From the NCBI RefSeq assembly GCF_963675165.1, contig NC_087379.1:6658839-6722838 (forward strand): a stretch of 64,000 nt of DNA, in the 5' to 3' direction. Below the pieces are notes generated by a model. That model was not told where the DNA came from, made no database searches, and saw nothing but the letters and a program-made list of their open reading frames with translations. Shown piece by piece: positions 1 to 64,000 of this stretch. Both the position numbers and the translations under genes were made by a program. This DNA is from Halichondria panicea (lineage: Eukaryota > Porifera > Demospongiae > Suberitida > Halichondriidae). Positions within the stretch are counted from its first letter, which is position 1. The number at the start of each line of letters is the position of its first letter.

Positions 1-30
1 GTGTGTGTGTGTGTGTGTGTGGGGGGGGGT
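1..30. repeat. (GT)n microsatellite
   Basis: Simple GT dinucleotide run at the window edge, ending in a short G tract. It lies downstream of the ankyrin gene. Confidence 0.9.
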
Positions 31-242
31 GGGCACATGTAACAGTATTCATGCTTGTTTGGGTGTGTGTAATATTGAAACTGTAGTTTGCACTCCATAC
101 AGTTAATGGACAGTATTGAGCTTATGATCTTAAATTGTCAAAATAGCAAAATACTCGTAAAAAAGAATGTTTATTCGATGTACATATAATAATGTATGCA
201 CTATTTAATTATTCGGCACAATAAACTAAAACACCATCATGA

Positions 243-3200
243 TCATGCAGTGTGTGCATTATTGAGGTATGGACTCACATGTGATTCAGTAGCTTCTTCA
301 AGGAGCTTTATTGTTGAAGGGTTAGAGTAATGTGAACTCTTGGCCTCCATCAGAGCAGTCTGTCCACGCTGTGATGATGATCATATGAAGGGATGAGATG
401 TACATTGTAAGAGGTAAAGTGGTGTAATGCGTATGACATGTACTTTGCTGACAGAGCAATACTGGCAACGGTAATTGCATATTAAGAGGTCGGGTATTTC
501 TGTTTAGGTACAAATGACAGCTCTGTTCAGTCATTAACTAGTGTAAGAGGTATAGGTGTACAGTACATGTAAAGCTGTTTGTTAAGTATAACTATGCAAC
601 TATATGTACTCTATAAAGTGCATGTGCTCACATTATCAGTGCAGAAAGGGGAAGCCCCTGATGAGAGAAGCTCCTTCACAGTATCTTCACGTCCCCAGTA
701 GGCTGCTACCATGAGTGGAGTGTCCCCATCCTGCAAGAGTGGAGACAGTGACAACATAATATGAATGTACATTGAACAATACAGACATTCACTGCTCTAC
801 ATTTCCAACCACATCCTACAGTGAGAACACAAGCATAACAGTCATACGTATTAAGCCAGCTAGTACAGTACATGTAAATAAACCGGCTAGTACGTCAGTT
901 TAAAGCACTAAAATCCACAGGGAAATGTAATTGTCAGCACATGTAAGTTCATAATACATTGTACAGTACATCTACAACTGCATGTATATACTTAGCCTCG
1001 TTCTCCCAGGCCGAGTTGTCTCTAAAATAATGCTAGGACATCAACTAGGCCTGAGATAGATTGTATCTGGTATAATTATTGTTATAATTATTGTCCATAA
1101 TGAAAATACAGCTAGAGAAAATTAATGACAAAGAAATATGATATTAGCCCGAGTGCACGTGTCATAACTAGTTTATAACCCTAGCAACACAAAATACACC
1201 TATGCTATATGTCCAGGTAGATCGAGCTAATGGCTTCCAAGTTCATTGTCTGCAGCAACTGGTAGCACAGTAGGGAACCACACAAAATGTCCCTTCCTTC
1301 ACACTGGAGTTGATAGCTTGGACCTGACGCTCATTGAGGGGGGCCTCTTGTTTGACACAACTTGATAGCTACCACCTAGATCTAATACCTAGTTAGCTAG
1401 TTAGCTAGGTTAGCTTTCTTCAAGAGATGATTTGTAACACGGAGCTATATTTGTGATGACGGCAGCTTTTACAGAGAAATCATTGAATCCTAACGAATTG
1501 AAACCACGCCGATATGCAATCTTCCCCAGGCCTAGTTGCACTACCTAGCGTCATTTTAGAGACACCTCGGCCTGAGAACGAGGCTAGTATAATTATACTG
1601 TATAATGTATCACTATATATATTAGATTTTCAAAAATGCCGGTAATACTTAGTGTACAATATGCAAGAAAATGCAGTTTGTTAACTTATAAACACAAATA
1701 AATATATCTTATAGGCAAAACATAATAAGGGTTTTAATTTTTAATTCAAAATGCCGACAACGTCCATAATTGTAAGTACATGCATGGTCACGAACATGCT
1801 GCCTATAGTACGGTGAGGTACACACATAGTAGGCTCGAGGCTACGGAAATTCGTTATAGTTATAACACGGGCACCAGGGATGTATGGAATATATTGCACT
1901 GAAGCACGAGGGCGTAAGCCCCGAGCGCTGAGTGCAATATATATATTCCATGCATCCCGAGTGCACGTGTAATAACTAGTTTATATCCCGAGGGCATAGC
2001 AACATAACACTGTCTTAGTAACACAATATAAACTGCACAAAAAGATGACAAAGACAACTCTAGACACAGCTCCATCTCTTCTCTCTCCTTGACGCCAGTA
2101 TATGCAGCGTATAAGATTGGCATGACAGACGAATGGCTTGACACAAAATTATTGTAGTTCCAACGCTGAAACCACTGCAAAACAGCCCCACCCCACTTCT
2201 GGTGCTGCAAAACAGCCCCACCCCTCTACTGCTGCAAAGAAACAGCCCCAGCCCATTTACTGCTGCGAAGAAACAGCCACACCCCACTATACTACTCAGT
2301 GTAACTGCTGCTCGAACAGCCCCGGCCCCCTCCACTAGCACTATCCTCGGTATCACAACCAAGCCAAAGAAGCTCGCCTCTACACTGCTGCAAAACAGCT
2401 CAAGCCCCCTGCAAAAAGAGCCGCTTCTAGTGCTATGATGAAGCCAGAATTGACCGTGCATCAAGAAGTGGAGAACTAGGCCTAGGATCACAGAATCTTC
2501 ACAAAATGAGCCTGGGACGATTTTAAAACCTGCATGGTTGCAAAGAAACTCCAGCAGTGCTGAACATTCATGCATGGCTGGACTTACTTTGATACTTATT
2601 ATTTCTCGTGATACAATATTTAATTTAATTATGCCAGAGGGGCGTTTCGTGGTCAGTGCAATATGACTTTTCAGCAGTGCAATATGCTTCATATTGCACT
2701 TGGCAACAACATAGCAACGGGATATAATCTATATATATATAGTGTACGTCATTTTAACTACCTAGAAATAATTATATCAGGTGTGTTTTAAATAGAAAAC
2801 CACACTCTGTCTGTCTGTCATGGCTAAAGCAGAGGCTACAGACCTCAACGGTATATAGAGTCATTAGCTAGCCTATAGGTAACTATTCCGTTAGCACTAA
2901 TCCACCCTTCACAAACTTGCTTGGAGATGCTTGGAGACTCTTTTTTGATTTTGTAATATTGAAAACCTCTTCTTATAAAAGTACATTAATATTAGTGAAT
3001 TGCCATAGCCTCAGTTCAATGAAGCTGACCTCAGTTGAATTGACGTAGAGAATTGCCGTAGCCTCGAGCCTACTATGTGTGTACCTCAGGGCCACCGTAC
3101 TATAGACACATCAGTTTAGTATCAGATACTCACCTTGTCAGCCAGGTCCACCACGGCTCCTGAGGAGAGCAGCTCTCGAACACAGTCAGTGTGCCATTCA

Positions 3201-6200
3201 TTGGCTGCCCAATAGAGTGGAGTACGCCCATCCTACAAGAGTGAGAGCATACAGTAACAACACATCTGTGTGATAGACCATAAACAATGTAACGGGATTG
3301 GCAACGAGCATATTGCAACTAGGTTAACAGTCGGTCAATTTCCGAGCAATTAGCCTATAATTATGATCGACCATTTAGCTACTTGCTCGGTCATAGTGTC
3401 CTAGCATGCAAAGATTGAAGGCCAAAGGTCATAGTTATGATGCGCATGCGTACTAAAATAATGATCTCATAACAGCCATGTTCATTGCACAAGAGGAGGC
3501 CTAGATATTTATATAGCTATGTAGCAGAGTGACAAGATGACTAGGTAAGCTTCTATTTTATGTGCTAAGCTTATCTTCCCTAAACCCTCCTTTTTTTTTA
3601 TAGAGATTACTAAGGATATTGCTTGGGTAATTTAGTGTCTGACCAATATCACCTGATGGCAAAACAAAATGTACTTTGCTAGGACAACTTGTCAGGACAA
3701 TCAAGATGTGTTATTTATATATGCATGTATATATATCCATGATGCGCTATCATTTTATGACAATGTATACTAGAAAACTGTTTCAAAAGACGCCTCTCCC
3801 TTTATTGCTCACACGCAAACAAATTCTCACATGTCCATGCAGCTACTACATAAAAATAGATCTAACAGGATTGAGCTATTATTGAACCTGCCATAATTAG
3901 ATGGGGTTAGGGGGCGTATTATTGAGATAGAAAATATCTCTGCAATACATTTCCTGCTCTGGCTAGGGGGGCATAAATTCGAAGGGGGCCTATTTTCGGG
4001 TGAGTATACGGTACATGTAAAATAATTCCTAATGATGTAATGGTCACGGTGTAACCTGCCCTTATGAGTGGAGTCCACCCATCCTACAAGAGTGAAAGAG
4101 TTTTGACAACGTGATAGCTAGGCCATAAATATAGGAAAGGAATGAGATTTTCAACGAATAAAAATACATAAAATGCAACTATCCGTGATGCGCGATATCA
4201 GAAAACTGTTTCGAAATGACGCTCCCTTCACTGCTCACACACAAAAAACATTCTCAGACATCCAGTGCAGTGCAAGACACAAGTAAAATTATCACATAAG
4301 TGTACAGTAAACTTGCTAATCAGGACCACTTTAGTCCGAAACATCGCAAATCCGGACAAAATGGCAAACTGAAAAGAGGACGGACTGTTAGTAGAAAGAC
4401 TACTGCGCATGCGCACTCTAGTACTAGATCTATGATACAATGGCCACTGCAAAGAAAACGAAGAGAGACCCACTGTGTTGGAGACAAAGTTGAAAACTAT
4501 TCTAGCTAGCAGCTTTCTTTCTGGCCACAGTAATAGCATAATATAATACACGTGCACAAGTGTCATTGGTAATGAAATCCATAATCACTTATGACATTCA
4601 TGTATTCGGATCGGGTCTGGTCCCGCTCTATTCAGACTAGCGAGGTTCTACTGTACTACAAAACACATCTTCAAAGGAAATACTCAGTATATCTAGATCT
4701 CTAGCTAGCTAGTTTGTTCAGTCTCTTTTACACTATAGAACTGGAACACTAACCGTCAGTAGATCTATGGCCAGCAACTCTTGCCCGTCCAGCAACTATG
4801 TTTAGTTAACAAGAGCTATTATTGAACTAGATGGGGTTATGGGGCGTATTATTGAGATAAAAATACATTTCCTGCTCTGGCTAGGGGAGGGATTATTTTC
4901 GGGTGAGTATAATTATTATACATGTATGGAATTATGTATGTAACTAATTCCTAATGATGTGATGGTCACGAACATGCTACCTATAGACACATCAGTTTAG
5001 TATCAGATACTCACCTTGTTAGCCAGGTCCACCACGGCTCCTGAGGAGAGCAGCTCTCTTACACAGTCGGTGTAATCTCCCATGGCTGCCCAATGGAGTG
5101 GAGTACATCCATCCTACGAGAGAGAGAGTATACAGTAACTTGTGACAACACATCTGTGTGATGGACCATAAATAATGTGGGATTGGCAACGAGCATAAAT
5201 ATCCGTAATGCGCTATCATTTTAGTACTATTTCAAAAAGACGCCCCTCCCTTTACTACTCACGCACAAAAAACATTCTCACATGTCCATGCAGCTACTAC
5301 ATAAAAATAGATCTATTATTGAGCCTGCCATAATTAGATGGGGTTATGGGGCGTATTATTGAGATAGAAAATACCTCTGCAATATACTCTGGCTAGGATG
5401 GGGCGTAAATTCAAAGGGGGCATATTTTCGGGTGAGTACGGTACACGTAAATAATTCCTAATGATGTGATGTCACGAACATGCTGCCTATAGACACATCA
5501 GTTTAGTATCAGATACTCACCTTGTTAGCCAGGTCCACCACGGCTCCTGAGGAGAGCAGCTCTCTTACACAGTCGGTGTAACCTCCCATGGCTGCCCTTA
5601 TGAGTGAAGTGTCCCCATCCTACAAGAGTGAAAGAGTTTTGACAACGTGATAGCTAGGCCATAAATATAGGAAAGAAATACAGAAAACTATTTCAAAAAG
5701 ACGCCCCTCCGTCTGGTCCCGCTCTATTCGTACTAGCGAGGTTCTACTGTACTACAAAACACATCTTCAAAGGAAATTAACTTAGATCTCTAGCTAGCTA
5801 GTTTGTTCAGTCTCTTTTGCACCATAGAACTGGAACACTAACCGTCAGTAGATCTATGGCCAGCAACTCTTGCCCGTCCAGCAACTATGTTTAGTTAACA
5901 AGAGCTATTATTGAACTAGATGGGGTTAGGGGGCGTATTATTGAGATAAAAAATACATTTCTTGCTCTGGCTAGGGGAGGGATTATTTTCGGGTGAGTAT
6001 AATTATTATACATGTATGGAATTATGTATGTAACTAATTCCTAATGATGTGATGGTCACGAACATGCTACCTATAGACACATCAGTTTAGTATCAGATAC
6101 TCACCTCATCAGCCAGGTCCACCACGACTCCTGAGGAGAGCAGCTCACTAATACAGTCAGTGTGACCGAAGCTGGCTGCCACTATGAGTGGAGTGTTCCC

Positions 6201-9200
6201 ACTCTAGAGTGGGAGCATAATTATAATAACTTTTGACAAAACGTCTGTGTACAACCTTTTCACCTCACTTGAAATATCAGTTTAAAAACAAAAAAAGAAA
6301 CATACCACTATTGACCTCAGGTATGTGTACATATAGTAATGGTCAGAGCTGGGCATGCTCACAGTTTCAAATTGTAAATGAATGATTGGTTGTGCAAGAC
6401 CTACATCTATTTTTAGAGCGTTGTATTGATGTGTTTAGCCTTCTTTCGAGTGAATCCTAGGCGTTTAAGTAGACAGTATAATGTGGCAGCACTTTAGATC
6501 TACCAGTAATCTGAAGCAATTGGGTCAGAATTTAGGTAGTCGGCTTTTCACAAATAATTTCAATTCATCGTGAGATCATCTAGACAGTGCTCCCTTGGGC
6601 TGGCTTTATAAGCAGCGACACATCTCCAGTGAATTGAAATCTATCAACAACCCTCGGGCCAAACATGTAGTAGCTTCAGCAACAAACAATCTATCTGCTG
6701 CTTCCCGATGGTACAGCAATTGACAAGCTTTTGCCATACCATTCTCCACCTCAGATATAAGGATTATAGGATTTTGCACAGCCAGGTTCCCCCATTATTA
6801 CTTGCAATCATTTATTTACTGTGAGCATGCCCAGCTCTGACCATTACTATATGTACACATACCTGAGGTCAATTAGTGGTACATTTCTTTTTTGTTTTTA
6901 AAATGTATAATTATATTTCAAGTGAGGTGAAAAGGTTGTAATGTAATGCAACTATTAATGATGTGATATGTTTAGAATGTATATCATCTTTTGCAGCCTC
7001 TACTTAATTGAAAATGCCGGTAATGTGCCGGTAATGTGTGTAATTGAACGTACATGAAACCAAATGATGTGAGACAAATCAGTTTAGTATCAGATCGATA
7101 CTCACCTTGTTAGCCAGGTCCACCACGGCTCCCGAGGAGAGCAGCTCTCTTACACAGTCGGTGTAACCTCCATTGGCTGCCCAATAGAGTGGAGTACACC
7201 CATCCTACAAGAGTGAGAGTATACAGTAACTTGTGACAACACATCGTGTGATAGACCATAAATAATGTGGGATTGGCAACGAGCATAAATATCCGTGATG
7301 CGCTATCATTTTAGAAAACAGTACTATTTCAAAAAGACGCCCCTCCCTTTACTACTCACGCACAAAAAACATTCTCACATGTCCATGCAGCTACTACATA
7401 AAAATAGATCTATTATTGAGCCTGCCATAATTAGATGGGGTTATGGGGCGTATTATTGAGATAGAAAATACCTCTGCAATATACTCTGGCTAGGATGGGG
7501 CGTAAATTCGAAGGGGGCATATTTTCGGGTGAGTACGGTACACGTAAATAATTCCTAATGATGTGATGGTCACGAACATGCTGCCTATAGACACATCAGT
7601 TTAGTATCAGATACTCACCTTGTTAGCCAGGTCCACCACGGCTCCTGAGGAGAGCAGCTCTCTTACACAGACGGTGTAACCTCCCATGGCTGCCCAATAG
7701 AGTGGAGTACACCCATTCTATACAAGAGTGAGAGTATACAGTAACTTGTGACAACACATCTGTACCATAAACAATGTGGGATTGGCAACGAGCATAAATA
7801 TCCGTGATGCCCTATTATTTTAGAAAACAGTACTATTTCAAAAAGACGCCCCTCCCTTTACTGCTCATGCACAAAAAACATTCTCACATGTCCATGCAGC
7901 TACTGCATAAAAATAGATCTAACAGGAGCTATTATTGAGCCTGCCATAATTAGATGGGGTTAGGGGGACGTATTATTGAGATAGAAAATACCTCTGCAAT
8001 ACATTTCCTGCTCTGGCTAGGGGAGGCGTAAATTCGAAGGGGGCATATTTTCGGGTGAGTACGGTACACGTAAATAATTCCTAATGATGTGATGGTCACG
8101 AACATGCTACCTATAGACACATCAGTTTAGTATCAGATACTCACCTTGTTAGCCAGGTCCACCACGGCGCCTGAGGAGAGCAGCTCTCTTACACAGTCGG
8201 TGTAACCTCCCATGGCTGCCCTTATGAGTGAAGTGTCCCCATCCTACAAGAGTGAAAGAGTTTTGACAACGTGATAGCTAGGCCATAAATATAGGAAAGG
8301 AATGAGATTTTCAACGAATAAAAATACATAAAATGCAACTATCCGTGATGCGCGATATCAGAAAACTGTTTCGAAATGACGCTCCCTTCACTGCTCACAC
8401 ACAAAAAACATTCTCAGACATCCAGTGCAGTGCAAGACACAAGTAAATTATCACATAAGTGTACAGTAAACTTGCTAATCAGGACCACTTTAGTCCGAAA
8501 CATCGCAAATCCGGACAAAATGGCAAACTGTTAGTAGAAAGACTACTGCGCATGCGCACTCTAGTACTAGATCTATGATACAATGGCCACTGCAAAGAAA
8601 ACGAAGAGAGCTCACAAGACCTACTGTGTTGGAGACAAACTTGAGATAAAGACTATATTCTAGCTAGCTAGCAGCTTTCTTTCTGACCACAGTAATAGCC
8701 TCATAACACACGTGCACAAGTGTCTTCGATAATGAAATCCATAATCACTTAATGACATTCATGTATTCGGATCGAGTCTGGTCCCGCTCTATTCGTACTA
8801 GCGAGGTTCTACTGTACTACAAAACACATCTTCAAAGGAAATTAACTTAGATCTCTAGCTAGCTAGTTTGTTCAGTCTCTTTTGCACCATAGAACTGGAA
8901 CACTAACCGTCAGTAGATCTGTGGCCAGCAACTCTTGCCCGTCCAGCAACTATGTTTAGTTAACAAGAGCTATTATTGAACTAGATGGGGTTAGGGGGCG
9001 TATTATTGAGATAAAAATACATTTCCTGCTCTGGCTAGGGGAGGGATTATTTTCGGGTGAGTATAATTATTATACATGTATGGAATTATGTATGTAACTA
9101 ATTCCTAATGATGTGATGGTCACGAACATGCTACCTATAGACACATCAGTTTAGTATCAGATACTCACCTCATCAGCTAGGTCCACCACGACTCCTGAGG

Positions 9201-12200
9201 AGAGCAGCTCACTAATACAGTCAGTGTGACCGGAGCTGGCTGCCACTATGAGTGGAGTGTTCCCACTCTAGAGTGGGAGCATAATTATAATAACTTTTGA
9301 CAAAACGTCTGTGTACAACCTTTTTCACCTCACTTGAAATATCAGTTTAAAAACAAAAAAAGAAACATACCACTATTGACCTCAGGTATGTGTACATATA
9401 GTAATGGTCAGAGCTGGGCATGCTCACAGTTTCAAATTGTAAGTGAATGATTGGTTGTGCAAGACCTACATCTATTTTTAGAGCGTTGTATTGATGTGTT
9501 TAGCCTTCTTTCGAGTGAATCCTAGGCGTTTAAGTAGACAGTATAATGTGGCAGCACTTTAGATCTACCAGTAATCTGAAGCAATTGGGTCAGAATTTTA
9601 GGTAGTCGGCTTTTCACAAATAATTTCAATTCATCGTGAGATCATCTAGACAGTGCTCCCTTGGGCTGGCTTTATAAGCAGCGACACATCTCCAGTGAAT
9701 TGAAATCTATCAACAACCCTCGGGCCAAACATGTAGTAGCTTCAGCAACAAACAATCTATCTGCTGCTTCCCGATGGTACAGCAATTGACAAGCTTTTGC
9801 CATACCATTCTCCACCTCAGATATAAGGATTATAGGATTTTGCACAGCCAGGTTCCCCCATTATTACTTGCAATCATTTATTTACTGTGAGCATGCCCAG
9901 CTCTGACCATTACTATATGTACACATACCTGAGGTCAATTAGTGGTACATTTCTTTTTTGTTTTTAAAATGTATAATTATATTTCAAGTGAGGTGAAAGG
10001 TTGTAATGTAATGCAACTATTAATGATGTGATATGTTTAGAATGTATATCATCTTTTGCAGCCTCTACTTAATTGAAAATGCCGGTAATGTGCCGGTAAT
10101 GTGTGTAATTGAACGTACATGAAACCAAATGATGTGAGACAAATCAGTTTAGTATCAGATCGATACTCACCTTGTTAGCCAGGTTCACCACGGCTCCTGA
10201 GGAGAGCAGCTCTCTAATACAGTATGTGTGACCTCCATTGGCTGCCCAATAGAGTGGAGTACACCCATCCTACAAGAGTGAGAGTATACAGTAACTTGTG
10301 ACAACACATCGTGTGATAGACCATAAATAATGTGGGATTGGCAACGAGCATAAATATCCGTGATGCGCTATCATTTTAGAAAACAGTACTATTTCAAAAA
10401 GACGCCCCTCCCTTTACTACTCACGCACAAAAAACATTCTCACATGTCCATGCAGCTACTACATAAAAATAGATCTATTATTGAGCCTGCCATAATTAGA
10501 TGGGGTTATGGGGCGTATTATTGAGATAGAAAATACCTCTGCAATACATTTCCTGCTCTGGCTAGGGAGACGTAAATTCGAAGGCGGCGTATTTTCGGGT
10601 GAGTACGGTACATGTAAATAATTCCTAATGATGTGATGGTCACGAACATGTTGCCTATAGACACATCAGTTTAGTATCAAATACTCACCTTGTCAGCCAG
10701 GTCCACCACGGCTCCTGAGGAGAGCAGCTCTCTAATACAGTCAGTGTGACCTCCACTGGCTGCCCTCTGGAGTGGAGTCCAGTCATCCTACAAGAGTGAG
10801 AGCATACAGTAACTTTTGAAAACACATCTGTGTGATAGACCGTAAAGGAAAGGGATTGGCATAATAGAGAGTGGTTGCATCTGACGTCATCCACCCACGC
10901 ATGAAAGAGTACATAACACTAACTCTAACCTTTCAGCAAACTAGCTCGTAGTTGAGCGACAGCAGATTAAAATCTACACACGACCAAAAATAATACATGT
11001 AGCATAGATTGAAGAGTAGAGGGATCCGGATAGGAAACGGAGTGGTGCACGTGATGATTTACATTGAATCTGCAGTGGAGCCTCGAAAATTATCCGCGTT
11101 ACGAGGCTATTAAGCACATTTTTGCTGGGTAACTCCCAAAGTTGTGTTTCCTCGAGACATCGTCTCTTTCAGCAATTTATAACACGCCTAGTCCATGAAC
11201 CACGTGTAGTACTTGCTAATGACTGACCACACCCAGTAAAAAGAGACTTTCCAATAAAGTTATATGTTCTCAAGGCTGTTTTAGAGCTATTGGAACATAT
11301 AACGTGTAAGCGTGCTGGTTATGACTACTACAATAGGTATAGACCTTGAAATATAAGTGAGTTGCACGGACTAAGCACAGTTACTTGTAGTTTATTATGC
11401 ACTGAGTGTAGAAATAGATATTGTTGTGATGGCCTCGATTAAACCGCAGCGTAGCGCGGATGTTACTCGAGATACCAACCGTTTCCTATCCTTCAATCTA
11501 TGACTGTAGTCACACCAAATTCAATTTTTATGCCTCGAGGCGTAGCCGCACGAGGGATACGGTAAAGCTGACTGTGTGTGTGTGTGTGTGTGTGTGTGTC
11601 TGTTCCAGCTGTAACTGCTCAACGGTTGCAATGCAACGAAAACCAACAGCTTCTATAGGCTTCTAGCCACGTTCTCTTGGATTTTGATTCGTAGATTAGC
11701 AAACTAAAGCTTCTTTCTCAAGTTATGGCTAGTTTGACTCACATTGAAGGCTGTTGCAGTCTCTTCAGAATCTTTCATAGCATCATCTGTTCGCACAAAC
11801 TTTCTATTCAACATATGGGTTAGCCTTGCACTAAAGCTCTAGCTTTTTGTTAGCTACACGAGTAAAAAATATCTGTTAAAACAGCTAGCTAGCTAGCTAT
11901 AGTATAATATATAGCCATTTGTGAAATTGATCTCTTTGGACACACCCTTTAATTATTCCTGTGGATACAAATTTTCCTGTGGATATCCAGGCAGATTCTT
12001 GAGGGCCTGGTAAGCCACAAAACCTACCATATAAAAATGATAACAATAATTTTTATGCATGTACACAAGTCTTTTCTTCTCAAAGATATTATATACACTG
12101 AACTCCAGATCCTGGAAGAATCAATTTTCTTCTTTCTTGAGGTCCTGGTAAGCATATGTAAATAAATAAGTCTTTTCTTCTCGGTGAGTTTATATAGATA

Positions 12201-12720
12201 AGCTAACTTTAATGTAAAATTCATTATAGAAACTAGATCTACTTTAACACTAATACTTTTTGAGCGAAAGCATAACATGGCGAGAGGCATTAGCAAGCGC
12301 ACGCTTGCAACACTCGTCCACAGTTATTCCGGTGACAGAGCACATGCACGGCAACTATCTATCACCACAGTATGGTTCTGAAGTGGTTTGCTCCATCATT
12401 ACTATAAATTATGTAGCCTGAAATACGGCTGTATGGTGACCGACGACCTTACCTTTCATTTAAGATAGACAGACAATATTTGGGGACAAGAATAAAGCAT
12501 GGAATCAAGGGATATCGTACATTCGTATATTATTATTAATTAGCATGACAGTATCAATTAAAAACAGACTTTCACAGCTTCAGCTCTACATACCCACAAA
12601 CCAGCTTACCCTATCCACACTGTTGACATCCTCTCCCCTCCTGATGGCATGTTTTAAAGCACTCAAGTTACCAACCCTGGCAGCATCGTGTATGTTGTCC
12701 ATTTTCTTGGAGAGTGCCAT
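243..12720 (-). CDS. Ankyrin-repeat protein, one repeat per exon
   Basis: Spliced minus-strand gene. Exons: 12720-12610 (start MALSKK, first ankyrin half DNIHDAARVGNL), then 10787-10689, 10269-10171, 9267-9169, 8243-8145, 7717-7619, 7204-7106, 6203-6105, 5619-5521, 5113-5015, 3232-3134, 730-632, and a last exon 368-243 read to a TGA. Every inner exon is exactly 99 bp, phase 0, bounded by AG and GTGAG, and encodes one 33-residue repeat of the form DGxTPLxxAA...TDCVRELLSSGAVVDLA(N/D)K. Joined, they give about 441 residues with about 13 ankyrin repeats and no other domain, signal or membrane segment. Such proteins usually act as intracellular protein-binding scaffolds; no partner can be inferred. 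The repeats are nearly identical, so exon number may vary between alleles. Neighbours and 3' end are uncertain: the last exon may splice at a GTGAGT near 278 instead of reading to the stop. Confidence 0.75.
994..1585. mobile_element. TIR element (MITE-like)
   Basis: About 590 bp bounded by inverted repeats: AGCCTCGTTCTCCCAGGC at the left and its imperfect complement (GCCTGAGAACGAGGCT) at the right, each about 33 bp including the inner TCTCTAAAAT / ATTTTAGAGA. There is no coding capacity inside. It lies in an intron of the ankyrin gene. Confidence 0.7.
1808..3100. mobile_element. 1.3-kb TIR element with TATA target-site duplication
   Basis: Inverted ends of about 40 bp: GTACGGTGAGGTACACACAT at 1808 and the complement ending at 3100 (the right copy carries 4 extra bases). 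It is flanked by TATA at 1804-1807 and 3101-3104. The uninterrupted target, gcctatagacacatcag, occurs in paralogous copies of this intron near 4980, 6070, 7590, 8110 and 10650. The inside carries a GC-rich minisatellite and no recognisable transposase, so it looks non-autonomous. Confidence 0.82.
2174..2420. repeat. Minisatellite inside the TIR element
   Basis: About seven degenerate copies of a unit reading roughly CTGCAAAACAGCCCCACCCC, 20-35 bp apart. Open frames on both strands here are products of the repeat and not genes. Confidence 0.65.
4055..4083 (-). pseudogene. Truncated ankyrin exon
   Basis: Only the first about 10 codons of an ankyrin exon remain (DGWTPLIRAG) after the acceptor. 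The sequence then runs into intron-type DNA (ttacaccgtgacc...), so the rest of the exon and its donor are deleted. The flanking intron matches that next to the complete exon at 8145-8243. Confidence 0.6.
4305..4653. mobile_element. pogo/Tigger-like MITE, copy 1
   Basis: 349 bp with ends CAGTAAACTTGCTA and TAGCGAGGTTCTACTG (complement CAGTAGAACCTCGCTA), flanked by TA on both sides. CAGTA-type ends with a TA duplication are typical of pogo/Tigger elements (family knowledge). There is no transposase. Confidence 0.65.
6252..6938. mobile_element. Long-TIR element, copy 1
   Basis: About 687 bp with inverted ends of about 110 bp: CAACCTTTTCACCTCACTTG at the left, complement at the right. The inner arms around GGTATGTGTACATATAGTAA...GAGCTGGGCATGC also pair. 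Flanked by TA. No coding capacity seen; this is a foldback or MITE-type element in an ankyrin intron. Confidence 0.75.
8464..8814. mobile_element. pogo/Tigger-like MITE, copy 2
   Basis: Same ends and interior as the copy at 4305-4653 with small indels, flanked by TA. It was carried along by the segmental duplication of the ankyrin exons. Confidence 0.65.
9316..10003. mobile_element. Long-TIR element, copy 2
   Basis: Near-identical to 6252-6938, including flanking TA and the duplicated neighbouring ankyrin exons, so it was copied with the block rather than inserted separately. Confidence 0.72.
11003..11502. mobile_element. CATAGATTGAAG-ended TIR element, copy 1
   Basis: About 500 bp with inverted ends CATAGATTGAAG...GGATAGGAAACGG and CCGTTTCCTATCCTTCAATC TATG. 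A relative lies at 40945-41476. It lies in the first intron of the ankyrin gene and no transposase is visible. Confidence 0.65.
11573..11599. repeat. (TG)n microsatellite
   Basis: Perfect TG run of about 13 units in the first intron of the ankyrin gene. Confidence 0.9.
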
Positions 12721-13614
12721 GCCCCTTAAACGAGCATGTTGGCTTTAATTACAGGATTAGCCACTTCCGGATCCAGGAGCGAGTTTTGAGTATAAAAAGA
12801 GCTGCCCAGGACGCGACCTTTGACCCCGAAAATTTCATTCAAGCCTTAGTAACGAGCTGTTTTTTTCTCTTGCGCAAAAGCGCTCAGAACCCATTCATAC
12901 ACACCGTGAACACTAAAAAAAAATACACAGAAGGGAAGGGAATACATTCCTGGTGGGTTTTCTTCTTTACCAGAATCAAAAAGAAAAAAATAAAATTTAT
13001 GATTATGGCTGACAAATAAATAATGCTTAGAGTACAGTAAAAGGCTATGTCTATTCAGCTCCAGGTTAGCTACAGTGAGCATTACTCCAGTGAACTCTTC
13101 CAAAGAGTTTTCCTTGCTTTCTTGCATATAAATAGACGGCATTGAGACTTGAGACTACGCCATTGTGCATTGTAGAAAGTTGACGAAATTGATTCTGAAA
13201 AAGAATTTATATCAGCATTAATTAATGTCAGTATATCAAACAAATCTTTGCTATCATTTAGAGTTGTAGAGTGGGGTGCAAACAAGTGAGAGCTCTCCCG
13301 GGTAGGGGTTGGTAGTGCTGGCATAATTTTGAGCATAATTTTTGGGGAAGAATTATGCTGGTATCATGGGCACATTAGTGAGAATAATAGGCAGGTTTTA
13401 GAAATACAGGTCAGTCGAGTCAGTAGTATAAACATCTGTAGGCCTGATGGAAGTTGCGAGTACATGGGATGTAGTCTATGTTATACTTTGGAGGAATAAC
13501 GTGGGAATGAATAATAGAACTACCAACCCCTAGCAGTGAGTCTTCCTCCAGAAAAGAGGCCAGAGAGGTAACGATATAATTATTGCTTGCAATTGATACA
13601 GTAGTAAGACTTAC
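12721..13614. other. No supported gene
   Basis: Upstream of the ankyrin start codon. A minus-strand open frame near 13336-13082 has fairly ordinary composition (NDSKDLFDILTLINADINSF) but matches no family I recognise and has no clear splice frame. Otherwise this is AT-rich sequence that could include the ankyrin promoter. Confidence 0.4.
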
Positions 13615-14301
13615 ATTTTCTATATACATAGGTTTGATGCCAGGAAGACTTTCAACAAGCGAGGGTAGTCCTTCAAAGCGACCTGAGAAAAGATGAACGT
13701 TATTAATAATAATGACTCTATGTATGAAGGTTATTATACAAATGTCATGGTGGCTATGAGCATGATGACCCACTAGTAATTGAACGGAAAAAACACTCGT
13801 CCATTTTGTCACTAGTCACCCTTCACCCTTCACCACAGCCACAACACCCAGCTGCTGTTTGTGCGATATTTTAAACTTACAATACCAATTTTCGTTCTTC
13901 AGGAGGTACTTGGACGATACCCGAACCCACTAGGTGTTCCCTGGCCCTACAGACTTTCAGCACTTCACTTTGTTACTTTATCCATGTAAAATGAAATATT
14001 AATGTTAAAAAGCACTCGCAGGTTGATAAAGTCACATTACTGTATACTATATACTACTTAATTTTATACTATAGACTAGACTACTTACCTTCTTCAACAA
14101 CAACATCAGTTTGCCAAATCTTCATGTTTTTCCATGGCCAATGAACCTCTGGCAGCAAGAAAATTAAACGCTTAGCACTGTCAATTCTATCAACAAAGAT
14201 CTGCTTGGTATCTTCAGTCTCGAACCAAAGCTCCTGTGGAACCCCAGTAGGCTTCTTCTGAGGTTGAGAACACTTCTTGAAAATAAACTTTGACAGCCAT
14301 T
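13615..14301 (-). CDS. Possible two-exon fragment of an unknown gene
   Basis: Minus strand. A frame from about 14301 to 14089 reads LSKFIFKKCSQPQKKPTG..., with ELWFETEDTKQIFVDRIDSA, and ends at a GTAAGT donor. The next acceptor, at 13682 (TTCTCAG), restores the frame to RFEGLPSLVESLPGIKPMYI and meets a GTAAGT donor at 13615. Composition and splice signals look coding, but the first and last exons were not found, an in-frame stop lies just upstream of 14301, and no domain is recognised. It could be a decayed gene or part of a repeat. Confidence 0.3.
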
Positions 14302-14827
14302 TTTTAGTTTATGTCATGTCTACTATCTCGTGAGAGCGCGGAAGAAGGCGTATCAAAAGAAGACTGTAAGAATGTAAAGAATGTGCATTATACTGTCAAG
14401 GGCGTCTTTTTGCAAGACTCAAGTAAATTCATTTTTTCATTTTTGCCATTTTCCCGTTGCATCCGATCGGAGCTGTCCTGGGCACGCCTTTTTATAGTCA
14501 GCATGCTCGTTTGACCCCTCCTTACTTAGTCGGGCGCCGCACCCCTCTACCTTTGCCCGGAAGGAGGGCGGTGGCGCTCGACTACTCCTTACTGACATTC
14601 ATGCTTGATCAATATGCAATAACTTTCACAGCTAGCTCAGTGTGGGCCAGTAAGTGCATGGCATTGTGCTAATATGATATGGTTGATATACTAGTACTAT
14701 ATATTAAAAAAAATGACTGTCAGAGTATGGTAGCTGTAGTATGGTTGAGCTGTAAGGTTTTAACGCACACATTTAGTAGCCGCGGCTCCTGATCAAGCAT
14801 ATACGGTAATATACAGCCCAACTGTAG
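14302..14827. other. No supported gene
   Basis: Mixed sequence including a GC-rich patch at about 14525-14585. Short open frames here have no family resemblance. It separates two minus-strand genes. Confidence 0.4.
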
Positions 14828-16125
14828 CTATGTAGTTGTACACATGTTATTGTAATACTTGAGTTCTCTGTGTGTCCCCGAGGTGAGGAACACCTTCAAG
14901 ACTGGGTATGGAATCAGTTCATCATTCATCCCCTCTCTCCAACCACCACACTGTGGAGTCACCACTTCTCCATTCAGTAATATTCGAATCTCATACAATT
15001 CTTCATCTTTCTTTTTCCAAAGTTCAAACACAACTCTAGTTGCATAAGGTATCCATTCACTCACACGCACACCCAGGTTCGTTAACATCTTAGTGATTGC
15101 ATCATCGTGTGTCAGCGATACCATGAACTTGTAAGAACCAGCCAATGAAATGCTTCTCTGATAACTCTCAATTACTTGTTGCATTGGAGACAATATGGAA
15201 TGAGTCAAAAACGGCATTGTTGCGATGATAGATGTCTTCAGAGGGTAGCCATTGCTCCAAGCCCAGTCAGCAAATTTGAATAGCTCCAAAGCTTGCGGGT
15301 ACGAAACACACGGACCGTTGTCTTTCACACAAGGTAGAGGGTCTAAAGGTCGGTGGCAGCCTCTGATAGAAAGTTGCTCAAACACTTTGGCTACTGACAG
15401 GCTTTGGCATTTGCTCACTAGTCCAAACATGCCACAGAGATTGGTAATTAAGTGTCTTCTTTTGTCTTCACTCGTTAGGTAACCAGTTTGTCTACGATCT
15501 TCATTCCATAGTTGAGAGTAGCCATGGCAATGTTTATAAACAGTCTCAATGCCAACTGGAGGGGCTTCAAGCAGTGTACCCTGTGAGATGTGCACGTTTG
15601 TAGCTCGTCGAAGCTCGGTTGAATCTGGTAGAAATCCCAACATAAAGCAGACAGACTGAGAATTGTCCTGAGCACCTGAGTGGATTGTACGTACACACCA
15701 TTCCTTAGAGATGGAACATTCTCAATAATGGGAGCCAAAAAATTGTCATATTTGTCTCGCATCAGTTTGCCCAAGTATACATGTTGCTTGTAGCCTAGTA
15801 ACGTCAGTTTACCGATTCCCTTGATGTCCCCACACTCGTGTCTTTGGGTTCCGGGATGGAACTGAATTTGAGGCTCAATTCCACGTGATGAAGGAGTCAG
15901 AAAATGTGGAGTAAAATCTTTGAGTCCGTTCCAATTAATTGATTCCTGGACCAGGCCACATTCATAGTACACTCTGGGACCAAGCCGTAGGTTGGAGACG
16001 GGGGTACGATCTCCATGTCTTGCTACAATGTGCACATGTACCAGCTCATAGTCATCATTAGTTAGCCTGCCTTCATTCGAAGAGATTTGTTCGCTTCCAT
16101 CAAATAATGAGCTGTGGCAGTAGCG
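14828..16125 (-). CDS. Histidine acid phosphatase, PXYLP1-like (frameshifted in this sequence)
   Basis: Histidine phosphatase (branch 2) related to 2-phosphoxylose phosphatase 1, which in animals removes phosphate from the xylose of the glycosaminoglycan linker in the Golgi (family knowledge). Visible marks are the nucleophile motif RHGDRTP near 16015, the region ECGDIKGIGKLTLLGYKQH, the arginine-containing STQVLRT and the proton-donor HD in SLTHDD near 15105. Read from a likely acceptor at 16125 (RYCHSS...) it gives about 430 residues in one long exon, close to the family length of about 480 once a 5' exon with the membrane anchor is added. That exon was not identified. Near 15640 the frame changes by one base between LSLSAL and LGFLPDS, with no intron signals and family similarity on both sides, so this is a real frameshift or a sequence error. 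The gene is divergent to the sorting nexin. Confidence 0.78.
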
Positions 16126-16728
16126 CTTGAGACGATTAGTATAAGCTTAACAATCACCACTGCATGGAGAGGAGGGTTCAGAGTTGTAATAATGGAAACA
16201 GTAGCACATAGTCATGTGACACAATTCATGTGTATGATACTGAAATGCATTTAATATCAGTCCTTGAGGTCATTGTTATGAGGGGGCTTGTAAGCTAAGC
16301 TCTCGTACAATGTAGGCAGGTAGAGGATCACATACTTCTGACTCACATTGTCTCTTGGCAATGCTTGAACACTTGCTAGGAGGCCGGCTGCGCGCTGGAG
16401 AATCTCCTCTTTTTTATTTGCTTCTTTATTGGCTCAGTAATTTTGTGATTCGGTAAAGAGTGTCAATTCTAATTGCTTTATAGTTCAATGACACAACAAT
16501 TAGTTTGTTTCACTGATGATCCTTACCTTATGAATGTGGGTGTGTCTGCATCAAAGGTCATAGAAAAATACGGTAGCTTGTAATTGTTACTGCACTGTAC
16601 TGTACAGAACTAGTACTGAGCTTGAATCAAGAATCAAGGAATACAGGTCAAGCAAGGATAGGTAAGAGATTCACATAATTATAGTATCACTTGTAACTGG
16701 TGTCCCCCCACACTCTACAGGACAGGTC
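16126..16728. promoter_or_regulatory. Divergent intergenic region and spliced 5'UTR of the sorting nexin
   Basis: About 600 bp between the phosphatase and the plus-strand nexin, which diverge. A GGATAG/gtaaga donor at 16661-16662 and a CTCTACAG acceptor ending at 16721 suggest a 5'UTR intron just before the nexin start codon. The phosphatase's missing 5' exon may also lie here; one candidate is the short MTFDADTPTFI frame near 16561 on the minus strand, ending in gtaagg. Confidence 0.4.
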
Positions 16729-17513
16729 ATGAAGTTGAGTGATGTCCTGCACGACTGGAGGACACACCTTCTCCTGGGACTCTTATCCACAACCGTCATA
16801 TATTTTGTATTCCCTCTTCTACTCTACATTTTCTTCCTCCTATTGACGATCCTCCTCTCCGTAGCTCTGGCATTATTTCATCACCCAGGACCGTACGAGA
16901 GACGATGCAAATCCACAGTCCCCCACCCCCCTACACCAGCACCTCAAGTCCCCCTGTCGAAGATCAAACCATACCCCCCTCAAGGGGTCAAGCCGACCCT
17001 GATATCCATTAACGTGGACGCGTACCTACAGCAAGTTATAGACCTAACGCTACAACATCATGTGATACCAACTTACAAAACCGTTGGACTCGATCAGAAG
17101 GCTTTCTTTCTCAGCGTGATGCCGGAGATATGGAAGACCCTGGGGGCGTTACTGAAGAGGGTGGGGCAAATGGACACGATGAAGTTGGTCACCCACGATG
17201 TTGCACAGACACTGTGCTCTCACTTCGAACAGTTTAGAGGGATCCATTACCAGGACACTCAGGTGAGCGAGTGAGAATGGTGCTCTGTGGTGTCATTTAG
17301 GTAGTAAAGATAGCATTGTTAGTAGCATCAAAGTAGCGTCAAAGTATACCTAATAGACATTACTGATTACGTGTACTGTACAGTGTGTGTATAGTAATGG
17401 AAAAATGGTAAATTCCCTTTTGAAGTAGAAATGAACAATGGATTTATAGTGTCCTTTGACAGCATTACATGTACATTACCATTCATGATTATGATGACCA
17501 CATACCCCTCCAC

Positions 17514-17548
<35 letters not shown>

Positions 17549-19974
17549 CCTCCACCCACACACACACACACCTGCAGGACTCCACCAAGTTCCCCAACCT
17601 CTCTCTATTCCCATACCTCGATTCACCCGAACACGAACTGAACTATCTTCGTCAAGTATCGGAGGTCCTACTCTGCACATGCTTGTCACGTGACCTCCTT
17701 GAATGCACCCTCGTACGTGTACTCATCCGTGAATACCTGGCCTGTCAAATTCTGTTACCAACCATTGAAATGCTCTGCGATCCCGACTACATTAATCAGA
17801 AGTTGTTAGCTGATCTAGTGAAAAAAGAAGAAGCTACTAAATCTGCTCGCAAGAGACCCGCATACGCTGATTTCGAGGACTTTATGAAGCATGTCTCAAA
17901 AAGCGAGGATGTAAACGAACTGCAACAAATTCGCGAGTCAATTATTACCGATATCATTCAAGCTAAGGCCGTCCACAAGATGATGTCATCACGACTGACT
18001 GGACTACACGGACGACAATTTCCGATTCCAATTCCAGCGGATAAAGTGAAATCACTCATGGAACGAGACCTGGACGTGTACCTGAACCAACTGAGCACTG
18101 CTAAAGGACTCTCTGAAAGACAACTGAGAAAACTGGGCGTGGAGGACTACACTGCCGCTGTTACCACGGATATGTTTCCAGAGGATTTGTCGGCAGGACC
18201 ACTCGGTATACCGTTTGAGACGATTATGAAGAACGAGGTAGCACGAATGTATCTGTTTCAGTTCATGGAAATTTGTGGTTTTGGAAGTCTCCTGACGTTC
18301 TGGGTATCGGTCGGCGAACTATCCACAGTGCCCTCAAGTTTATTACGCAAGAGCTTGACATCTTTGTACAATGAGCATCTCTCGCCAAGCTCCTTCGGTA
18401 GCGTCCATCTTGAAGTCAGCGTGTTGAGCTCCATCAAAGACACACTCGACAACGACAGCCAGGCTTGCTTGAAAATTCTCAACAAAGTACGATCGGATAT
18501 CTACGAGGAAATCTACGAGTTGTTCTACCAAAACTTCATCTATAGCTGCCAGTACAAGGAGCTAATGCAACAGCCGAGTGGCGATGGACTATTCCCCTCA
18601 GTAGCTGGATTTGCCGAGGCCTCTTTGAACGAAATGGCCGATGACAGTCAGCACAAACAGAAATTGTACTCACTCAAATACATGCTGGAGAAGAAAGACA
18701 ATGAGTTGTCTCTAATGCCGGAGGTTCGATCCAGTCGTTCCCTCACTCAACGAAAGAAAGCCCTTCAAAAAGATCGTTCTCAACTTTCAGAGGAGATAAA
18801 GAAATTGGAGCACTACATAGACCACACGGAGGAATGGTTTGGTACGATTGGACAATGGAGTATCCAAGTGCATTCCGTTGACGTATCCAAGGCCGATAAA
18901 TACGATCAAGATCCGCTGTTTGTGATGGTTATTCATCGCCCTGAGTTGGCACGTAAGAACAAAGCTCGCTCCATCTCCACAAGCAGTCTCTCCTCCCTAG
19001 AGGAGTCCAGTCTCACACCTCACCTATCCCTTACAAAGACAAAAGATGGTGTGGCTAGTATGGTCGATTCAGAAGAAGGTGCCGGGACGGCCTCGGAGAT
19101 ATCTGAGAGTAGCGACGGAGCACAGGCCGGCTGGGTGATCGGTCGACGTTTGTCAGAATTCGAGGAGCTCCACGAGAAAGTATCCCAAGTCTGCCCGAAT
19201 TTGAAGTTCCCCCCACTCCCGAAGAGGTTGTTTCCGTTTATTCGCGTCGATGCACAGTCTAGTTACTGGACCAAGTACTGTCAGGCTCTGCAAGGCTACC
19301 TCAATATGGTCATGCAGGATGATCGACTTCAAGAGAGCGAAGAGGTGTTTATTTTTCTCAGTCCCGTCTCTGACAATCTCAGAAAATCGAGTATGATTCG
19401 TCGCGAGAAACGTTCCCTTGCCAACCGTTTATCGTCCTTCCCAGTACCATCGTTTCCAGGCAATAAAGAGCAAGAAGAAGACCCTATCACAGAGCAAATG
19501 TTCATTGTAGTGAGTGAAGTGTTTGAACTGGACCAATGGAGTCGCGTCCTTCGCAAGCAGCTAGTGGAACTGGTACAGCTGACATATGGCAAAAGCATCG
19601 ATCGACAGCTGCAAGAGTTTATGAGTTGGGTGGTTTCTGAGTCCATGCTTGTGTACTATCTGGAGGTGTTCAGGGACTCCATGTGGCCAGAGGGGAAACC
19701 CGGTCCCCCCTCCCCTACCAGATCTGATTCTGATAAGGCATATACGAGAGACGAAGCCAAGAAACGATTTCTAAAAAGCTCTCCACAAGCTTTGCAGACA
19801 ATTTTGGGACAAAGAAACTGCCAGATTGGATTTGGGAAGATTTTCGAGTCATTACAAGATCCCCGTGGTAACAAACAGTTGTTCTATTCTATGCTGGAGA
19901 TATTTATGTATGCTCTTATACCTGAACTTCAGACTGTTGAGATAGATGAGAATGGACCAGATTGGAAGTCCTAA
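16729..19974 (+). CDS. SNX25: Sorting nexin of the SNX25 type
   Basis: Two coding exons, 16729-17262 and 17578-19974, phase 0, 976 residues. Order: N-terminal hydrophobic hairpin (about 14-52), PXA domain (about 85-280, with ACQILLPTIEMLCDPDYINQ), RGS domain (about 385-500, NEVARMYLFQFMEICGFGSL), coiled-coil-like stretch (about 535-590), PX domain (about 596-774, containing GRRLSEFEELHEKV and FPPLPKRLFPFIR) and Nexin_C (about 819-952, WVVSESMLVYYLEVFRDSMW). This is the full layout of SNX13/14/19/25. The DPDYINQ and VYYLEVFRDSMWP stretches match SNX25 best. Known relatives sit on ER or endosomal membranes and act in endolysosomal sorting and TGF-beta receptor turnover. The start follows a spliced 5'UTR acceptor. 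The intron carries a (CA)n run immediately before the CCTGCAG acceptor. Its 3' end converges on the Eph-like array 240 bp away. Confidence 0.93.
17516..17572. repeat. (CA)n microsatellite in the nexin intron
   Basis: Interrupted CA runs between 17516 and 17572, ending next to the acceptor CCTGCAG/GACTCC. They create a spurious open frame of His-Thr repeats joined to the true second exon. Confidence 0.88.
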
Positions 19975-20214
19975 TGTATTCCCTATTGTAAACTATTTAG
20001 AATAGCGAGCTTTTAACTGTGTACATCGGTTTGTTGTTGTTAAATTGTTGTTCCATATGCAAGATTGTTTACACTATCTATAGTAATCACAATTGTTGTG
20101 TACATATTCAAAAAAGAAGCAATGAAAAAATAACATGCCAAGTACAAAACCATATACATAAGATGAGTGCATGAGAAGTCATTGACGTTGTACGAAAGTA
20201 AGTTTGTTAATCAG

Positions 20215-23188
20215 TTAGTACTTGTGCTGTTTCTTGGTGTTGAGGGAATAGTAACCAGACTTGATCCGACATGTGATGAATAGCCAGCTCAGGACAATCA
20301 CTAGTAGAGCCACAATTATTGCTGTGATCAGGAACGTTACTATAATCCCCACGGCAACGTAGGTACCATCCACATAGCCACTGGCTGTGGCACTTTGGGT
20401 ACTGCATAATGGAGGACCTGTGTATGTAGGAGAAATAAGGAGTAAATTATCATTAAGTGGTAAGTGACTTTAAAAGCTTCATCTGTCTTAGCTTGTTTAT
20501 TGCACATTGTAAATCTAACCAGTAGAATTCGATGACGGTGGGGTGATAGGTGGTGGACAGGTAGTAGGGGGCAGTGTAGGGGGCAGTGTAGGGCATGTAG
20601 GGCACGATACTTCAGTAGGTGGTGGGCAGGTTGGGGGAGGCGTTGTAGGAGGGCACGAGACTTCAGTAGGTGGTGGGCAGGTTGGGGGTGACGGTTCTGT
20701 CGTAGGGCACATGGGTGGAGTCATTATAGGGGGGCATGTAGGGCATGTGATCTCAGGAGGACAGGTAGTGGGGGCCATTGTAGGGGGGCATGTGATCTCA
20801 GGAGGACAGGTAGTGGGAGCCATTGTAGGGGGGCACGTGATCTCAGGAGGACAGGTAGTGGGGGCCATTGTAAGGGAGCATGTAGGGCATGTGATCTCAG
20901 GAGGACAGGTAGTGGGAGCCATTGTAGGGGGGCATGTGATCTCAGGAGGACAGGTAGTGGGGGCCATTGTAGGGGGGCACGTGATCTCAGGAGGACAGGT
21001 AGTGGGGGTCATTGTAGGGGGGGTCATTGTAGGGGGGCATGAGCTCCCTGGAATTGGAAAATACAGAATGCAGTGTGTGCATTCATTGCTGTCAATCAGA
21101 CTCACCTGTGTACTGTATCAGACTACTGTACAGTCCAGGGCCAATAGATGTCCTTGCTCGTACCTGAAGAATTTTAGATCTTACATATACGTATAATGGA
21201 TTGTAATGCTTACTGAAACTCGAATGTTACTGCCAAGATTTCTGATATTATCGTCAGTAACAACGTGATAGCTCTCAGATGGCAACTTGTTGACAGTGCG
21301 AGTTAAGGATCCAGAAAACCTTAACTGGTAGACAGTAATAACTCCATTAGGCTCAGCTGGGGGTCCCCACACAACAACTCCTGAGAATACCTGGACATCT
21401 CGTGGGACACTCGGAACTGCAAAGTCAGTCAGTTATTGTAAGTAAGCATACAATATAGTGTTTTGAGAAGAATCAAAAGATAAAGGTTTCCAAACTAATT
21501 CTCTTACCCCCCTCCCCTGTTCTGGTTGGAAGGTCTACTCTCCTTAGAGCTTCGTTCTCAGTATCTTGGTCGCTGACTCCATTGTGAGTGGTCACTCGTA
21601 TGGTGTAGGGTGTGTTGGGACGCAGGTTAGGGACTGTGTAGGAGACTGTGAGTACAGAATTGACATAGTTTCCATTGCTGAGTATGAACGACCCAGTGTT
21701 AGGATCACTGTACTCAATGGAGTAGTAGAAGTCATCTCTTCCGGTGACCTCAGGTCTGGTCCATAAGAGGCTAACACTAGTGGAAGTGATGGTGGTTGTA
21801 AGGAGGTTTCTTACTGGGCCAGGGGGAGCTGTATTGACAAGTGATGACATAATTATAATTATAATTATAGGTATTCCGAATTTGTATAGGTTCAACTTAC
21901 GTGTACAAGTCACTCCAGGTCCTTCATTAGTTTGCTCATCTCTGTAGAATCCATCCAGACAGCTGCAAATTGGAGCACCCTCCACATCCATTGCTGTGTT
22001 TATTGGACAATCTAGACAAGTGCCTTGGTCATCAGTTAGAGAGCGATAGGTTCCAGAAGGGCATTCTATTGTGGAAAATTGCATGCATGAAACAATACTC
22101 AATAGAATACCTTCACATCGATGTGTTCCATCTGCATTCACGATCAGTTTGTACCCAGCATCACAGTCACACCTTACGTTGCGCTCACATCTTTCATCAC
22201 CAGTAGTTCCATCAATGGCACTGAGAGCTCTGAAGGTGAGAGAGGTGGTGGGGTGAGAGTTGGGAGCACAGCAAGCCATGCCCTCGTTTGGTAGAGAGCC
22301 GCTGGGGGCACGAACAAGCTCAGGATAGTTGACCAGTCCATCTTGTCGTTCCTTACAAGGTGTGTAGTAGAAGAAGATTCGGTTAATTTGGCCACAATTT
22401 CCAGAGTCTCTGATGCCAAAATGGAATCCATTGGTTCTCGAGGAGAAGGGAGAAGTAATGGTAAGAGTTCTAGTGTCTGAAACAGTCCCACCACTCCCTG
22501 TCTGATCCAATCGAGATGTTGTCATATCTCCAAACAACGGAGTAGAGAGGTAATTGCTTCTGTCTGTTCGGTCACTCTCTGAGGCAATGCTGTTTGTGTC
22601 ATATCTGTATAGATCAGCAAAGTTATTCACACAGGCATCATTACACTGAGTGAATCTGAAGGAGACATCGAGATAGATCTCTGTTGGTAGACCCCCACCA
22701 AGGGTAGTACTTCCTGGGGGGTATTTGATGTGAGGGGAGAACACCCAGTTGTCTTGAGCTCCTAGTGTATAGGCACACACTCTCAAACCACGCTGACAGA
22801 TACCACCTCGATCCTCCCACTGATCAGCCACTGTCTGCAATGAAGGAAAGGATACTTAATTACATAAATATCGTCAAATTTGTCTCACCGGCACAGCTTC
22901 ATCATTGTCAAACTCTCTGCTGAGGAACACTGGCCCCACCAAGCTCTCGTAGTCATAAGAGTCAAACATCAGCTCCCACTCCGGGGGAAGAACGTGATCA
23001 GGTGAAAATCGGAAACTGGTGTGACATTGGTCAGTCGACGAGGTGATTAGTCGATCCTTTGGTGCACAGTTGTCAACACCCTGGCTGTTAATGCAGTAAC
23101 CATGGATAACTGGTGGTTGACATGTTGGAACCAGTGCAGACACTTGCACCACCAGAGCAGCAGCAACAGCAAGAATCCACAAATTCAT
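20215..23188 (-). CDS. Kinase-less Eph-like single-pass membrane protein
   Basis: Eight exons: 23188-22889, 22834-22111, 22065-21901, 21828-21508, 21416-21214, 21163-21106, 21047-20520, 20417-20215. They join in frame to about 833 residues. Order: signal peptide (1-19); ephrin-receptor ligand-binding domain (about 35-330; EWELMFDSYDYES, QDNWVFSPHI, FHFGIRDSGNCGQINRIFFY, CDCDAGYKL); GCC2/TNFR-like Cys module (CPSGTYRS...CSCLDGFYRDE); FN3 (TGRDDFYYSIEYSD); FN3 (PPAEPNGVI...VRARTS); about 176 residues of Thr/Pro/Cys repeats; transmembrane helix (about 787-813); tail CRIKSGYYSLNTKKQHKY. The ectodomain order equals that of vertebrate Eph receptors, but kinase and SAM domains are absent, and this is a true end (TAA after the tail). 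The tail holds a YYSL tyrosine-sorting-type motif. It may act as a ligand-binding adhesion protein or decoy; this is inferred. No damage was seen in any exon. Confidence 0.87.
20520..21047 (-). repeat. Thr/Pro/Cys (CPPT) repeat exon of the 23188-20215 gene
   Basis: Phase 1-1 exon of 528 bp coding for tandem units such as TMAPTTCPPEITCP and PPPTEVSCP. The DNA units are about 48-60 bp and nearly identical. It forms a stalk between the second FN3 and the membrane. The long open frame on the opposite strand (GGHVISGGQVVGA...) is its shadow. Confidence 0.85.
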
Positions 23189-24694
23189 CAGTTACTATTA
23201 CTGTATAGTATTACTGTAATAGAATCAGCTGATAATACTATAGTTCTATGCAAATCTTGTTTATTATACCAACAGTAACTTCATGCATGCACCAAGTCCA
23301 GTTGTTGTGGTTTAATTGAGGTGATTGGCTTCTTATATTACCTCAAGTTTCCTGTGTGGGTGTAGTAGCACACACTGTCAAATATGGCAGCAGATGAAAC
23401 CAGTTAACTTGCTGTCAGTTGGAACACAACACTTTGTTGATTCAATTGGCACTAATTTACAATTCCCTAATCCCGTCATTTAAGAACGGAGACATAGTTA
23501 CCACGAAGGGTAGATTTAATATAGCTCACCCATAAAAGTAATAGTTTTGAAGGAATAGTCTCTGGTAAGAATAGATTCTGCACAGTATTTCCTACAAAGT
23601 ATTTCCTTTTCCTCTTCATAGAAATGTCTAGTGCCAGAGGAGAAGTATGTTCTCATTCACACAATACACGTCCTATATAAGGTGCTAATGATTTGTCAAC
23701 ACTTGTACTATACATATAGGCATACTACTGTTATAACACATAACTAAGTAAACAGTCCTCCCACACAATGTACAACACTAAAAGTAATTTCAAGCTCTCG
23801 TTGATGTGTTGATGTTTGCACAAATAAAGGCCTTGAGCATTTCACAAGCTTCTGCAGTCCTTATATGGAGGTTTCAGAGTGTGCGTATGTGTGTGTGTGC
23901 AGGAGTCAAGAGTCTACCCACCATCCTACTTGAAGCTATACGAATTTCACCTGTATAGTACCTTAATTGGTTAGGTCCTATCAAACCACAACGCTTCACC
24001 ACATGTAAGAGAATGATTGATATGGTTTGACAAGACTTGCAGGTGCCAATAGCAGCACAGGAAATGGAAGTTTATATTGTGAGCTGGGATTCAGTGAAAC
24101 TATAATTATACCGTTAAGAGTTGTGGGGATTTACTAGGTCATTAAGCAAGTGCAGTCTATATAAAACAGGTGCAGTGATGCTAATGATAACTGTTTTCTG
24201 AAACATCAACCAAGAAAACTTTCAATTAAGTCCTAAGGTCACCATGAAGATTTGTATTATTAGGAGATCCGATTGATGATTACACAATGAGTCCATATCC
24301 ATTTGGACCCATGCACTACATTATGTTTACTTGGGTTTGAGTACAATGGGTAATGTAATTACAGTTGCCATAGCGAGCAGCCCAGTACATGCCACTAATG
24401 CAATTTCTCATTATCTACAGGACATTTACTGCATGGTCATGTATTCATAATTTGTCAATACACAGCTGAAGGTAAATGGCTCAATAAAGTAAGGCTTCAT
24501 GGATCATGTGGTATACCAGTAGCAAAACATTGAACAGTACACTAAGAGGTGAGAGTAACTTTGCATATAACTGCAAAACATTAGAAGACGGTACAAATTA
24601 GTGGTCATGGGGTGGTATAGCTATAGACTAGAAAAACACATACAAAATGTACAATCAATATAGTGGGTACGTACCAGCTTTGGCAGGTTCATGA
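23189..24694. other. Intergenic spacer, long type
   Basis: About 1.5 kb between two Eph-like genes with no open frame of interest. Much of it is homologous to 39846-41829: the GGCTTCTTATATTA block, a TGTGTGTATGTGTGTG run, the CTCGTTGATGTGTTGATG block and the ATTGTGAGCTGG(G/A)ATTCAGTG block. It probably holds the promoter of the 23188 gene. Confidence 0.6.
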
Positions 24695-27600
24695 TTAAGC
24701 TATAATGTTTGCACATATTCGGTGAAGGTTACCATCGTTGTTGGGCACAGTACAACAGTACAGTCCAGGGATTGCAGCTTGACCAGTGAATATCTTATTC
24801 TTATTGAGTCGAACCAGTTGAGAATCACGGTTGCGATACAATTCATTATTGAATGCTCTAATACTTAATTCAACACCGTGGGGATCGTAGCATTGTCCGA
24901 TCTTTTGCACTTTGCAGCAATCCTTAATTTCTGTTCGGAAGATGAGAGCTTCATCAGTTTCACCGATATCTTCGAGGGAGATACTACTGCCATTAGCGAA
25001 GGTTTCTCCTCTTAGCATGAACCCAATAGCATCTAAGACAGAAAAATAAGATGATTAAATCTCTAACAATATTTAACGAATACCACAATAAGCCATATAA
25101 ACATACCTTGTTGGCAAGTAGGTGCATTTCCACAACATTGCCCATTAGGTAAACAGGTTCTTCTTGAAGAGTCACTCAGAGTGTAACCAGGGTTACAGGT
25201 GTAGGTGGCCAGACTTCCTACAGCTATTGAAAGAGACAACACTCGCACTCCTCCATTAGCCGGATTGGAAAGTACAGGGCAGGTTACTGGAGGTGGTGCT
25301 TCACCTGTACGTACAGTGTGGAGGGTAACTAGGTCACCAAATGAAAGTATGGACTCTCATACCTGCTACGATGTTGACGTAAACACTTCTTGTCACTCCA
25401 CTTGCATCAGGGATGGCACATCTGTATCTACCCAGTGGAGAGGTCGCACCGTTCCTTCTGTTGAGACCAATAAACTGTTCTCCTCTGTTTCTGTATAAGG
25501 AATTTATGCTGGAGAAACCGACAGCTGTACCATCAGGATAGAAGAACTCTCCCTCATCAGGTGGGTCACAGCACTCAGTGTTGTCAGTCACACACAACAG
25601 AGCGTTATCTCCCTCTCCAATATCAGTGATCATCACAGTGTCTCCATCAGTGTAATTCTTTCCACGCAACATGAAATACACGTCACCTGTAATAGGTACG
25701 ATTAAAGCTACAAGCACAATGTGACATTCCTCACCTTGTTCTGGGGGACATGTTGTTGGGGGTGGTGGGCAGGTTGTGACTGGACAAGGAGTGGACGGTT
25801 CTGTTGGAGCGCACGTAGGTGGAGGTAGTGTAGGGGGGCATGTAGGGCACGTGGGTGGAGGCAGTGTAGGGGGGCACATAGGGCAGGAGACTTCAGTACA
25901 GGGGGTAGGTGGTGGACAGGCAGTAGAGGGAAGTGTAGGAGGGCAGGTTGGGGGAGGTAGTGTAGGGGGGCACGAGACTTCAGTAGGTGGTGGGCAGGTG
26001 GTTGTAGTTACAGTTGGACACATTATCACAGGAGGCATGGTTGATGCTTTAATTTGAATATGGAGTTCATAAACATAAAAACAATGACTATGATATACCT
26101 ATGTTGATGAAAATGCTTCTTGTCACTCCACTTACATCAGGGATGTCACATCTGTATCTACCCAGTGGAGAGGTGGCACCGTTCCTTCTGTTGAGACGAA
26201 TAAACTGTTCTCCTCTGTTCCTGTATAAGGAATTTGTCAGCGAGAAGCCGACAGCTGTACCATCAGGATAGAAGAACTCTCCATCGCCACCTCAGCGACA
26301 GCACTCAGTATTGTCAGTCACACACAACAGAGCGTTATCTTCCTCTCCAATATCAGTGATCAGCAATGTGTCTCCATCAGTGTATGTCCTCCCACTCAAC
26401 ATAAAATGCACATTATCTGTGGGCATAAATTCCACCCTAAAAATAATGCATCACTATATATAAGTCTAACCTAATGGGGTAGGTGTAGGGAAAGTTTGAC
26501 AAGGAGTGGACGGTTCTGTTGTGGGTGGAGGCAGCGTAGGGGGGCACATAGGGCACGAGACTTCAGTACAGGGGGTAGGTGATGGGCAGGTGGTAGGGGA
26601 CATTGTAGGGGGGCATGTAACCTCAGGACAGGGGGTAGCTGGTGTACAGTTTGGAGGGGGTACTGTAGGGGGGCATGTAGGGCACGAGGCTTCGGTACAA
26701 GTTGGGCAGGTGGTTGTAGTTACAGTTGGACAGTCAGTGGGTGTGGGGAGAGTTGGACACGTCATCACAGGAGGCATGGTTGATGCTGTGGAGATTGAAT
26801 AGATTTCATCATAAACAATGACTATGACATACCTATGTTGATGAAGATGCTTCTTGTCACTCCACTTGCATCAGGGATGGTACATCTGTATCTACCCAGT
26901 GGAGAGGTGGCACTGTTTCTTCTGTTGAGACCAATAACTTGTTCTCTTCTGTTCCTGTATATGGAGTTTGATGTGGAGAAGCCGACAGCTCTACCATCAG
27001 GATAGAAGAACTCTCCACGGCCACCTGTGCGGCAGCACTCAGTATTGTCAGTCACACACAACAGAGTGTTATCTTCCTCTCCAATATCAGTGATCAGCAA
27101 TGTGTCTCCATCAGTGTACATCCTCCCACTCAACATGAAATGCACATTATCTGTGGGCATAAATTCCACGCTAAAATAAAATTCACATTACTACGAGAAG
27201 TAAGTCTAACCTAACGTGGTGGGTGTAGTAGGGAAAGTTGGACAAGGAGTGGATGGTTCTGTCGTAGGGCATATAGGTGGAGTCATTGTAGGGGAGCATG
27301 TAGGGCATGTGATCTCAGGAGGACACGTAGTGGGGGCCATTGTAGGTTGAGTTCCTTGGAATTGGAAAGTACAGAAAGCACTATAATTATTCAGACTCAC
27401 CTGTGTACTGTATCAGACTACTGTATGTTCCAGGGCCAGCAGATGTCCTTGCTCGTACCTGAAAATTAAATTCTGCTAGACAGACATATAGAATTCTAGT
27501 GCTTACTAAAACTTGAATATTACTGCCGAGATTTCTGATATTATCGTCAGTAACAACGTGATAGCTCTCAGATGGCAACTTGTTGACAGTGCAAGTGAAG

Positions 27601-29841
27601 GATCCAGAAAACCTCAACTGGTAGCCAGTGATAACTCCATTAGGTTCAGCTGGGGGTCCCCACACAACAACTCCTGAGAATACTTGGACATCTCGTGGGA
27701 CACTTGGAACTGCAAGGTCACGTGAAAGCATATGTAACGATAAATACATTATTAAAAGCTTTCCAACTAGTAAGTAACGTTTCAATTACTTACCCCCCTC
27801 CTCTGTCCTGATTGGGAGGTCCACTCTCCTCAGAGCTTCATTCTCAGTGTCTTGGTCGCTGACTCCATTGTGAGTAGTCACTCGTATGGTGTATGGTGTG
27901 TTGGGATGCAGGTTAGGGACTGTGTAGGAGACTGTGAGTGCAGAATTGACATAGTTTCCATTGCTGAGTATAAACGACCCAGTGTTGTCAGGGTCACTGT
28001 ACACGATGAAGTAATATAAGCCATTTCCGGTAACCTCAGGTCTGGTCCATAAGAGAGTAACACTAGTTAAAGTGGTGGTTGTCACGCGGAGGTTTCTCAC
28101 AGGGTCGCTTAGAGGTGTGCAATCCAATGAAAGGTCCGGTGTGGGTCTCCGGAATCCATCCAAACACTGGCACATTGCAGCACCTTCCACATCCATTACA
28201 GTGTTCCTTGGGCAATCGAGACAAGCTTCATTAGAACTATATCTCCCAGCAGGGCACACTGTAAAAGATCATAAACTCAATTTAATTAGCCAGGCTTGTT
28301 ATTACCTACCTTCACATTCTGTTCTATCTTCATTGAATCCGTACCCAGCATCACACTCACACCTTACGTTGTGTTCGCATCTTCCATCACTGGCACTGTG
28401 AGCTCTGAAGGTGAGAGAGGTGGTGGGGTGAGAGTTGGGAGCACAGCAAGCCATGCCCTCGTTTGGTGGAGAGCCGCTGGGGGCACGAACAAGCTCAGGA
28501 TAGCTGACCAGTCCATCTTGTCGTTCCTTACAAGGTGTGTAGTAGAAGTAGATTCGGTTAATTTGGCCCCAATTTCCAGAGTCTCTGATGCCAAAATGGA
28601 ATCCATAGGTTCTCGAGGAGGGAGAAGCAATGGTAAGAGTTCTAGTCTCTGAAACAGTCCCACTGCTCCCTGTCTGATCCAATCGAGATGTTGTCATCTC
28701 TCCAAACAACGGAGTGGAGAGGTAATTGCTTCTGTCTGTTCTGTCACTCTCCGAGGCAATGCTGTTTGTGTCATATCTGTATAGATCAGCAAAGTTATTT
28801 ACACAGGCACCATTACACTGAGTGAATCTGAAGGAGACGTTGAAGTAACCACGCTGACAGATACCACCTCGATCCTCCCACTGATCAGCCACTGCCTGCA
28901 ATGAAGGAAGGGATATAATTAATTATTATACCGTATAGCGGGTAAGTTTCGTGGGGTAAAAAATTCGTTCAACTCGAGAAACGGCGGTTTTCGTGAGTAA
29001 AATTTTGGTTTAGTCTCATTGCCTGCACTGCATTCCTACGTTCCGGTAAGCCACGCCTACGTTAAAATTTCGTGGAGGTCAGCTTGCCCATGAAAATAAC
29101 GAATACTTACCCCACGAAAATTAGCTGCTATACAGTAGCGGGTAATTTTTTTTGTGGGGTAAAAATATTCCTTATTTTTGTGGTCAAGCTGCATGACCTA
29201 CACGCAAAATTTTCCTCCAAAAACGTAGGGGTGGCATACCGGAATGCGTAATGAAGCCAAACGAATTTTTACTGGCAAAATCACCGTATTCGAGTTAAAC
29301 GAATTTTTTTACGCCCTGAAAATTACCCGCTAAAACAAAATACTCGTTATTTTCGTGGGAAAGCTGACCTCCATAAAATTTTAACGTAGGCGTGGCTTAC
29401 CGGAACGTATGAATGCAGTGCAAGCAATGAAACTTAACGAAATTTTTACTCCTAAAAACCACTGTTTTCGAGTTGAACGAATTTTTACCCAACAAAAATT
29501 ACCCGCTATACGGTATATGGTACATAAATGTTTCTACATATTGTCTCACCAACACATCTCCATCATTGTCAAACTCTCTGCTGAGAAACACTGGCCCCAC
29601 TAAGCTCTCGTAGTCATAAGAGTCAAACATCAGCTCCCACTCTGGGGGAAGGATCAGGTGAAAATCGGAAACTGGTTCGACATTGGTCAGTTGACGAGGT
29701 GACCAATCGATCCTCTGGTGCACAGTTGTCAACACCCTGGCTAATGCAGTAACCATGGGGATCTGGTGATTGACATGTTGGAACCAGTGCAGACACTTGC
29801 ACCACCAGAGCAGCAGCAACAGCAAGAATCCACAAATTCAT
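24695..29841 (-). CDS. Eph-like secreted gene with Ig-like and Sushi modules, damaged
   Basis: Thirteen exons: 29841-29550, 28895-28310, 28258-27794, 27709-27507, 27458-27401, 27354-27211, 27150-26833, 26785-26471, 26416-26099, 26046-25735, 25686-25363, 25304-25107, 25032-24695. Order: signal peptide, Eph LBD, GCC2 and FN3 fused on one exon, FN3, then CPPT/Ig-like pairs three times, Sushi, and a final Ig-like module ending CANIIA and stop; no membrane segment. Compared with sister genes there are four lesions: a 5-bp loss in exon 1 (after FRFSPD) that breaks the frame; an in-frame loss of about 37 residues in the LBD (the QDNWVFSPHI region); Cys to Trp in DSGNWGQINR; and a TGA in the Ig-like exon at 26099-26416 (after ECCR). 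The last could be skipped because the exon is phase 1-1. Either a pseudogene in an early stage or a gene used through alternative starts and splicing. Confidence 0.68.
25735..26046 (-). repeat. CPPT repeat exon
   Basis: Phase 1-1 exon of 104 codons in the 29841-24695 gene, with units such as TLPPPTCP and PPPTPCTEVSCPMCP, between two Ig-like exons. Confidence 0.75.
26471..26785 (-). repeat. CPPT repeat exon
   Basis: Phase 1-1 exon of 105 codons in the same gene, a paralogue of 25735-26046 with the same first codons (ASTMPPVM). Confidence 0.75.
28931..29513. mobile_element. TIR element in intron 1 of the Eph-like gene
   Basis: Inverted ends CCGTATAGCGGGTAA and TTACCCGCTATACGG, flanked by TATA on both sides (28927-28930 and 29514-29517). 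The inside contains a second set of the same motifs (near 29120-29150 and 29320-29345), so it looks like a nested or dimeric MITE. Shorter relatives are at 42412-42560 and as fragments near 31865. Confidence 0.8.
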
Positions 29842-30149
29842 CACTATTATTTAGCTCAGCTAGATCTATTTATAGTTATATTCCTAATGCAAAATATGCC
29901 AGCTAGCTATAGTCTGATCACACCTATATACTAATAAAATGGGAATATATAGAGAATACAAGTTAATAGTCTACTGGCCCTGGCCTCAGGTATGTAAAGC
30001 CATGTGACAATGGGACTGTCCCTATAGATTAAGTACTAATGAAAACAATGGTTATACAAATTCACCATTGAGGTGATAAAATAATGAGACATGTAAACAA
30101 GGCAAAATATATAAAAATACTACTTTTCCTTAATCTACTCAGTTCAGTT
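29842..30149 (-). promoter_or_regulatory. Short spacer with conserved promoter-like block
   Basis: Only 308 bp separates the stop at 30150 from the next start at 29841. The block around GGTATGTAAAGCCATGTGAC and AATTCACCATTGAGGTGATA is repeated in the spacers at 48860-49190 and 60979-61266, so it is probably the shared promoter or 5'UTR of these genes. No TATA box is firmly identifiable. Confidence 0.5.
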
Positions 30150-33100
30150 TCACAATACAATATTAACACACACTTTGTCAGTTACTACTACGCCAGTTTC
30201 AGTCTCTGAGCTGGGTACATCACAACAATAGAGTCCTGGCAGAGCTGCATTACCCGTGTAAGACTGGCGATTCAACCGAACAAGTTGACGTCCTCTTTTT
30301 CGATAAAGCTGATTTCTCGTGGTTCGTATATTAATCTGTCCTCCATCGGGTCCGTAACATTCTCCAATCCTCTCTGCTCGGCAACAATCAGTGAAATCAG
30401 TTCGAAAAATCAATCCATTATCGCCTTCACCAATATCACTTAGTAGTACACTTGAGCCGTTTGAAAACAATGTTCCTTTTAGTTCAAATGTGGCTGGAGA
30501 ATTATGTAAGAGTCATAGTAATATAATGATATGAGCAGCATACGAAGATAGAGCTATGTAGCAAGCAAACAACTTATTATGCAATACTACAAACGATCCG
30601 TACATGTACATACATGTATACATGCATGTACGATAAACAAATTGAGTGGGCTGGTATGCATTATTTCCTCACATTCACAGCTAGGGGAAGGATTGGTCCA
30701 TGCAGCGGAGAGTTGACACACCCTCTCTCTGGGTCCAGAGATTATGAAGCCAGGCTCACACGAGTAGCTAGCCACAGAACCAACAGAATTGTTCGACTTT
30801 GACACGGCTCCATTCTCTAGTGACTCCAGCTCATCACACTCAAAACCTACAGTGGGAATTAGAACACTGTTGAGTCTCCCATGAACAGTATCATATGGCT
30901 AGGGATACTACTAAATTCTGCACCTTAATTAACTAACCAGTATAATTCAAGGATGGTGCGGCAGAAGGAGGGGGGCATGTGACAGTCGGATAGTCTCTGG
31001 GTGTGGGGGTAGGAGGGCATGTGACTGTCGGACAGTCTCTGGGTGTGGGCGTAGGGGGGCATGTGACAATCGGACACTCCCTGGGTGTGGGGGTAGGAGG
31101 ACATGTGACAATCGGACAGTCCCTGGGTGTGGGCGTAGGGGGGCATGTGACAATCGGACAGTCCCTGGGTGTGGGGGTAGGGGGGCATGTGACAGTCGGA
31201 CAGTCTATGGGCGTGGGGGAAGGGGGAATTGTGAACTCAGCGCATTCGGAGGGAGGACAGGTTGAACATTCACCAACTGTATAATTATATATAATAATAT
31301 AGGTGTCATGTTATCTGTGGATATAGTATAATTATACTAACCTTGGTGACCAATATTGATGAATACGCTTGTTGTCACTCCATTTGCATCAGGGATGGCA
31401 CATCTGTATCTACCTAGTGGAAAGGTGGCGTTGTTCCTTCTGTTGAGACTAATAAACTGCTCTCCTCTGTTCTTGTATAAGGAATTTGAGGTGGAGAAGC
31501 CGACAGCTGTACCATCAGGATAGAAGAACTCTCCATTGCCCCCTGTGCGGCAGCACTCAGTGTTGTCAGTCACACACAACAGAGCATTATCTCCCTCTCC
31601 AATATCAGTGATCATCACAATGTCTCCGTCAGTGTACTTTCTCCGACGGAGACTGAAATATACATCATCTGCATGTGGGGTATATATGCATAAAACTATA
31701 CTAAGTCTTGTATAAATTTCACCTTGTTCTGGAGGAGATGTGGTGGGCGTAGGGCAAGCTATGGAGGGTACTGTGGGGGGGTGGGGTATAGAGATGATTG
31801 ATAAGACTGTGTGCAATAATGCGAGCACAAAGGATGTATTCACAGAAGCCTCATTTGTATTATATACCGTATAGCATACAATTTTGGCAGGTGAAAAATC
31901 TTCGCTATTGGCTTGAGAGCCCTCAGAAGATTTTCGTGCGTTGTATAATATTCGCGTTTCAATGCCAGGAAACCCACCCACCCACTAAGAGCTTTGCATG
32001 TGAAAAACCGTTGAGTTTTATCCCAGTTTAAATTTTCTGGTTAACTGCTATATATCTTTAAAAAATTTATACCTCACGAAAATTTCCCGCTGGCGTGATG
32101 CTACGACTAATTTATGTCCCAAGGGCATATAATTATCAATGCATAAATAAAATACACCTTTACTCAAAATGCTCTATTAAATTAGTGTGGTTTGCAATGT
32201 TAGCCCCATACTGGGGGATTTGACCTGGCTTTGCGTAGTAGAGACTGCTTGTATAACCTGTTTGGATGTGTGCAACTGCTTGCTTAGGGCTCAAAAACCC
32301 CCTGTTGACTGGGGGATTTGAACACCTTCCTCCACCAGGGGGAATTTGATCTGAGGTATGGTAAAATCCCCATGCTAGCCCTCCCCCTCCCGGGGGGGGG
32401 GCGACACATTGATAGGTGCATAAACCGTACTATTGACTTCTACAATTAAGACTCTGATTTTAATATTTAATGTCAATACATATATCAGTCGCGGCTGTTA
32501 TTCGAAAACAAGTCCCTGTGCAATTACGTCGTCCATGACAACGTGCAAATACTGGTCCAGATGTGATGCGTGATATTATTAATGCACTACTTCACTGTAC
32601 AAATTCCAGTGCACTAAATAGTACATCATACGATTATTATGTATAACTCTCCTTCATTGCATTGGTCGGTGCATGTGCTGCATAACAATACATGCACATA
32701 CGTACCGGGTATAGCAACAGCATTGATGGATTATGCTGTTGCATGAACTCACCTGTGTACTGTATTAAAGCACTAGATGGTCCAAAACGAGATGTATTTG
32801 CTCGCACCTGAAGTTAACAAAAAACTGCAATATACATACATGTAATTATAGGATTGAATTTCTTACTGAAACTCGAATATTACTGCCAAGATTTCTGATA
32901 TTATCGTCAGTAACAACATGGTAGTTCTCACACGGCAACTTGTTGACAGTGTGAGGAGAGGAAGATCCAGAAAACCTCAACTGGTAGCCAGTAATAACTC
33001 CATTAGGCTCAGCTGGGGGTCTCCACACAACAACTCCTGAGAATACTTGAACATCTCGTGGGACACTTGGAGCTAGAAAATAGTCGTAATTATATAGTGT

Positions 33101-36100
33101 TGTATTGAGGGAAACTTTTGTACCTCTCTCCAATGTTTTGATTGGAAGGTCTACTCTTCTTAGAGCTTCATTCTCGGTGTCTTGGACACTGACTTCATTG
33201 TGAGCGGTCACTCGTATGGTGTATGGTGTGTTGGGACGCAGGTTAGGGACTGTGTAAGAGACTGTGAGTGCAGAATTGACATAGTTTCCATTGCTGAGTA
33301 TAAACGACCCAGTGTTAGGATCACTGTACTCAATGGAGTAGTAGAAGAAGTCATCTCTTCCGGTGACTTCAGGTCTGGTCCATGAGAGGCTAACACTAGT
33401 GCAAGTGATGGTGGTTGTATGTACGTTTCTTACAGGACCAGGGGGAGCTGTATTTATAACATAAACTGCACGAAGAGAAAGATTTCCACTAACTTTCTTA
33501 CCTCCATCCCTTGTTCTGACTAGAAGGTCTACTCTCCTCAGAGCTTCATTCTCATTGTCCTGGTCACTGACTCCATTGTGAGTGGTAACTCGTATGGTGT
33601 ATGGTGTGTTGGGACGCAGGTTAGGGACTGTGTAGGAGAATGCAGAATTGACATAGTTTCCATTGCTGAGTATGAATGACCCAGTGTTAGGATCACTGTA
33701 CTCAATGGAGTAGTAGAAGTTATATATTCCGGTGCCCTCAGGTCTGGTCCATGAGAAGCAGACACGAGTGGCAGTGATGGTGGTTGCATGTAGGTTTCTT
33801 ACAGGACCAGGGCGAGCTGTATTTATTAATAATCATAACAGTAAATATTCAGTTTACCTGTACAATCGCCTTGCCCATCTCTGAAGAATCCATTTAGACA
33901 GCTGCAAATCGAAGCACCCTCCACATCTATTGCTGTGTTCATTGGACAATCTATACAAGTGCCTTGGTCATCGGTCAAAGAACGATAGGTTCCAGCAGGG
34001 CAAACTGGAAGAAGCATAAACTCAAAAAGTTAACCAACGCTATTACCTTGACATCCTGTTCTAGCTGCATTCAGTCTGTACCCAGCATCACACTCACACC
34101 TTACGTTGCGCTCACATCCTTCATCACCAGTAGCTCCATCAGTGGCACTGTGAGCTCTGAAGGTGAGAGAGGTGGTGGGGTGAGAGTTGGGAGCACAGCA
34201 AGCCATGCCCTCGTTTGGTGGAGAGCCGCTGGGGGCACGAACAAGCTCAGGATAGTTGACCAGTCCATCTTGTCGTTCCTTACAAGGAGTGTAGTAGAAA
34301 TACATTCGGTTAATATTGCCACAATTTCCAGAGTCTCTGATACCAAAATGGAAGCCGTTGGTTCTCGAGGAGGAGGGAGAATCAATGACAAGCGTTCTAG
34401 TATCTAAGTTAACCGCTTGTTGCAGTCGAGATGTTGTCATCTCTGTTCCTGTTCCAAACATTGGAGTGGAGAGGTAATTATTTCTGTCTGTTCGGACATT
34501 CTCCGAGGCAATGCTGTTTGTGTCATATCTGTATAGATCAGCAAAGTTATTCACACAGGCACCACTACACTGAGTGAATCTGAAGGAGACATTGAAGTAG
34601 ATCTCTGTTGGTAGACCCCCACCAAGGGTAGTACTTCCTGGGGGGTATTTGATGTGAGGGGAGAACACCCAGTTGTCTTGAGGTCCAAAAGAATAGGCAC
34701 ACACTCTCAAATTGTTCTGACAGACAACACCTCGCTGCTCCCATTTATTGCTCTGAAGGAAAGGATATAATTTAGTGCATATAAAAGCATCATCTACTAT
34801 CTAGATCTATAAAAATGTTGTCTCACCGACACATTTCCATCATTATCAAACTCTCTGCTGTGGAACACTGACCCCACCAAGCTCTTGTAGTCATAAGAGT
34901 CAAACATCAGCTCCCACTCTGGGGGAAGGATGTGATCAGCTTTGAATCGGGAGTCATTTCGACACAAGTCTTCCGCGGAGATGATCAGTCGATCCTCTGG
35001 TGCACAGTTGTCAACACCCTGGTTGCAGTAACCATGGGGATCTGGTAGTTAAGTGCATAAAGCTATACATGTAAAAGGTGCCATTTCTTACTTTGTACAG
35101 TGGGGCATGTGCTGGTTGTTGGAGGACAGGTTGTGACTGGACAAGGAGTGGACGGTTCTATTGGATGGCACGTGGGTGGAGGCAGTGTAGGGGAGCATGT
35201 AGGGCATGAGATCTCAGGAGAACATGTACTAGGTGGTGCACAGGTGGTGGGGAGTGAAGAGGGGCATGAAGGGCATGAGGTGGGTGAAAGGGCACCTGGA
35301 AGCATACAATGCAAGCTAGCATTTTTACATTTACATTATACTGTGGGACTCACCTGTATACGGTATTGAATTACTGTACGGTCCATAGCCAGCAGATGTC
35401 CTTGCTCGTACCTGAAGTAATAAAATGAGCACTGCAAGTACAAAATTATAATAATTTACTTCAATACTACTGCCGATATTATTGTCAGTAACAACGTGAT
35501 AGCTCTCATATGGCAACTTGTTGATAGTACTAGTACGACTGAGGGATCTAGAAAACCTCAACTGGTAGCCAGTAATAACTCCATTAGGCTCAGCTGGGGG
35601 TCCCCACACAACAACTCCTGAGAACACTTGGACATCTCGTGGGACACTTGGAACTGCAAGTAAAAGCAATTAAGGTGACATATTTTCGCTGGTGCAATTT
35701 CGGTGAATGAGAGTAAAATCGCAAAAATAAATGTTTACTCGCAGATATTGGAAAATGCATTAAAACGACTTGCGAGTAATTAGAAACCCTACATTAATTT
35801 CACAACTTGAGCAGATTTAATACCAACAAACGAGCTAAACAGTGAATTCGTACAAATCTAACTGTGAAAACATATCACCTTAAGGTAGTTCTAATTCTCT
35901 TACCCCCCTCCACTGTCCTGGTTGGAAGGTCCACTCTCCTCAGAGCTTCATTCTTAGTGTCTTGGTCGCTGACTCCATTGTGAGTGGTCACTCGTATGGT
36001 GTATGGTGTGTTGGGACGCAGGTTAGGGACTGTGTAGGAGACTGTGACTGTAGAATTGACATAGTTTCCATTGCTGAGTATGAACGACCCAGTGTTAGGA

Positions 36101-39100
36101 TCACTGTACTCAATGGAGTAGTAGAAGTCATCTCTTCCGGTGACCTCAGGTCTGGTCCATGATATACTAATACTGGTAGAAGAGATGGTGGTGTTACGGA
36201 GGTTTCTTACGGGACCAGGGGGAGCTGTATTGATGTGATAACATGTGTACGTAATAAATATTTAGCTTAATTTACTTGTACAATCCTTTTTAGATCCTCC
36301 TCTATAGAATCCATTTAGACACCTGCAAATTGCAGCACCCTCCACATCTGTTGCTGTGTTCATTGGGCAATCTATACAAGCTCCTTGGTTATCAGTCAGA
36401 GAGCGATAGGTTCCAGCAGAGCAAACTGTAAAGGAGCATGAACTCAATATGTTAACTACCTAAGATTTCATTACTTTGACATCTCATTACTGCACTCAGT
36501 CTGTACCCAGCATCACACTCACACCTTACGCTGCGCTCACATCCTTCATCACCAGTAGTTTCATCACTTACTACTTCGTCTTCACATCTTCCCTCACTGG
36601 AAGTGTAAGCTCTGAATGTGAGAGAGGTGGTGGGGTGAGAGTTGGGAGCACAGCAAGCCATGCCCTCGTTTGGTAGAGAGCCACTGGGGGCACGAACAAG
36701 CTCAGGATAGTTGACCAGTCCAACTTGTAGTTCTTTACAAGGTATGTAGTAAAAATAGATTCGGTTAATTTGGCCACAATTTCCAGAGTCTCTGATGCCA
36801 AAATGGAATCCATTGGTTCTCGAAGAGGGGGGAGAATCAATGACCAGAGTTCTAGTATCTGAAACAGTCCTTCTGTGACCTGTTTGATCCAATCGAGATG
36901 TTGTTATCTCTGTTCCTATTCCAAACAACGGAGTGGAGAGGTATTTGCTTCTGTCTGTTTGGTCACTCTCTGAGGCAATGCTGTTTGTGTCATATCTGTA
37001 CAGATCAGCAAAGTTATTCACACAGGCACCATTACACTGAGTGAATCTGAAGGAGATATTGAAGTAGATCTCTGTTGGTAGACCCCCACCAAGGGTAGTA
37101 CTTCCTGGGGGGTATTTGATGTGAGGGGAGAACACCCAGTTGTCTTGAGCTCCTAGTGTATAGGCACACACTCTCAAACCACGCTGACAGATACCACCTC
37201 GATCCTCCCACTGATCAGCCACTGTCTGCAATGAAGGAAAGGATACTTAATTACATAAATATCGCTACCTTTTGTCTCACCAATACAGCTTCATCATTGT
37301 CAAACTCTCTGCTGAGGAACACTGGCCCCACCAAGCTCTCGTAGTCATAAGAGTCAAACATCAGCTCCCACTCCGGGGGAAGGATGTGATCAGGTGAAAA
37401 TCGGGAACTAGTTCGACATTGGTCAACTGATGAGGTGACCAAGCGATCCTCTGGTGCACAGTTGTCAACACCCTGGCTAATGCAGTAACCATGGAGATCT
37501 GGTTGGTAGCATTAAAATAAAGAAAAAGAAACACATCATTCACCTTGTTCTGGGGGACATGTTGTTGGAGGTGGTGGGCAGATTGTGACCGGACAAGGAG
37601 TGGACAGTTCCGTTGTAGGGCACGTGGGTGGAGGCAGTGTAGGGGGGCACATAGGGCATGAGACCTCAGTACAGGGGGTAGGTGGAGGACAGGTGGTGGG
37701 GGAAATTGTATGAGGGCATGAAGGGCATGAGATGGGAGAAGGGGCACCTGGAATTAATTGGATTTAATGTTAGCATTTACGTTACTGTGGAACTTACCTG
37801 TGTACAGTGTTGAATTACTATACGGTCCATAGCCAGCAGATGTACTTGCTCGTACCTGAAATAAATAATTAAACTGCAAGTACATCTACGTATAATATAA
37901 TTTTTACTTGAACATTACTGCTGAGATTTCTAATATTATATTCAGTAACAATGTGAAAGCTCTCAAATGGAAGCTTGTTGACAGTTCGATTAAAAGATCC
38001 AGAAAACCTCAACTGGTAGCCAGTGATAACTCCATTAGGCTCAGCTGGGGGTCCCCACACAACAACTCCTGAGAACACTTGGACATCTCGTGGGACACTT
38101 GGAACTGCAAAGTCAGTCAGTTATTGTAATAAGCATGTAATGATAAGCTGCTAGAAAATAAAGTTTCTCTTACCCCCCTCCCCTGTTCCGGTTGGAAGAT
38201 CCATTCTCCTCAGAGCTTCATTCTCAGTGTCTTGGTCACTGACTCCATTGTGAGTGGTCACTCGTATGGTGTATGGTGTGTTGGGACGCAGGTTAGGGAC
38301 TGTGTAGGAGACTGTGAGTGTAGAATTGACATAGTTTCCATTGCTGAGTATGAACGACCCAGTGTTAGGATCACTGTACTCAATGGAGTAGTAGAAGTCA
38401 TCTCTTCCGGTGACCTCAGGTCTGGTCCATGAGAGGCTAACACTAGTGGAAGTGATGGTGGTTGTACGGAGGTTTCTTACTGGGCCAGGGGGAGCTATAT
38501 TGACAAGTGATAATATAATTATAGGTATTCCGAATCTGTATTGTTTCAACTTACGTGTACATGTTACTCCAGGGCCTTCGTTAGGTTGCTCATCTCTATA
38601 GAACTCATTTAGACAGCTGCAAATTGCAGCACCCTCCACATCCATTGCTGTGTTCATTGGACAACTGAGACAAGCTCCTTGGTCATCAGTCAGAGAGCGA
38701 TAGGTTCCATCAGGGCAAACTGCAAAAAGTTAAAGGAAACATAAATTATATATAAACTCAAATAAGCTAAGACCTGTTATTACCTTGACATCCTGTTCCA
38801 GCTGCATTCAGTCTGTACCCAGCATCACACTCACACCTTACGTTGCGCTCACATCCTTCTTCATCACCAGTAGTTCCATCAGTGGCACTGTGAGCTCTGA
38901 AGGTGAGAGAGGTGGTGGGGTGAGAGTTGGGAGCACAGCAAGCCATGCCCTCGTTTGGTGGAGAGACGCTGGGGGCACGAACAAGCTCAGGATAGTTGAC
39001 CAGTCCAACTTGTCGTTCCTTACAAGGTGTGTAATAGAAGTAGATTCGATTAATTTGGCCACAGTTTCCAGAGTCTCTGACGCCAAAATGGAATCCATTG

Positions 39101-39845
39101 GTTCTCGAGGAGGAGGGAGAAGCAATGGTAAGAGTTTTAGTATCTGAAACAGTCCCTCTGTGACCTGTCTGATCCAATTGAGATGTTGTCATCTCTGTTC
39201 CTGTTCCAAACAACGAAGTGAGGTAATTGTTTCTGTCTGTTCGGACACTCTCTGAGGCAATGTTGTTTGTGTCATATCTGTATAGATCAGCAAAGTTATT
39301 CATACAGGGACTGTTACACTGAGTGAATCTGAAGGAGACGTTAAAGTAGATCTCTGTTGGTAGACCCCCTCCAAGAGTAGTACTTCCTGGGGGGTATTTG
39401 ATGTGAGGGGAGAACAACCAGTTGTCTTGAGCTCCCAGTGTATGGGCACACACTCTCAAACCGCGCTGACAGATACCACCTCGATCCTCCCACTGATCAG
39501 CCTGCAATGAAGGAAAGGATACAATAAAATATTGCTAGATACTTGTCTCACCGACACATCTCCATCATTGTCAAACTCTCTGCTGAGGAACACTGGCCCC
39601 ACCAAGCTCTCGTAGTCATAAGAGTCAAACATCAGCTCCCACTCCGAGGGAAAGATGTGATCCCTCATAAATCGGAAACTGGTTCGACATTGGTCAGTGG
39701 ACGAGGTGACCAAGCGATCCTCTGGTGCACAGTTGTCAACACCCTGGCTAATGCAGTAACCATAGGGATCTGGTGGTTGACATGTTGGAACCAGTGCAGA
39801 CACTTGCACCAGAGCAGCAGAAATAGCAAGAATCCATAAATTCAT
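30150..39845 (-). CDS. Giant secreted protein with three Eph ectodomains plus Ig-like and Sushi
   Basis: Twenty-six exons join in frame to about 2350 residues. Module 1: 39845-39552, 39501-38784, 38719-38555, 38494-38174, 38104-37908, 37855-37798. CPPT: 37747-37544. Module 2: 37498-37281, 37225-36475, 36425-36276, 36224-35904, 35653-35460, 35411-35354. CPPT: 35295-35092. Module 3: 35041-34827, 34752-34047, 34004-33858, two FN3a exons (33816-33502 and 33447-33124), 33072-32867, 32807-32753. Then 31770-31723 (short CPPT), 31668-31342 (Ig-like), 31276-30938 (CPPT), 30846-30673 (Sushi) and 30493-30150 (Ig-like, ending VNIVL and stop). Each module is LBD, GCC2, FN3, FN3; module 3 has an extra FN3 and is the most divergent (NKWEQRGVVCQN). 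Only module 1 has a signal peptide. No membrane helix, kinase or SAM. I found no stop or frameshift in the joined exons. Probably a secreted multivalent binder; ligand unknown. Confidence 0.8.
30938..31276 (-). repeat. CPPT repeat exon, RDCPTVTCPP type
   Basis: 113 codons with about six copies of a 60-bp unit coding roughly CPPTPTPRDCPIVT. The unit differs from the APTTCPPEIT type of other genes, showing independent expansion. Confidence 0.8.
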
Positions 39846-41829
39846 CCTCCTCCGATATGGATACAAATGCACAATATTTTGTTAGTACTTGTGGTTAAAT
39901 GAATGAGGTGGATGGCTTCTTATATTAACTCAGCTTCCTGTGTGGGTGTAGGTTTGATAGCAGATGAATTCAAAACCAGTTAACAGTTGGAACACAACAC
40001 TTTGTAATGGTGGTCGTAGGTGGTGAGTGATTCATTACAATAACCTAATCCCGTCATTTAGAACGGTGGACATCATTATATTCACCACAAAGGGTAAATG
40101 TATAATTGCTCACAGTTTTAGAAATAATCTCTGAAAACAATAGAGAATAAACTAATATGCACAACATTTCCTACTAGCTATTTTCTTTGCACATAATCTA
40201 TAGCAAAAGCTAGTGCCAGAGGAGGTGCATGTTCTCATACACACATGCAATATGTATATACGTACACACGTACTATATCAGGAGCTAATAATTATAATAA
40301 TTTGACACTTGTACACAGCATGCAACTGGAGTTTGCAGAATCTTTGCAACGCACCAGTAAAAGCGTAGAGCATTACACGTTCATATGTATACACACTGTG
40401 GTCTGTTTTAGGCCAAGGGTATGAGCATTTCCCATATAAGGAACCACAGTGCTTAACTCTTGGTGTTGCAAAGATTTTGCAAACTCCACTACAATACTAA
40501 GTAAACAATCCTCCCACAAAATGTACTGTACAAGAAGTGATTTTAAGCTCTCGTTGATGTGTTGATGTTTGCACAACTAAAGGTCTTACCAATGAGCATT
40601 TCACAAGCTTCTGAAGTCCTTACATGGAGGTTTCAGTGTGTGTATGTGTGTGTGCAGGGGAGTCAAAAGTTTACCCACCATCTTACTTGAAAGCTATATA
40701 ATATTCACCTGTGTAGTACCTTAATTGGTTTGGTCCAATAGACCCACAACATTCACCCACATATAGACTGATACAGAAGTCCATGAAAGTGCTATTATTT
40801 AGCAACACAGGAAATGGAAGTTTATATTGTGAGCTGGAATTCAGTGAAACTATATACCGTTAAGCGTTGTGGGGGTTTACTAGGTCATTAAGGAAGTGCA
40901 GGCAAGAAATTGTATTATTAGGAGGTTTGATAGATGATTATACCATAGATTGAAGAGAAAAGGATTGGCAACGGAGGCAGTTCACGTGATGCTTTTACAT
41001 TGAGTATACACAGATGGGCCTGAAACCATTTGTGTTTTGCCCTAGCTAAAACTCCTGCGAAAACCCGGGAAACTTATTGTGTCTAATGCATACTTCTCAA
41101 AGACCCCTCCAACACTTACATATGCCCCCTGATGGTAGGTATCATTTGGATAAAATATAATCTTAATCTTCGTGAAGTAGCTAGAGGTACACAGAGCCTC
41201 TGTCAGAGGCTTTTTTATGTGTTCCTATAGCACCTACGATATAGCTAAGGTTGTGTTACTAAGTATAGTATGCTATGTCCTAAATGGCCACGCAAATGAG
41301 GTGAAGTTGCATGATATTTAGCAGCAGAACTACTTGTAGACTTTTTTACAGATGGCAAAAACAGTTCTCATGAATTATTCATGTTTAGACTCCCACGTTA
41401 GAAGTAAGCCTCGGGGGGAAACATGGATGGCACCAGAAGTGCACTCCGTTGCCAATCGCTTTCTCTTCAATCTATGATTATACAATGGGTCCATATCCAA
41501 TTTGGACCCATTACATTAACATGTATGTTTATACTGGGATAAAGTACATGCATGGTACAGTTACGGTACGGTTACCATAGTGAGCAGTCCAGTTATATAA
41601 TACCACTAATGCAATTGTCAATGTGTATATATATATAGAGAAGAGTAATAAGTAGTATTAAGTACCAGGTGTCACAATGGTATACGTAGCAAAATACAAT
41701 AATTATACCAACCAGTTTATAGGATGTGATAAAGTCAGGGACAAGCTGCAGCTATGGCTTTGAGAAGCTGCATAAAGATATATAGGAGATAATCTTTTCT
41801 TTGACTTATAACAAATCTCAATTACCAAT
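39846..41829. other. Intergenic spacer, long type, with an inserted element
   Basis: About 2 kb upstream of the three-module gene, homologous in blocks to 23189-24694 and without a gene. It contains the 532-bp element described separately, which is absent from the sister spacer. Confidence 0.6.
40945..41476. mobile_element. CATAGATTGAAG-ended TIR element, copy 2
   Basis: Ends CATAGATTGAAGAG and CTCTTCAATCTATG, flanked by ATTATAC at 40938-40944 and 41477-41483. The sister spacer reads GATGATTACACAATG near 24275, an empty site. Duplication length 7-8 bp suggests a hAT-like mechanism (inference). No transposase. Confidence 0.8.
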
Positions 41830-44560
41830 GTTAATGAAAACACTTCTTGTCACTCAACTTGCATCAGGGATGTCACATCTGTATCTACCCAGTGGAGAGG
41901 TGGCACTGTTCCTTCTGTTTAGACTAATAAACTCCTCTCCTCTGTTCCTGTATAAGGAGTTTGATATGGAGAAGCTGACAGCTGTACCATCAGGATAGAA
42001 GAACTCTCCATCGTCAGGTGGGTGGCAGCACTCATGATCAGTGTTGTCAGTTATACACAACAGAGCGTTATCTCCCTCTCCAATATCAGTGATCATCACA
42101 TGCAGTGTCTCCATTAGTAATTCCTCCCACGCAACATGAAATACACATCACCTGTGGTCATATAATTATTATTAAAATAAATATTCATCTCTACACAAGA
42201 GTTGTTTCTAACCTTCTGTGGTAGGTGGAGGGCAAGTGATAACTGGACATGAAGGGCAGGTGGTGGAGTCACCTGGAATTATAAGCGTACTCTGTATTAT
42301 TGCCTTTAGATTATAAGCCCACTAGTGTACTGTATCAGACTACTATACTGCCCACCAGCAGATGTCTTTGCTTGTACCTGAAGCAAATAACGAACACTGC
42401 AAGAATATATACCGTATAGTGTCAATGGTGCAAATTTTTTATGAACCACCAAGTTCGTATTCTAAATACTCTTACAGCTCAGAACATTGACGTAGACCCT
42501 ACATGTATTGAAATTATAATTTTCAAAATCAATAAAATTGGAAAGTAACCTGCTATACGGTATATACGTACACAGGATCAAATTAACGATTGCTTACTGA
42601 AACTTGAATATTACTGCCGAGATTCCTGATATTATCGCCAGTAACAACGTGATAGCTCTCAGATGGCAACTTGTTGACAGTGCGAGTAAAGGATCCAGAA
42701 AATCTCAACTCGTAGCCAGAAATAACTCCATTAGGCTCAGCTGGGGGTCCCCACACAACAACTCCTGAGAACACTTGAACATCTCGTGGGACACTTGGGA
42801 CTGCAAAGTCATTTCGTTAATAAAGGCTGCAACGTTTCATTGAACTAAATTTCTTACTTCCTTCCCTCATTTTGATGAATAGATAAGCTATCCTCAGAGC
42901 TTCATTCTCAGTGTCTTGGTCGCTGACTTCATTGTGAGTGGTCACTCGTATAGTGTATGGTGTGTTGGGACGCAGGTTAGGGACTGTGTAGGAGACTGTG
43001 AGTGTAGAATTGACATAGTTTCCATTGCTGAGTATGAACGACCCAGTGTTAGGATCACTGTACTCAATGGAGTAGTAGAAGTCATCTCTTCCGGTGACCT
43101 CAGGTCTGGTCCATGAGAGGCTAACACTAGTGGAAGTGATGGTGGTTGTACGGAGGTTTCTTACTGGGTCAGGGGGAGCTGTGTGTAATATAATTGTATT
43201 GTTGCTCAGAGACATACAAAAATGCTAACTTGTGCAAGATTGAAAGTTTGTCTCAGTGACACCTCGGAAGAAGCCAGCCAAACACCGACATACTAATGCA
43301 GCCACTGCAAATCTCACAGTGTTTGAGGGACAACTAATACACCGTGTCTCTTGTGAGTCTGACCCAGAGCGATAAGTATCAACTGGGCAAGCTGGATAGA
43401 TACATGTTTGCGCAATGACGTACATTATAATTTATACTTACCCTGACAGTAGACTTGAGATGCTCTTCTGTAGTAACCACCTAAACATCTACAAATCGAT
43501 GCTCCCACAACATTTGATACAGTATTTGTTGGACATGTTATACACACTCGTGGAGGATCTAAAAGAGAGCGGTAGGTACCAGCAGGACAAACTGAATTTG
43601 AAAGTGTATTATGAAATTAGAATTACAAATACGAACAAGGCTTACCTTGACATCCTGTTCCAGCTGCATTCAGTCTGTACCCAGCATCACACTCACACCT
43701 TATGTTGCGCTCACATTCTTCATCACCAGTAGTTCCATCAGTGGCACTGTGAGCTCTGAAGGTGAGAGAGGTGGTGGGGTGAGAGTTGGGAGCACAGCAA
43801 GCCATGCCCTCGTTTGGTAGAGAGCTGCTGAGGGGACGAACAAGCTCAGGATAGTTGACCAGTCCATCTTGTCGTTCCTTACAAGGTGTGTAATAACAAG
43901 ATTCTCTTAATCTGACCACAAGTATACCTCCATCTTTGATTCCAATGTAAAACCTTTCTTGCCAGTAGAAACAAAAGACCCTCCCTACCCGAGAACTTGA
44001 GCCAAACAACATCTGATTATAATTAATGTATTTTGGCGATCAGACATCGAGACAACACCGTTTGTGTCGTACTTGTACACGGTAGGAGAACCATGAAAAA
44101 TTGCATATATAATGCTATATATTTCAGTTTCACTAATTGTAACACTTAATTCCTAGAGGATATTTGGAGAAAATACCCAATTATTCACTCCAGTGCCAAA
44201 GCTGCAGGTCAGCAACAGATTCCGACAGCACTCTCCTTGCTGATGCCACTGAATAAAGACGATATTTGTTTAAAAATAGCCATTGAAGGCCTAATCTAAA
44301 TAAACATATCTCAACCTGATCGTTATCTATGTCTCGGCTTATTAATTGCTTACGCCCCTGTTACCCATACCGAGTTGGGCCCTCCAGAAGGTTCAAGTAA
44401 GCATTGGGATCAAACAAAATTACTCTCTCATCAGACACACTAGATCGAGATATGCATGGTGTTGAACTCATCTGGTGCGCATTGAAACCCAAAGCAGTAG
44501 ACATGGACACTCCCCTCCAGGCTGTAGCTGGCATTGAAGCATTGCAGACACATGAACCTC
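41830..44560 (-). pseudogene. Decayed, divergent Eph-like gene
   Basis: Recognisable pieces in order: LBD start (near 44460-44320; FDPNAYLNLLEGP, then in-frame stop, then LISRDIDND), LBD middle (near 44270-44020; WHQQGECCRN, NNWVFSPNI, YKYDTNGVV, with several stops), LBD end (44000-43645), two GCC2 modules in a row (near 43595-43440 and 43393-43238), FN3 (43180-42868), FN3 (42800-42600 and 42379-42320), short CPPT (about 42270-42212), Ig-like (42150-41830). The Ig-like part has a frameshift after RNY and a TGA in place of the usual Gly codon after PDAS. The 5' half is far more divergent than any other copy, while the 3' half is nearly identical to the intact genes. A promoter-like block (CAATGGGACTGTCCC) is still present near 44610-44625. 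Confidence 0.75.
42412..42560. mobile_element. Short CCGTATAG-ended MITE
   Basis: 149 bp with ends CCGTATAG and CTATACGG, flanked by TATA on both sides. Same family as 28931-29513. Confidence 0.72.
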
Positions 44561-44835
44561 ATCATCACACTAGCTAGCTTGTTATTGTGCTCTACCACCA
44601 GGTATGTGTGGCAATGGGACTGTCCCCTGAACATGTAGGATTATGTGGTTACAAATTCAATCAAAAACATGCAGTTACAATCAAGATCAGAAACATGCAC
44701 TGTTGAAATAACACGTACTTTAGTCCAGTTTCACAATACAGTAATTTTCAAAGGGGAAAAGTCAATGGATGGTAGCTACGCAAACGTAAATTAAACAATT
44801 GTGCGATATTACTATACGAGGGGGAGGTGGGTGGT

Positions 44836-47800
44836 TCAAGCTATGATGTTTGCACATATTCGGTGAAGGTTACCATCGTTGTTGGGCACAGTACAACAGT
44901 ACAGTCCAGGGATTGCAGCTTCACCAGTGAATATCTTATTCTTATTGAGTCGAACTAGTTGAACATCACGGTTGCGGTACAATTCATTATTGAATGCTCT
45001 AATACTTAATTGGACACCGTTGGGGTCGTAACATTGTCCGATCTTTTGCACCTTGCAGCAATCTTTAATTTCTGTTCGGAAAATGAGAGCTTCATCAGTT
45101 TCACCGATATCTTCGAGGGAGATACTACTGCCGTTAGCGAAGGTTTCTCCTCTTAGCATGAACCCAATGGCATCTACAACAGAAAAATAACAATATTAAT
45201 TTTAATTAATGATTGGGAAGATAGAATACCACAATAAGCAATATAAACATACCTCGTTGGCAAGTAGGTGCATTTCCACTCCACTGCCCATTAGGCAAAC
45301 AGGTTCTTCTTGAAGAGCCACTCAGAGTGTAGCCAGGGTTACAAGTGTAGGAGGCAAGACTTCCTATAGCTATTGAAAGAGATAACACTCGTACTCCGCC
45401 ATTAGCCGGATTGGAAAGCACAGGGCAGGTTACTGGAGGTGGTGGTACTTCACCTGTATGTACAGTGTGGAGGGTAACTAGGTCACCAAATGAAAAGTAT
45501 GGACTCTCATACCTGCTACAATATTGACGTAAACACTCTTGTCACTCCACTTGCATCAGGGATGGCACATCTGTATCTACCCAGTGGAGAGGTGACACCG
45601 TTCCTTCTGTTGAGACGAATTAACTGCTCTCCACTGTTCCTGTATATTGAATTTATGCTGGAGAAGCCGACAGCTGTACCATCAGGATAAAAGAACTCTC
45701 CATCGCCACCGCGGCAGCACTCAGTGTTGGCAGTCACACACAACAGAGCGTTATCTCCTTCTTCAATATCAGTAATCATCACAATGTCTCCATTAGTGTA
45801 ATTTTGTCCACGCAACATGAAATACACGTCACCTGTAAAAGTATGCTATACAAGCACAATGTGATATTCCTCACCTTGCTCTGGGGGACATGTTGTTGGA
45901 GGTGGAGGGCACGTTGTGAGTGGACAAGGAGTGGACAGTTCCGTTGTAGGGCACGTGGGTGGAGGTAGTGTAGGGGGGCACATAGGGCATGTGGGTGGAG
46001 GGAGTGTAGGGGGGCACATAGGGCATGTGGGTGGAGGTAGTATAGGGGGGCACATAGGGCATGTGGGTGGAGGGAGTGTAGGGGGGCACATAGGGCATGA
46101 GATCTCAGGAGGACAGGTAATGCAAGAGTTCCCTGGAATTGGAAAGTATAGAATGCAATGTGTGCACTATAATTATTCAGACTCACCTGTGTACTGTATC
46201 AGACTACTGTATGGTCCAGGGCCAGCAGATGTCCTTGCTCGTACCTGAAAATTAATTCTGCGCTAGAAAGACATATAGAATTCTCGTGCTTACTGAAACT
46301 TGAATATTACTGCCAAGATTTCTGATATTATCGTCAGTAACAACGTGATAGCTCTCAGATGAAAACTTGTTGACAGTATGAGTGAAGAATCCAGAAAACC
46401 TCAACTGGTAGCCAGTAATAACTCCATTAGGCTCAGCTGGGGGTCCCCACACAACAACTCCTGAGAATACTTGGACATCTCGTGGGACACTTGGAACTGC
46501 AAAGTCATGTTGAAAGCATATGTAATGATGATGTAGTTTTTTTTTACAAAGATCAAAGGAAAAACTATGCTAACAAATGCCATAGACTAGGATCTACAAC
46601 TGCATGCAGTAACCACAGACCGTGCTCTATTATTCTGTGGTTAGCATTTTGCTCTTTGGAACAACTTGGTAGTTAGAGCAGGCTAGGGTAGTTAGAGCAC
46701 GGTTGTCAAAATAACTGATTTTTAAGCCATAAAATTAGAATAGCTATACAACTGCTCCATGGTTGCAATGCGAGTACAGCTAAGTGATTCTATAAGCTTC
46801 TATAGCAATACTATCTTGCTAACAAAGGATTTTATTCTCGAGTAAAGGCTAGTTTTGCTTACTAGTACATTGAGGCCAATGCAGTCTCTCCAGAATCAGG
46901 AATAGTAAAATCGTTTTGTAGAAGGTTGATTCTAGTTAGCTCTATACTAGAGCCGATAGCTATATATATTGGTAGCTGCAAGAAGCTAAAAACTACAAAC
47001 CAGTTGATGCACTGTTTTACGCTCGTGCTCTATGGATATTATTTGCCTCGCGGAAGTTCTCGAAGCATCATGTAGCTCGAGGCGAAAGTTTGGCCAATAA
47101 TATCCATAGAGCACTCGCAACCATGCATTAACTAGTACTTGTGCACATAGATAAAGTTTTCCAACTAGTAAGTATATACGTTTCAATTACTTACCTCCCT
47201 CCCCTGTTCTGGTTGGAAGATCCATTCTCCTCAGAGCTTCATTCTTAGTATCTTGGTTGCTGACTCCATTGTGAGTGGTCACTCGTATGGTGTATGGTGT
47301 GTTGGGACGCAGGTTAGGGACTGTGTAGGAGACTGTGAGTGCAGAATTGACATAGTTTCCATTGCTGAGTATGAACAACCCAGTGTTAGGATCACTGTAC
47401 TCAATGGAGTAGTAGAAGTCATCTCTTCCAGTGACCTCAGGTCTGGTCCATGAGAGGCTAACACTAGTGAAAGTGATGGTGGTTGTACGGAGGTTTCTTA
47501 CTGGGCCAGGGGGAGCTGTATTAACGAATGATAACATGTTGATACTCTAAATCTCTGTAGGTTCAACTCACTTGTACAAGTCACTTCAGGTCCTTCATTA
47601 GTTTGCTCATCTCTAAAGAATTCATTTAGACAGCTGCAAATTGCAGCACCCTCCACACCCATTGCTGTGTTCATTGGACAATCTAGACAAGTGCCTTGGT
47701 CATCAGTCAGAGAGCGATAGGTTCCAGAAGGGCATTCTATTGTGGAAAATTGCATGCATGAAAACAATTACTCAATAGAATACCTTGGCATCCTGTTCCA

Positions 47801-48859
47801 GCTGCATTCAGTCTGTACCCAGCATCACACTCACACCTTACGTTGCGCTCACATCCTTCATCACCAGTAGTTCCATCAGTGGCACTGTGAGCTCTGAAGG
47901 TGAGAGAGGTGGTGGGGTGAGAGTTGGGAGCACAGCAAGCCATGCCCTCGTTTGGTAGAGAGCCGCTGGGGGCACGAACAAGCTCAGGATAGTTGACCAG
48001 TCCATCTTGTCGTTCCTTACAAGGTGTGTAGTAGAAGTAGATTCGGTTAATTTGGCCACAATTTCCAGAGTCTCTGATGCCAAAATGGAATCCATTGGTT
48101 CTCGAGGAGGAGGAAGAAGGAATGGTAAGAGTTCTAGTATCTAATACAGTTGACCTATGACCTGTCTGATCCAATCGAGATGTTGTCATCTCTGTTCCTG
48201 TTCTAAACAACGGAGTGGAGAGGTAATTGTTTCTGTCTGTTCGGACACTCTCTGAGGCAATGCTGTTTGTGTCATATCTGTATAGATCTGCAAAGTTATT
48301 CACACAGGCACCATTACACCGAGTGAATCTGAAGGAGACATTGAAGTAGATCTCTGTTGGCAGACCCCCACCAAGGGTAGTACTTCCTGAGGGGTATTTG
48401 ATGTGAGGGGAGAACACCCAGTTGTCTTGAGGTCCCAGTGTATGGGCACACACAAACAAACCACGCTGACAGATACCACCTCGATCCTCCCACTGATCAG
48501 CCACTGCCTGCAATGAAGGAAAGCATACTTAATTACATAAATATAGTTACATTTTGTCTCACCGATACATCTCCATCATTGTCAAACTCTCTGCTGAGGA
48601 ACACTGGCCCCACCAAGCTCTCGTAGTCAAAAGAGTCAAACATCAGCTCCCACTCCGGAGGAAGGTTGTGATCAGTTGAAAATCGGAAGCTGGTTCGACA
48701 TTGGTCAGTTGGTGAGGTGACCAAGCGATCTTCTGGTGCACAATTGTCAACACCCTGGCTAATGCAGTAACCATGGGGATCTGGTGGTTGACATGTTGGA
48801 ACCAGTGCAGACACTTGCACCACCAGAGCAGCAGAAACAGCAAGAATCCACAAATTCAT
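44836..48859 (-). CDS. Eph-like secreted protein with Ig-like, Sushi and Ig-like modules
   Basis: Ten exons: 48859-48563 (signal peptide MNLWILAV... and LBD start), 48507-47784 (LBD), 47736-47572 (GCC2), 47515-47195 (FN3), 46496-46294 and 46244-46187 (FN3), 46132-45875 (CPPT), 45832-45513 (Ig-like, FFYPDGTAV and RYRCAIPDAS), 45453-45253 (Sushi), 45173-44836 (Ig-like, ending CANIIA and stop). No membrane segment or kinase. Exon 45832-45513 is 320 bp instead of a multiple of 3: one T is missing near 45537, so the frame after GVTR changes and stops at about 45516. Without the defect the protein would be about 960 residues; with it, the Sushi and last Ig-like modules are lost unless the exon is skipped, which would keep frame. 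Intron 4 (46497-47194) holds a hairpin sequence. The 24695-25304 end of the sister gene is a close paralogue. Confidence 0.78.
45875..46132 (-). repeat. CPPT repeat exon, PMCPPTLPPPTC type
   Basis: 86 codons. Four near-perfect copies of a 48-bp unit coding CPMCPPTLPPPT, then a nonrepeated Pro-rich end. Phase 1-1. Confidence 0.82.
47025..47114. repeat. Hairpin in an intron
   Basis: GTGCTCTATGGATATTA and its complement lie about 55 bp apart, with further pairing (GCCTCG / CGAGGC) inside. Possibly the core of a degenerate element. Confidence 0.55.
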
Positions 48860-49190
48860 TACTCTTATTTAGCTCAGCTACAATGCAAAAAATATGCCAG
48901 TTAGATTTAGCTAGATCTGTATCACTATGATCACACCTACTAATAAAAATAGGAAGAGAGATTTAGCTATAGATACAGGGATCATTTACTGGCCCTGGTA
49001 TAAATATTATAAAGCCATGTGACAATGGGACTGTCCCTAAGTAGATGTTTACCAAGAAATCTATAATGAAAACAATGGTTATACAAATTCACCATTGAGG
49101 TGATAAAAATATATAATGAGACATGTAGATAAACAAGCTAGGCAAAATTACTTACACTAATCTATTCAGTTCAGTTTCACAATACAATAT
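48860..49190 (-). promoter_or_regulatory. Short spacer with conserved promoter-like block
   Basis: About 330 bp upstream of the 48859 start, sharing the AAGCCATGTGACAATGGGAC and AATTCACCATTGAGGTGATA blocks with the spacers at 29842-30149 and 60979-61266. Confidence 0.5.
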
Positions 49191-51690
49191 TAACACACAC
49201 TTTGTCAGTTACTCAGTTTCCGTCTCTGAGCTGGGTATATCACAACGATAGAGTCCTGGCAGAGCTGCTTTCCCAGTATAGAGCTACTAGAGTAAGGCTG
49301 ACGATTCAATCGAATAACTTTATCTCCTCTGTTTCGATATATCTCATCTCCTGTGGCTCTCGCACACAAATTTTCAACTGATTGGAATTCCAATCCTCCT
49401 TGCTTGGCAACAATCAGCCCGAAATATTAATCCATTATCGTCTTCACCGATATCACTCAGTTGTACACTAGAGCCATTTGGTTCAAAGGTGAGTGGGGGA
49501 TGAACATTGGTCAGGGTTGATGCATTTCGATCGTGTCTCGTCTAAGACATTTCCCAGAGGACATGCAGGAGCATCCAGAGAGACAGAGAGGGCTATGCAG
49601 AATGGGGCGGGGTCTTTGCAGGTGGATGGACAAGCCGAGGCACACGTACTGAACACTTCACCTTCATTGTCACACGCAGGGGCTGCAGGAGGGGAGGGAG
49701 ATTAAACGATAAATGCACAACACTGAAATGACCCATTACATAAGTTAAATGTTATAATGATCAAATGCATACAAGACAAGATACAGTAGGTGCATAACTG
49801 ATAAGTGTTTGATGCTCAAATAGTAGTCATGCAGTTATAAAGTCCTGTGGTAGATTGGTATACAAACGAGAGGTGTATGTTAGCTGTATTGACTCTGTTA
49901 ATATTATAGTTGATGTACTAATTAACTCACGAATGAACGAATGAATCGGTTGTTGCCCAGTCCACTGATACACTGTCTCTGTGTTCTGCCGACCAGCTCG
50001 TAGGGTGCATCACACTCAAACACTGCCAGTGAGCCCAGCGTCACTCCAGTCACCTCCATCTTACCATTCTCAAAGCCATCCTCGAATGATTCACAATCCT
50101 TAACTGTAAGTATAAAACATTGCACAACAGGTAAATGTAAGTAAGCTAATAATGCTGGAGTTATGGCCACTTAGTTCCAAAACAGCTAGGGCTATTTCAG
50201 CAGAAAAACACCAACAAGATTTTGAACTTGGATGTAGCTACGCTAAAATGAAATGAAAAAATTAGGCTCGTAGACTCGAAAGTATAATCATTGATGGAGT
50301 GAGATTATGGTTTAGTCACACTGATGTATAACCAACCACATGCACGGTTAGATTGAATGCATGAAACAGTTCCACTCACTGCAGGTCGGCTCTCTCCCTG
50401 CCCAGCGTCCATTAGGTCTACACTCTCTGAAGTTAGAGCCAGATAGTGAGTAGCCAGGCATTGTTGCACATGTACAGGACAAAGGAACCATCATTCATGT
50501 ACTATAGCTCCATTCTCCGGTACTGAAAGCTTGTCACATGATACGCCTGTATGTATGTATGTAGGCAAGCAAGAGTCTTGTGGATCACCCTCGGCTCATA
50601 TACCAGCTTCACAACCTAAATGTTAAAAGTAGTTTGTGCAACCTTAACATCCTGTTCCAGCTGCATTCAGTCTGTACCCAGCATCACACTCACACCTTAC
50701 GTTGCGCTCACATCCTTCATCACCAGTAGTTCCATCAGTGGCACTGTGAACTCTGAAGGTGAGAGAGGTGGTGGGGTGAGAGTTGGGAGCACAGCAAGCC
50801 ATGCCCTCGTTTGGTGGAGAGCCGTTGGGAGGACGAACAAGCTCAGGATAGTTGACCAGTCCATCTTGTCCTTCCTTACAAGGTGTGTACATTCCGTTAA
50901 TATTGCCACAATTCTCCGGCAGAGTCTCTAATGCCAAAATGGAATCCATTGGTTTTCAAGGAGGAGTGAGAAGCAATGGCAAAATGTCTAGTCTCTAAAA
51001 TGAAGATAAAGATCGGAGTGGATTTTAAACATCACGTTTGATAACTGCTTTAAGGGAACCTACAGTGTACGTTATCCAATTGTATGCATGTATGTGCTCT
51101 TAAACTGTGGAATTTTGGGTATAATTTTGGGCAACTGTCTCGAGAATTTGGGAATAGAATTTTGGGGAGTTAGAAAAGCATAATGTGCTCCTTCCTGCTA
51201 CACACTCAGCTAAAGACGTACAAAGGAGCGTGACGTCTTCCAGGAAGCATGACTATGTCTGGCAAAAAAAATCGAAAGCGAGATTAGATCATGTATTGAA
51301 CGCAGTTCAATTTGGAGATTACACAGTCCATATTCATTTATATAGGGAGAATGAATTGACGTGCCAGAGTGTAGCCTGAGTTGCAGGTGTAGGTGGCCCT
51401 CGACCCAACAACCCCTGAAGAGCCGGACACTCTTCCATTAGCAGGATCGGAGAGTCGTTGATTAGGAATACATCATAATTATACTTGCATAGTCTCACCA
51501 CATGTTGATGCAGTTTCACTCCACGCTCCATTGGTCTGACAGGTTCGCCTTGAAGAGCCACTCACAGTGTAGCCAGTAAAACAGGTGTAGGTAGCTGTAC
51601 CTCCGCTAAGCGCTAGCAGACACTCTTCCATTGAGAAGAGGGAGGAGAGTGGAGCATTGTGGTGCTGGTATATGGGTAGCCTCGATCCTA
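49191..51690 (-). pseudogene. Scrambled remnant of Sushi, Eph and TIL/Ig-like exons
   Basis: Minus-strand pieces: Sushi (51680-51490) with a 1-base shift between GRVSAS and LSGGTATYTC; truncated Sushi (about 51450-51365, GRVSGSSG...SRATYTCNSGYTL); 3' part of an Eph LBD (about 50990-50640) with a deletion and frame break before CGNING; Sushi (about 50545-50385) lacking two bases after ENGAI; Sushi (about 50107-49925) broken after QRQCISG; TIL plus Ig-like (about 49690-49190) with several breaks. The last three match 62669-61267 of the gene at the right edge. An Eph fragment between Sushi exons does not match the order of any intact gene here. Confidence 0.8.
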
Positions 51691-53192
51691 GGCCGCATGG
51701 TATCGACTGCTTGCGCATGCGCTAACCATCCGCCGGTATCTGGCGGATCCGGATAACAACGTTTATGGTCAGTAAAACAGTGATGAAACAATGAACGGAA
51801 GTGGATTGAAGGAAGTAGATAGAAAGTTCGATTGAAGGTTTCTAGCCCATCTGATAGCATTCTAATAGTTACCTTTAGCCTGCCATGTTAACAAAAGACT
51901 CACAGCCAGCAACAGTGTGGATGACAATCGTCTGAACGAAGTAAAAGCTGACAAATAGCCTATGGACAGGCCACGCCCATCCAATACTAACTACTACTGC
52001 TACCGTGACTGACTCTATCAGACTGTCTCTAGCTATAGCTATAGCTCTAGCTCTGTGAATGACTTTCAATACTTTATCACAGATATTATTTTTCTCATAA
52101 TAAATACAAGGAAATTATACGGGAAAAATATTAAATAATTTGCGCATGCGCAAGCAGTCAGTAGCAGGCTTTCTCTTCAGGGGAGGCCAGTGAAGGAGGC
52201 TAGTATATGGGAGAAAGATGTAGTTGAGCTGTTACTTATTTTAGAATAACAAAATTAATGCAGAAATAATTTATTAGCCTGTATAGTATACGTGATTGTA
52301 GTAGAGTAAAGTATCAATTATCAGACAGAACGTATAATCAGACAGCTGCCGAATGAGAACGGATGTGCGAAACAAGCTGATATTTTTCACCCGACAATAG
52401 GCCTAGCCACAAAACCTCCAAAAATAATAGTCTAAATAAAAACGAGCAAAAGCAAAAGCTCAAACCTGCACGTTGGCCTAGATGTACACGCGGCTTTGAC
52501 TCGAGGCTGTAGACTCACTATATAACCTATAAACGCCAAGGGTTTGCATTTCAGTGCTCTAGTTAATAGCTTCTCAATAATCAAGAAAGGCCAGTTAAAA
52601 AAACTGTTACTGTCTGTAATTCCTTCCGGAAGACCAGCAAATATTGTTGATGAGACTCCCCTGTCTAAATATAAAATTTGCTACTAGATCTACTACAGTA
52701 AAGTATCGATTATCAGACAGAACGTATAATTAGACAGTTGCCGGATGAGAACGAATGGGCAAAACATGCAGATTTTCCCCCCGACCGATAATTACAAAAT
52801 GTGGTTGTGTCAGATAAATTGATTAATCAGACGAAATAAACGCTATAAGTCCCCTACAACATAAAATATTATCACAAAAGCTACATCTCTATCCTACGCA
52901 TGACAGCAGCAGTTACAAAACCACTAACATGTAGTTTTTTTGTTTTGTGGCATGTTGTAAGGGAGACTTTTAGCTACCAAATCACCTTAAACTTGTGGCT
53001 CTGCCTCTTCATTAATTCGTAGTGTCTGATATTACGTTATTTCATCAGACACGCCCACATGTTGGTACATAATTATAGCATGCTTATTTTAGAATCGACA
53101 TCGAAGCTTTAATCAAAATCTGCCAAATTTATAACTATACTATCTTATTGTGTTGAGGGTTGAGGCTATCCATGCATGGTATAAACACAGTG
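51691..53192. other. No gene; degraded repeats
   Basis: About 1.5 kb without coding features. GACTGCTTGCGCATGCGC near 51705 and its complement GCGCATGCGCAAGCAGTC near 52142 form a possible TIR pair. A 55-60 bp sequence beginning AGTAAAGTATC(A/G)ATTATCAGA occurs directly repeated at about 52304-52360 and 52699-52755. Confidence 0.5.
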
Positions 53193-56100
53193 CTATCGCA
53201 TCCAGTTGAGTAGACTCAGAATACACGGACAGACAGACTGACCGACTACTATAACCCGTGGCGCCGCGGTGCGTCTCGGGTTAATAATAATAGAAGCCAT
53301 GCATGCATGCATGCCAACATCACAACCACCTTGACAAGTTGGTGCATTTCCACTCCATATTCCAGATATTAGACAAAAACGTGTAGAGGAGCCAATCAGA
53401 TTATTGCCAGTGTTACATGTGTATATGGCTCTGCCCCCAGGGGCACCTGAAGTTATAGTCACAGTTCCATCCGATGGTTGAGATAGTTCAGGGCATAGTA
53501 CTGCATATGGTCGTTGTAGGTGCATATACATGGCAATCGATTTTGATTGATAGAACTCACCGCATGTTGGTGCAGTTTCACTCCACAATCCATTGGTCTG
53601 ACAGGTACGTGTAGAGGACCCACTCAGAGTGTAGCCAGTGTTACAGGTATAAGTAGCAATCCCATAGGAAGATCTTGAAGACACAAGCACCCTTCCATTT
53701 GTGGGACTAGTCAGACTAGGACACTCCCGAACCAGTACTGCAGCAATGGACAAATTAAAAGCATATCTAACAACACAAGAGCTGACTCAAACAACACTCC
53801 AAGATGAGTCTCCACTACACTCTATCACTATATAATTATATACCGTATATCACTAAAATGTTTTCCGAGCATCAAATATAATTGATTATGCAAACTTTGC
53901 GAGTGTTGATCAAATCACAACAACGCAAAACCTATGACACACGATCCTTGCTAGAGAACGCGATCGCAAAGGGTCAATTTAATGTTCTGCTGGTTTGGCT
54001 TATTATGCCTCAGTGTGCACGCGCAAGCGAGGTATACTGCATGTGTTTGTGTGTGTATGTAGACTGCTACAGTGTTTCACCTACACATTAAAGAACAGGG
54101 CGCCCCGCCCTGTTTGAGTAACTAATTGGATTTGAGAATCTGTGTTAAAGCTTAATTTAACTCGACACTCAGGAAGCTATTCACTTAATCTACTGAAAAG
54201 TTCACCACTGTTCCTAGCTGGCAGCTCTAGCTGTCTGCATGGGAGGCCTTTTTGAACTGCCTCTTTGATAAACTTATAGCTTTATGCTATGTAGCTTTAA
54301 CACCTCCACTGAGGCATCAGCACCCGCATTGCTTTCATTCGTAAACGAGTTTTTCACTTGCAAAGATTCTAGTAATATGATATATAATTATAGAGAGGAC
54401 AACAACAAATGCATATTTGATTGTAACTAACCTGTGAAACAGTTCAATGATGGCAACAGTAGGACTGTCCCTGGGAGTGCAGTAGGGTATGTAACCTTAG
54501 GACAGGGGGTACCTGGAGGACAGGTTGTGGGGGGAATTGTAGGGGGCATTGTAGGGGGGCAAGTTGGAGGTTCAGGACAAGACTTTCCTGGAATTGGAAA
54601 AACTGAAATGAAGTATGCATGTGCATGCACTCAATCAGACTCACCTGTGTACTGTATCGGACTACTGTACGGTCCAGAGCCAGCAGATGTACTTGCTCGT
54701 ACCTGAAATAATTGAAGAATAAATACGTATAACTATAATAATAGTATTGAATTGCTTACTAAAACTTGAATGGTGTTACTGCCAAGATTGATATTGTCTT
54801 CAGTAACAACGTGATGGCTCTCAGATGGCAACTTGTTGATAGTACGAGTGAAGGAACCAGAAAACCTCAACTGGTAGCCAGTGATAACTCCATTAGGCTC
54901 AGCTGGGGGTCCCCACACAACAACTCCTGAGAGTATTTGGACATCTCGTGGGACACTTGGAACTACAGAGTGATTCAGTTAAAACTGATGTTGTTTCATG
55001 TTCTAAATTTCCTACCTTTCTCCATCGTTTTGATGAACCGATAAGCTATCCTCAGAGCTTCATTCTCATTGTCTTGGTCGCTGACTCCATTGTGAGTGGT
55101 CACTCGTATGGTGTATGGTGTGTTGGGACGCAGGTTAGGGACTGTGTAGGAGACTGTGAGTGCAGAATTGACATAGTTTCCATTGCTGAGTATGAACAAC
55201 CGAAGCATGTCAGGATCAATGTACTCAATGGAGTAGTGGAAGTCATCTCTTCCAGTGACTTCAGGTCTGGTCCATGAGAGGCTAACACTAGTGGAAGTGA
55301 TGGTGGTTGTATGGAGGTTTCTTACAGGGCTAGGGGGAGCTATATATTGACAAGTGATGAAATGTAGGAATTAAATTTTTTAGGTTCAACTTACGTATAC
55401 AATCTACTTCCGGGCCTTCGTTAGTTTGCTCATCTCTAAAGAATCCATTTAGACAGCTGCAAATTGCAGCACCATCCATATCCGTTAATGTATTCATTGG
55501 GCAATTGAGACAAGCTCCTTGGTCATCAGTCAGAGAGCGAAACGTTCCAGCAGGGCAAACTGCAAAAATATAAACAATTATAAGCTATAAGGCCTGCTAT
55601 TACCTTGACATCCTGTTCCAGTTGCATTCAGTCTGTACCCAGCATCACACTCACACCTTACGTTGCGCTCACATCCTTCATCACCAGTAGTTCCATCAGT
55701 GGCACTGTGAGCTCTGAAGGTGAGAGAGGTGGTGGGGTGAGAGTTGGGAGCACAGCAAGCCATGCCCTCGTTTGGTAGAGAGCTGCTGGGGGGACGAACA
55801 AGCTCAGGATAGTTGGCCAGTCCATCTTGTCGTTCCTTACAAGGTGTGTAGTAGAAGTAGATTCGGTTAATTTGGCCACAATTTCCAGAGTCTCTGATGC
55901 CAAAATGGAATCCATTGGTTCTCAAAGAGGAGGGAGAAGTAATGGTAAGAGTTCTAGTATCTGAAACAGTTCCACTGCTCCCTGTCTGATCCAATCGAGA
56001 TGTTGTCATCTCTGTTCCTGTTCCAAGCAATGGAGTGGAGAGGTAATTGTTTCTCTCTGTTCGGACACTCTCTGAGGCAATGCTGTTGGTGTCATATCTA

Positions 56101-59100
56101 AATAGATCAGCAAAGTTATTCACACAGGCACCAACACACTGAGTGAATCTGAAGGAGACATCGAGATAGATCTCTGTTGGTAGACCCCCACCAAGGGTAG
56201 TACTCCCTGGGGGGTATTTGATGTGAGGGGAGAACACCCAGTTGTCTTGAGATCCCAATGTATGGGCACACACAAACAAACCACGCTGACAGATACCACC
56301 TCGATCCTCCCACTGATCAGCCTGCAATGAAGGAAAAGATAACTAATTAATATTGCTACATTTTGTCTCACCGATACATCTCCATCATTGTCAAACTCTC
56401 TGCTGAGGAACACTGGCCCCACCAAGCTCTCGTAGTCATAAGAGTCAAACATCAGCTCCCACTCTGGGGGAAAGATGTGATCCCTCATAAATCGGAAGCT
56501 GGTTCGACATTGGTCAGTGGACGAGGTGACCAATCGATCCTTTGGTGCACAGTTGTCAACACCCTGGCTAATGCAGTAACCATGGGGATCTGGTTGCATG
56601 ATTGTATTAAGCTACATACACATGAATCGAAGTATGAAAATCACTTACTTTCTACTACTGTTGGGCACGTTGTTGGGGATGGAGGGAAGGTTGTGACTGG
56701 ACAAGGAGTGGCCGGTTCTGTTGTAGGGCATGTGGGTGGAGGTAGTGTAGGGGGGCATGTAGGGCATGTGATATCAGGAGGACAGGTAGTGGGGGCCATT
56801 GTAGGGGAGCATGTAGGGCATGTGATCTCAGGAGGACACGTAGTGGGGGCCATTGTAGCTATAGGGGAGCATGTAGGGCATGTGATCTCAAGACAGGTAG
56901 TGGGGGCCATTGTAGGGGAGCATGTAGGACATGTGATCTCAGGAGGACAGGTAGTGGGGGCCATTGTAGCTATAGGGGAGCATGTAGGGCATGTGATCTC
57001 AGGAGGACACGTAGTGGGGGCCATTGTAGCCATAGGGGAGCATGTAGGGCATGTGATCTCAGGAGGACACGTAGTGGGGGCCATTGTAGGGGGGCATGTA
57101 GGGCATGTGATCTCAGGACAGGTAGTGGGGGCCATTGTAGGGGAGCATGTAGGGCATGTGATCTCAGGAGGACATGTAGTGGGGGCCATTGTAGGGGGGC
57201 ATGTAATCTCAGGAGGACACGTAGTGGGGGCCATTGTAGGGGGGCATGTAGGACATGTGATCTCAGGAGGACATGTAGTGGGGGCCATTGTAGGGGGGCA
57301 TGTGATCTCAGGAGGACACGTAGTGGGGGCCATTGTAGGGGAGCATGTAGGGCATGTGATCTCAGGAGGACATGTAGTGGGGGCCATTGTAGAAGGGCAT
57401 GGCGTGGGTAAGAGGTCACCTGGAATTAATTGGAAGCATAAAGTACGAGCATATATTTACATGTACATGGGACTCACCTGTGTACTGTATTGGACTACTG
57501 TACGGTCCATACCCAGTAGATGTACTTGCTCGTACCTGCATGAGAATACTGCCAGTACAATATATAATATATCAGTATAGAATGCAATGTCTAGGATTGG
57601 CTAGGGGAAACACCAAAAAGCGTGGAAACAAGAAATCTGGCCAATGCCGCATGTATAGGTCCATCTACCCCACCACTTCATGCATGCATACTTATTGGAT
57701 GAACTGTGCCATTGTATTATGTCATAAATGGTGCAATCTGCATGATATGGATTGGTTACTGAGATGTCCCTTATTACACTTAGAGAGACCTCAGCATATA
57801 GGTATTCTACGGAGGGGTCCATTATAATGTACTTGCTTATATGTTGAAATCATAGTAACGATGATGCAGTGCATATAGGTCTCGGCCAGTATTGAAGGCA
57901 CACCCATAAGGCGTCCAATTAGGTATGCATAAACTGCATTTATTTTTAGTCTTCGCATTCTGCAGCATGGGCGTAACTACATCAATGAGGCAGAGGAGGC
58001 CCTTGCAATTGCCTCCTGAACTATTGAACTTCAAGTGTCATATGACTCACCTCACTAGCTTTTAATAGCTCTGGTTAGCTAACTTCTGGATAACTATCTA
58101 ACTAGAATGAGCAGAAAATGAGCTCTATCACTGTCTTGTTGATGAAGAAAAGAGAAGAAGAGCAAGTAAATAGCAGTTTACTGCCATTTGCATGCACTTC
58201 TACACGATAATTAGTGGGTGTGGTTTCCGGTTAAACATTTTGCGGGGTCTTGCACAAGCGCTCTTGTTGCCTCCTTCCCGTAAAATTTCTAGTTACGCCC
58301 CTGTGTAGTGCAGCTTGACAACTTTTATTTTACTCCTGTATTAAACTACTAAGTATAGAGAATAGCAACTTTCTATTAGCAGTTTTTTTCCTATATGCAT
58401 GATTCTCAACGCAAGAGACGGAAACGGCCCTCAATGTGAGTTTTTTATATGTTGACTAGCGAGAGCAAAGCTTTAACGCTGCTTGAGGCTTGTAAAAACT
58501 AATAGCCTAGCTTGCTTTTTTATAGCACCAACGATCACACATAATCTCATGGAGACCCAAGTTAGTCTTCCATTCTTCTTTACAATGTTGAACTCAGCCT
58601 ATAACTAGAAACATCATCACAATGACCTCCCCTGTGTAGGGAATTACATCACCTACCATTATTCATTGCTACGCGTTGTCAGCCAGAGCAATAAGCACAT
58701 TACAAACAAGGAGTGTGGTTAAACGATAGTGAGTCCGCAGTACTGTGCATAGTAAGACGCTTCATCTCCTCATGTGCTCCTGGTTATACCAAAGGCGTAT
58801 AAAACACCAAAATTCAAAGCGTGTGCAAATGAAAGGAATGTGCATGAAAAAATAACCACTTCAAACGTCTTTATGCATCCGCTCACGCTTTTAATTTTGG
58901 CTGCTACGTGCCTACTAGATAGTTTTTTCATGCACCCTTGATTATATTACATTATAATTATAGCCAGTTTTCAGATGTGGAGCTGCAGAGTATGAACATG
59001 AGTCAAAATAAATATTGCTATAACACCTGGCCAATCTAAATTTCTTACTTGAATATTACTGGTGAGATTTCTGATATTATCGTCAGTAACAACGTGGTAG

Positions 59101-60978
59101 CTCTCAGATGGCAACTTGTTTACAGTGCGATTGAAGGATCCAGAAAACCTCAACTGGTAGCCAGTAATAACTCCATTAGGCTCAGCTGGGGGTCCCCACA
59201 CAACAACTCCTGAGAATACTTGAACATCTTGTGGGACACTTGGAACTGCAAAGTCATTTAGTTAATAGAAGCAGTATTCCATAGTTCTGAACTGCTTACT
59301 TCCTTCTAATGTCCTGATTGGAAGGTCCACTCTCCTCAGAGCTTCATTTTCAGTGTCTTGGTCGCTGACTCCATTGTGAGTGGTCACTCGTATGGTGTAT
59401 GGTGTGTTGGGACGCAGGTTAGGGACTGTGTAGGAGACTGTGAGTGTGGAATTGACATAGTTTCCATTGCTGAGTATGAACGATCCAGTGTTAGGATCAC
59501 TGTACTCAATGGAGTAGTAGAAGTCATCTCTTCCAGTGACCGCAGGTCTGGTCCATGAGAGGCTAACACTATTGTTAGTGATGGTGGTTGTACGGAGGTT
59601 TCTTACAGAGCCAGGGGGAGCTGTATTGACAAGTAATGACATCTAGGTACTCTAAATGTTTACGTTAAACTTACACGTGCAATTCACTCCAGGGCCTTCA
59701 TTAGTTTCCTCATCTCTAAAGAATCCATTTAGACAGCTGCAAATTGCAGCACCGTCCACATCCATTGCTGTGTTCATTGGACAATCTAGACAAGTGCGTT
59801 GGTCATCATTCAGAGAGCGATAGGTTCCAGCAGAGCAAACTGTAAAAAGTTAAAGGAAACATTATTATATAAACTCAATTAATTTGCTAAGGCCTGTCAT
59901 TACCTTCACAACCTGTTCCAGTTGCATTCAGTCTGTACCCAGCATCACACTCACACCTTACGTTGCGCTCACATCCTTCATCACCAGTAGTTCCATCAGT
60001 GGCACTGTGAGCTCTGAAGGTAAGAGAGGTGGTAGGGTGAGAGTTGGGAGCACAGCAAGCCATGCCCTCGTTTGGTGGAGAGCCGCTGGGGGCACGAACA
60101 AGCTCAGGATAGTTGACCAGTCCATCTTGTCGTTCCTTACAAGGTGTGTAGTAGAAGTAGATTCGGTTAATTTGGCCACAATTTCCAGAGTCTCTGATGC
60201 CAAAATGGAATCCATTGGTTCTCGAGGAGGAGGGAGAAGTAATGTAAAGAGTTCTGGTCTCTAAAACAGTCCCACTGCGACCTGTCTGATCCAATCGAGA
60301 TGTTGTCATCTCTGTTCCTGTTCCAAACAACGAAGTGAGGTAATTGTTTCTGTCTGTTCGGACACTCTCTGAGGCAATGCTGTTTGTGTCATATCTGTAT
60401 AGATCTGAAAAGTTATTCACACAGAGACTATTACACTGAGTGAATCTGAAGGAGACATCGAGATAGATCTCTGTTGGTAGACCCCCACCAAGGGTAGTAC
60501 TTCCTGGGGGGTATTTGATGTGAGGGGAGAACAACCAGTTGTCTTGAGCTCCCAATGTATAGGCACACACTCTCAAACCACGCTGACAGATACCACCTCG
60601 ATCCTCCCACTGATTAGCCACTGTCTGCAATGAAGGAAAGGATACTTAATTACATAAATATCGTCAAATTTGTCTCACCGGCACAGCTTCATCATTGTCA
60701 AACTCTCTGCTGAGGAACACTGGTCCCACCAAGCTCTCGTAGTCATAAGAGTCAAACAACAGCTCCCACTCTGGGGGAAGAACGTGATCAGGTGAAAATC
60801 GGAAACTGGTTCGACATTGGTCAGTCAACGAGGTGATTCGTCGATCCTCTGGTGCACAGTTGTCAACACCCTGGCTAATGCAGTAACCATGGGGATCTGA
60901 TGGTTGACATGTTGGAACCAGTGCAGACACTTGAACCACCAGAGCAGCAGAAACAGCAAGAATCCACAAATAATTCAT
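53193..60978 (-). CDS. Secreted protein with two Eph ectodomains and Sushi modules
   Basis: Exons: 60978-60679, 60624-59904, 59839-59675, 59620-59300, 59245-59049, 57535-57478 (module 1: signal peptide MNYLWILAV, LBD, GCC2, FN3, FN3); 57419-56649 (257-residue CPPT stalk); 56589-56372, 56321-55604, 55559-55395, 55339-55016, 54962-54760, 54702-54645 (module 2, no signal peptide, begins NPHGYC); 54587-54432 (52-residue CPPT); 53737-53561 and 53500-53330 (Sushi, CPSLTSPTNGRV and CPELSQPSDGTV). Frame is kept across all junctions with no stops. The 3' end is uncertain: the last donor reads gtggtt, which is weak; reading on gives a stop at 53193 and about 1619 residues. Otherwise it would splice toward the decayed exons at 51.7-49.2 kb. 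No membrane helix seen. Intron 5 is long (57536-59048) and holds an inserted element. Confidence 0.78.
56649..57419 (-). repeat. Largest CPPT repeat exon
   Basis: 771 bp in one phase 1-1 exon. About 13 units of TMAPTTCPPEITCP, some with an added TCSP or IA, in near-identical DNA units of about 48-60 bp. It joins Eph module 1 to module 2. The 405-codon open frame on the plus strand is its complement. Confidence 0.88.
57966..58303. mobile_element. GGGCGTAACTA-ended TIR element
   Basis: Ends CATGGGCGTAACTA and TAGTTACGCCCCTG, 338 bp, inside intron 5 of the two-module gene. A second shared motif (GCCTCCT / AGGAGGC-like) lies just inside. No coding capacity. Confidence 0.55.
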
Positions 60979-61266
60979 TATCTTATTTAGCTCAGCTATT
61001 ATATTCCCAATGCAAAATATGCCAGCTATGCTTTAGATCACACCTACTAATAAAAATGGGAAGAGAGATCTAGATACAAGTTAATACTGGCCCTGGCCTC
61101 AGGTATGTAAAGCCATGTGACAATGGGACTGTCCCAAGTAGACTACCGTGCAAGTAATGAAAACAATGGTTATACAAATTCACCATTGAGGTGATAAAAT
61201 AATGAGACATGTAAACAAGGCAAAAATACAAAAATACTACTTTTCCTTAATCTACTCAGTTCAGTT
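60979..61266 (-). promoter_or_regulatory. Short spacer with conserved promoter-like block
   Basis: 288 bp from the stop at 61267 to the start at 60978. Nearly identical over most of its length to 29842-30149, including CACACCTA..ACTAATAAAA and CTGGCCCTGGCCTCAGGTAT. Confidence 0.5.
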
Positions 61267-64000
61267 TCACAATACAATATTAACACACACTTTGTCAGTT
61301 ACTACTACGCCAGTTTCAGTCTCTGAGCTGGGTACATCACAACAATAGAGTCCTGGCAGAGCTGCTTTCCCAGTAGAGCTATTAGAGTAAGGCTGACGAT
61401 TCAATCGAATAACTTTATCTCCTCTGTTTCGATATATCTCATCTCCCGTGGCTCGCACAAAAATTTTCAACTGATCAGGTCCGTTACAATTTCCAATCCT
61501 CCTTGCTTGGCAACAATCAGTTAAACCAGCCCGAAATATTAATCCATTATCGTCTTCACCGATATCATTCAGTTGTATACTAGAGCCGTTTGGGAACAAG
61601 TGACCATTTAGTTCAAAGGTGAGTGGGGAGGAACATTGGTCAGGGTTGATGCATTTCGACTGTGTTTCATCTAAGACTGTTCCCAGAGGACAGGAGCATC
61701 CAGAGCGACAGAGGGCTATGCAGAGTGGGGCGGGGTCTTTGCAGGTGGATGGACAAGCCGAGGCACACGTACTGAACACTTCACCTTCATTGTCACACGC
61801 AGGGGCTGCAGGAGGGGATCGAGGAGGATTTGATTAATGCACAACACTGAAAGTACCCATTACACAAGTTACATGTTATATAATTATAATGATCAAATGC
61901 ATACAAGACAAGATACAGTAGGCCATAAGTGGTTGGCGCACAAATAGTAGTCATGCAGTCATAAGGTCCTGTGGTAGATTGATACGAACGAGAGGTATGC
62001 ATATATTAGCTGCATGATATTGACTCTGTTGATACATAGTTGATGTACTAACTCACGAATGCATGTTGGTTGTTGCCCAGTCCACTCTCCATTGATACAT
62101 TGTCTCTGTGTTCTGCCGACCAGCTCGTAGGGTGCGTTACACTCAAACACTGCCAGTGAGCCCAGCGTCACCCCAGTCACCTCCATCTTACCATTCTCAA
62201 AACCATCCTCAAATGGTTCACAATCCTTAACTGTAAGTATAAAACGTCGCACAACAGGTAAATGTAAGTATTACTAAGCTAATAATGCTAGAGTTATGGC
62301 CACTTAGTTCCAAAAACAGCTTGGGCCAATTTCAGCAGAAAAACACCAACAGGATTTTAAACTTGTATATGTAGCCTGTACGCCAAAATGAAATGAACTC
62401 ATAGACTCGAAAGTAATCATTGATGCAGTGAGATTAATTATGTAACCAAGCCCACATGCACGATCAGATTGAAAGCAAAGAATGCATGAAACAGTTCCAC
62501 TCACTGCAGGTCGGCTCTCTCCCTGCCCAGCGTCCATTAGGTCTACACTCTCTGAAGTTAGAGCCAGATAGTGAGTAGCCATTGTTACACATGTACAGGG
62601 CAAAGGAACCATCATTCATGTACTGTATAGCTCCATTCTCCGGTACTGAAAGCTTTTCACATAATACGCCTGTATGTGTATAAGGTTATGGATCAGTTCA
62701 TGCATGAGCAAGAAAGAGGATCAATACACACTCTGTATTATATACTATGTGAATGAATTGTTGTGGCATTATACCTTCACAGCTTGGGGTCGACTCGCTC
62801 CATGATGCAGCAGAGAGTTGACACACCCTCTCTCGGGGTCCAGAGATCATGAAGCCAGGCTCACACGAGTATCTAGCCACAGAACCAACAGAATTGCTCG
62901 GCTTTGACACGACTCCATTCTCTAGTGGCTCCAGCTCATCACACTCAAAACCTACAGTGGGATGTTGAGTATCCACACTTAAACAAATCCTCTCCAACGT
63001 AAGTGTACGATCATGATATATGGAGAGCTAACTTCTGCACACATAATACTAACCTGATGGTGCGACAGTAGGAGGGGGGCATGTCACCTCAGGACAGGTG
63101 GTAGTTGGAGGACAGATTGTGGGGGGCATTGTAGGGGGGCACATAGGGCACTCGGTGCAGGTTACAGGAGGGAGGACGGTAGGAGGAGGTGGGCAAGTAG
63201 GTGTGGGACACTCTGTGGATGGTGGACATTCGGTGCAGGTCACGGTAGGGGGGCACACTGGTGGAAGTAGCGTGGGACAGGAGGGACAGGTGGGAGGCGA
63301 AGGGGAGGAAGGGGCTAGTGGAGGTAACAAAGAAGAGCATCAATTAACTTCAGACGATAATCAATATTAAAAGACAACACTGTGAATTCACTAGTACGTA
63401 TACATTAATTTATATACATGGGTTGCATCATTATGTTTCTTTTCTAACAGTCGTACCTTGAACACACTCTGGTTCCAGTCCAGTCCAAGTACCGTCCATC
63501 TGACAGAATCTCAGACGGTCGCCGGTGACAAAGTACCCCTCACTGCAAGTGTACTCTGCTACTGAGTTGAGCCTGGTACCATCTCTAAGAGACACACGTC
63601 CGTTGGGGGGACTGGACAGTGCACCACAGGTAATGGCTGTACAAGAAATGCAAGGAATTAAATGGCTAGCATAGTTTGAATTAAGGTTTAAACTTCAGAT
63701 GTACAACATCCAAATTCGATTATAGAATACCATCTGAACAGGTTTCTTGTAAGCTCTCAGAAAATTATGAATTTGGATCACCAGAACTCTAGATATACAG
63801 AGTCGACTATACAATCATGCACTGAGCATTTAGTTGTATCATACTTACGTTCACAAGTTGGTACGTCTCCACTCCAAGTCTCGTCCGGCCGACACACTCG
63901 CCTCGAATCACCCACCAGACTGAATCCGTTATCACAGAAGTACCTTGCACTACCGCCCACAAGGGAGGACATGAGCACAACCTCTCCACTGAGGGGAGAA
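61267..64000 (-). CDS. 3' part of a Sushi/TIL/Ig-like secreted protein (5' end outside window)
   Basis: Exons: 64000-63849 (Sushi, open at the edge), 63636-63457 (Sushi, ITCGALSSPPNGRV), 63314-63054 (87-residue CPPT-type repeats with TVTCTECP units), 62951-62775 (Sushi, FECDELEPLENGVV), 62669-62505 (Sushi, LCEKLSVPENGAI), 62230-62057 (Sushi, DCEPFEDGFENGK), 61805-61267 (TIL-type Cys-rich module, CASACPSTCKDPAPLC, then Ig-like, ending VCVNIVL and stop). All junctions are phase 1 and the frame is open throughout. TIL modules occur in protease inhibitors and large secreted glycoproteins. No membrane helix before the stop. The upstream part may begin with an Eph module as in the neighbours, but that is not visible. 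Its 62669-61267 part is the parent-like copy of the decayed 50545-49190 exons, and its last module pairs closely with 30493-30150. Confidence 0.85.
63054..63314 (-). repeat. CPPT-type repeat exon with TVTCTECP units
   Basis: Thr/Pro/Cys-rich phase 1-1 exon between the second and third Sushi exons in the window. Units are less uniform than in the Eph-like genes. Confidence 0.7.

Follow-up and report, generated by a model that had tools for sequence, protein, structure and literature searches.

Tandem genes for kinase-free Eph-ectodomain proteins in the sponge Halichondria panicea

A stretch of 64,000 nucleotides from the genome of Halichondria panicea (the window) was found to carry a tandem gene family which, judged from its sequence, may well encode extracellular, kinase-free Eph-ectodomain proteins that act by ligand binding outside the cell. 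Splice modelling of the minus strand from 20.2 to 61 kb gave five gene copies (A to E) with eight Eph LBD modules, together with two LBD relics; the preliminary description had counted four genes in a row plus relics, of which the relics stand and the number does not.

20215..23188, minus strand: gene E, SP-LBD-GCC2-FN3-FN3-Pro/Thr/Cys stalk-membrane helix-17-residue tail; 8 exons, 833 aa
20554..21039, minus strand: stalk exon of gene E, with repeats of the type TCPPEITCPPTMAPT
45885-46118, 56662-57375, 37544-37747, 35092-35295 and 30972-31262: stalks like that of gene E
24695..29841, minus strand: gene D, a broken copy, SP-LBD-GCC2-FN3-FN3-Ig-like-stalk-Ig-like-stalk-Ig-like-sushi-Ig-like, with conserved terminal stop
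30150..39845, minus strand: gene C, SP-[LBD-GCC2-FN3-FN3-stalk]x2-LBD-GCC2-FN3-FN3-FN3-Ig-like-stalk-sushi-Ig-like, stop; 24 exons, 2316 aa
39552-39845/38784-39501, 37281-37498/36475-37225 and 34827-35041/34047-34752, minus strand: LBD exon pairs of gene C
41827..44251, minus strand: relic module of LBD fragments, GCC2-like pieces, FN3, FN3 and a partial Ig-like exon; no signal-peptide exon found
44836..48859, minus strand: gene B, SP-LBD-GCC2-FN3-FN3-stalk-Ig-like, then a frameshift leading to a stop near 45516
45257-45439 (sushi) and 44839-45174 (Ig-like, with conserved stop), minus strand: open downstream exons of gene B
50641..51001, minus strand: LBD relic with one stop inside, within the degenerate C-terminal part of gene A
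49374..60978, minus strand: gene A, SP-[LBD-GCC2-FN3-FN3-stalk]x2-sushi-sushi
61267..64000, minus strand: 3' part of gene 0, sushi repeats-TIL-Ig-like; stop at 61267
L003:1469-2233, outside the window: LBD of gene 0, with GCC2 and FN3 exons read there by eye

The module order LBD-GCC2 (Ephrin_rec_like)-FN3-FN3, which is that of Eph receptors, was recovered repeatedly along the minus strand by domain models and exon reading, bearing out the full ectodomain order first proposed. This Eph-type head is bordered by phase-1 introns and joined to stalk, Ig-like and sushi modules. Two gene models carry more than one head, with two modules in gene A and three in gene C, joined via phase-1 introns; a signal-peptide exon was sought for the later modules of both genes and none was found, and the fusion of modules within them is predicted purely from splice-site logic. 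The gene ends had been described as a short tail or a secreted stop. The tail was confirmed in gene E, the only copy with a membrane helix (by hydropathy scan) and a short tail (17 residues) at its end, but most of the genes pass from FN3 into further parts, encoded by stalk, Ig-like or sushi exons not mentioned in the first reading. Eight of the nine Ig-like ends examined have a stop within a few codons of the domain, the ninth (A) being truncated. Those of B, D, P2 and P5 are alike, those of P3 and P4 nearly so, and those of C and gene 0 form a second type.

The array is not confined to the window. A further LBD gene (gene 0) has its LBD at C3:6.725 Mb and its apparent end at window position 61267, its 3' exons and the LBD beyond the window being assigned to one gene by inference from their order. 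Six more related LBD genes occupy C3:6.782-6.835 Mb on the plus strand, ~60 kb beyond the window.

The copies differ in integrity. Gene C was modelled as one frame with three Eph ectodomains and without an internal stop over 24 exons. Of its 23 junctions, 21 were placed automatically, the inter-domain ones all being phase 1, and the other two were set by hand; the least certain join is that from FN3 at 32884 to Ig-like at 31668, and the last FN3 appears incomplete. As the signal peptide was the sole hydrophobic stretch in a hydropathy scan and a membrane helix is absent, the gene C product looks secreted. Gene E also has no internal stop (stop codon 20217-20215), and its membrane-helix exon (20215-20417) had itself as sole match in the genome, the complete Eph not being matched. 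Splice modelling resolved 18 of 19 junctions in gene A. Its exons beyond 53.3 kb in the direction of transcription (sushi, TIL and a truncated Ig-like) appear degenerate, and the hydropathy scan picked out a marginal hydrophobic stretch (1.75) in the exon of the second stalk, so that the product may not be secreted. The frameshift of gene B falls close to the end of its Ig-like exon. Gene D has a frameshift in exon 1, a loss of ~45 aa from exon 2 (both in the LBD) and a stop in the second Ig-like domain, and 10 of its 13 junctions were resolved. With two of the five copies damaged and a third degenerate at its far C-terminus, part of the array may be dying.

Identification of the LBD was upheld by the domain models, Pfam Ephrin_lbd being found three times in gene C (E=2.4e-23, 83.6 bits against a cut-off of 27). 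The same protein matched fn3 five times (E=5.7e-69, 228.8 bits), Ephrin_rec_like three times (E=1.3e-12, 47.7 bits) and Sushi (E=3.5e-9). The whole gene E protein gave 58.8 bits for fn3 (one stretch) and 32.5 for Ephrin_rec_like; its Ephrin_lbd score was 25.7 bits (cut-off 27), rising to 27.2 in the 460-aa ORF with the LBD exon. Single GCC2 exons scored marginally below the Ephrin_rec_like cut-off (22.9 and 22.7 against 23.1). A profile built from nine LBD exons (three from the window and six from other loci) matched 37 sequences of solved structures at E<=0.01, all of them named Eph or ephrin receptors, with EphA4 as the best (1.6e-29); one window LBD searched alone gave E=1.2e-4. The LBD has a galactose-binding-like fold according to main-text sections of Krishnan et al. 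(2019; PMC6485061). A structure model of the array LBD was discarded, as its mean pLDDT was 37.6 from seven near-identical rows and the fold could not be modelled. The disulphide cysteines of the Eph LBD are retained, by eye. Identity to the LBD of the genome's own Eph is only ~30% (28% in one comparison), and therefore ephrin binding by the array LBDs cannot be assumed.

The LBD core is partly constrained: windows that begin at residues 25-37 and 131-155 have omega of ~0.2-0.4. This constraint bears on whether the array consists mostly of decaying duplicates without function. Such debris would account for the lesions of genes B and D, the degenerate end of gene A, the two LBD relics, the stop inside the LBD of P4 and the truncated appearance of P1, but it is very improbable in view of the partly conserved core, the frames of C and E (open over 24 and 8 exons) and the conservation of stop position and splice sites. 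Within the LBD, copies differ most from one another in the J-K region (pN 0.138 versus 0.054). The omega of this region is ~0.9-1.0 and not above 1, so that relaxed constraint and diversifying selection explain it equally well. Omega of 0.75 or more likewise occurs in other LBD windows (at the start, at residue 167 and beyond 191), and values of 1 or more near residues 191-240 are due to a pS near zero there. The J-K segment was picked after the variation had been located, making the shift control post hoc; it gave 10/256 for residues 95-128 in 13 copies and 1/256 for residues 85-128 without P4, and in nine Eph-like LBDs the same region was without clear excess (43/221 shifts). Between arrays, dS was low in the LBD, GCC2 and terminal Ig-like exons and high in the FN3 and first Ig-like exons, with 6 to 9 copies compared for each exon and FN3 values above 1 being near saturation. 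The low-dS exons could reflect gene conversion or a recent transfer of exons.

The lack of a tyrosine kinase or SAM domain in the array was corroborated. When six exons encoding the kinase and SAM of the genome's own Eph were compared by tblastn with the window and the other 23 of 24 loci, nothing better than E=0.13 was obtained; the SAM exon matched only itself among the window and all 24 loci, and kinase and SAM domain models had no match in the gene C and E proteins. With the LBD scored by domain models and no kinase or SAM exons found, the proposal of Eph-like binding proteins without a kinase was supported. An Eph-type helix followed by a tyrosine-bearing juxtamembrane segment was not encountered either, as genes B to D end after extracellular domains and the tail of E is so short. 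A regular-expression search for kinases was dropped in favour of the exon tblastn and a genome search, having given no hits anywhere and missed the complete Eph, in which the kinase is divided among small exons. A kinase family search, in which 129 of 1749 candidates were scored, was set aside as evidence of absence.

A genome search for canonical Eph and ephrins returned one complete Eph, on the same contig and strand as the array and ~0.36 Mb downstream of gene E. No ephrin candidate (PF00812) was found in the genome, which is a weak negative.

C3:6307300-6317299 (L018), minus strand: complete Eph, with LBD, FN3, juxtamembrane, kinase and SAM in one gene

Its exons, scanned singly and not as a spliced protein, scored 62.9 bits for Ephrin_lbd, 35.3 for the EphA2_TM juxtamembrane family and 51.5 for SAM_1, with PK_Tyr_Ser-Thr above cut-off in four exons; GCC2 (17.2) and fn3 (21.8) fell below their cut-offs, and the second FN3/helix exon matched no family. 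Whether transcripts might join array exons to a kinase exon elsewhere was judged from DNA. The Eph juxtamembrane/kinase exon had a single match in the genome, within the complete Eph (46 of 46 candidates scored), and besides itself two weak matches to other kinases. The position of this gene would allow a far-off kinase exon to be spliced to the array copies, which would then act as alternative cassettes for the extracellular part. This is hardly credible, since the complete Eph carries an LBD and (by eye) a signal exon of its own, the C-terminal stops of the array are present and conserved, and no such kinase exon was found in the window or the other 23 of 24 loci.

Against the one complete Eph (kinase and SAM) stand 27 kinase-free LBD modules genome-wide, including eight dispersed, membrane-anchored near-copies of it with LBDs 80-91% identical to its own, short tails and NPxY in five of the eight. 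Engineered soluble Eph ectodomains provide a precedent for ligand competition, and secreted LBDs might similarly act as a decoy or buffer, competing for the ligand of the complete Eph and limiting forward signalling. The excess of kinase-free modules agrees with this, and the eight membrane copies have the features expected of ligand-clearing receptors. A common ligand is less likely for the window family, however, with its low identity to the Eph LBD, than for the dispersed copies, and with the ephrin search also (weakly) negative, the decoy is quite unlikely as the explanation of the array.

The Ig-like and sushi parts are common to the array and to a very large family on another contig, C4, where by our count 86 of 116 Ig-like matches lie. 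The C4 genes (L025) have Ig-like and FN3 domains related to those of the array, and sushi repeats too, but they differ from it in that genome LBD searches gave no Eph LBD match on C4. A structure model of the C-terminal Ig-like domain (mean pLDDT 76.2) gives a weak hint of its nature, the best fold matches being NCAM Ig domains at E=2.5e-3 and TM ~0.42-0.45, with none at E<=0.001; the domain had no Pfam match, and a PDB sequence search gave nothing better than E=0.81. An immune-type role is possible, though doubtful, in which opsonin-like or pattern-binding proteins would use LBD and sushi/Ig body to bind microbes or non-self rather than ephrins. Consistent with it are the tandem arrangement, the sushi number (11 to 21 across P2-P5, by our count), the Ig-like and FN3 domains common to the C4 family, the weak similarity of the LBD to the own Eph, and LBD exons which are alike between arrays and yet contain a variable region. 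The retention of the Eph LBD cysteines and core speaks against it.

Compared with Eph receptor tyrosine kinases (vertebrate EphA/EphB and the complete Eph), the array shares the order of LBD, cysteine-rich/GCC2 and FN3 but lacks the juxtamembrane-kinase-SAM half, reaches three LBD modules in one modelled protein, adds stalk, sushi, TIL and Ig-like domains, and has a membrane helix in gene E only. A local family of Eph-like binding proteins uncoupled from signalling had been regarded as unusual. Main-text sections of Krishnan et al. (2019; PMC6485061) already report kinase-free Eph-LBD proteins in sponges, cnidarians and ctenophores; for sponges they count 100 LBD proteins (15 full length), suggest a role in adhesion, and regard many of the kinase-free proteins as partial gene models. 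Those sections do not describe a tandem array, multi-LBD fusion, a sushi/Ig mosaic or a one-kinase-to-many ratio within one assembled genome, and no earlier description of secreted multi-LBD mosaics was met in the literature searched, which was available in part. Vertebrate Ephs have kinase-lacking splice isoforms (passages of PMC6993872), which are likewise Eph ectodomains without a kinase; these are splice forms of a kinase gene, whereas the array consists of separate genes with their own terminal domains.

As extracellular Eph-ectodomain proteins, the array products would either be secreted or sit on the cell surface, and would act through binding, not catalysis. The LBD, with its variable J-K region, may contact an ephrin-like or other surface ligand, and multivalent proteins could bridge cells or matrix in adhesion or recognition; alternatively, they might occupy ligand which would otherwise reach the single complete Eph. 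Given the multivalency, and an Ig/sushi body shared with the very large C4 family, adhesion or recognition seems more probable than a role as decoy alone. A broader proposal, speculative and on present indications unlikely to hold as a whole, is that the Eph ligand-binding module has become a stand-alone recognition system, with one complete Eph left beside it. It would comprise secreted, partly multi-headed Eph-Ig-sushi arrays, their LBD and terminal exons kept alike through exon-restricted conversion and their variation placed in the ligand-contacting J-K loop, and dispersed membrane receptors with NPxY or ITAM-like tails replacing the kinase, together possibly serving self/non-self or cell-type recognition.

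Accounts of Eph-ephrin signalling commonly treat it as a receptor kinase system that goes back to the first animals. The array suggests that some LBD proteins of sponges, at present recorded as fragments, are in fact complete. If a single kinase-bearing Eph is outnumbered by kinase-free ectodomains, including multi-headed and secreted ones, the ligand-binding half would seem to have followed a path of its own in adhesion or recognition.

Five Eph-like gene copies, all on the minus strand, were identified in the window by a tblastn map with window-derived seeds and a splice-site search, which together provided the gene models. The preliminary description had recognized tandem Eph-like genes, which is borne out, but had counted four; the splice-site search gives five copies and two relics of the Eph ligand-binding module (LBD).

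23188-20215, minus strand: gene E; signal peptide, LBD, GCC2, FN3, FN3, Pro/Thr/Cys stalk, membrane helix and 17-residue tail
29841-24695, minus strand: gene D; broken copy
39845-30150, minus strand: gene C; three LBD-GCC2-FN3 modules, then Ig-like, stalk, sushi and Ig-like
48859-44836, minus strand: gene B; single module, stalk and Ig-like exon carrying a frameshift
60978 to about 49.4 kb, minus strand: gene A; two modules, sushi repeats and degenerate end
44.25-43.6 kb and 51.0-50.6 kb: two LBD relics

A search against domain models had been proposed, and Pfam placed Ephrin_lbd above its cut-off of 27 among the ten window ORFs scanned (34.1 and 27.2 bits) and three times in gene C. Ephrin_rec_like (GCC2) in single exons of these ORFs was marginally below cut-off (22.9 and 22.7 against 23.1), and fn3, Sushi and TIL were also matched. 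A profile built from nine LBD exons, three of them window-derived, retrieved 37 PDB sequences at E<=0.01, every one named Eph or ephrin receptor, with EphA4 the best match (E=1.6e-29). As one window LBD by itself reached only E=1.2e-4 (EphA2) in a PDB sequence search, the relation to Eph, judged by sequence, is clear but distant.

In the gene C model a single reading frame stays open through 2,316 residues and 24 exons; 21 of its 23 junctions were resolved automatically and the other two were set by hand. The automatically resolved introns are in phase 1 between domains and in phase 0 within the LBD and within the second FN3. Modules 2 and 3 probably belong to this same gene, because donors at the ends of stalk exons meet matching phase-1 acceptors and no signal-peptide exon was found for them. 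In the spliced model Pfam found Ephrin_lbd x3 (83.6 bits), fn3 x5, Ephrin_rec_like x3 and Sushi x1, and no kinase domain; the last FN3 of module 3 is apparently incomplete.

About 60 kb beyond the window end, six related plus-strand genes (P1-P6) form a second array. Each of P2-P6 has one LBD module, then an Ig-like domain and numerous sushi repeats, of which P2-P5 have 11 to 21, and closes with another Ig-like domain; in P6 the earlier Ig-like domain lies behind the first sushi repeats. P1 is apparently truncated and the P4 LBD contains a stop. Other subfamilies comprise two further LBD genes (locus L003) and one pair (locus L023). The 26 genome-wide Pfam matches do not include a divergent LBD gene at L003:3917-9825, which by eye has several GCC2-like repeats, a membrane helix and a short tail; Pfam found no GCC2 in the single exon scanned.

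A short tail or a stop had been given as the ending of these genes. This holds for gene E, whose 17-residue tail follows a helix, but B, C and D continue into Ig-like domains and stop afterwards. Among nine Ig-like ends compared, B, D, P2 and P5 stop immediately after the final domain (ANIIA-stop) and P3 and P4 almost directly behind it; a second type, VCVNIVL-stop, is common to C and the neighbouring gene 0, and the final Ig-like exon of A is truncated. In a hydropathy scan the signal peptide was the only hydrophobic stretch in the C and D models, the E model had a strong helix and the A model a marginal hydrophobic stretch. The membrane exon of gene E matched nothing but itself in a genome search. 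Adjoining the end of gene E is a long open frame (17398-19974, plus strand) resembling, by eye, an SNX25-like sorting nexin; frames with an RHGDRTP motif (14828-16146, minus strand) resemble, by eye, a histidine acid phosphatase.

With 150 of 199 candidates scored, the array Ig-like domain has at least 116 genome matches at E<=0.001, of which 86 are on contig C4, extending across about 0.09-3.8 Mb, and 23 in the C3 arrays. In the single C4 stretch examined (L025), Ig-like, sushi and FN3-like exons adjoin by eye. The array may accordingly be seen as an Eph head attached to a locally widespread Ig-sushi-FN3 body.

The window occupies C3:6658839-6722838 in a genome of 131 Mb and 39 contigs, which also encodes a complete Eph.

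C3:6307300-6317299: complete Eph (L018); LBD, cysteine-rich region, FN3, juxtamembrane segment, kinase exons and SAM

Its LBD has 31 genome matches: itself, two pieces of one relic, one window relic and 27 LBD modules, for none of which was a kinase found (truncated D and stop-bearing P4 counted). Searches with the six L018 kinase/SAM exons yielded no relative (best E 0.13) in the window or at the 23 remaining loci out of 24. Apart from its self-match, the juxtamembrane/kinase exon had two weak matches, to other kinases (E=5e-5 and 7e-5), with 46 of 46 candidates scored. The previously claimed Eph ectodomain order lacking kinase and SAM is largely upheld for the window, with the Pfam domains in order. 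Downstream of the eleven kinase-free LBDs that belong neither to the arrays nor to L003, the DNA searched extended about 8 kb for nine of them and 3-4 kb for the other two (L015b, L023b). Kinase absence from the LBD loci other than L018 is strongly suggested, though not proved because of N runs in the searched DNA (84 in L019, 918 in L020) and the limits of the search. Tyrosine kinase matches also occur as a run on C4 at 2.5-2.76 Mb, many stop-containing (L026), and in tandem runs, mostly stop-free, at C10:1.70-1.94 Mb and C15:4.00-4.03 Mb.

Nine dispersed kinase-free copies, at L014:6857-7402, L016:6854-7387 and seven other loci, share 80-91% (eight loci) or 46% (L022) LBD exon identity with the complete Eph. 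In all nine the frame passes a hydrophobic helix into a tail of 42-177 residues, then a stop. Fifteen NPxY motifs are spread over six of the nine tails, compared with a mean of 0.28 and a maximum of 3 in 2000 shuffles, a test which overstates independence because the NPSY units are tandem repeats among related copies. Two tails terminate in YESIRDYEVVYDVI plus one residue, fitting YxxI-x6-YxxI, and as a motif match these ends may be called ITAM-like in spacing.

Array LBD exons, excluding D and relics and including the stop-bearing copy with its stop codon skipped, had a median dN/dS of 0.65 (13 exons, 78 pairs); the value for Eph-like LBDs was 0.34 (nine, 36 pairs; with the complete Eph, without L022). 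Divergence in the array LBD exon was focused on residues 85-128 (pN 0.143 vs. 0.049 outside; omega 0.96 vs. 0.56; both without P4), and omega was about 0.2-0.4 in windows whose first residue lies at 25-37 or 131-155. By an alignment that is gap-rich there, residues 85-128 appear to cover the J-K loop, for which the EphA4 limits are given as Ala150-Leu166 (PMC2832735). The Eph-like copies had no clear excess at the same region (43/221 shifts). Between the two arrays, median dS was 0.10-0.23 in LBD, GCC2 and terminal Ig-like exons, with FN3 and first Ig-like exons far more diverged (1.1-2.6). The LBDs of gene E and P1 cluster together (98/92), which, along with the dS pattern, fits exon-restricted conversion or transfer.

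At the sequence level, these are kinase-free Eph ectodomains, with several heads in the A and C models and no membrane helix in the C model. One hundred sponge LBD proteins, 15 of them full length, have been reported, with mention of kinase-free LBD architectures as possibly adhesive (Krishnan et al., 2019; PMC6485061). Kinase-free LBD proteins had therefore already been mentioned for sponges; for multi-LBD secreted mosaics and tandem arrays no description was found in the literature searched. A decoy role or immune binding by the array proteins would be alternative readings. On balance we lean slightly towards a reading in which the array proteins would bind outside the cell, serving adhesion or recognition.

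Follow-up and report, generated by a model that had tools for sequence, protein, structure and literature searches.

Gene structure at the locus

The window, i.e., the whole stretch of 64,000 nucleotides analyzed, corresponds to C3:6658839-6722838 of an assembly of 131.5 Mb consisting of 39 contigs. A gene designated gene C was rebuilt exon by exon on the minus strand. It consisted of 26 exons (39845-30150) with GT-AG borders at every intron and 2350 codons with one stop, the terminal one, which reproduces the joining of 26 exons into 2350 residues proposed in the first-pass annotation. Most introns (22 of 25) were 41–91 bp in length; the other three measured 179, 250, and 982 bp.

Three modules, spanning 39845-37798, 37498-35354, and 35041-32753, were encoded by gene C, each in Eph order: ligand-binding domain (LBD), sushi-like cysteine-rich region (CRD), GCC2, and FN3. 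They had previously been described as three LBD-GCC2-FN3-FN3 units; this was correct for modules 1 and 2, with two FN3 domains each, but not for module 3, which contained three instead of two. Cys/Pro/Thr stalks between the modules, followed by a short stalk, a putative Ig-like domain, a stalk, a Sushi domain, and a second putative Ig-like domain, were recovered in the exon model as annotated earlier. The parts of gene C and its neighbors are listed in Table 1.

Table 1. Positions of the parts of gene C and of other array genes in the window
Feature	Position	Strand	Remark
Gene C, exon 1: start ATG, signal-peptide-like stretch MNLWILAISAALVQVSA, N-terminal part of LBD 1	39552..39845	-	cleavage site by eye
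Module 1, exons 2-6: LBD and sushi-like CRD, GCC2, FN3a, FN3b	37798..39501	-	
Exon 7, Cys/Pro/Thr stalk 1	37544..37747	-	
Junction intron stalk 1/module 2	37499..37543	-	45 bp, phase 1, stop in stalk frame; acceptor at low end compared with 37 others
Module 2, exons 8-13	35354..37498	-	no start codon or signal peptide
Exon 14, Cys/Pro/Thr stalk 2	35092..35295	-	
Junction intron stalk 2/module 3	35042..35091	-	50 bp, phase 1, stop in stalk frame; acceptor weak, donor strong
Module 3, exons 15-21	32753..35041	-	extra FN3
Exon 22, short stalk	31723..31770	-	preceded by the 982-bp intron
Exon 23, putative Ig-like domain 1	31342..31668	-	
Exon 24, Cys/Pro/Thr repeat stalk	30938..31276	-	
Exon 25, Sushi domain	30673..30846	-	PF00084, 40 bits
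Exon 26, putative Ig-like domain 2 and stop	30150..30493	-	no transmembrane-like stretch
Gene A: one ectodomain, long stalk, terminal exon with transmembrane-like stretch and short tail	20215..23188	-	terminal exon 20417-20215, by eye
Gene B: copy with frameshift in exon 1 and deletion within LBD	24704..29841	-	
D: fragmentary broken copy	44254-41857	-	
Gene E: single-ectodomain copy, Ig-Sushi-Ig end	44836..48859	-	domain map
Gene F: 16 exons, 1574 aa open	53330..60978	-	3' end provisional; built by the rules of gene C
Gene F, junction intron, stalk to second LBD	56590..56648	-	59 bp, weak acceptor

The array of ectodomain genes

PF01404 had 26 matches in the genome (24 above the cut-off), 14 of which lay in one array of about 143 kb (C3:6.68-6.82 Mb). 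According to a domain map of 194 kb, the minus strand of the array carries genes A, B, and C, fragment D, genes E and F, and a divergent gene G, and the plus strand carries six more LBD modules, with Ig-like or Sushi domains after five of the six. Gene F contained two ectodomains in a construction matching that of gene C: a signal peptide, a module, a long stalk, a second module without signal peptide, a stalk, and two Sushi domains. The terminal exon of gene A indicates that the array may also hold a membrane-bound, kinase-less Eph-like protein. Two genes next to the array, judged by eye, are presumably unrelated to it: one ORF (14828-16146, minus strand) bears an acid-phosphatase-like RHGDRTP motif, and an 858-residue open frame (17398-19974, plus strand) resembles a sorting nexin.

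Eph identity, membrane anchor, and kinase

The three LBDs of gene C scored 33.5, 31.4, and 33.7 bits with PF01404 (cut-off of 27). A single-sequence search of PDB with the LBD found EphA2 (E 2.7e-4), and 46 Eph entries ranked first in VIA-align of the LBD. By Pfam, PDB sequence, and predicted fold, the LBDs of gene C are thus assigned to the Eph family. Three spike proteins (best E 0.0088) and the MafB2 toxin (0.54), also retrieved in the PDB search, were taken as chance matches. Identity with the Eph-type LBDs of the same genome (L001-L010) was 27–31%. Matches to fn3 were above the cut-off in modules 1, 2, and 3, in the order Ephrin_rec_like, then FN3; PF07699 was above the cut-off in module 3 only (28 vs 23.1), the exon being present by homology in modules 1 and 2.

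Over 20000-64000 of the minus strand, a simple hydropathy scan listed three transmembrane-like stretches, all of them outside gene C. The signal-peptide-like N terminus, recognized by eye and by its likeness across the array genes, together with this lack of a transmembrane-like stretch, points to secretion of the product. No kinase match was obtained in the 194 kb by tblastn with two kinases of the same genome (E <= 1); for the array this result rests on tblastn, the whole-genome kinase family scan having scored 129 of 1749 candidates, which made it uninformative for the array. PF00812, representing ephrin, was without match in the genome, and the control genomes were equally silent, so that this search says nothing on absence.

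At the Eph locus near C3:6.31 Mb, a motif scan for kinases returned nothing, but tblastn detected kinase exons there (C3:6.310-6.312 Mb), preceded on the same strand by an Eph LBD, GCC2, FN3, and a match to EphA2_TM. Judging from these matches, the genome contains ordinary Eph receptor exons in Eph order and a separate expanded ectodomain family without kinase match.

Close LBD pairs at C3:302-311 kb and C3:5.303-5.309 Mb were considered as further multi-LBD genes but look more like paired genes with a single LBD, each having its own transmembrane-like stretch. The former comprises two LBD genes (L041-L042) with 39–40% identity to the array LBD and a transmembrane-like stretch after each; no kinase match was present in the 20 kb searched. 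At C3:5.290-5.314 Mb (L045, L049, L050), two adjoining Eph-type LBD genes also encode FN3 and transmembrane-like stretches, and no kinase match lay within 24 kb.

Junctions between modules

A start codon and a hydrophobic stretch were in frame in 11 of the 14 LBD first exons examined. Those without them were the first exons of modules 2 and 3 of gene C (C2, C3) and of the second LBD of gene F (F2), each situated after a stalk exon. The 45- and 50-bp gaps before C2 and C3 leave no room for a promoter and a signal peptide. Each junction intron had a single frame-keeping acceptor, CAG before AT (by eye), at the position where signal-peptide exons have CAG as coding sequence.

The junction donors were strong (7.9–9.0 vs a mean of 7.6). 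Acceptors were scored with a small model trained on related introns, and their scores shifted with the window scored. On bases -20..-1, C2, C3, and F2 scored 5.0, 1.5, and 0.0, respectively, while the 37 other acceptors of genes C and F had a minimum of 2.6 and a median of 8.9; thus, two junction acceptors were below all 37 others. On these bases, signal-peptide exons gave scores of -0.8 to -1.9 at four homologous sites that are presumably unspliced, below all three junctions. On -25..+2, the junction scores were 6.5, 0.0, and -0.1, respectively, and of the nine sites in signal-peptide exons that were in register, three (at 1.4 each) surpassed the latter two; a tenth site, that of gene A, was out of register and was dropped. 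The scores were 2.0, 3.4, and 1.3 on -12..-1 (unspliced sites 0.7–1.8) and 2.1, 3.0, and 2.1 on -6..-1 (unspliced sites 1.5–2.2), so that with 12 or 6 bases the junctions barely separate from the unspliced homologous sites. All three junction introns contain in-frame stops, and retention of one would end the chain after the stalk; this possibility was set aside, as such stops may be due to chance in AT-rich introns of 45–59 bp.

The first-pass annotation had taken gene C for one chain with several ectodomains. This is partly supported: the absence of start codons and signal peptides in modules 2 and 3, the lack of promoter room, the in-frame exons, and the two-LBD gene F speak for it, while the junction acceptors are weak, a multi-LBD protein was absent from the protein search results, and splicing through the junctions is a step that we infer. 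The sequence is read most economically as coding for a single chain with several Eph ectodomains.

Divergence and constraint

All 16 gap events among modules C1, C2, C3, F1, and F2 were multiples of three, fewer of them being independent since three lie at exon ends with borders chosen by the analyst and two pairs overlap. Module C2 has an insert of 30 bases. Length differences were multiples of three in 40 of 40 cases for exons and in 9 of 37 for introns (differences of <40 bp), counted pairwise and therefore not independent. Pairwise dN/dS was 0.41–0.67, with dN lower than dS in 10 of 10 pairs (Fisher p 0.008 to 2e-6). Changes private to one copy were 72 N and 33 S in the internal modules C2, C3, and F2 (omega ~0.67, p 0.04), 41 N and 20 S in the signal-peptide copies A, C1, E, and F1 (p 0.07), and 45 N and 20 S in the plus-strand copies (p 0.11). 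The internal modules are not more relaxed than the other copies; the whole array family is under fast evolution or mild constraint.

A tree built from 13 LBD exons left 8 of its 10 inner branches open. C1–C3 shared one side of a branch with a support of only 43/54, by which a single origin is neither shown nor excluded, and from this tree work only the nearest-relative lists were used.

Database proteins

Protein database searches over lengths of 1292–4112, 348–1106, and 1087–3458 yielded the matches P0001-P0004, which included no protein with more than one LBD; in the first two ranges, the approximately 8000 candidates sharing most words were scored. P0001, P0002, and P0004 had one LBD each, and P0003 was an unrelated FN3 protein. 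Since P0001 and P0002 come from the same contig, an annotated three-LBD model, if present in those lengths, would be expected to appear.

P0001 and P0002, SVEP1-like by name, are models of plus-strand array genes (L035-L039, window coordinates 136812-175739) with common first exons and the Sushi/Ig-like tails of two different downstream genes. Their first exons (136812-139842) are joined to Sushi/Ig-like exons at 157774-163313 or up to 175739, in genes at a distance of up to ~36 kb, leaping over whole LBD modules, and many blocks fit several places. These joins represent either long-range (alternative) splicing or chimeric annotation, and they make gene borders in the array uncertain.

Proposed origin and alternative readings

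In our interpretation, to which we give a probability of about 0.6, gene C is one transcription unit, born in the array, for a secreted kinase-less protein with several Eph-derived ectodomains that most likely acts as an extracellular avidity binder. It probably derives from unequal exchange in that array, whose genes had one ectodomain each. This would have placed a stalk exon ahead of the first exon of a copy, the signal-peptide half of which was lost, and a CAG already in the coding sequence would have turned into a splice acceptor. The same stalk-to-truncated-first-exon pattern at three junctions, C2, C3, and F2, suggests for genes F and C that the array was the site where a stalk exon and a truncated first exon were fused; the phase 1 borders mean that the frame survived such a fusion.

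In the product, as many as three ligand-binding units would be borne on Cys/Pro/Thr spacers, with Ig-like, Sushi, and Ig-like domains after them. The product could gain avidity for a multivalent or membrane partner and cluster, block, or mask a partner on the cell surface. This putative partner would be an ephrin or some different molecule bound by the same jelly-roll domain. The Eph LBD falls among galactose-binding-like domains (retrieved text of PMC6485061), which makes a non-ephrin ligand possible. Rapid change in the tandem array and its Ig-like, Sushi, and FN3 domains would also be compatible with a role in recognition or immunity. If this interpretation is true, a genome-encoded chain with two or three LBDs would be a built-in multivalent form, probably in an early-branching animal lineage, and the Eph ectodomain would have been reused apart from its kinase. 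Multi-module proteins would then have a simple way of arising in a phase-1 array: a signal-peptide half-exon is lost, and a CAG that is already present serves as acceptor.

The stalk donors might instead splice mostly to the short-stalk, Ig, or Sushi exons and bypass modules 2 and 3; a product with one ectodomain would then be usual and longer forms minor. Such a skip has phase 1 borders and stays in frame, the weak junction acceptors stand beside strong donors, and P0001 and P0002 join array-gene first exons to distant Sushi/Ig exons across LBD modules. However, these two may be chimeric models assembled from near-identical exons, and the frames of modules 2 and 3 have stayed open, all gaps being in frame, which is unexpected for an unused cassette; we regard predominant skipping as possible but doubtful. 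It is less probable still that rapid birth and death in the array have left gene C as a recent or decaying fusion whose product is not maintained. The broken neighbors B and D and the weak constraint agree with such a fate, but 2350 codons are stop-free, although a random change in a module has a ~4% chance of creating a stop, the gaps are in frame, and the internal modules are not more relaxed than the others.

Two further readings, named in the first-pass annotation as refuting cases, are very improbable. Three separate genes, one for each module, would account for the resemblance of each module to the front of a single-ectodomain gene, but modules 2 and 3 have neither ATG nor signal peptide and just 45 and 50 bp ahead of them. 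An assembly artefact, i.e., collapse or false tandem copies of a single ectodomain, might be suspected in any array of similar copies; against it, the modules of gene C differ by 16–21% in amino acids with a dS of 0.14–0.21, the nearest relative lay outside gene C for 15 of the 16 module exons compared, and the 194-kb array stretch contains no N. Thus, we retain gene C as probably a real new domain architecture, predicted to specify a secreted kinase-less Eph-ectodomain protein with at most three ligand-binding units.

Comparison with known systems

The gene C product resembles Eph receptor tyrosine kinases in its LBD with conserved cysteines, sushi-like CRD, GCC2 (Ephrin_rec_like), FN3, and Eph order. 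It differs from them in the absence of a transmembrane-like stretch and of a kinase match in the array, in three ectodomains per predicted chain, in the Cys/Pro/Thr stalks, and in the Ig-like and Sushi ends. P0001 and P0002 share with it the same kind of first exons, the LBD module, and the Ig-like, Sushi, and Ig-like domains; unlike gene C, they combine a single LBD with many Sushi domains.

Soluble Eph ectodomains and Eph-Fc reagents likewise present an extracellular LBD without kinase, the Fc dimer providing avidity; they are made by splicing, shedding, or engineering and, unlike gene C, have one LBD per chain. We tentatively consider, as a rather unlikely case, that the array supplies a natural counterpart of clustered Eph-Fc: soluble chains with 1–3 LBDs, their valency set by splicing, which would cluster membrane-bound partners and thereby drive signaling through them, or bridge cells, in a kinase-free manner.

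Krishnan et al. 2019 reported 100 sponge proteins with Eph LBDs, of which 15 were full-length, and mentioned kinase-less forms (PMC6485061, retrieved text). The kinase-less Eph-like proteins of sponges, cnidarians, and ctenophores described there share with gene C an Eph LBD without tyrosine kinase, and a lineage-specific expansion of sponge Eph LBDs is common to those proteins and the array. Their architectures differ from one another in FN3 number, cysteine-rich length, and SAM; unlike gene C, several LBDs are not mentioned for them in the passages available. According to the accessible part of PMC6993872, Eph and ephrin assemble into signaling clusters, the size of which goes with signal strength. 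The retrieved portions of PMC6485061, PMC6993872, PMC8242945, and PMC6526912 do not mention several Eph LBDs in one chain. Within the literature searched, as far as its text was at hand, no Eph architecture with more than one ligand-binding domain per chain was found, in agreement with the earlier statement that no such Eph-family protein was known.

The remaining one-LBD database match, P0004 (375 aa, 5480-bp contig, ENA), showed 50% identity to the array LBD over half of the query. The two have similar glycine-rich loops, and P0004 bears a hydrophobic N-terminal stretch of its own. This likeness indicates that the family is not confined to the contig of the array.
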